Virus record (IMG/VR): IMGVR_UViG_3300044796_000148
Location: 1 to 21,382 of that record
Strand: one strand, 5' to 3'
DNA from: a virus
Length of the DNA stretch: 21,382 bases
Shown here: positions 1 through 21,382 of the stretch, in pieces
Layout: every line of letters starts with the position of its first letter
How positions within the stretch are numbered: position 1 is the stretch's first letter
Translations under genes and position numbers: made by a program
The notes under the pieces: generated by a model
Told to the model about the DNA's origin: nothing
The model's input: the letters and a program-made list of their open reading frames with translations, nothing else
Database searches by the model: none

Positions 1-31
1 GAAGTAGGTTTGCCGCTCCGATTCGGCCAAC
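1..31. repeat. Left copy of 31-bp terminal direct repeat (circular join)
   Basis: These 31 bases are identical to 21352-21382. Joining the ends at this repeat makes the portal reading frame continuous, so the window is most simply a circular molecule of 21,351 bp written with a short overlap. The exact length suggests an assembly overlap rather than a biological terminal redundancy, but the sequence alone cannot separate the two. Confidence 0.93.
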
Positions 32-996
32 AATTTCAACCTCACCTGAGCCTGTATCTTGGACAGCCAAGGCATCAGCGTGAGTTGAAGAAGTTGGCGG
101 TTGAGCGTTTCAAGATTCGCCCATGTGGCGCGGTCCAGGTCGTGAAGGAATACCGGACTGATTTTGAATATCCGGCTGACTTCCGTGATCTGGTGTTTCC
201 GCGTCTCAAGGAATTGCGCGTCCTCTTGCGTGATGCTGAGTGGGGTAAAGGTGACGCCTTCCTCAAGCAATGCAGTCCGGCCCGTGTTGCCGCTACCCGC
301 ATGGATCGCGTCGAAGCTCTTTCTGAGGTTTTCGCGTGCCTGATCGGATAGGGCGATGGGTGATTGCAGGATACCGGCGGGCTTGCAGGCGTTGCCGAAA
401 AATGCCGCGCCCATGCGTTCGGCGGCGCGGGTCAGGGAAAGTGATTCACGGCAAAACCGGATCGGGGAAAGGCCGGTCAAGCCGTCGTATCCAGGTCCGG
501 CCAGATGGAAGATTTGATAGGGGGCGAGATACACCTTTCCCGTGCCGGTCGTGTATTCGTAGATCGTCCCGACTTCGGAATCGTGGGCGACTTTCATCCG
601 GCTCGCGTCCAGAAGCCAGAGGGCAACCGGCCTTCCGGCTTCATCGCGTTCGATCTCGCAATAGGCGTTCCCCCAGAGCAAGACTTGCAACGCCATCGTC
701 TCAAAAATTGACACGCTGGACATATTCGGATTGGGCGCGTCCTTGAGGATTGCGTGTAAAGGATGTTCAAACGCCTCCCGTTTTCCGCCGTCTGGAAGGT
801 GACGATACAGGCAGAGGGGGAGACCCGCAATCAGGCTGGATATCGTCCCAACGGCGCACCAAACCGCCGGTATTTCAAGGCTCGTTTCTTCGTCGATATG
901 GACGCCGGAAACCGGCTTGTCGCCCACCAGTCCGACCCGCTGACCGTCGCCGTAGGACAGCCAACGCCTCATTAGATTTCTAACACTGTTAAACAT
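1..996 (-). CDS. HK97-type portal protein, N-terminal part (continues at 21382)
   Basis: This is the dodecameric channel at the capsid vertex through which TerL pumps DNA and to which the connector proteins dock. The protein is 409 residues when read from 996 to 1 and on through 21351 to 21118. It shows typical portal features: an N-terminal segment ending in a VWCAVGTISSLIAGLPLCLY stretch, then HPL..IL..APNP, a WGNAYCEIERD motif, and a LTGLSPIRF stretch before the clip and stem helices. The ATG at 996 (MFNSVRNLM) lies 16 bases after the TerL stop. It gives a more portal-like N terminus than the in-frame ATG at 972, although neither has a strong Shine-Dalgarno. The gene is broken only by the way the circle was opened, not by mutation. 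Confidence 0.93.
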   Translation of the reverse strand, partial: MFNSVRNLMRRWLSYGDGQRVGLVGDKPVSGVHIDEETSLEIPAVWCAVGTISSLIAGLPLCLYRHLPDGGKREAFEHPLHAILKDAPNPNMSSVSIFETMALQVLLWGNAYCEIERDEAGRPVALWLLDASRMKVAHDSEVGTIYEYTTGTGKVYLAPYQIFHLAGPGYDGLTGLSPIRFCRESLSLTRAAERMGAAFFGNACKPAGILQSPIALSDQARENLRKSFDAIHAGSGNTGRTALLEEGVTFTPLSITQEDAQFLETRKHQITEVSRIFKISPVFLHDLDRATWANLETLNRQLLQLTLMPWLSKIQAQVRLKLLAESERQTYF

Positions 997-1012
997 TAAC
1001 AATATGTAGTCA

Positions 1013-2596
1013 TCACACCGCAAATACTCCCATATTGTCGTAGACGCTAGTTCGCGGTCTGAGCGTGACATTGCTCGTACAGGCTCGCCCATACGCCATT
1101 ATCGTTGCTATCGCCGGATCAATTTTGTCGGTGGAACGGTCTCGGCTCGGCTTCACATTTTCGTATGCGTCATAGTCGAGTCTGGTGTTCGACAACGCCC
1201 ACCTTAGCAGTTTGTTCCCGTCGTGCTTGATTCGTTGTTCGTCGATGGCGACGCCGAACTCTTTCGTCGGGCCGGTATAGTATTTGTGGTTCTGGGGCTG
1301 GCGGAATACAGTGATGCCCTCACTCACCAGTTCCGTAGCCATCTCAAGCGCGTTGTACTGGTCGAAGATAATCTCTTGAACCCGGAACTTGTTCTTGAGG
1401 TCAAGGAGGTAGGACTTTATCCGGCGGTAATCGTTGGCCGTGCCTTGCGTAACCGTCATCACTTTTTCTTGCTCATACTGCCGGTACTTCGGAAGGTTGG
1501 TCTCTTCCCTCTGCCTGCAACCTTCTTCGCATACCCACGCATACGCACGCACGTAGAACTTCCGCTCAGGCAACGCCCATACGCAAGCCACGGAACACGG
1601 ATCGACCGTTTGTGATAAATCAACGCCCACATAGAGGGGGAACGGCCTCAACTCGTCATCCGTCATCGGCGAAAGGCATCGGTCGTATCGCGTCGGGTCA
1701 ATGTAGCAGTCATCGCCCACAACCCATTGATTGAGTCTGTATCGCTTCCAACTCGTCAGACTCGCGTTGCCTTCGTTCTTCGCCCTCTGATAATCTTTGC
1801 GGAAGTCGTCCTCGCTGAACGATACCCCTAGGCTCGGGTTGCTCGTGTGCCAGGTCGCCGGGTCTTCGTTGTCGGATTCCAGTGGGGCGGAATAGATCCG
1901 TGCCAATAGCGACGTGTCAATCACTTCGTCCTTTTGCACGGACTGAGCAAACCGAAAAAGATCGTACCATAGCGTTGATTGATCGTGGCCACTGGTGGAG
2001 ATGATTAGTACGAGTGAGTTGGGGCGGGAAATGGTTGCGTACTCAAGACTGCGGTAGAGTTTGCCGTTGTCACTGTGGGCGTGAAGTTCGTCGATCACGA
2101 GGCAGGATATGTTCTCGCCCTCAGCACTACCGGCGTCGGCACTGAACGACTTGTACCGACCGTTCTTGCTTGCTACGCGAATCTCTTTTGTGCTGTCCGT
2201 GATCTTGGCAAGTTTGAGAAGTTTCGGATTGTTACGAATGCTGTACGCGATTTCGCGGTGTAACTGGCTCGCGTTCTCTCGTGCCGTGCTGGCACTCACT
2301 ACGAATGGGCTAGGCGTTCCACTGCCGTACAACTCGTACAGACAGATTGCCGCCGCTATTTGGTTCTTGCCGTTCTTCTTCGCCATAGACAGGATCGCCC
2401 TCTTGTACTGGCGACTTCCCGACTTGTTGCGGTTGCCGTAAAGTTGTTCGACGAGGTCGCGTTGCCACGGTAGCAGTTTCATACGCTTGCCCGTGCTGGA
2501 CACTAGGGCATAGCGTTCCATGAACTTGACTGCCTTATCGGCCTCTGCCTGATCGTAATAGCATCCTTCGGCCTCTGCCTGTTCTTGATTCGTCAA
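1013..2596 (-). CDS. terL: Terminase large subunit (Terminase_1 type)
   Basis: This is the packaging motor ATPase and nuclease, which docks on the portal and is loaded on DNA by TerS. Read from the TTG at 2596 it has 527 residues. Visible motifs are a Walker A-like SMAKKNGKNQ (residues 70-79), Walker B CLVIDE followed by LHAH (165-174), a coupling motif ISTSG (199-203), and nuclease acidic residues in GVDLS (D326), IIFDQ (D412) and KIDPAIA (D493). An upstream in-frame start at 2644 would overlap the HNH gene by 52 bases. The TTG at 2596 overlaps the HNH stop (TTGA) and follows an AGAAAGAA purine run, which fits translational coupling, so I chose it. The portal gene follows after 16 bases. Confidence 0.95.
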   Translation of the reverse strand: MTNQEQAEAEGCYYDQAEADKAVKFMERYALVSSTGKRMKLLPWQRDLVEQLYGNRNKSGSRQYKRAILSMAKKNGKNQIAAAICLYELYGSGTPSPFVVSASTARENASQLHREIAYSIRNNPKLLKLAKITDSTKEIRVASKNGRYKSFSADAGSAEGENISCLVIDELHAHSDNGKLYRSLEYATISRPNSLVLIISTSGHDQSTLWYDLFRFAQSVQKDEVIDTSLLARIYSAPLESDNEDPATWHTSNPSLGVSFSEDDFRKDYQRAKNEGNASLTSWKRYRLNQWVVGDDCYIDPTRYDRCLSPMTDDELRPFPLYVGVDLSQTVDPCSVACVWALPERKFYVRAYAWVCEEGCRQREETNLPKYRQYEQEKVMTVTQGTANDYRRIKSYLLDLKNKFRVQEIIFDQYNALEMATELVSEGITVFRQPQNHKYYTGPTKEFGVAIDEQRIKHDGNKLLRWALSNTRLDYDAYENVKPSRDRSTDKIDPAIATIMAYGRACTSNVTLRPRTSVYDNMGVFAV

Positions 2597-2865
2597 TTGT
2601 TCTTTCTGTGATCCGCGTGATATCTCATGTGGCAAGCCGCGCATAGACCTACTACGTTCTCACGCCTACGGTCTTGGTTGTCGTGGTTCAAGTGATGCAT
2701 GTGGTTCGACCAATTGGCCTTACATGACGCGCAAATCGGTTGCTCTGCAAGGACGATTTGACGCAACCGGAAGTGTGCGCCGTCGTAACCGCGTGCCTGC
2801 CTGGACGCCTTCGGCCTCTTGTTCGCACTGGTGGGGCTTGGCACTTTCGGGATGTTGTCCGGCAT
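2593..2865 (-). CDS. HNH endonuclease, terminase-associated
   Basis: This 90-residue protein is a small metal-dependent HNH nuclease. A CASC knuckle (about residues 45-48), an HMHHLNHDN segment (about 55-63) and a CAACHMRYH segment (about 75-83) give the two Cys pairs and the His-Asn-His core of the beta-beta-alpha-metal fold. The N-terminal 30 residues are basic and probably disordered. HNH proteins next to terminases in HK97-type phages are known to support cleavage of packaged DNA, often at cos. Here the gene sits between terS and terL rather than before terS. Its ATG shares one base with the terS stop (TGATG), and its own stop overlaps the chosen terL start, so all three are probably co-translated. 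Confidence 0.9.
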   Translation of the reverse strand: MPDNIPKVPSPTSANKRPKASRQARGYDGAHFRLRQIVLAEQPICASCKANWSNHMHHLNHDNQDRRRENVVGLCAACHMRYHADHRKNN

Positions 2866-3170
2866 CAGAGACCGTACTCGTCTTGTATTTCTTGCTCGAC
2901 TTGCATCTTGCTAACTTTCCTGTCCTTGGGGAGCAAGCAAAATTGTTTCGCTAGCGTGATGTATTGCTTCGCCAGCCCGACATAGCGGATCGCTTCCTTG
3001 CTGTCTAATGCGGGCTGACAACCTCTGATGAGTGCCCAGATATCGCAGAGCAGACAGAACGATTCCACGTCGGCCTCCGTGAGCAAGCCGACTTCGTAAA
3101 GCCGTTTCGCGTGCCGATGCCAGAACTTTTCGCTCTCGCCCGTCAGGTGATTTGGTATTCGTATCATCAT
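2865..3170 (-). CDS. terS: Terminase small subunit, P27 family
   Basis: TerS recognises phage DNA at cos or pac and hands it to TerL. The 101-residue protein has the P27-family pattern: EKFWHRHAKRLYEVGLLTEAD (about residues 13-33, quoted here only as its two anchors FWHRH and GLLTEAD), a helical FCLLCDIWALIRG segment, and the closing LAKQFCLLPKDRKVS. The gene starts with two consecutive ATGs (3170 and 3167) without a clear Shine-Dalgarno. The 82 bases upstream (3171-3252) are not coding and are a natural place for a cos or pac site, though I see no defining motif. Confidence 0.88.
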   Translation of the reverse strand: MMIRIPNHLTGESEKFWHRHAKRLYEVGLLTEADVESFCLLCDIWALIRGCQPALDSKEAIRYVGLAKQYITLAKQFCLLPKDRKVSKMQVEQEIQDEYGL

Positions 3171-3252
3171 TTTATCTAGTTACTTGAGCGGCGCAACATT
3201 CTAAAAGCATGGGGGTCGCTGCGTTCTTTGATGTTTTGTTGCAATGTTTTTT

Positions 3253-3453
3253 TCACTCACGCCCCCCTACCGCATTGCTGCGGTAGGCCGCAACTTCGTA
3301 TCTGTCCAGCCACTCACTCAGTGCCACGCGGACGATATCGGTATGCTTGATCTTGTACCCGGTTCGCACGCTCTCAGACTTCGCCGCATCACACAATCCC
3401 TTGAACGTATCTGACTCAATCCAGCAACATCTACTAACTACTTTCTTCTTCAT
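3253..3453 (-). CDS. Small ribbon-helix-helix-like regulator
   Basis: This 66-residue protein resembles the Arc/CopG ribbon-helix-helix fold. It has a short strand (about VVSRCCWI, residues 5-12), a helix around DTFKGLCDAAKSES (15-28), and a second helix HTDIVRVALSEWLDRYE (37-53), which matches the usual second helix of these dimers. An open frame extends upstream to 3537, but that extra segment is a run of Ile translated from AT-rich promoter DNA, so I start at the ATG at 3453. A perfect 10-bp inverted repeat lies just upstream and could be its own operator. The last residues are encoded by a palindrome that recurs before the methyltransferase gene. Function as a transcription regulator is inferred from fold and context. 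Confidence 0.65.
   Translation of the reverse strand: MKKKVVSRCCWIESDTFKGLCDAAKSESVRTGYKIKHTDIVRVALSEWLDRYEVAAYRSNAVGGRE
3262..3287. repeat. Palindromic repeat copy 1 (CCTACCGCA / TGCGGTAGG)
   Basis: CCTACCGCA (3266-3274) and TGCGGTAGG (3279-3287) form a 9-bp perfect stem with loop TTGC, preceded by four more C bases. Nearly the same 26 bases recur at 6392-6417, differing only at two positions in and next to the loop. This copy lies inside the 3' end of the ribbon-helix-helix gene. It may be a protein-binding site or an RNA hairpin. Confidence 0.7.
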
Positions 3454-3483
3454 ATTATTATATAGTGCGAGCAATATAATAAT
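3454..3483. promoter_or_regulatory. Divergent promoter/operator palindrome
   Basis: ATTATTATAT (3454-3463) and ATATAATAAT (3474-3483) are a perfect 10-bp inverted repeat around the spacer AGTGCGAGCA. TATAAT-like hexamers occur on both strands. It lies between the divergently read ribbon-helix-helix gene (ATG 3453) and a small plus-strand gene (ATG 3488). A 13-mer from the left arm and spacer recurs at 4220-4232 upstream of the late gene cluster. It is a plausible autoregulatory operator. I see no good -35 element on either side. Confidence 0.55.
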
Positions 3484-3487
3484 TATT

Positions 3488-3673
3488 ATGCAAATACGAT
3501 TATACGGGCCGGACCACAACCTACACGCTACTATCACTGACTGTTGCTATTGCGACGGAATACACGAGTGGGTCGAACTGTACGAACTTGAACACCCACA
3601 CTATGACCACTATGACCACTCGTGCGTATGCCCTAAGACTGGTGAGGTCATAGGATGGAAGTTGGACGATTAG
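3488..3673 (+). CDS. Small Cys/His-rich protein, possible zinc-binding
   Basis: This is a 61-residue frame read in the opposite direction to its neighbours. It contains CCYC (about residues 19-22), a HPHYDHYDH cluster and CVCP before a GEVIGW tail, a spacing that could bind one zinc ion. The frame is open upstream to 3347, but that extension runs antisense through the ribbon-helix-helix gene. The ATG at 3488 follows a TATAAT (3475-3480) by 7 bases, so a leaderless transcript is possible. It converges with the next gene and overlaps its last 4 bases. I do not recognise a family. The ordered Cys/His pattern is the main reason to think it is expressed. Confidence 0.45.
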   Translation: MQIRLYGPDHNLHATITDCCYCDGIHEWVELYELEHPHYDHYDHSCVCPKTGEVIGWKLDD

Positions 3674-4107
3674 GCTTCCGGCGTGCTCAGTGCCGACGCG
3701 ATGATTGCCGAACCCTGGCTGACTGGCAGAGACTTCGACCTGTACTGGATACTGACGATGTTGCTAACAACTGCGTTGGCTGTCGTGCGCGTGAGCGTGC
3801 AATAGGTGTAACGCTTGCTGGGGCGGATCACGTCTACGATCAGTGCGGTATTGCTGCTAGTGGATGCGGTGAATGGAGTCGTCGCCGCACCGCTAATGGC
3901 CGTGCCGCCGCTATTACTGTTGGTGGCATTTTCGTAGACCGTGAGAGTCAATACGCTCGTATCGGTCACTGCGGCCAGAGTGGCGACAAACGATATCGCG
4001 TCGAAGCCTGCCATATCTACGGCACTTGAGGTAACGGCTGTTTGCGCGGCTGTCGCGCCCGTATTGACGATGTTGAAAACGCATTCTGACGAGAGTTGGT
4101 GAGACAT
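3670..4107 (-). CDS. Putative small virion protein (decoration-like)
   Basis: This 145-residue protein is rich in Thr, Ser, Ala and Val and predicted to be almost all beta-strand. A segment around AVDMAGFDAISFVATLAAVT resembles a widespread phage family of small beta-rich virion proteins, some found near capsid genes as head decoration proteins, and YTYCTLTRTT suggests a second strand pair. It has no signal peptide or membrane segment. It is the first gene after the promoter/terminator region at 4150-4240 and has an AGGAA ribosome site 8 bases before the ATG. Assignment as a virion component rests on composition and position. I cannot say whether it belongs to head or tail. Confidence 0.55.
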   Translation of the reverse strand: MSHQLSSECVFNIVNTGATAAQTAVTSSAVDMAGFDAISFVATLAAVTDTSVLTLTVYENATNSNSGGTAISGAATTPFTASTSSNTALIVDVIRPSKRYTYCTLTRTTANAVVSNIVSIQYRSKSLPVSQGSAIIASALSTPEA

Positions 4108-4159
4108 AACACTAATTCCTATAAGGGCATTGATTTTAGGTATTTAGTGTCCGCGCATG

Positions 4160-4185
4160 AAAAAAGACAGGCGTCCTTTCCTGTC
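4160..4185 (-). terminator. Intrinsic terminator in the late-operon leader
   Basis: On the minus strand, GACAGG (4185-4180), loop AAAGGACG and CCTGTC (4171-4166) are followed directly by six T. It lies between the TATATAAT element near 4225 and the first late gene (ATG 4107), so late transcription starting there would have to pass it. It shares its loop core AAGGACG and the 14 bases GCGCATGAAAAAAG (plus strand) with the terminator at 4330-4351. Confidence 0.75.
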
Positions 4186-4219
4186 CTTCAACAAGTACCG
4201 TAGAGAATGATTACGGCAA

Positions 4220-4232
4220 TATTATATAGTGC
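4220..4232 (-). promoter_or_regulatory. Candidate late promoter -10 region / repeated 13-mer
   Basis: The minus strand reads GCACTATATAATA, which contains a perfect TATAAT (4226-4221). The same 13 bases occur at 3456-3468 in the divergent operator. No TTGACA-like -35 lies at the usual distance, so this is either an activated promoter or a shared protein-binding site. Confidence 0.4.
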
Positions 4233-4329
4233 TAGTCGTCGAAGAATTCGCAGCATTTCTAAGGCGTCGGTCAAATTCGACTTCGAGTCGATTTTGTCCC
4301 ATCAACGCTTGATTGGGCTATAGCGCATG

Positions 4330-4351
4330 AAAAAAGCCAACCGTCCTTGGC
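4330..4351 (-). terminator. Intrinsic terminator downstream of the KilA-N gene
   Basis: On the minus strand, GCCAA, loop GGACGG and TTGGC (4351-4336) are followed by six T (4335-4330). It lies about 75 bases after the KilA-N stop and would end that transcript. The loop and flanks match the terminator at 4160-4185 while the stem differs. Confidence 0.75.
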
Positions 4352-4378
4352 TGGCCTCTAGACACTATGGCGTAGGTC

Positions 4379-4414
4379 TAATGTTTATTTAGTATCCGTC
4401 AATGCTAAACATTA
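4379..4414. repeat. 9-bp inverted repeat after the KilA-N gene
   Basis: TAATGTTTA (4379-4387) and TAAACATTA (4406-4414) form a perfect inverted repeat with an 18-base gap. A related TAAACATTAAC occurs at 990-1000 in the terL-portal gap. It may be an operator or a weak hairpin. Confidence 0.45.
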
Positions 4415-4427
4415 ACGTTTATACTGG

Positions 4428-5177
4428 TCACGATGTCATCATGTTAGTGATCGCCTCTTTCGTCAGGCGTCCGGCCTTCTCGCACGTCTTCCGACATTTG
4501 TTGTTGCCCCGTGCGTCGTCCTGTTCCATCTTCATTGTCGCCAGTTCTTCGGCGAAACGGACGAACGAGCATTCGCGTCGGGTCAGGTTGTCGCGTAGGC
4601 TGTCCGATCTTGTCAGTTCGCGTCGAGCCTTGAGTTCGTCGGTTTTGCCGCCTAATAGCGGCTCATATATCGCGTTGGTGCAGGCACCATACCCCCAATC
4701 GCGGACGCCTCGACTGCCTAGTTCTTCGGTAAATAGATTCCGAATATCAACGCCTCTCAGCCGTTCCGCAATCCATGCGTCCGACTTCCCCTCTCGCTTG
4801 TACGCAAGTGCCGCCCTTTCCCGCGCCCTCTGTATCGCGAGCTCTGGATTCGCATTCTCCTCCATTCGCTCAATCACTATCTGATTGACCGCGATTTGCG
4901 CCTCTGGTGAAATCCACGTCATGTACGCCAGGGCGACTTGCTGCGCCGCCCATGTTCCGTGTCCCCGTGATACCTGGAGTGGCTTTAAAGCCACTCCAAG
5001 CGCGCCGATGAATGCTTTAGTCTCTTTCGTCCGTAGCCATTTGTGCGCTTTCTTGTTGCTGTCGCCGTTCCCGAGATGTTGCCATATTTTAGTAAGTGAA
5101 AACATCCCGTCATCGTTCGCGTCGAAATAGACGCCTTGCTGGTTCGTGATACTCAATCTAATCAATTCCTTACTCAT
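4428..5177 (-). CDS. KilA-N domain protein, antirepressor-like
   Basis: This 249-residue protein has an N-terminal KilA-N DNA-binding domain (about residues 10-105). It shows GMFSLTKIWQHLG, KAHKWLRTKET, and the signature GTWAAQQVALAYMTWISPE (about 74-92). The C-terminal part (about 125-245: GKSDAWIAERLRGVDIRNLF, LRDNLTRRE) resembles the conserved tail seen in DinD-like and phage KilA-N/BRO-type proteins. KilA-N proteins in temperate phages often act as antirepressors or regulators of the lytic switch. The open frame extends to 5234, but that part overlaps the hairpin at 5203-5228. ATGs at 5177 and 5189 are both possible, and I chose 5177 because GAAAG precedes it by 5 bases. No CI-like partner is seen. 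Confidence 0.85.
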   Translation of the reverse strand: MSKELIRLSITNQQGVYFDANDDGMFSLTKIWQHLGNGDSNKKAHKWLRTKETKAFIGALGVALKPLQVSRGHGTWAAQQVALAYMTWISPEAQIAVNQIVIERMEENANPELAIQRARERAALAYKREGKSDAWIAERLRGVDIRNLFTEELGSRGVRDWGYGACTNAIYEPLLGGKTDELKARRELTRSDSLRDNLTRRECSFVRFAEELATMKMEQDDARGNNKCRKTCEKAGRLTKEAITNMMTS

Positions 5178-5202
5178 ATAAACTTTCATATAAATGATAA
5201 AA

Positions 5203-5228
5203 CCTCCCGGTATTCGCGTACCGAGAGG
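5203..5228 (-). terminator. Terminator/attenuator hairpin in the KilA-N leader
   Basis: On the minus strand CCTCTCGGTA, loop CGCGAA and TACCGGGAGG pair over 10 positions with one mismatch, followed by TTTTATC. It lies 26 bases before the KilA-N start at 5177, between the gene and its candidate promoter. An upstream AAACCTC (minus strand, 5246-5240) could pair instead with the GAGGTTT at the 3' arm, giving an alternative fold. Confidence 0.6.
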
Positions 5229-5256
5229 CTTCACCTATGAGGTTTATACTTTCAGA

Positions 5257-5270
5257 GGCACGCGAATGCC
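5257..5270 (-). promoter_or_regulatory. Second TTCGCG hairpin in the KilA-N leader
   Basis: The minus strand reads GGCATTCGCGTGCC, a 4-bp stem with loop TTCGCG. The plus strand at 5209-5222 reads GGTATTCGCGTACC. The two have the same loop in opposite orientation, and one stem pair is swapped (T-A for C-G). This pattern suggests a repeated palindromic site rather than chance. Confidence 0.45.
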
Positions 5271-5299
5271 GCATGTCCTAAGATAGTGCGTTAGTCAAG

Positions 5300-5328
5300 A
5301 TTTTACCGAAAATACTTTATCAAGTAAA
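5300..5328 (-). promoter_or_regulatory. Candidate promoter of the KilA-N gene
   Basis: The minus strand has TTTACT (5328-5323), a 17-base spacer and TAAAAT (5305-5300), a good sigma-70-type match. Direct repeats AAATACT (5310-5316 and 5326-5332) and a TACTT-TATC-AAGTA palindrome (5313-5326) overlap the spacer and -35, so a regulator could bind here. The leader would be about 115 bases. Confidence 0.55.
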
Positions 5329-5351
5329 TACTAATTATCATGCTTCGCATG

Positions 5352-5378
5352 AAGCGGGCGTGCTTCGCACGCCCGCTT
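5352..5378. repeat. Perfect 12-bp GC-rich hairpin
   Basis: AAGCGGGCGTGC (5352-5363) and GCACGCCCGCTT (5367-5378) pair perfectly around loop TTC. A smaller GCTTC-GCAT-GAAGC hairpin (5342-5355) adjoins and partly competes with it. On the plus strand a TTTCTTTTT tract follows 7 bases later, so it could act as a plus-strand terminator. Other possibilities are a cruciform landmark or a replication element. Confidence 0.7.
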
Positions 5379-5397
5379 GACGCATTTCTTTTTGGTG

Positions 5398-5437
5398 TTG
5401 AGTAGGAATACGCAGCACGGTACTATATTACTGTACC
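5398..5437 (+). promoter_or_regulatory. Candidate plus-strand promoter with operator
   Basis: TTGAGT (5398-5403), a 17-base spacer and TACTAT (5421-5426) form a moderate promoter. GGTAC (5419-5423) and GTACC (5433-5437) form an inverted repeat over the -10, a typical operator position. It could drive the unit ending at the terminator at 5901-5938. Confidence 0.4.
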
Positions 5438-5491
5438 AGCATAGTGACGTAGACCAAAAACAACTGCTATACCAATTTCTCTGGATGCTAT

Positions 5492-5689
5492 ATGCGTAAT
5501 GCCGAGAATGCTTTTTATCACGCAGTTTTTCACGCAAGGGTCTACACCGAACAAGCCCATATACCGGCTTGGCAAGTGCGCGAGAGCAACCAAACTCTCA
5601 CAGGGAAACGCCTCACGAGCGACGCACAAGCAAGAGCATATGAACCAAACAGTAAGCGATCTTCCAGGCTGAAGCCTTACACCTCATGA
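5492..5689 (+). CDS. Doubtful 65-residue reading frame
   Basis: An ATG frame of 65 codons lies in the plus-strand unit between a candidate promoter and a strong terminator. A weak GGA lies 6 bases before the ATG. The protein is basic and has no recognisable motif, membrane segment or signal peptide. It overlaps several hairpins, which argues that the DNA may be kept for structure rather than for protein. I list it because it is the longest forward frame in this unit, with low confidence. Confidence 0.2.
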   Translation: MRNAENAFYHAVFHARVYTEQAHIPAWQVRESNQTLTGKRLTSDAQARAYEPNSKRSSRLKPYTS

Positions 5690-5709
5690 CACGCACGTCA
5701 TATGCTCTT
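5552..5709 (+). ncRNA. Candidate structured RNA
   Basis: Four stems occur in 158 bases: CAAGCC/GGCTTG (5552-5557, 5566-5571), GAGAG/CTCTC (5582-5586, 5595-5599), a perfect 12-bp closing stem AAGAGCATATGA/TCATATGCTCTT (5632-5643, 5698-5709), and inside it GTAAG/CTTAC (5652-5656, 5676-5680) with CTTC/GAAG within. No tRNA T-arm is visible. With a promoter candidate upstream and a strong terminator downstream, an RNA gene is possible but unproven. Confidence 0.35.
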
Positions 5710-5900
5710 CACTTCTTATCGGTAGAACTATTCTGGTATCTGTTCTTCCCCACTTCCTCTAAATTGACGCACACGTGTGTTATGAGGGAAGAATGCCTGT
5801 GGTACGCGCAGTGATGAATTGTTTTGCAAGAACTGATCTTGAGGCATAGATACATTGGGTTTGACCCGCTCGTCGCGTGCAAATCTCCTCGATGATTCGG

Positions 5901-5938
5901 CCCCGCATGACTCACACTCATGCGGGGTTGTTCTTTTT
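5901..5938 (+). terminator. Strong plus-strand intrinsic terminator
   Basis: CCCCGCATGA (5901-5910), loop CTCACAC and TCATGCGGGG (5918-5927) form a perfect 10-bp stem followed by TTGTTCTTTTT. It should end rightward transcription from the 5400-5900 region and insulate the next promoter. Confidence 0.88.
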
Positions 5939-5982
5939 AGTGAGTAATCCCGAGACCGCGTCCTCTTGCGTTGCAGGTTTTA

Positions 5983-5988
5983 TATAAT
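5983..5988 (+). promoter_or_regulatory. -10-like TATAAT before the rightward operon
   Basis: A perfect TATAAT inside an AT-rich tract lies 89 bases before the ATG at 6077, just after the strong terminator. TTGCGT and TTGCAG hexamers are too close to serve as a -35 in the usual way. Promoter activity is an inference from position. Confidence 0.35.
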
Positions 5989-6032
5989 TTAAAGACTGGA
6001 ACCAACCCTTGCGTTCTGGTAGATTAGGGCAA

Positions 6033-6056
6033 TGCGGTGAGCAGTTCGCTTGCCGC
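6033..6056 (+). promoter_or_regulatory. Leader hairpin of the rightward operon
   Basis: TGCGG (6033-6037) and CCGCA (6052-6056) close a hairpin with an inner AGC/GCT pair. It lies just before the GGAG ribosome site (6066-6069) of the 83-residue gene. Confidence 0.4.
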
Positions 6057-6076
6057 ACAACCTATGGAGATTTGCA

Positions 6077-6328
6077 ATGAGTGAGATTCCCGATCAAGTG
6101 TGGCAACTGCTGGATCAAGCGGAGCAGTTCGCCGACGAAGTCAGGACGTTTTTCGTCAAGGACGCGGACCAAATTGATACGCTCGACGAAATCGCGGAAC
6201 ACCCGGTCTTCGTCAGTGCTACAGAACTGAAAACCGCGATGCGGGATTTCCTCGTGAGTAGCGCACTGCGTCAGCATTACCGCGTTCCCGACGAGTGGTC
6301 CGCCTTGCTGGCCGCAACGAAGAAGTAA
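6077..6328 (+). CDS. Unknown 83-residue acidic protein
   Basis: I do not recognise this protein. It is 83 residues, acidic, and looks mainly helical: a QVWQLLDQAEQFADEVRTFF helix, then DQIDTLDEIAEHP, and a C-terminal half with RQHYRVPDEWSALLAATKK. There is no membrane segment or Cys cluster. The start is firm: GGAG lies 7 bases before the ATG at 6077, while the frame's earlier ATG (6050) lies in the leader hairpin. It precedes the methyltransferase by 109 bases and probably shares its promoter. In a temperate phage, a small protein here could be a regulator or a recombination directionality factor, but nothing in the sequence decides this. Confidence 0.7.
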   Translation: MSEIPDQVWQLLDQAEQFADEVRTFFVKDADQIDTLDEIAEHPVFVSATELKTAMRDFLVSSALRQHYRVPDEWSALLAATKK

Positions 6329-6336
6329 CAACCAAT

Positions 6337-6362
6337 TCTCACGATGCCGCCCCATCGTGAGA
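6337..6362 (+). terminator. Intergenic hairpin between the two rightward genes
   Basis: TCTCACGATG (6337-6346) and CATCGTGAGA (6353-6362) form a perfect 10-bp stem with loop CCGCCC. The following TTGCCTCTTTCC is only partly T-rich. It may act as a partial terminator or an RNA-processing site, lowering methyltransferase expression. Confidence 0.5.
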
Positions 6363-6391
6363 TTGCCTCTTTCCTCTGAACACGTACAATT

Positions 6392-6419
6392 CCCCCCTAC
6401 CGCACTGTTGCGGTAGGGG
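6392..6419. repeat. Palindromic repeat copy 2, before the methyltransferase gene
   Basis: CCCCTACCGCA (6394-6404) and TGCGGTAGGGG (6409-6419) form a perfect 11-bp stem with loop CTGT. It ends 7 bases before the GGAG ribosome site of the methyltransferase gene. The sequence is nearly identical to 3262-3287. Confidence 0.75.
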
Positions 6420-6437
6420 TAATCTCGGAGTAGAACC

Positions 6438-7580
6438 GTGCGAAAGATGAAGGCCGAATTTCTCTCTCACGACAAGCAACCCGTGCATCCCGTGGCGTTG
6501 CTGCAACCGCAGATGTCAGCGGAACAATCCCACGCCCTCGTTCTCCACCTGCAAGAGAACGGCCAGATAGAACCCGTGCTGCTCTACCAAGGACGCGTCC
6601 TCTCGCCCGATCACATAGCGGTAATGGACGCACTCCACATGCTGGATCGCCCCATCTTGTACAAGCACTTTCGCGGGTCAATCAACGGCATCCTCACGCC
6701 GTACCTGACGAGTACAACGCGGTACAAGTTCCAGGTCCAGGCGACGAAAGAAAGTCGGGCCGCGTGGTTCTTGCTCGCCGCCGAACAATACCCGGATGTC
6801 GGCAAACACCTGGACGCCTTGAGGCGTGCTTCTCAAGAGCGAATGAACGACGGGAAGAAATCGACGGTCGGCAAGACTACCGCGCAGGCAATCGCGGATC
6901 AATTGGGGTGCGGTGCCAGAACCATAGAGAACGTCATCACGATACAGAAGCTATACCCGCAACTGTTGCCACGGATCGCGAAGGGCGAACTTACCACTCG
7001 TGCGGCCATTCTTGAGGGGGCGAAGACGAACAAGCCCCACCCGTTGCCCGATGGTAAGTATCGCGTCATCTATGCCGACCCGCCTTGGTACTATGCCTCT
7101 TCCGACCATTACGGGGGGAATCCGGGCGATCATTACAAGATGATGCAGCTACAACCCATCTGCGATATGCCCGTCCTTCGACACGCCGCCGATGACGCGG
7201 TCTTGTTCTTGTGGGTGACGAATATGTATCTCCAACGCTCGTTCCAGGTCGTCGAGGCGTGGGGGTTCAAGTTTAGCACTTGCTTCATCTGGCGAAAGCA
7301 GACACACGCCAGGGCAACCGGCGGGAACTTCGTCAACCTGGAACACGAATACCTATTCGTATGCCCACGCGGGAAGATGCTCACGCCGAAAAAAGTGTTC
7401 CCGAGCGTGATCGACTACCGACTTCCGAAAAGGGTTCATTCGCAAAAGCCTAGAGAAGTCCGTGAGATGATTGACGCGATGTACCCGCCCCCGAAGAAAG
7501 GCCAAGATCGGCTTGAACTGTTCTGCCGACCCGGCCCCGACTACCCGAAGCACTGGAAGACCTACGGCAACGAAACTTGA
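6438..7580 (+). CDS. ParB-like/MT-A70 DNA adenine methyltransferase
   Basis: This 380-residue, two-part protein is predicted to methylate adenine N6 in DNA. Residues about 15-80 resemble a ParB-N/sulfiredoxin-like domain (NGQIEPVLLYQGRVL), but the usual DGRHR-type motif reads SPDHI. A helix-turn-helix-like segment follows (AQAIADQLGCGARTIENVI, about 149-167). The C-terminal half is an MT-A70 methyltransferase with catalytic DPPW (214-217), VLFLWVTN (about 255-262) and HSQKPREV near the end. The GTG at 6438 is chosen because GGAG lies 7 bases upstream, while the ATG at 6447 is too far from it. No restriction enzyme is nearby, so an orphan enzyme that shields phage DNA or marks regulatory sites is likely. 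It is convergent with the integrase gene. Confidence 0.9.
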   Translation: MRKMKAEFLSHDKQPVHPVALLQPQMSAEQSHALVLHLQENGQIEPVLLYQGRVLSPDHIAVMDALHMLDRPILYKHFRGSINGILTPYLTSTTRYKFQVQATKESRAAWFLLAAEQYPDVGKHLDALRRASQERMNDGKKSTVGKTTAQAIADQLGCGARTIENVITIQKLYPQLLPRIAKGELTTRAAILEGAKTNKPHPLPDGKYRVIYADPPWYYASSDHYGGNPGDHYKMMQLQPICDMPVLRHAADDAVLFLWVTNMYLQRSFQVVEAWGFKFSTCFIWRKQTHARATGGNFVNLEHEYLFVCPRGKMLTPKKVFPSVIDYRLPKRVHSQKPREVREMIDAMYPPPKKGQDRLELFCRPGPDYPKHWKTYGNET

Positions 7581-7605
7581 TAAAGTTTATCATCCTAGTG
7601 ATGAT
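7575..7605. repeat. Palindromes at the methyltransferase stop
   Basis: ACTTGATAAAGT (7575-7586) overlaps the TGA stop and repeats exactly, on the other strand, at 5314-5325 in the KilA-N promoter. GATAAA/TTTATC (7579-7584, 7586-7591) and ATCATC/GATGAT (7589-7594, 7600-7605) are further inverted repeats here. Confidence 0.5.
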
Positions 7606-7633
7606 TGCCACACTTCATGCTAGACGAACGACA

Positions 7634-7665
7634 AGAGGAAGGCGGGTCAATCCCTGCCTTCCTCT
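7634..7665. terminator. Hairpin between convergent methyltransferase and integrase genes
   Basis: AGAGGAAGGC (7634-7643) and GCCTTCCTCT (7656-7665) form a perfect 10-bp stem, with extra GGG/CCC pairing inside. It lies between two converging genes, so a bidirectional terminator is the natural reading, although neither side has a strong T run. Confidence 0.6.
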
Positions 7666-7705
7666 GTTCCGTCGCGTCCTAGGGGCAACGTGTGCGATCC
7701 TAGGC

Positions 7706-9244
7706 TTACTCCACGCCGAACTTGCAACCCCACTTCTCGCGAGAGTGGTATTCCAGGGTGATGACGCGAGTCTCGCCCGTCCGAAGGGTGATAGTCGCCC
7801 GGACGAACCGCTCATATCGCGTCCGTGGCTCGATCTCTAGACTGATGCCCTTTACCAGTGCGCGGATTTTCGTCTTGAGCCGCGCCCGCATTTCGCCCTC
7901 TTTGCCTTCGGCCTTCGCGTCTTCCATCTGATCTATGATGTCCTTCGCTTCGGCGTGGTCGGTACTGGCCGATTGGGCTTGTCGGGTCAGGTCCGCTAGT
8001 CGGTCTTTCAGTGCGTTCCTCTGCGTCTTGAGCTCTTGAAGGACGGTTGCCATCTCTTCAAAGTCGCCATTGGACGCGAGCAACTTCGTCGCCTTCGCAA
8101 TCCGGGTGTCCTTGTCCGCGATGATACCTTGCGTCTCTTGAATTTGAGCGTTGATGGCGTTCGTCGCGGTGTCGTCGTCCAGTTCAAGCCCGCCGATGAA
8201 ATGCGTGAAGGCGTTTTCAAACAACAGGTAGTCGCATGAGATGACCGCGCCTTTATTGACGAGGGCGACGTGGCTTTGCAACATTTTCCGCCCCTTGTGT
8301 CGGCGGCAAATCATGTTGCCCTTGTCGTTGGCATCGATGATTAGGCCAGTGAAGAGGTTTGCGCAGTTCGTCCCTTGCTTCTGGGGAATCTTCGGGCGAG
8401 CGGCATTGAGACCGATGGCACGATAGTACAGTTCTGCGTCAATCGCAGGAGGATAGTAGCCGATGATGGGTTCGCCCGTGGCTACCTGTTTGCCCTCTCG
8501 CCGTAGACGCGGTTGGTACTCACCTAGTACCAGTTTCTTGCCTAGCAGTTGGGCGGAGATATAGGACGATGTCCATTGCTTCCCCTTGCCGGGACACGGG
8601 ACTTTCTCCTCGTTCAAGGTCTTGCTGATGTGATTGATTGAGTCGCCAGCCACTAGCATTGTGAAGATGCGCCGCACCAGTGCGACTTTCTCGGGAACGA
8701 GTACATATCGCTTGTCCTTCAGCGTCAGCCAGAACGGGCATACGCTCGTCATCGGTTGTCGTCGCGTCCTGCGTGCCGCCCATGAGTCTCTGACGCGAAC
8801 GCTCTTGATATTGCTTTCTTCCTGCGCCCTCTCAAGGATAATCTGGAGTTCAAGAGCCCCCAGCATGAGTCCCTTTATTGCGGTTTCGTCGTACTCTCGC
8901 TCTGGGTTCAGCGTGACTATGCGGACGCCTGCCCGAAGGATCGTCTTGAGTAGGTCATACCCCTCGTCGATGCCCTGGCGTGAGATGCGGTCTAGGCTCT
9001 CCACGATGAGGGCAGAGCCACGGGGAATCTTGCCGGTCGTGATGTCGTGGAGAATGGACGCGAGTTCGCCTTGCTTGGCGTTCTTGCCCTTCCATCCTGA
9101 TACCCCCCGATCCATCCTCAGCGTGTCGTCTAGCGTCCAGCCCCGCCGCTCACAGTAGCGGGCCGATGCCTCTTTCTGCCGTGCCTCTGACCTGCCCTTC
9201 GCCTGTTCCTTGGAACTGTAGCGAATGTAACTTATTGCCCTCAC
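7706..9244 (-). CDS. int: Large serine integrase
   Basis: This 512-residue site-specific recombinase inserts the phage into the host chromosome. The N-terminal resolvase-type catalytic domain has R8 and the presumed nucleophile S10 (YIRYSSKEQ), then SLDRISRQG (D85-R86, R89). The Recombinase domain spans about 155-275, with PEKVALVRRIFTMLVAGDS and ISKTLNEEKVPCPG. In the usual zinc-ribbon region (about 290-340), the LFTGL motif is followed by IDANDKGNM, with no CxxC pair and only isolated Cys at 294, 313 and 337. A coiled coil (about 365-445) and a C-terminal beta segment follow. The start is the GTG at 9244, preceded by GAGG at 8 bases. A candidate attP lies 64 bases upstream. Confidence 0.93.
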   Translation of the reverse strand: MRAISYIRYSSKEQAKGRSEARQKEASARYCERRGWTLDDTLRMDRGVSGWKGKNAKQGELASILHDITTGKIPRGSALIVESLDRISRQGIDEGYDLLKTILRAGVRIVTLNPEREYDETAIKGLMLGALELQIILERAQEESNIKSVRVRDSWAARRTRRQPMTSVCPFWLTLKDKRYVLVPEKVALVRRIFTMLVAGDSINHISKTLNEEKVPCPGKGKQWTSSYISAQLLGKKLVLGEYQPRLRREGKQVATGEPIIGYYPPAIDAELYYRAIGLNAARPKIPQKQGTNCANLFTGLIIDANDKGNMICRRHKGRKMLQSHVALVNKGAVISCDYLLFENAFTHFIGGLELDDDTATNAINAQIQETQGIIADKDTRIAKATKLLASNGDFEEMATVLQELKTQRNALKDRLADLTRQAQSASTDHAEAKDIIDQMEDAKAEGKEGEMRARLKTKIRALVKGISLEIEPRTRYERFVRATITLRTGETRVITLEYHSREKWGCKFGVE

Positions 9245-9307
9245 GGAAGTTACCTCGTTGATGGTGTCGGTCGGATACGATGCACCATCTATCTTATCGT
9301 GAGTATC

Positions 9308-9345
9308 CTTTCTAGCAAGGCGAACTTGCTCGCCTTTCTAGAAAG
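9308..9345. other. Candidate attP: imperfect inverted repeat upstream of int
   Basis: CTTTCTAG, C, AAGGCGA, centre ACTTGC, TCGCCTT, T, CTAGAAAG form a 38-base quasi-palindrome with one mismatch per arm pair. Large serine integrases act on attP sites of about 40-50 bp with imperfect inverted symmetry, usually next to int, and this fits in size, symmetry and place. It could equally be the terminator after the tail fibre gene, but neither strand has a T tract after it. Confidence 0.45.
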
Positions 9346-9376
9346 CAGTCTCATTCGGGTTGCGGCCTACCCATTC

Positions 9377-9408
9377 TCCGTCGTCGGCCCGCGTCAGATG
9401 ACGACGGA
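9377..9408. repeat. 9-bp inverted repeat after the tail fibre gene
   Basis: TCCGTCGTC (9377-9385) and GACGACGGA (9400-9408) pair perfectly over a 14-base loop, about 35 bases beyond the fibre stop in the direction of transcription. It may help end late transcription. It is also a less likely second candidate for part of an att site. Confidence 0.4.
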
Positions 9409-9441
9409 CGCAGAACGGGCAAGCCGGTGGTGTCGCCGTCG

Positions 9442-12400
9442 TCAAATGATCTCAACGAATCCCTGGCACGACAGAAACATTGTGCCGGATGAGGCAACGG
9501 CGTATTCGATCTGCTGCGACCAGTCAGTGAAGACCCATGCCCTCTGATCGCCATAAGAACTCGCGGCTGAAGTGGTGAATGCGTATGGCCCGGTTGTCGG
9601 GATCGTGCCGGGAAGATTAGGCGTGCGGAGGTATGCCGTAGACGCCGCCGCCGTGTTAAGGTTCTGAACCTTGAGTTGCACATAGTTACTTGTCGGTGGG
9701 ACGAATCCACGCATGTTGACCTTTGCAAAACTCGTCGAAGCCCCTGCACTGAGAAAGCGGGTTTCATTTATCATCAGATGTGTCGTCCGGTAGTCGTTGC
9801 CGATCTGCATGAAATTGACGATGTTTTGCGTGCCGCCCGTGTCCCACACTATCGCGCCGACCCGCCTGAAATATTGGTAGGTGTCGCTGATGAAAGGTGT
9901 CGTCCTTTGTGTCGATTGCACGACTCCTACCGTAACACCATCTCCGACGATGAACACATGATTAAAAGAATTGGCGGTCGTGTCGTGAGACAGCATCCCG
10001 CAGTATGGTGTCAGGCCGGTCACAACCCCGCCCCCGCTGATTACCGTTGTGAGTGTGGTGTTGCTCGTGATCGTATTCACTCGCCCCAACTCGTTAGTTC
10101 CCGCCTTGAATGTCGGTTGCTCTATACAGTTCGGCGTATCGGTGCTAAAGGCACTTCCGGGGGCGGATACCAGAGTCAATGACGTGTTGCTGGCGATTGC
10201 CGTAACCTTATAGAAACCTTTGCTGGCATTGCCGATCATATCATTAACGGCAATTTCTGTGAGGAAAAGCGTATTCGTGCCTGTGACCGTTGTAGTCGAA
10301 CTGGAGATAGTACCATCCATCAATCTAGTCCCGAAGTCTGCCAAGAACGCGGTTGAAGTTCCTGTAACGGTCGTTCCCGCTCCGGTCGCACAAGTCCCCA
10401 CCATCGTATGAATGTCCAGCCCGCCAAGCCCCGATACGGAAGAGTCAATGGTCGTGCCCGGATAAAGTTGTAAGTAAGTCGCCCAAGTGGAGTCGGAAAC
10501 GCCGCCAGTGGAGACAGCGTATGTCGTTCCCGTAAGGTACGAAAAGTTCAGCCCGAAAATCGGGATTGGTGGGAACAATACAACTTGTCCATCGACGTAG
10601 GCTGTCGTCGCAATCTTCGTGCTGTTGTCGTTTGCCAATTGTGTCGGTGCGGTGGGGCTTCCCGTCAAGGCCGGACTGGCAAGATTAGCCTTGAGGGCGA
10701 GTCCGGTATCGACGTAGGCTGTCGTCGCAACCCGAGTGCTGTTGTTACCCGCCGTCTGAGTCGGTGCGGTCGGATTGCCGGTCAATGCTGGACTTGCCAA
10801 CGGTGCGAGAGCGGAGGTTGCTGAGGTCACGAACGCGGTGGTTGCTACCTGCGTGGTATTCGTCCCGCCGGTCGCTGTAGGGGCGGCTGGCGTTCCCGTG
10901 AATGTTGGCGATGCGATGTTTGATTTCAAAGCGAGGCCGGTATCGACGTATGCGGTCGTGGCAATCTTGGTGCTGTTGTCGTTTGCGGATTGCGTCGTCG
11001 TCGTAGGACTGCCAGCCAGGGCCAAGGACGAAGGAAGATCGGACGACGCGAGAGAGCCGCCGATGTAGTGCGTTGCCGATCCGTCGGAGACATACAACCT
11101 GTATGCGGTGCTGTCCCATAGCGGTTCTCCGCTGGCGATGCTAGAGGTTGGCAATCCTAATGTTACGCCTCTGCGAAATTGCAATGGTTGATTCGCGGGA
11201 GTGTTGGCGGGAGTCGTGGCACTGGTCGTGATGGCGAATTGTCCGCCGAAACAATATGCACTCGTGCCAACAGTCCCCGTGGTCGATCCGGTCGCCCCCG
11301 CCGATGCGAATAGGTTAGAATCAACCTCTAGGCGTGTGCCGGTGATTCCCCCTGATGTAGTGGCTACCCGTGTGAAGCCCGTGAATACGCCACTGGCCGA
11401 ACTGCTTTGGGTGAGCGAAACGGCAAACACCATACGATTGACGCCTGCCGTCGTAATGCTCGCCGCCGTCGCCGTCGTACCACTGCCGTTAGTAGCCGAT
11501 CCGACGGTCTCGACGGAATAGGTGTTACCCTGGAACGAATTGAGGGAGAGCAAGCAAGAGGTAGTGTTGTTGCTAGTGACTGTAACATTCCCCGCCGAGA
11601 TGTCGCCAGAGGTCGCCGTCTTCGAGAACACATTGAGACGCAATTCGTATGTGCCGTTCGGGGTGTAGTGGAAGTCAACGCCGCCACTTGTCCATCCGCT
11701 AGGGGTATTAGAGGTGATCGGTTGAACGCCGCCAAAGCCGCCGTTGCCAAGCATACCGACTACCGCAAAGAGCGTATCGCCTGCGACTGTCCCGGTGGGT
11801 AGTGTGGCCGTGGCCGAAGTGTTGCCCGCTCCCGTCGTGGCCGTGCCTCGGAAGGTGGGGGCAATGGCCGTGGTCGCCCATGTACCGCCGTCTATCGCCG
11901 CTCCTGGCGTCCAGGTGCTACCCGAATAGACGTGAGCCTGACCCGTTAGGGGGGTTGCGGAACTGGCCGCAACGCCTTGAATCTTGGCAACGGTCGTGGC
12001 GAAAGAGGCACTCCCGCTACCCGTCACATCGCCCGTGAGCGTTATCGTTTGATCTCCCGTATTCGTGCCTGATGAAGTGCCGGAGAACGTGCCGCTCTGT
12101 GTCGCCAATGATCCCAACCCGAGATTCGTCCTAGAGGTAGATGCAGAGGACACATCGGATAGGTTGTTCGCCTTCACCATAAGGCCGGTCAAGGACTGGT
12201 CTCCGGTATTCGTTCCTGATGAAGTGCCGGAGAAAGTGCCGCTCTGTGTCGCCAGTGTGCCTAGACCTAGATTGGTTCGCGATGTTGAGGCAGAGGACAC
12301 ATCGGAAAGATTGTTTGCGGCCACGAGCAAGCCAGTTACCCCACCAGTTACCGCCCCATCGACGTATGCAGTCGTGGCTAATCTGGTGGAGTTGTTTCCC

Positions 12401-12885
12401 GCCGTTTCGGTGACGCCGGTAGGATGACCCGTGAGCGCAGGAGAGGCGAGAGGGGCGTATGCCGCTAGGCTCTGGTCTCCCGTGTTGCTGCCCGAAACGC
12501 TCGTTGTGCCGCTCACCGCTAGGGTAGGCGTAGAAGAACCCGACAGCACGACGCTATTGACCGATGTAGGCGTGATCGCGCCTAGGGTGAGGCTGATGGC
12601 TGGCGTTGTGGTCGAAGTGGCTACCGTACCGGACACGCCGTTTGCGGTGGTGACGGATACGCTGGTGACTGTCCCGCCCCCCGATGCGCTGAGGGTAGAA
12701 CCCGACATTGATAGGCCGGTCCCGAGTGTGATTTCCGCAACTGCGGACGAACTGGCATTGCTGCCGACAAGTTTGCTCGTCGCCGAAAGTGCGCTCGCAT
12801 CGTTGATCAGGTCTATGGTTGATTTGTTGATCGCAGAAACGATTCCCGCCGGTGCGATAGTGATAGTCTTTACGAAAGTCGCCAA
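9442..12885 (-). CDS. Repetitive tail fibre / receptor-binding protein
   Basis: At 1147 residues this is the largest gene and the last of the tail module. Residues about 1-330 hold Ser/Thr/Gly-rich tail-fibre repeats, including two 49-residue units with NNLSDVSSASTSRTNLGLG and TFSGTSSGTNTGDQ. Residues about 335-560 look like a beta-sandwich, possibly a sugar-binding insert. Next is a QFRRGVTLG..PLWDSTAYRLYVSDGS motif common in fibre stalks, then about 39-residue units with ASPALTG.PTAPTQ and STKIATTAYVDTGLAL (about 610-765). A unique C-terminal domain (about 770-1147) is the probable receptor-binding or trimerisation head. No endosialidase-type protease motif is evident. The start is a TTG at 12885, with a GGGG ribosome site beside the stop of the previous gene. 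Confidence 0.85.
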   Translation of the reverse strand: MATFVKTITIAPAGIVSAINKSTIDLINDASALSATSKLVGSNASSSAVAEITLGTGLSMSGSTLSASGGGTVTSVSVTTANGVSGTVATSTTTPAISLTLGAITPTSVNSVVLSGSSTPTLAVSGTTSVSGSNTGDQSLAAYAPLASPALTGHPTGVTETAGNNSTRLATTAYVDGAVTGGVTGLLVAANNLSDVSSASTSRTNLGLGTLATQSGTFSGTSSGTNTGDQSLTGLMVKANNLSDVSSASTSRTNLGLGSLATQSGTFSGTSSGTNTGDQTITLTGDVTGSGSASFATTVAKIQGVAASSATPLTGQAHVYSGSTWTPGAAIDGGTWATTAIAPTFRGTATTGAGNTSATATLPTGTVAGDTLFAVVGMLGNGGFGGVQPITSNTPSGWTSGGVDFHYTPNGTYELRLNVFSKTATSGDISAGNVTVTSNNTTSCLLSLNSFQGNTYSVETVGSATNGSGTTATAASITTAGVNRMVFAVSLTQSSSASGVFTGFTRVATTSGGITGTRLEVDSNLFASAGATGSTTGTVGTSAYCFGGQFAITTSATTPANTPANQPLQFRRGVTLGLPTSSIASGEPLWDSTAYRLYVSDGSATHYIGGSLASSDLPSSLALAGSPTTTTQSANDNSTKIATTAYVDTGLALKSNIASPTFTGTPAAPTATGGTNTTQVATTAFVTSATSALAPLASPALTGNPTAPTQTAGNNSTRVATTAYVDTGLALKANLASPALTGSPTAPTQLANDNSTKIATTAYVDGQVVLFPPIPIFGLNFSYLTGTTYAVSTGGVSDSTWATYLQLYPGTTIDSSVSGLGGLDIHTMVGTCATGAGTTVTGTSTAFLADFGTRLMDGTISSSTTTVTGTNTLFLTEIAVNDMIGNASKGFYKVTAIASNTSLTLVSAPGSAFSTDTPNCIEQPTFKAGTNELGRVNTITSNTTLTTVISGGGVVTGLTPYCGMLSHDTTANSFNHVFIVGDGVTVGVVQSTQRTTPFISDTYQYFRRVGAIVWDTGGTQNIVNFMQIGNDYRTTHLMINETRFLSAGASTSFAKVNMRGFVPPTSNYVQLKVQNLNTAAASTAYLRTPNLPGTIPTTGPYAFTTSAASSYGDQRAWVFTDWSQQIEYAVASSGTMFLSCQGFVEII
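10591..10979. repeat. Tandem fibre-repeat DNA
   Basis: ATCGACGTAGGCTGTCGTCG occurs at 10591 and 10708, a 117-bp period equal to 39 codons. Diverged copies lie at 10942 and 12358. These encode the ATTAYVDG-type units of the tail fibre. DNA identity is higher between some neighbouring units than between distant ones, as expected of recent duplication or gene conversion. Confidence 0.8.
12046..12322. repeat. 147-bp tandem repeat in the fibre gene
   Basis: Two adjacent copies start near 12051 and 12198, with shared blocks such as CCTGATGAAGTGCCGGAGAA and CGCTCTGTGTCGCCA. The 147-bp period encodes a 49-residue unit of the N-terminal fibre shaft. Confidence 0.8.
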
Positions 12886-12893
12886 GATGCCCC

Positions 12894-13730
12894 CTAGTAT
12901 GTTCCTGGCGCGAGTCCGCCAGTAATCCCGCCACTCCCCCCGGTTACGACGATGCCGCCGACAATAACCGTCCCGTCGATCAGAGTCGTCGTCGCCCCGT
13001 ACTTGATATTCGTAGTGGGGTCATTGCCGATGTTGATCGCGAAACAAGGCGCGATTGTCCCGTCTGGACTGCCAAGCACTGCCGCCCCACTGTTAGGATC
13101 GACGTCCAGGGCGAGCGAGGTATAACCCGGCGTCGATTGATTGGCGTACAACCTCAGACACGGGCCTTGACTGCCAGTGTAAGCGAACGGCATAAACCCG
13201 CAGATGTAGGGAAGTCCATTCCCCGAAACCAGAAAGTAATTTGCATTAAAACAAGTGATCCCGTCGTTGAATTGTTTCCTTCCGCACAACGTCTGTGCGG
13301 CGTTCGTGATAGTACCGGCGGGCACGGAACAAGTCGCGACAGGTACGATCCGGGTATCCGTCATGTACATTGGCAAGCCGGACGTAATGCCCGTGATGCC
13401 CGTACCTATGTCGCCTGCGGACTGGCAAAAATAGTGATGGTCCGCAACGAAGTTGTTGCCCTGATCGACCATATAGACCGTGTTCGTCGATAGCACTTGC
13501 GTGGCCGCATTCTTGTTGAAACTGACGATGTTGCCTGTCCAGATTTTCAACGAACCAGCCGTGATAGTCTTCGTCGTGTCCGCAACGGCCTTCACGAGAA
13601 CAACGGCCTGACCATAGACTTGCAGAGGGACGCTATCGGCTTGCGGGTCGTCGAAATCTACGTTCCCGCCTTGCATCAGGTTTCGGAGTTTTGCGGCACT
13701 GTCGGCAGAGACTAATGATGGTTTGGGCAT
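12894..13730 (-). CDS. Putative virion/tail protein before the fibre
   Basis: This 278-residue protein has a short helical N terminus (KPSLVSADSAAKLRNLMQGG) and is otherwise beta-rich, with many Thr, Gly and Val and a glycine-rich end (TGGSGGITGGLAPGTY). The N-terminal part could attach to the tail tip and the rest could form an oligomeric beta structure carrying the fibre. Its ATG shares one base with the previous stop (TAATG), and its own stop lies 8 bases before the fibre start. I do not recognise a named family. The assignment to the tail rests on position and composition. Confidence 0.6.
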   Translation of the reverse strand: MPKPSLVSADSAAKLRNLMQGGNVDFDDPQADSVPLQVYGQAVVLVKAVADTTKTITAGSLKIWTGNIVSFNKNAATQVLSTNTVYMVDQGNNFVADHHYFCQSAGDIGTGITGITSGLPMYMTDTRIVPVATCSVPAGTITNAAQTLCGRKQFNDGITCFNANYFLVSGNGLPYICGFMPFAYTGSQGPCLRLYANQSTPGYTSLALDVDPNSGAAVLGSPDGTIAPCFAINIGNDPTTNIKYGATTTLIDGTVIVGGIVVTGGSGGITGGLAPGTY

Positions 13731-14632
13731 TACGGTATGAGCGTTCCAAAAGCGACGCCGTCTCTCGTGCGGAATTGCACGTACTGCGGCGGGTCGGTGT
13801 CCAATTTTTTCACGCCTGCATTCAACATCGTCGGTTCTGGCAACGGTGCGCCGTAGGCATCGCGAATCAACTTCCTGTTGCCCGATCCGTCCTTTTCGTA
13901 AAACCCTTGATCCAGCATAACCGTGTATTGCCAGCCTAGCGGTTCAATGTCAAGATTCCTTACATGGATCGTCGCCTTTTTTTCATAGAAAAATGTGCCG
14001 TTCTCGAACTTCTGAGAATAGGCGAGTCCCTTGAGCAAGCAAGAGGCTACCGGCTGGCCGTGCCAAATGTCGTTATTGAACGTGTCTTGGTTGTCCTGCA
14101 AATCCATAAAAGTTAGTGTCGCCGCGTTCCATGTTGCCTCAATCACTGCGATGCCGTAGGTGATGGAGAGGGGCGGTACGAATGGCGTACCGGCACTATT
14201 GACGATTGCCAAGCCGTCCAAATCAAACCGCACGGCTCTTTCCCCGTTGGTCCAGGTGATATTGTAAATCGTCGGCCTCATTAGCGGGTCTGGATTCAGC
14301 GCGGTCGGGTCGAAGTCAAAATAGCTCTTGTACTCGTAACCTATGCTCCACTGGTGTCCGCCCCCTTTCACGCTGGAAGTCTTGCTAAAGTTGCCCTGAT
14401 AGCAATACGCCTGCGAATCCGTCGGGTAGGCGTCTCCGAGATTAGGCAAGGTGATACTTCCGACCGTGACACCGCGAAATAGCGTACTGTCGTCGCCGTC
14501 GTCGTTGGTGTAGCCGATAAACTTTAGGCTGTACTCGCGATCATACCTCGGAACACTCCCGTTTAGGATGGTTGCCAACGAATCCTTACCCGTTCTGCTG
14601 TCTAATGCTTCTACCAGTCCTGTGATTGCCAT
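13730..14632 (-). CDS. Putative distal tail / baseplate protein
   Basis: This 300-residue protein follows the tape measure gene, the usual place for distal-tail or baseplate-hub proteins. It is beta-rich with many aromatic residues (YSLKFIGYTNDD, HQWSIGYEYKSYFDFDP, FENGTFFYEKKATIHVRNLD, WQYTVMLDQGFYEKDGSG). The last segment, after about residue 240, has the look of a jelly-roll or galectin-like fold, but this is not certain. An earlier ATG at 14683 would overlap the tape measure gene by 44 bases. The ATG at 14632 has AAGG just after the tape measure stop at good spacing, so I start there. No exact family is recognised. Confidence 0.6.
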   Translation of the reverse strand: MAITGLVEALDSRTGKDSLATILNGSVPRYDREYSLKFIGYTNDDGDDSTLFRGVTVGSITLPNLGDAYPTDSQAYCYQGNFSKTSSVKGGGHQWSIGYEYKSYFDFDPTALNPDPLMRPTIYNITWTNGERAVRFDLDGLAIVNSAGTPFVPPLSITYGIAVIEATWNAATLTFMDLQDNQDTFNNDIWHGQPVASCLLKGLAYSQKFENGTFFYEKKATIHVRNLDIEPLGWQYTVMLDQGFYEKDGSGNRKLIRDAYGAPLPEPTMLNAGVKKLDTDPPQYVQFRTRDGVAFGTLIP

Positions 14633-14639
14633 ATTTGCC

Positions 14640-16337
14640 TTATAGGATGTCGAATCCGAGTTGTCCTTTGCTGTCCGTGACAACCTCGATGAGTTTGTTC
14701 GCGCTCGCGAGTTGCTGTTTCCTGATTTCTTGCGCTTCGGCGAATGCCCGCTTCAATTCGGCTTGCGGGTCTTGCCTCTCGCCTTGAAGTTGTGCCTTGA
14801 TAATGCTGGTGACGCTGTCCTGACTGCCTCTCAGTTGCCCTGAAACGGTCTTCGTCGTGCCGCCGTCGCCCGTGGCACTCTGCAAAGCCCTGGACGCCTC
14901 TAGGACGCCTTCCCGGTACTGGTCGAAGGTGAGCCTTCCCGACTTGAATAGCGTTTGCAGTCCTTGAATGGAGCGTGCGTAGGTCTCAAGAGGGGGCATC
15001 TTGATATTGCCGAATGCTATCTCGGAGTTCTTCGCCAGTTCGGCAAGGACACGGGCATTTTGCAAGACGTCAGGTGTCGCGCCTTGCTTTTGCAGGTCCA
15101 AAATCTTTACTTCCGCACTGGTCTTGCCGATCCTTGCGAAACTGTCTCTCAATCCCGATTCAAGATCGGCAATGCCCTTGAGGATTTCGGCGGTGAGTGC
15201 GGAAATCGGGTTGAGTTGCTTCGCCTTATCGCCCGACTTCTTCGCCAGGTCGTCGAAGGTGTCAAAGTATTTCTTCGCCTTGCCGATGTTGTCGGTGTAT
15301 TCAAGGCTGAGGTCGGCGAAGAACACGTCAATCTTATCACTCGCGCCCGTGAGTTGGTTGGCTAGGCTCGTGTCGCCTAGAACCTTCGCCAGTTTGGCCG
15401 CACTCTGAATAGCCAACTGGATAGGCTTGACGAATACACGTGTAATCTCAATGCCGATGAAGGCGAGTACATCGGCAATCGCTGCGAAACCATAGACAAG
15501 ACTCTTGATTCCGAAGTCCAGTACCTTCGGGGTGTTCTTCGCGAGGCTGTTCTTGAGTCCGTCCCACATTCCCGACAACCTGGACAGCCCCTCTTGTGCT
15601 TCAATCACCTTGGCTGAGTCAATCGCGTTGAAACTGATACCCGCCGCAAGTGCCGCATCAGAGAACGCCTTGATTCCCTTGTCGCCCTTGTTGAGCAACT
15701 GTTGAAGTTCCGCGTACTTATCGCCGAACAACTCAATGCCGAGTCGTGATTGTTTGGCCGGATCTTGTATAGCCTTCAACTTCTCGGCAATCTGGCCGAT
15801 GGCTTGATCTATCGGAAGTTTCTTGAGTGCTTCGGCTGACAACCCGAGTTGGTCGAACACGCGGGCCGATTCGCCGCCGCTCGCATGAACGACGGATTGC
15901 AACTTGAGTAGTCCGCCCTTGAGGGCATCGGCGGACACTCCCGCAACCTTCGCCGCAAATTGAATGCTGGTGAAGCCTTCCACGTCGGTGCCGAGTGCCT
16001 TCGCCGCCTCTCGTGCCGCCCTCATCTGCGTACCGACCTGTTGAACGACGTAGGCCAGTGCGGTTGCCCCCGCGATAGCCCCCGCGAAGATGGTTGCAGG
16101 CGTTGCCGCACTGGCGATTCTCCCGAGAGTGGAGAACGCGGACTGTACGCCTCCCTGAGCCACACTCGCGAAACTGTCGCCCACCTTGGCGAAGATGTTG
16201 CCGCCGGATGACTTCTTCGCCTGGACTTGTTTCGTCCAACTCTCAATCTTCGTACCGGCCTGATTCAACCCGGTGTTGAGTGCCGCCCCATCAACATCTA
16301 GGAGGAGACTCGCCTTCGCTATACTCGTACTAGCCAT
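14640..16337 (-). CDS. Tail tape measure protein
   Basis: This 565-residue, Ala- and Lys-rich, mostly helical protein sets tail length and is expelled during DNA injection. Features include the MASTSIAKASLLLDVDGAAL start, a TPATIFAGAIAGATALAYVV hydrophobic stretch (about 80-100), the tape-measure block EGFTSIQFAAKVAGVSADAL (about 121-140), and a second hydrophobic region near 280-315 (LDFGIKSLVYGFAAIADVLA). At about 1.5 angstroms per residue the tail would be roughly 85 nm, a short siphovirus tail. The ATG at 16337 overlaps the end of the frameshifted chaperone by 8 bases and has a GGGGGAAG ribosome site. Confidence 0.9.
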   Translation of the reverse strand: MASTSIAKASLLLDVDGAALNTGLNQAGTKIESWTKQVQAKKSSGGNIFAKVGDSFASVAQGGVQSAFSTLGRIASAATPATIFAGAIAGATALAYVVQQVGTQMRAAREAAKALGTDVEGFTSIQFAAKVAGVSADALKGGLLKLQSVVHASGGESARVFDQLGLSAEALKKLPIDQAIGQIAEKLKAIQDPAKQSRLGIELFGDKYAELQQLLNKGDKGIKAFSDAALAAGISFNAIDSAKVIEAQEGLSRLSGMWDGLKNSLAKNTPKVLDFGIKSLVYGFAAIADVLAFIGIEITRVFVKPIQLAIQSAAKLAKVLGDTSLANQLTGASDKIDVFFADLSLEYTDNIGKAKKYFDTFDDLAKKSGDKAKQLNPISALTAEILKGIADLESGLRDSFARIGKTSAEVKILDLQKQGATPDVLQNARVLAELAKNSEIAFGNIKMPPLETYARSIQGLQTLFKSGRLTFDQYREGVLEASRALQSATGDGGTTKTVSGQLRGSQDSVTSIIKAQLQGERQDPQAELKRAFAEAQEIRKQQLASANKLIEVVTDSKGQLGFDIL

Positions 16338-16644
16338 TCTTCCCCCTTGCTAACGCCATGAAATACGCTTGCGTACTTTCCCAGTGCCACACCTTCTTTT
16401 CGGCCTCGAACTTCGGAATGAACTGTTCCAGTTTGGCCTTGCCGCCCCATACGCTAGCCGTCGTCCAGGCGTTCAGAGCGTGCCGGTAGTCGTCGCGTTG
16501 CTCCGGCCAGCCTTCCAGCGCGTAATACGCTAGCCATAGCGTGTATTCCGGGCTGGTCATCCTCTGCCGAAACTCTTGTAGTGTGCAACGCATGTGGCTT
16601 GCGAGTCTGAGGGACAACCTCAATTCCGGGTCGTCCCTTATGCG
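16330..16644 (-). CDS. Tail assembly chaperone T-part, made by -1 frameshift
   Basis: This frame encodes 104 residues and is fused to the first 108 residues of the upstream chaperone when ribosomes slip at 16650-16644, giving a protein of about 212 residues. It contains FRQRMTSPEYTLWLAYYALEGWP, typical of the T part of gpG/gpGT-type tail chaperones, then a helical KLEQFIPKFEAEKKVWHW segment. It has no ATG with a ribosome site, only an internal TTG at 16623, which agrees with expression by slippage. The longer product presumably bridges tape measure and tail tube, as gpGT does in lambda. Confidence 0.88.
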   Translation of the reverse strand, partial: RIRDDPELRLSLRLASHMRCTLQEFRQRMTSPEYTLWLAYYALEGWPEQRDDYRHALNAWTTASVWGGKAKLEQFIPKFEAEKKVWHWESTQAYFMALARGKNG

Positions 16645-16650
16645 TTTTTT
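16610..16650 (-). promoter_or_regulatory. -1 programmed frameshift signal
   Basis: The minus strand has the slippery heptamer A AAA AAC (16650-16644) in the correct phase of the upstream gene (codons AAA AAC). A 5-nt spacer GCATA follows. Then comes a stem AGGGACGACC (16638-16629), loop CGGAATTGA, and GGTTGTCCCT (16619-16610), 10 pairs with one G-U. The zero-frame stop TAA follows one codon after the slip (16640-16638). All three parts of a classical signal are present. Confidence 0.93.
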
Positions 16651-16967
16651 GCGTCGTCAACCGCGTTCGTGCCGATGCCGTTATGGGACAACGCCTCTAG
16701 TGCGATCCGCTCTAGGACTGCACCATTCTTGTCCGCCAACGCCTTCACGTCGTCGTGGCTGAATATTTTGTTGCCCACTGGATCGCACAATGTCAGGGCG
16801 ACGACTTGCGCGATCCAGTCCGCCCCCTCCGACTTGTGGATTGCCTGAACCGCCGCACGCTCGGCACAAGTCCAGGTCTTGAGGCAAACATCTACGTTCC
16901 ATTCCGGCACGGGGAACGGCTTCAACACGCAATCGTTCGCCGATAGTATTTGGTCTCTGAGATTCAT
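16638..16967 (-). CDS. Tail assembly chaperone, G-like
   Basis: This 109-residue protein is the short chaperone product, expected to coat the tape measure while the tail tube assembles. It has PFPVPEWNVDVCLKTWTCAERAAVQ (residues about 18-42), a known pattern of these proteins, then helical DWIAQVVALTLCDPVGNKIF and HDDVKALADKNGAVLERIALEAL. The family placement comes from this pattern together with its place between tail tube and tape measure. The start is well supported by GGGGAG 7 bases upstream. Its last codons carry the slippery site. Confidence 0.88.
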   Translation of the reverse strand: MNLRDQILSANDCVLKPFPVPEWNVDVCLKTWTCAERAAVQAIHKSEGADWIAQVVALTLCDPVGNKIFSHDDVKALADKNGAVLERIALEALSHNGIGTNAVDDAKNA

Positions 16968-16970
16968 AGG

Positions 16971-17378
16971 TTAGCTCCCCGGTGTAAAGACAACTGCGCC
17001 CTCGACTCTGAGGCTACATTTGATATCCATAACGGCATCAATCGTTCCGTCGACTTCCGCGTTCTGTAGTTTCCCGTTGAACGCGAAAGTTGAGGCGTCG
17101 GGGAATGTCAGAAGGTATGCCTTGCTCACGCCTTGAAGGGCATAGCATCGGGCCAAATCTTCCTTGACATACAGGAGGGTAAATGTGCAGTCGCCCGGCT
17201 CAATCAAGGCCGGAACGTAACGCTTGTACGAATCGCCCTGATTCATAAACGATGCGTCGGCCCATTGCTGATCCGCCTTCGGCGAGTTGAACTCTTTCAG
17301 CATCGCGAAATTCTGTTGCGCCGACATTGACCCGTCATTCACTGACAAACTAGAACCTAGTCCTATTGATGCACTCAT
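16971..17378 (-). CDS. Major tail tube protein
   Basis: This is the hexameric ring protein that stacks to form the siphovirus tail tube. It has 135 residues from the ATG at 17378. The sequence is beta-rich with the usual tail tube profile: KEFNSPKADQQWADASFMNQGDSYKRYVPALIEPGDCTFTLLY (quoted only in part: GDSYKRYVPALIEPGDCTFT) and a C-terminal DAVMDIKCSLRVEGAVVFTPG. At 135 residues it is compact, with no extra Ig-like domain. Another in-frame ATG at 17384 lies inside a hairpin arm. The 17378 ATG has AGAGG at 7 bases, but this site is buried in a 14-bp stem. Confidence 0.85.
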   Translation of the reverse strand: MSASIGLGSSLSVNDGSMSAQQNFAMLKEFNSPKADQQWADASFMNQGDSYKRYVPALIEPGDCTFTLLYVKEDLARCYALQGVSKAYLLTFPDASTFAFNGKLQNAEVDGTIDAVMDIKCSLRVEGAVVFTPGS

Positions 17379-17380
17379 GC

Positions 17381-17417
17381 ACATACCTCTATAAAGTTTA
17401 GACTTATAGAGGTATGT
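17381..17417 (-). promoter_or_regulatory. Ribosome-site-sequestering hairpin before the tail tube gene
   Basis: ACATACCTCTATAA and TTATAGAGGTATGT (17417-17404 and 17394-17381 on the minus strand) are perfectly complementary over 14 bases, with loop GTCTAAACT. The 3' arm contains the Shine-Dalgarno AGAGG (17390-17386), 7 bases before the ATG at 17378. No T tract follows, so it is not an ordinary terminator. Confidence 0.85.
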
Positions 17418-17436
17418 AGTCGTTGTGCGTTAGGAT

Positions 17437-17805
17437 TTACCCCCAAACGTCAAATGTCTGTTGGGTGTGATAACCGACTTGCTCTTGCAGTTCTTGCGAG
17501 TTGGTGAGGAAGCAACCTTGCACGTCGTTGTCTTTCCAGGTTGAGAAAGTGCCATACACCGCATCGGCGACGGAACGGCAGTCGTCCTCGTTGATCGCCC
17601 ACGTGTCAATTTGGTAGGTGTATTTTTTCAACCCGACCGGGCCGGACATTGCAACCACGTCTTGTGTCGCCTGCCTTGAGTACAGGATTGCGGGGGCGGT
17701 TTGGATGGAGTAATCAGGCGTTGCTATGACGGGAAAGATATGCTCGCCCACTAGGTCGGTTATCGCCGTCGTCGTTATGAGTTTGGTATAGATCGTCGAA
17801 TCCAT
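17437..17805 (-). CDS. Tail terminator / completion protein (DUF3168-like)
   Basis: This 122-residue protein probably caps the tail tube and joins it to the head connector. It shows the family outline: MDSTIYTKLITTTAITDLVGEHIFPVI at the N terminus, then PAILYSRQ and KYTYQIDTWAINEDDCRSVADAVY. The gene order (HK97 gp10-like, this gene, tail tube) is the normal one. Its ribosome site GAGG overlaps the stop of the preceding gene, 4 bases before the ATG. The hairpin at 17381-17417 follows it. Confidence 0.8.
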   Translation of the reverse strand: MDSTIYTKLITTTAITDLVGEHIFPVIATPDYSIQTAPAILYSRQATQDVVAMSGPVGLKKYTYQIDTWAINEDDCRSVADAVYGTFSTWKDNDVQGCFLTNSQELQEQVGYHTQQTFDVWG

Positions 17806-17806
17806 G

Positions 17807-18202
17807 TTACCTCAATTCCAGGTAGATCTCCGCCTTGAGAACTTGGCGGACTGCCTCTAGGTATTTGTCCTTGTTCGCCTGCCACGCCGGTTGGAGGAAC
17901 GGCCTCTTGTGCGGGCCGATCTCAAGTGGTGCCGAGTACCTTCCGGGCTGGACGTTCTGGCCGTTGTACGCCTTGACGAACTTGCTTCGCGGGCCGACCA
18001 CTCCATACGCTACCGTGCTGCCCCTGGCGGAATCTACCTTCGTGCTAATGCTCTGCCTGAGTGCGCCGGATCGCATCGGGGCGGACGCCTTGAGGTCTGA
18101 ACGGATCAAGGCAGTTCCCGCCCGGATCGCCTTTTTGTAGGCGTTCTTTTCCAGGCGATTCGCCAAGCGTTCCAACTTTTTCAGTTGCAAAATAATCTTC
18201 AT
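17807..18202 (-). CDS. HK97 gp10-like tail/connector protein
   Basis: This 131-residue basic protein has a helical N terminus (KKLERLANRLEKNAYKKAIRAG), the family mark APMRSGALRQSI (about 41-52), and PHKRPFLQPAW near the end. These mark the HK97 gp10 family of neck proteins that link connector and tail. GGAG lies 7 bases before the ATG, inside the end of the previous gene, whose stop is one base away. Confidence 0.88.
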   Translation of the reverse strand: MKIILQLKKLERLANRLEKNAYKKAIRAGTALIRSDLKASAPMRSGALRQSISTKVDSARGSTVAYGVVGPRSKFVKAYNGQNVQPGRYSAPLEIGPHKRPFLQPAWQANKDKYLEAVRQVLKAEIYLELR

Positions 18203-18203
18203 T

Positions 18204-18530
18204 TCAGGTCTCCAGGCTCGGCAAGGTGTGGGCGTATATCACGGTTTCGTTCGTGTCGTGGTTCGGCATCACTCCGACCACTACCAACAATTTGTCGAAG
18301 TAGGTGTCATGCAACCTGTCTTTCGCATCAACGCTCGGGAACTGCCTCAAGTGTATTTCGTAATCTACTTCCGAGTTGAGAACGCCATAGGCTAATTTCT
18401 TGCTGGCACTTATCGGCTTGGAAGAACCCCAGAGCGTACCGTTGCCCGTGAAGGTCTCTTGATCTTGGCCGGTCGTGCCGCTCTTGCTCACGCTGCGTTG
18501 CAACCATATAAACTCGCGGTTGTAGTTCAT
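18204..18530 (-). CDS. Head-tail joining (stopper) protein
   Basis: This 108-residue beta-rich protein fits the Phage_H_T_join / stopper group in position and profile: an N-terminal EFIWLQRSVSKSGTTGQDQETF, a SEVDYEIHLRQFPSVDAKDRL segment and a final GVMPNHDTNETVIYAH. The ATG overlaps the previous stop by four bases (ATGA), so it is translationally coupled. The exact family is less certain than the role. Confidence 0.7.
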   Translation of the reverse strand: MNYNREFIWLQRSVSKSGTTGQDQETFTGNGTLWGSSKPISASKKLAYGVLNSEVDYEIHLRQFPSVDAKDRLHDTYFDKLLVVVGVMPNHDTNETVIYAHTLPSLET

Positions 18531-19168
18531 TCAAAGTCCAGGTCGTAAGGGGTGTATAGCGGTCGGTTCATGTTGCTAACCCAATTCAACTTGTACATGG
18601 CGACAACATTTTTCCAGCCAATCGGGAGCGTGTCCAGTTTGTCTGTCGTGGTCTCGCTTCGCTGGTTGAACCAATGACTCGCCATCAGCATGATTGCTTG
18701 CTTTATCATGGGCGGGACGGAATTAGCATCCGCGTAACCGGCGGTGAATTGCACTATGATTTTCGGACTGATACGGTAGGACAGAGCCGGGAAAGACGGG
18801 AACACTCTCCAATCTGGATACCAGACGGAAGGGACGATTCTACCCGGCTCGCGTGCCGTATCAACGCTATAGTTCGCGGTCGACCATGTGGTGAGGGTGT
18901 CTGACGAGTCGTAATATTGAACGCTTGAGACTGCGTTCAGTGGGGCTTTCGGACAGCGTATCACTCTGGGGAAGGCGTCCAGGTATAGCGTCCAGGTTGC
19001 AGGCATCAATTGCCGGTCGGTTTGCTGCTCGAATAGGTCTCGCGCACTTGAGATAAATCCGGCCAGCAATGCGTCTTCGCTGGTGGTGTTGAGGCGAAGG
19101 AACGCCTTGAGGTCAGCAACCGCCACGGGTTCATCTGTCGGCGGTGTAGTCTGTTTCAATCCATACAT
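18527..19168 (-). CDS. Head-tail connector (adaptor) protein
   Basis: This 213-residue protein resembles the phiE125 gp8 / HK97 gp6 adaptor group. It has an N-terminal PVAVADLKAFLRLNTTSEDALL and a YFDLFEQQ-like helix (SARDLFEQQTDRQLMPATW, about 41-59), then VQFTAGYADANSVPPMIKQA and IMLMASHWFNQRSE. Twelve copies are expected to sit under the portal. A terminator-like hairpin lies between it and the capsid gene, so the connector genes are probably made in smaller amounts than capsid. Confidence 0.88.
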   Translation of the reverse strand: MYGLKQTTPPTDEPVAVADLKAFLRLNTTSEDALLAGFISSARDLFEQQTDRQLMPATWTLYLDAFPRVIRCPKAPLNAVSSVQYYDSSDTLTTWSTANYSVDTAREPGRIVPSVWYPDWRVFPSFPALSYRISPKIIVQFTAGYADANSVPPMIKQAIMLMASHWFNQRSETTTDKLDTLPIGWKNVVAMYKLNWVSNMNRPLYTPYDLDFE

Positions 19169-19193
19169 ACCTGTACATAGTGTCGCCGCCTAC

Positions 19194-19226
19194 GAAAAGA
19201 GAAAGGCAAGCCTTTACGACTTGCCT
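19194..19226 (-). terminator. Terminator-like hairpin after the capsid gene
   Basis: On the minus strand AGGCAAG, loop TCGTAAAGG and CTTGCCT (19226-19204) precede TTCTCTTTT. It lies between the capsid stop (19254) and the connector start (19168) and may reduce read-through into the less needed connector genes. Confidence 0.7.
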
Positions 19227-19253
19227 CCCCCTCCTTCAACAACACTCTTTGTA

Positions 19254-20537
19254 TTAGGCCAGAGTACCGGCAGACAACGCACGGTTGGGGCCGAACCAAT
19301 TCGCGTCAGAGCGCAGCCACGCGATAAAAGCTACGAGCCCGTACTCTACGTACCGATCGGCGCTCCTAATCAATTGCACGGAAGCCACATCACGAATATA
19401 AAAATCGGTCGGATCGCCGAAGGCAATAACTTTCTTGCCGCTACCCGTGGTCGGTATGCTGTTAGAAATGACAACCTCTTTCCCGAACAACGTCGGTACT
19501 CCCGAATCGTCAAAAGATCGGTCAAGGTTTAGAAGCGGTCGATTGTTTGAGTCCAAAAGTCCTTGTATCGTCGCCGCCTGAGTATCCGACATAAAAAACT
19601 TTCCGTTCTTACGGTAGGCCAAATCAACAGAGTAATAGAGCGATACGAGGTTAGCATAGGTCGTGCTCCAACTCGTTACCGTGGCTGTCGCGTTATTGAC
19701 GATGCCGCTCGGCTTGGAAGATCCATTACCGACCATGAAGTCCGCCTCCTGAGCGCGACCGATTCTCAAGCCGAGTTGTCGAGCCATGTAGTTTTCCAGG
19801 TCAAACTTACTGTCCTGCAAAAGCTCAAGGGACAACTGCACCATAGATTTGTAATTGTACGCGCCTAGGGTCTTCTGAGCGAATACCGTATCCGTCGCGG
19901 ACAGTGCCGAGTTTTCCGCAGTGATTGCGGCCAGATTACCCGAGTCGTCATTCGTCGGGAACGGTAGGCTCTGACCGTTCTCGGAACTGATGACCGTGGC
20001 GTAATCTCGGATCGGGCAAAAATACTTCAACGCCTCGACGATCTTGTCGCCGAAGTCTTGCGGCACGGTGTAACCGCCCGCACTGTTAGTACCTTCTACC
20101 TGAGCGCGAGTGTTGAGGTTGAGTGTGTATTGTGGTGCCGCGACATTGACACCCATCCGATCCGCAGAACGGAAGGTATCAAGGCTGGTGTGGCGGTGGG
20201 CGTCCGTGCCGTAGGTCATCCACGCCTTTAGGACGTTGCCCATTTCACGCTTGTCGTTCTGGGGGGAACGAATGGAGCGTACATACGGGCCGGATTCCTT
20301 CACGGCGCGTTTGCTCTGGTGGAGGCTTTCCTCTGCGGTCTTGACTCGCAATTTGCGCTCCGCGTCGTCGGCCTGATCGGCCACGTCGTCCGCCTGACCT
20401 AGCAGAGAATCAACCTGTTGTTCTTCTTCCGGCGTCAAGTCGCGCTTGTCGTCGTCTGCGGCGTCTACGATGATTTTGGCGTTACTGATGAGTTGCGCCC
20501 GCTGTTCTTTCATCGCCTGAATGTTGTTCGTTTCCAT
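19254..20537 (-). CDS. HK97-type major capsid protein
   Basis: This 427-residue protein builds the icosahedral shell. Residues about 1-90 form a charged coiled coil (DKRDLTPEEEQQVDSLLGQ, ADQADDAERKLRVK), matching a scaffold-like delta domain removed by the protease. The HK97 fold follows: TNSAGGYTVPQDFGDKIVEA, the TNDDSGNLAAITAENSA loop, FDLENYMARQLGLRIGRAQE spine helix, NGSSKPSGIVNN and FGKEVVISNSIP. The ribosome site GGAG is 4-5 bases from the ATG. No separate scaffold gene is needed in this family. Confidence 0.95.
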   Translation of the reverse strand: METNNIQAMKEQRAQLISNAKIIVDAADDDKRDLTPEEEQQVDSLLGQADDVADQADDAERKLRVKTAEESLHQSKRAVKESGPYVRSIRSPQNDKREMGNVLKAWMTYGTDAHRHTSLDTFRSADRMGVNVAAPQYTLNLNTRAQVEGTNSAGGYTVPQDFGDKIVEALKYFCPIRDYATVISSENGQSLPFPTNDDSGNLAAITAENSALSATDTVFAQKTLGAYNYKSMVQLSLELLQDSKFDLENYMARQLGLRIGRAQEADFMVGNGSSKPSGIVNNATATVTSWSTTYANLVSLYYSVDLAYRKNGKFFMSDTQAATIQGLLDSNNRPLLNLDRSFDDSGVPTLFGKEVVISNSIPTTGSGKKVIAFGDPTDFYIRDVASVQLIRSADRYVEYGLVAFIAWLRSDANWFGPNRALSAGTLA

Positions 20538-20576
20538 GTGTCTCCTATAGGGTACGTCTCGTATCTATGCGGACGC

Positions 20577-21134
20577 CTATGCATTTCTCAATCTGATCTT
20601 GGCTCGCATCAATCTTGTGCGGCCTATTGGTGCTGCAACTCCGAGTTGCATACTGCGTAAATCTACGGTCGTGCCGTTCTCGTATGCCGGGAACGCAACG
20701 ATAGAACACTCGTACAAAGTGAGGTCTCGTAACTGTCTGGTGGGGATATCGCCCGGCGTCCATTCGTCTTCAACCGTGGTGAAGCCGAAGGAACACGAAT
20801 CAACATCGCCACGCCGAATGCTCTCCACGAGGTCTCTCGCTTCACTCGTGTCCGGCAATTCGCACTCGTACCAGAGACCGACATTATCCACGCCCACCCT
20901 CAGCGTTCCCGACTTCGTGCGTCCTAGAATGCTCTGGGGGTTGTGGTCGCGAAGGAATCGGATATCCGGCTGTTCGACGAGTGATCGCGTGAAGGCGTCC
21001 GGGTGAATGACTTCGTTGAAGGCGTTGCCACGCACGTCGCGGATCAAGGCGGCGGGGCCGAATGTCGCCGCATAGCCCGCTATCGTCCGTGGCTTGTCCG
21101 TGCGTATCACTTGCTGGTTACTTCGTGTTTCCAT
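20577..21134 (-). CDS. HK97 family prohead protease
   Basis: This 185-residue serine protease of the U35 type trims the capsid delta domain and then itself. Catalytic candidates are H64 in RFLRDHNP and S115 in DSCSFGF, with an acidic residue likely in the LYECSIVAFP segment. The open frame extends up to 21212, but that extra N terminus is Arg-rich and overlaps the portal end. The ATG at 21134 (METRSNQQ) has AGGAG upstream and overlaps the portal gene by only 17 bases. The capsid gene follows after 39 bases. Confidence 0.9.
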   Translation of the reverse strand: METRSNQQVIRTDKPRTIAGYAATFGPAALIRDVRGNAFNEVIHPDAFTRSLVEQPDIRFLRDHNPQSILGRTKSGTLRVGVDNVGLWYECELPDTSEARDLVESIRRGDVDSCSFGFTTVEDEWTPGDIPTRQLRDLTLYECSIVAFPAYENGTTVDLRSMQLGVAAPIGRTRLMRAKIRLRNA

Positions 21135-21382
21135 CGGTCTCCTGTTGCTTGTCGTCGCCCTGGCCGTGCGGCACTTGCGGCGGGGCTGGTGGCGGGGCTG
21201 GTGGCTCGTCAATGCCGGGGATCGGGTCTAGCCTGTCCTCTGCCCTGACTTCGCTAGGAAGCATCCAGGGGCGGTTGCCCGTGGCAATCGCGTAGGCTTG
21301 ATTTCTCGTCAGTTTGTCCGGCTGTAGGAAGTCAGAGACGTCGAACTCAGCGAAGTAGGTTTGCCGCTCCGATTCGGCCAAC
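21118..21382 (-). CDS. Portal protein, C-terminal part (continued from position 1)
   Basis: These 88 codons continue the portal gene beyond the circular join; 21352-21382 repeats 1-31. The sequence reads TYFAEFDVSDFLQPDKLTRN, then AYAIATGNRPWMLPSEVRAE, the usual C-terminal crown of HK97 portals, and ends in a Pro-rich, flexible tail. The portal stop overlaps the prohead protease start by 17 bases. Confidence 0.93.
   Translation of the reverse strand, partial: LAESERQTYFAEFDVSDFLQPDKLTRNQAYAIATGNRPWMLPSEVRAEDRLDPIPGIDEPPAPPPAPPQVPHGQGDDKQQETDGNTK
21352..21382. repeat. Right copy of 31-bp terminal direct repeat
   Basis: Identical to 1-31. See the left copy for interpretation as a circular overlap. 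Confidence 0.93.

Follow-up and report, generated by a model that had tools for sequence, protein, structure and literature searches.

The 21,382-nt window, which is the whole of IMG/VR record IMGVR_UViG_3300044796_000148, raises the question of how a tailed phage could replicate and leave its host when its seemingly complete genome contains no recognisable lysis or replication genes. Positions 1–31 of the record are identical to positions 21352–21382, and closing this 31-bp terminal repeat gives a circle of 21,351 bp, in which the portal gene becomes a single ORF of 441 amino acids spanning the join, with homology to the portals of relatives on either side of it (RKLLSPEDRRTYFAEFD in G091). 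The genome is circular and, as the initial annotation had supposed, complete, and its size is ordinary for the group, because five prophage relatives have cores of approximately 17–22 kb. It is most improbable that, through truncation or misassembly, the record shows just part of a larger phage whose lysis and replication genes lie elsewhere: the terminal overlap is merely 31 bp, and the relatives have a candidate replication gene after the fibre gene which is absent here, but the portal is continuous and homologous across the join, both ends are defined in one of the similarly sized relatives, and the relatives are likewise without lysis genes in Pfam searches.

The features of the genome are collected in Table 1. 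The structural set of HK97-type siphoviruses is all present and in order (terminase, portal, protease, capsid, adaptor, tail tube, chaperones and tape measure), and follows the arrangement TerS-HNH-TerL-portal-protease-MCP-adaptor-closure-neck-terminator-MTP-TAC-TMP of HK97-like temperate siphophages, whereas the genome is about half the size of theirs and is without their lysis, replication and CI/Cro regions. The large terminase subunit is 46–61% identical to those of Gemmatales prophages, and the portal is 37–43% identical to the portals of the relatives. For the 317-aa tail protein, a PDB sequence search returned no match and the AlphaFold model (pLDDT 53) was unusable. The phage is temperate, as it encodes an integrase and its relatives are chromosomal prophages.

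Table 1. Predicted features of the window, with the matches or observations on which each assignment is based.
Feature	Coordinates	Strand	Evidence or remark
Portal, N-terminal part	1..1092	-	Resumes at 21118-21351 over the join; ORF on the circle
Terminase large subunit, 543 aa	1013..2644	-	PHROG_9 1.8e-132; PF20441/PF03354
HNH endonuclease adjoining terminase	2593..2865	-	PHROG_589 8.1e-9
Terminase small subunit	2865..3170	-	PF05119 4.2e-7
66-aa ORF, candidate small DNA-binding repressor	3253..3453	-	Two-helix model
Perfect 10-bp inverted repeat, putative operator	3454..3483		Between two divergent start codons
61-aa Cys/His-rich ORF	3488..3673	+	ORF; divergent from 66-aa ORF
145-aa protein	3670..4107	-	ORF
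KilA-N domain protein, DinD-like C-terminus	4428..5183	-	PF04383 7.3e-15
83-aa protein	6077..6328	+	GGAG ribosome-binding site
MT-A70 adenine methyltransferase	6438..7580	+	PF05063 4.8e-18
Large serine integrase	7706..9244	-	PHROG_95 3.4e-63, PF00239, PF07508
Tail fibre, 1147 aa	9442..12885	-	PHROG_2631 5.6e-26
278-aa protein, tail-tip position	12894..13730	-	Position only
Tail protein, 317 aa	13730..14683	-	Homologs at equivalent position in Gemmatales prophages
Tape measure protein, 565 aa	14640..16337	-	PHROG_2854 5.4e-27
Tail assembly chaperone T-like	16330..16623	-	PF06223 4.1e-14
Tail assembly chaperone	16638..16967	-	PHROG_344 7.4e-20
Major tail protein	16971..17384	-	PHROG_158 1.2e-7
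Tail terminator	17437..17805	-	PHROG_78 1.5e-5
Neck / HK97 gp10-like	17807..18202	-	PHROG_5 2e-15
Head closure protein	18204..18530	-	PF05521 9.3e-6
Head-tail adaptor (gp6-like)	18527..19168	-	PHROG_442 2.6e-27
HK97-fold major capsid protein	19254..20537	-	PHROG_10 3.9e-62
Prohead protease (S78)	20577..21212	-	PF04586 1.1e-43
Portal, C-terminal part	21118..21382	-	21352-21382 duplicates 1-31

HMM searches took in the called genes and small ORFs picked by hand; for ORFs nested within called genes or antisense to them, coverage was by a hydrophobicity scan only. No endolysin, holin or spanin family was found in PHROGs or Pfam across the called genes, in agreement with the initial annotation; a lysis cassette of its own, which is usual though not strictly defining for HK97-type siphoviruses, was not found. 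The Pfam search detected no hydrolase domain in the tape measure protein, and the 278-, 83- and 61-aa proteins have no family in PHROGs, Pfam or NCBIfam. The 145-aa protein has none in PHROGs and Pfam, and its single IMG/VR match (30% over 116 aa) is in L109. It had also been suggested, as the alternative, that the missing functions are hidden in unrecognised frames such as the 83-residue gene, a Cys/His protein, or domains of the fibre or the tape measure; they may be, but the searches of these proteins found none, and the Cys/His protein could be the HNH protein or the 61-aa ORF, neither of which is lysis-like. Outside the called genes, the hydrophobicity scan gave doubtful candidates only, namely upstream extensions of the 66- and 61-aa ORFs into an AT-rich promoter, and an 87-aa ORF (7577–7840, plus strand). 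The 87-aa ORF was rejected as a holin, as it has no ribosome-binding site by eye and no PHROG or Pfam family, contains a terminator-like hairpin and overlaps the 3' end of the integrase gene.

Five independent prophages that share the gene order of the window lie in genomes of Gemmatales (Planctomycetota), which is, on this sequence evidence, the host group of the relatives. A Gemmataceae prophage was found by a genome scan with an alignment of the major capsid protein (MCP); IMG/VR scans with TerL or MCP as single proteins found no near relative, a broad TerL profile gave matches of 28–34% only, a portal peptide pattern retrieved no closer phage, and the tail proteins had weak or no matches in INPHARED. 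One prophage is bounded exactly within a comM-like gene (22.28 kb, junction read from protein frames); apart from this junction, no convincing att sites were found as exact direct repeats. The GC content of the family is about 8–16 points below that of the host flanks. A Pfam search of 46 non-virion ORFs from the five prophages found no lysis family, nor is there a convincing holin-like ORF after the tail genes of the relatives. Because 0/5 relatives shows a Pfam lysis family, the lysis gap is, as read from gene content, a trait of the family and not of a truncated record. Its presence in five prophages, one of them precisely bounded, supports the earlier proposal that the missing functions are supplied by the host or another phage.

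That proposal had included a domesticated life style, which did not hold up. A decaying or domesticated (gene-transfer-agent-like) prophage that has lost lysis and replication is very unlikely here: modules are missing and the family members sit in chromosomes, but a free circular form was assembled, and integrases have been kept and exchanged among near-identical cores, as related elements have 16.7 kb in common at 84–86% DNA identity with differing integrases and flanks. The virion genes are under purifying selection (dN/dS mostly 0.04–0.3), cargo genes vary among family members, and the distribution is sporadic and not fixed, with TerL at E below 1e-150 in only 5/102 genomes of the order. 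Gene transfer agents, by comparison, have no integrase and form a fixed, vertically inherited cluster.

We tentatively favour, at somewhat less than an even chance, a complete and compact temperate siphovirus-like Gemmatales element, belonging to a family of approximately 17–22 kb, which is satellite-virus-like or release-deficient. Such an element would integrate by its large serine recombinase and assemble virions from its own capsid, tail and packaging proteins. A second phage, either resident in the same cell or infecting it together with the element, would provide in trans the functions for release and, in this member, also those that initiate DNA replication. All five carrier genomes hold at least one additional portal locus; this was set aside as a sign of a helper, as portals are frequent (73/102 genomes of the order) and co-residence is expected by chance. 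Other Gemmatales prophages carry recognisable GH24, M15_4 or M15_3 endolysins, encoded on the same strand as a portal and 19–24 kb downstream of it, in G131 (four), G035 (two) and G186. After one GH24 gene come a short hydrophobic ORF and an ORF whose product has one hydrophobic helix at its N-terminus and a long charged one; by eye, the two ORFs are holin/spanin-like. Since these GH24 and M15 endolysins are detectable, such genes would be recognised in the genome, and their visibility in other Gemmatales prophages, together with the Streptomyces satellite precedents described below, speaks for an outside supply.

Nearly as likely is an autonomous temperate phage with an unrecognised lysis or release gene, which may act by single-gene lysis, by a hydrolase within the fibre, tail-tip or tape measure protein, or by a non-lytic (chronic, vesicle-like) exit, replication being begun by the host or an unrecognised initiator. 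The proteins of 278, 145, 61, 66 and 83 aa without a family leave room for it. When the searched endolysin families were sought within 30 kb of the other strong portal loci of the order, only 6/27 loci had one; most are without them, and lysis may often go unrecognised in the order. Amidase_2 occurs in 0/102 genomes of the order versus 6/14 control genomes, and unusual enzymes may therefore be required at the envelope. On the other hand, no candidate for lysis remains among the genes common to the five relatives, and the tail genes are not followed by one for a convincing membrane protein.

Profile searches of PHROGs and Pfam found no polymerase family in the genome and, in line with the earlier reading, no family of helicases, primases or initiators; there are no tRNA genes, and an Rfam search gave nothing convincing. 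The relatives carry candidate Rep-like or primase-like genes that the genome is without, and seem to have replication genes of their own, a point against the satellite-like reading; the names rest on PF23343 (E 0.0034, under its cut-off) and on motifs seen by eye. PHROGs and NCBIfam assigned these proteins to no replication family, and PDB sequence searches were empty.

HMM searches of the genes likewise found no CI/Cro-type repressor, as had been noted, but to speak of no regulator at all would go too far. The KilA-N protein matches PDC-S13 (4.8e-24), and its C-terminus matches DinD (PRK11525, 1.2e-5). The model of the 66-aa ORF has two helices (pLDDT ~80) and would fit a ribbon-helix-helix fold, but Foldseek returned no ribbon-helix-helix match for it and a PDB sequence search was empty; the protein may be a small repressor. 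The adjacent inverted repeat (local-shuffle P 0.003) has a related copy at 4220–4248. On the satellite-like reading, induction would be controlled by the KilA-N/DinD-like protein, possibly together with the 66-aa ORF. The methyltransferase contains a weak ParB-like HTH region upstream of its catalytic domain.

Capsid-forming PICIs (cf-PICIs) reside in an integrated state and encode an HK97-type capsid and packaging proteins, take their tails from a helper, and have PICI-type regulators and replicases; the genome differs in having a tail module of its own, from tube and chaperones to tape measure and fibre. Genes for capsid resizing or helper interference, known hallmarks of satellites, were not recognised in it, which counts against the satellite-like reading. 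Small lytic siphophages (Arthrobacter cluster AN, 15.5 kb; Rhodococcus RRH1, 14.2 kb; Microbacterium cluster EE, 17.4 kb) share the minimal siphovirus gene set. The lack of DNA-metabolism genes in cluster AN is consistent with autonomy, but AN keeps endolysin genes, and both AN and EE differ from the genome, which has an integrase and no endolysin. MiniFlayer (17.4 kb) and MulchRoom (14.8 kb) are satellite viruses of Streptomyces that encode their virions themselves but lack a replicase, and their GC is reported to be below that of the host (PMC10690885). The genome has the same combination of virion genes without a replicase, and resembles them, by gene content and not by homology search, in its small size, its own terminase, portal and capsid (in MiniFlayer also the tail fibre) and its low GC relative to the host; their annotated records list no endolysin. 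Unlike the genome, both infect another phylum and have a known helper phage, and their terminal repeats are 1.1 and 1.6 kb versus 31 bp. Release without lysis, which would suit an autonomous phage, has been reported for a Lactococcus siphophage and for phage ZRK32 (21.9 kb) of a deep-sea planctomycete (PMC10945688). ZRK32 is similar in size (~22 kb) and in having a planctomycete host, but was rejected as a homologous precedent, as it has no detectable protein homology and its record is partial and marked UNVERIFIED.

Under either reading, the host group is named, the genome is mapped and the candidates are narrowed to a few genes. If the phage is autonomous, a new mechanism of lysis or exit would be confined to a few small genes at most. 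If release is outsourced, satellite viruses would exist in a phylum with few studies of its phages, and a comparison of members with and without a replication gene would make it possible to trace, within one family, how a phage becomes a satellite. A more specific and rather doubtful version is that an undescribed Gemmatales lineage builds whole tailed virions and outsources lysis obligately, with graded dependence, in that most members have kept a replication gene and this member has lost it; if true, one family would span the range between a near-autonomous phage and a satellite virus.

The first 31 bases of the 21,382-bp IMG/VR virus record are identical to its last 31, and dropping one copy gives a circle of 21,351 bp, in which a lone 441-aa portal ORF spans the join. 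As homology to the portal of the G091 prophage (RKLLSPEDRRTYFAEFD) continues across the join in the alignment with the window portal (LKLLAESERQTYFAEFD), circle closure is backed by coding sequence beyond the short overlap, and the initial annotation of a seemingly complete genome is borne out. A truncated record, with the missing genes outside it, is unlikely, since portal ORF and homology cross the join and the G091 relative is bounded at 22.28 kb.

The minus strand encodes, in transcription order, a KilA-N protein, a 145-aa protein, a 66-aa ORF, TerS, HNH, TerL, portal, protease and capsid, then adaptor, head closure, neck, tail terminator, tail tube and two chaperones, and finally tape measure (565 aa), a 317-aa tail protein, a 278-aa protein, fibre (1147 aa) and a large serine integrase. 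An 83-aa protein, an MT-A70 methyltransferase and a 61-aa Cys/His ORF lie on the plus strand. Most genes are preceded by a GGAG/GAGGT-type ribosome-binding site; the window contains no tRNA genes, and the Rfam search gave no convincing match.

Positions of features in the window and in Gemmatales genomes
Location	Feature	Context
Window 3262-3287	26-nt hairpin element CCCCCCTACCGCAnTGnTGCGGTAGG, first of two copies (92% identical)	End of 66-aa ORF
Window 6392-6417	26-nt hairpin element, second copy	Immediately 5' of methylase gene
Window 4153-4187	Terminator-like repeat (83% identical to 4323-4357)	3' of KilA-N gene, minus strand
Window 4323-4357	Terminator-like repeat	3' of KilA-N gene, minus strand
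Window 4220-4248	Related copy of the inverted repeat at the 66-aa ORF	
Window 5340-5400	GC-rich strong hairpin AAGCGGGCGTGC/GCACGCCCGCTT, possible origin or regulatory element	Low-GC intergenic region, beside AT-rich stretch
Window 17381-17417	37-nt hairpin with perfect arms, suggesting translational control of tail tube synthesis	Holds ribosome-binding site and start codon of major tail protein gene
L223:2135-3829 (G111 prophage)	Membrane protein and metallo-beta-lactamase-fold protein	Adjoining integrase
G091:C2:257171	Lone portal gene (140-200 bits)	
G111:C105:13811	Lone portal gene (140-200 bits)	
G001:C6:143966	Lone portal gene (140-200 bits)	

In profile searches, no window protein matched endolysin, holin or spanin families, nor helicase, primase, polymerase, initiator or CI/Cro families. 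The reported absence of lysis, replication and CI-type genes thus holds at family level and is qualified for regulation, where candidate regulators are present. The C-terminus of the KilA-N protein is DinD-like. The start of the 66-aa ORF coincides with a perfect 10-bp inverted repeat, which local shuffles equalled in 0.3% of trials. As its predicted two-helix fold found no match in a structural search, this ORF is only a candidate repressor.

Scanning of viral contigs with single sequences found no near relative. Alignment of the MCP against genome contigs gave as top match a Gemmataceae MAG, in which 14 window proteins have homologs in almost unchanged order (TerL identity 54%). Searches of 398 genomes of its class, then of 102 genomes of its order, found five strong relatives (TerL identity to the window: G111, 61%; G091, 60%; G001, 55%; G213, 48%; G255, 47%), all with identical core gene order, and the relatives' TerL profile detected seven fragments or prophages in IMG/VR (46-61%), including the G255 prophage itself (L243, 21.5 kb). 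Given these relatives and IMG/VR matches, the window is, on sequence grounds, a member of a Gemmatales prophage family, and its own host is probably a Gemmatales bacterium, judging from the relatives and with the order name taken from the MAG. The tail terminator homolog lies 5' of TerS in most of the five relatives, and between the neck and tail tube genes in the window.

Both ends of the G091 element, which carries a serine integrase at one end, lie within a reading frame that by eye is comM/yifB-like (SPHHTI on the left, SEAGMVGG on the right). G111 has 16.7 kb in common with it at 84-86% DNA identity, with different flanks and a different integrase, tyrosine-type by eye and without a Pfam match. 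The elements of G001 and G213 reach contig ends, leaving the outer limits uncertain in two of the five. These compact elements are mobile and maintained, with dN/dS in virion genes mostly 0.04-0.3, which makes the domesticated life style proposed initially unlikely. Of the 31 Pfam families matched by 46 non-virion ORFs in the five elements, the 25 listed include no lysis family, and none of the ORFs 3' of the tail genes is convincingly holin-like. The metallo-beta-lactamase-fold protein of the G111 prophage matches PDC-M48B (1.5e-35), a candidate anti-phage defence family; the equivalent place in G091 holds PIN and GIY-YIG genes.

A 368-387-aa protein is encoded 3' of the fibre in G001 and G213; that of G001 shows a weak REP_ORF2/G2P match below the cut-off (E 0.0034) and, by eye, HUH-like motifs (HFH; YCAYIVK). 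G111 and G091 encode there a 440-aa protein with a primase-like motif by eye. Searches of PHROGs, NCBIfam and PDB did not confirm these replication roles. As the integrase directly succeeds the fibre in the window, it seems to lack this putative replication gene of its relatives.

The 102 genomes were screened for four endolysin families (PF00959, PF05838, PF13539 and PF08291), whose positions were set against those of portals. G131 has four loci, G035 two and G186 one at which an endolysin gene follows the portal on the same strand, 19-24 kb downstream. In G131:C16, judged by eye, a short hydrophobic ORF and then a spanin-like one come after the GH24 gene. At least some lysis genes can be recognised from sequence in this host order. 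Unrecognised lysis, also in the compact family, is nevertheless a serious possibility, because endolysins of these families lie within 30 kb of only 6 among the 27 other strong portal loci (230 bits or more), none was seen in the downstream parts of four other Gemmatales prophages, and Amidase_2 (PF01510) is missing from all 102 genomes of the order, against 6 of 14 control genomes with it. Many genomes of the order also contain a lone portal gene of 140-200 bits (protein identity between G091 and G111, 81%), which may mark a widely shared phage-like element. L004, a 16.9-kb Roseomonas mucosa plasmid (CP099479) broken by an IS21 transposase, encodes TerL, portal, protease, capsid and HNH, with no annotated tail genes, and is a candidate capsid-only phage-plasmid or satellite.

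With its complete gene sets, the element would integrate, package DNA and build its own virion, while lysis for its exit may be supplied from outside. Such supply, which the initial annotation offered beside hidden frames, agrees with the gap seen across the family, with lysis genes being present in other phages of the order and with the precedents of MiniFlayer and MulchRoom, Streptomyces satellite viruses with virion genes and without a replicase (PMC10690885), whose records list no endolysin. Nearly equal weight falls to an autonomous phage whose exit is unrecognised or non-lytic, as a high share of the order's portal loci is without the searched endolysins and the planctomycete phage ZRK32 is reported to have non-lytic release (PMC10945688), although ZRK32 is not homologous to the window and has only a partial record. 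The open-licence papers searched contained no description of such a family; small siphovirus-like elements that may depend on a helper are, as a kind, already known.

Follow-up and report, generated by a model that had tools for sequence, protein, structure and literature searches.

A hairpin over the tail-tube Shine-Dalgarno sequence of a phage related to planctomycete prophages is probably a translational gate built around a predicted late promoter

In the virus record IMGVR_UViG_3300044796_000148, a stretch of 21,382 nt that we analysed whole and call the window, a perfect inverted repeat spans the Shine-Dalgarno (SD) sequence of the major tail (tail tube) protein gene, and we consider it probable that this repeat is a translational gate built around the tube gene's own late promoter. 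The RNA of interest is that of the minus strand. The main feature, which an earlier note on this DNA did not contain, is a promoter-like box that overlaps the 5' arm of the repeat. We propose that this arm holds the -10-type box TACATAC and the start region of a tube promoter. Polymerase arriving from the upstream genes would make RNA with both arms, on which the stem would hide the SD and the tube gene would hardly be translated. Transcription that starts at the box would instead give RNA from near A17407, which would keep four of the 14 arm bases (10 of the 14 being missing) and have its SD free, such that tube output would track the activity of the gene's own promoter and not read-through. 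We infer from sequence that the box acts as a promoter, and likewise where exactly +1 lies, how strongly translation would be affected and what purpose the arrangement has.

The window looks like a complete, small temperate phage genome, since a 31-base direct terminal repeat (GAAGTAGGTTTGCCGCTCCGATTCGGCCAAC) occupies positions 1-31 and 21352-21382 and the portal frame runs on across the join once this repeat is removed. It encodes a serine recombinase (7706-9244), beside which we observed, on the strand opposite to the late genes, an MT-A70-type methyltransferase gene (Pfam PF05063; 6438-7580, plus strand). A 24-base perfect palindrome, TGGAGTGGCTTT/AAAGCCACTCCA, is found at 4975-4998, within a KilA-N domain gene. 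Of the window's open reading frames that were searched with Pfam, none was recognised as encoding a sigma factor or an RNA polymerase. The tube gene itself (16971..17378, minus strand; 135 amino acids from ATG 17378) matches PHROG 158 (E = 1.2e-7) and sits between the tail terminator and tail assembly chaperone genes, so that profile and position both support the identity given in the earlier note, and an iterative profile ties its product to about 178 tube homologues. The tail terminator gene lies upstream of it (17437..17805, minus strand; PHROG 78/347), with its stop codon 19 nt before the stem, and the genes upstream of tube are late head-tail structural genes.

As single queries, the tube, capsid and terminase found no close viral relatives, or one distant relative only, and tblastn of the tube against a phage collection gave no match; the capsid reaches about 30% identity in that collection, in which close relatives are absent. 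Alignment of the adaptor protein led to best genome matches that are prophages of Gemmataceae, Planctomycetota (L109, L110). The capsids of these prophages are 37% identical to that of the window and their tubes 24-28%, and genome searches in Gemmataceae and in the phylum Planctomycetota supplied about 40 further tube loci. From these relatives we infer that the window phage is a planctomycete phage.

Read on the minus strand from 17418 downward, the sequence is TACATACCTCTATAAGTCTAAACTTTATAGAGGTATGTGCATGAGT. The 5' arm (ACATACCTCTATAA, 17404..17417) and the 3' arm (TTATAGAGGTATGT, 17381..17394) are complementary at 14 of 14 positions and enclose a 9-nt loop (GTCTAAACT, 17395..17403), which confirms the unbroken 14-bp stem described in the earlier note, as well as the location within its 3' arm of the SD AGAGG (17386..17390), 7 nt before ATG 17378. 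A second in-frame ATG, at 17384, lies within the stem and 1 nt from the SD, and ATG 17378 is therefore the likelier tube start. The view that the symmetry is too long for chance was also upheld: a 14-bp stem occurred in none of 60 dinucleotide-preserving shuffles of the whole window (12-13 bp in two), and perfect stems at the start regions of other window genes are at most 7 bp. A fold of the 141 nt around the hairpin gives z = -4.2 (the plus strand was folded, with the same pairing). On read-through RNA, folded with standard parameters at 37 °C, the SD is unpaired with a probability of only 0.001; on RNA from the predicted +1 this probability is 0.42, a result that holds for all starts from +9 to +13. 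The proposal that the stem blocks initiation thus stands insofar as folding hides the SD, but the evidence does not point to the openers that were listed with it (upstream translation, a protein, RNase cleavage or temperature), because the 5' arm overlaps a promoter-like box whose transcripts would lack the arm.

This box, TACATAC (17412..17418, minus strand), is one of a family of TANATAC boxes and the predicted -10-type element of a phage late promoter. Nearly all 5' arms of the relatives' tube hairpins start in TA[ACG]ATAC, and TANATAC also precedes other late genes in related planctomycete prophages. We counted 30 late-region sites at which an ATG follows the box, against a mean of 2.3 for 59 permuted 7-mers, the top permuted control being CTNAATA (19 sites), which overlaps TANATAC itself; its orientation in these regions is sense in 48 cases and antisense in 15. 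Two classes of start follow the box, with the ATG either 10-12 nt from the box start, the leaderless type, or about 25-45 nt away and provided with an SD. A logo of 55 sites, in about 20 of which the start codon lies exactly 10-12 nt from the box start, contains an A/T block at -19 to -15, C or A at -1 and A or T at +11. The A/T block is present in 21 of 23 short-leader sites and 20 of 27 long-leader sites, as against 6 and 4, respectively, for a neighbouring position. With a scoring matrix built from sites outside the window, the tube box scores 18.6, against a median of 17.6 for 51 relatives' sites. Projected onto the window, the logo puts the A/T-rich upstream block of the predicted promoter at 17433..17438 (minus strand), overlapping the tail terminator stop codon, and the leaderless class would put +1 at A17407, 11 nt past the first base of the box.

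In 390 kb of planctomycete phage loci there are 48 boxes that precede an ATG, and in 767 kb of non-planctomycete relatives there are two. Five boxes, one of them before an ATG, were found in 400 kb of the host chromosomes of two relatives. We considered a host vegetative (sigma-70-like) promoter and rejected it on this scarcity of the box before genes in the sampled chromosomes. Given a bipartite element at fixed spacing together with leaderless spacing to the ATG, we find TANATAC best interpreted as a late promoter specific to the phages, whose +1 at the tube gene is probably near A17407.

Other minus-strand boxes are found in the window. TAGATAC at 20561..20567 (score 12.7) lies 30 nt before the ATG of the major capsid gene (20537) and has no SD-hiding hairpin, and TAAATAC at 4140..4146 (score 18.8) precedes by 39 nt the ATG (4107) of a gene whose 145-aa product has no known function, with a weaker hairpin over the SD. 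The leaderless class is represented by TACATAT at 1002..1008 (one mismatch, score 12.0), with the portal gene ATG at +12, and by the box-like TATATAA at 3458..3464 (score 13.4), with the ATG of an open reading frame beginning MKKKVVSRC at +11. Among loci L309-L325, about half of the TANATAC sites (e.g. L315 8183, L317 8435, L318 8449) have a start codon 10-12 nt away and no SD, which suggests that many late messages of planctomycete phages may be leaderless, those of adaptor genes included. We also observed strong hairpins directly before several leaderless-class boxes (L322 ~6476, L319 ~8314, L312 ~4090 and 4576); one hairpin ahead of such a box has the arms CAGAGAGACCAG/CTGGTCTCTCTG. Possibly these hairpins end or block upstream messages.

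The box might alternatively be an RNA-processing signal, near which an endonuclease cut would remove the 5' arm and free the SD, and which elsewhere would make leaderless ends at the ATG. For the hairpin the consequence would be the same, and the sites do lie within co-directional gene runs, no clearly divergent site having been found. We nevertheless regard processing as unlikely: the other conserved block, which keeps a fixed spacing of 15-19 nt upstream of the box, fits a bipartite promoter better, and a box that is mostly paired in a hairpin would be a poor target for a single-strand nuclease.

The earlier note had proposed conservation of the stem among relatives as a check, and in the nearest clade pairing is indeed kept, with different sequences; this supports the view that the hairpin matters, and the refuting case named in that note, relatives with no pairing, does not arise for this clade. 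Many planctomycete tube loci have an equally placed hairpin whose 3' arm contains the tube SD, the stems being, for instance, ACCCTTGTA/TACAAGGGG in L266, ACCCCGT/ACGGGGT in L270, ATACTCCG/CGGAGTAT in L277, ACATACCCC/GGGGTATGT in L303 and ATACTTC/GGAGTAT in L289; the bases that pair with the SD are mostly those between the box and +1, so that in the relatives, too, messages from the predicted promoter would have a freed SD. Over 30 sites, partly non-independent phylogenetically (L309 with L030, L322 with L323), the region from the box to +12 pairs with its own SD region at -8.1 kcal/mol, compared with -5.2 kcal/mol when partners are swapped (z = -7.4), and none of 20,000 swaps was as low. Among 14 paired sites, positions 7-11 are paired in 62 of 70 cells versus 43 for swaps, and several pair types occur at positions 2, 8 and 10, even the free third base of the box varying with its partner; these 14 sites were picked for their pairing, and the swap test on all 30 is the less biased of the two. 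The registers of the 3' arms, which MAFFT aligned poorly, were fixed by script. Pairing is kept by compensating base changes while the stem sequences differ. It is not a by-product of the box, because it is missing from the majority of capsid genes that carry this box (tube exceeds capsid in pairs, Mann-Whitney p = 0.005). Some planctomycete tube genes are without pairing at the box (L310, L315), and L311 is without an exact box.

A perfect stem of at least 8 bp over the SD was found in four of 169 tube homologues of all phyla (the window, L105, L110 and L100), so that an SD-hiding hairpin is common only in the planctomycete clade and not in tube genes generally; a survey of 16 related phage loci contained no SD-burying perfect stem equivalent to that of the window. 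At 8825 in L105, where the tube gene has no box, a perfect stem of 9 bp (CTCCTGGGT/ACCCAGGAG) includes the SD AGGAG, possibly an independent case of SD hiding. In L189, at ~3090-3125, GCCTC has two possible partners, GAGGC and the tube SD AGGGGC, and the two hairpins are mutually exclusive.

Translational coupling is an explanation that we judge quite unlikely. The hairpin would be opened by ribosomes that finish the upstream gene or that disrupt the stem, and tube synthesis would depend on upstream translation. The end of an upstream gene is nearby, the SD is hidden on the long RNA, and in L266, L277 and L289 the stop codon of the upstream gene overlaps the 5' arm or directly adjoins it. In the window, however, the distance from stop to stem is probably too great for the arm to be covered by a ribosome that is terminating, and among relatives this distance varies from 0 to tens of nt. 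Coupling would also leave unexplained the conserved box, its upstream block and the presence of the same box at leaderless genes, and equal coupling would be ill suited to a high-copy tube protein.

A DNA operator, at which a repressor bound to the inverted repeat would cover the promoter and the RNA hairpin would be incidental, could account for a long dyad that overlaps a promoter-like box. We hold it to be very unlikely, however, since one protein would need one sequence, whereas different arms occur inside a single genome (tube and 4107 in the window; tube, capsid and 15581 in L322) and among relatives, with pairing kept, and since the 3' arm coincides with the SD every time. An RNA thermometer, or a switch opened by a ligand or protein, is compatible with SD occlusion alone and seems to us highly improbable: 14 unbroken base pairs give a stem more stable than is usual in thermometers, the lack of conservation of stem and loop sequence outside the box speaks against a bound ligand, and Rfam covariance models for riboswitch, thermometer and leader families gave no match at gathering score. 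Least probable of all is an intrinsic terminator or attenuator between the tail terminator and tube genes, for although Burkholderia phage KS9, Halomonas phage H4907 and contig405706 have terminator-like T-tract hairpins in this gap, the window stem lacks a T tract on either strand, as the earlier note had said, no terminator was called, and the stem, unlike those of the other phages, includes the SD. The 10 viral-contig matches to the exact hairpin pattern were all AT-rich (24-41% G+C), mostly in terminator-like contexts, and unrelated.

Returning to a gate built around the tube promoter, the purpose that we prefer is that tube output would be set by the gene's own promoter, independently of read-through from its low-copy neighbours; timing or balance of tube synthesis, as suggested earlier, is also plausible. 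From this we extend to a wider hypothesis, on which our confidence is evenly divided. Planctomycete phages may share an undescribed class of late promoter, composed of an A/T block, ~14 nt, the box [CA]TANATAC and a +1 ~11 nt from the box start, that gives leaderless transcripts at many late genes. At selected high-demand genes, above all tube, the promoter itself would have become an anti-RBS arm by co-evolution, which would restrict translation to messages started at the promoter; this T4-like gate would have evolved independently and be used inside a late operon to set virion stoichiometry. If this is true, T4's promoter-within-hairpin gate has a counterpart in phages that are unrelated to T4 and use another promoter, where it acts on a main virion protein, not on lysis or homing genes, and Planctomycetota phages gain a late promoter consensus and probable leaderless messages, neither of which we found described for them in a literature search. 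For both promoter and pairing, the predictions specify individual bases.

According to the passages of PMC3014915 and PMC2988022 that deal with these genes, read-through RNA of T4 e, soc, 49 and I-TevI forms a stem whose 3' arm holds the SD, and a late promoter encoded in the 5' strand of the stem gives late transcripts that lack this strand and are translated; for gene e, the cited passages put lysozyme synthesis ~100-fold lower on the structured RNA. With the e, soc and I-TevI gate the window shares an SD that is paired on read-through RNA, here within 14 bp. Its 5' arm contains a predicted box and a predicted +1, and RNA from there would have an opened SD. The T4 late promoter is TATAAATA, whereas the window has TACATAC with an A/T block 15-19 nt upstream, and the window phage belongs to an unrelated, small siphovirus-like lineage of Planctomycetota. 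Moreover, T4 gates late genes inside early transcripts, whereas the window would gate an abundant tail gene inside a late operon; the early-versus-late rationale of T4 may not carry over, since the genes upstream of tube are late too. The best reading, in our view, is that the logic of T4 gene e, soc and I-TevI would have arisen in an unrelated lineage with another promoter.

Aeh1 mobE and T4 segB, as the part of PMC2988022 on these genes describes, have late promoters of their own and an RBS that is sequestered in an RNA hairpin; they encode homing endonucleases, whereas the window gene is a major virion gene. Leaderless bacterial promoters are alike in having a -10 box a few nt before the ATG, the box start of our short-leader class being 10-12 nt before it, but the sequence of the planctomycete box is specific to the phages, and the host chromosomes sampled have few copies of it. 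The terminators of KS9 and H4907 place a hairpin in the same gap, but have T tracts and leave the SD free; such terminator-like hairpins with T tracts stand just before the tube gene in three of the 16 surveyed loci (L025, which is KS9, L022, which is H4907, and L026). Across unrelated phages, then, the gap that separates the tail terminator gene from the tube gene recurs as a control point.
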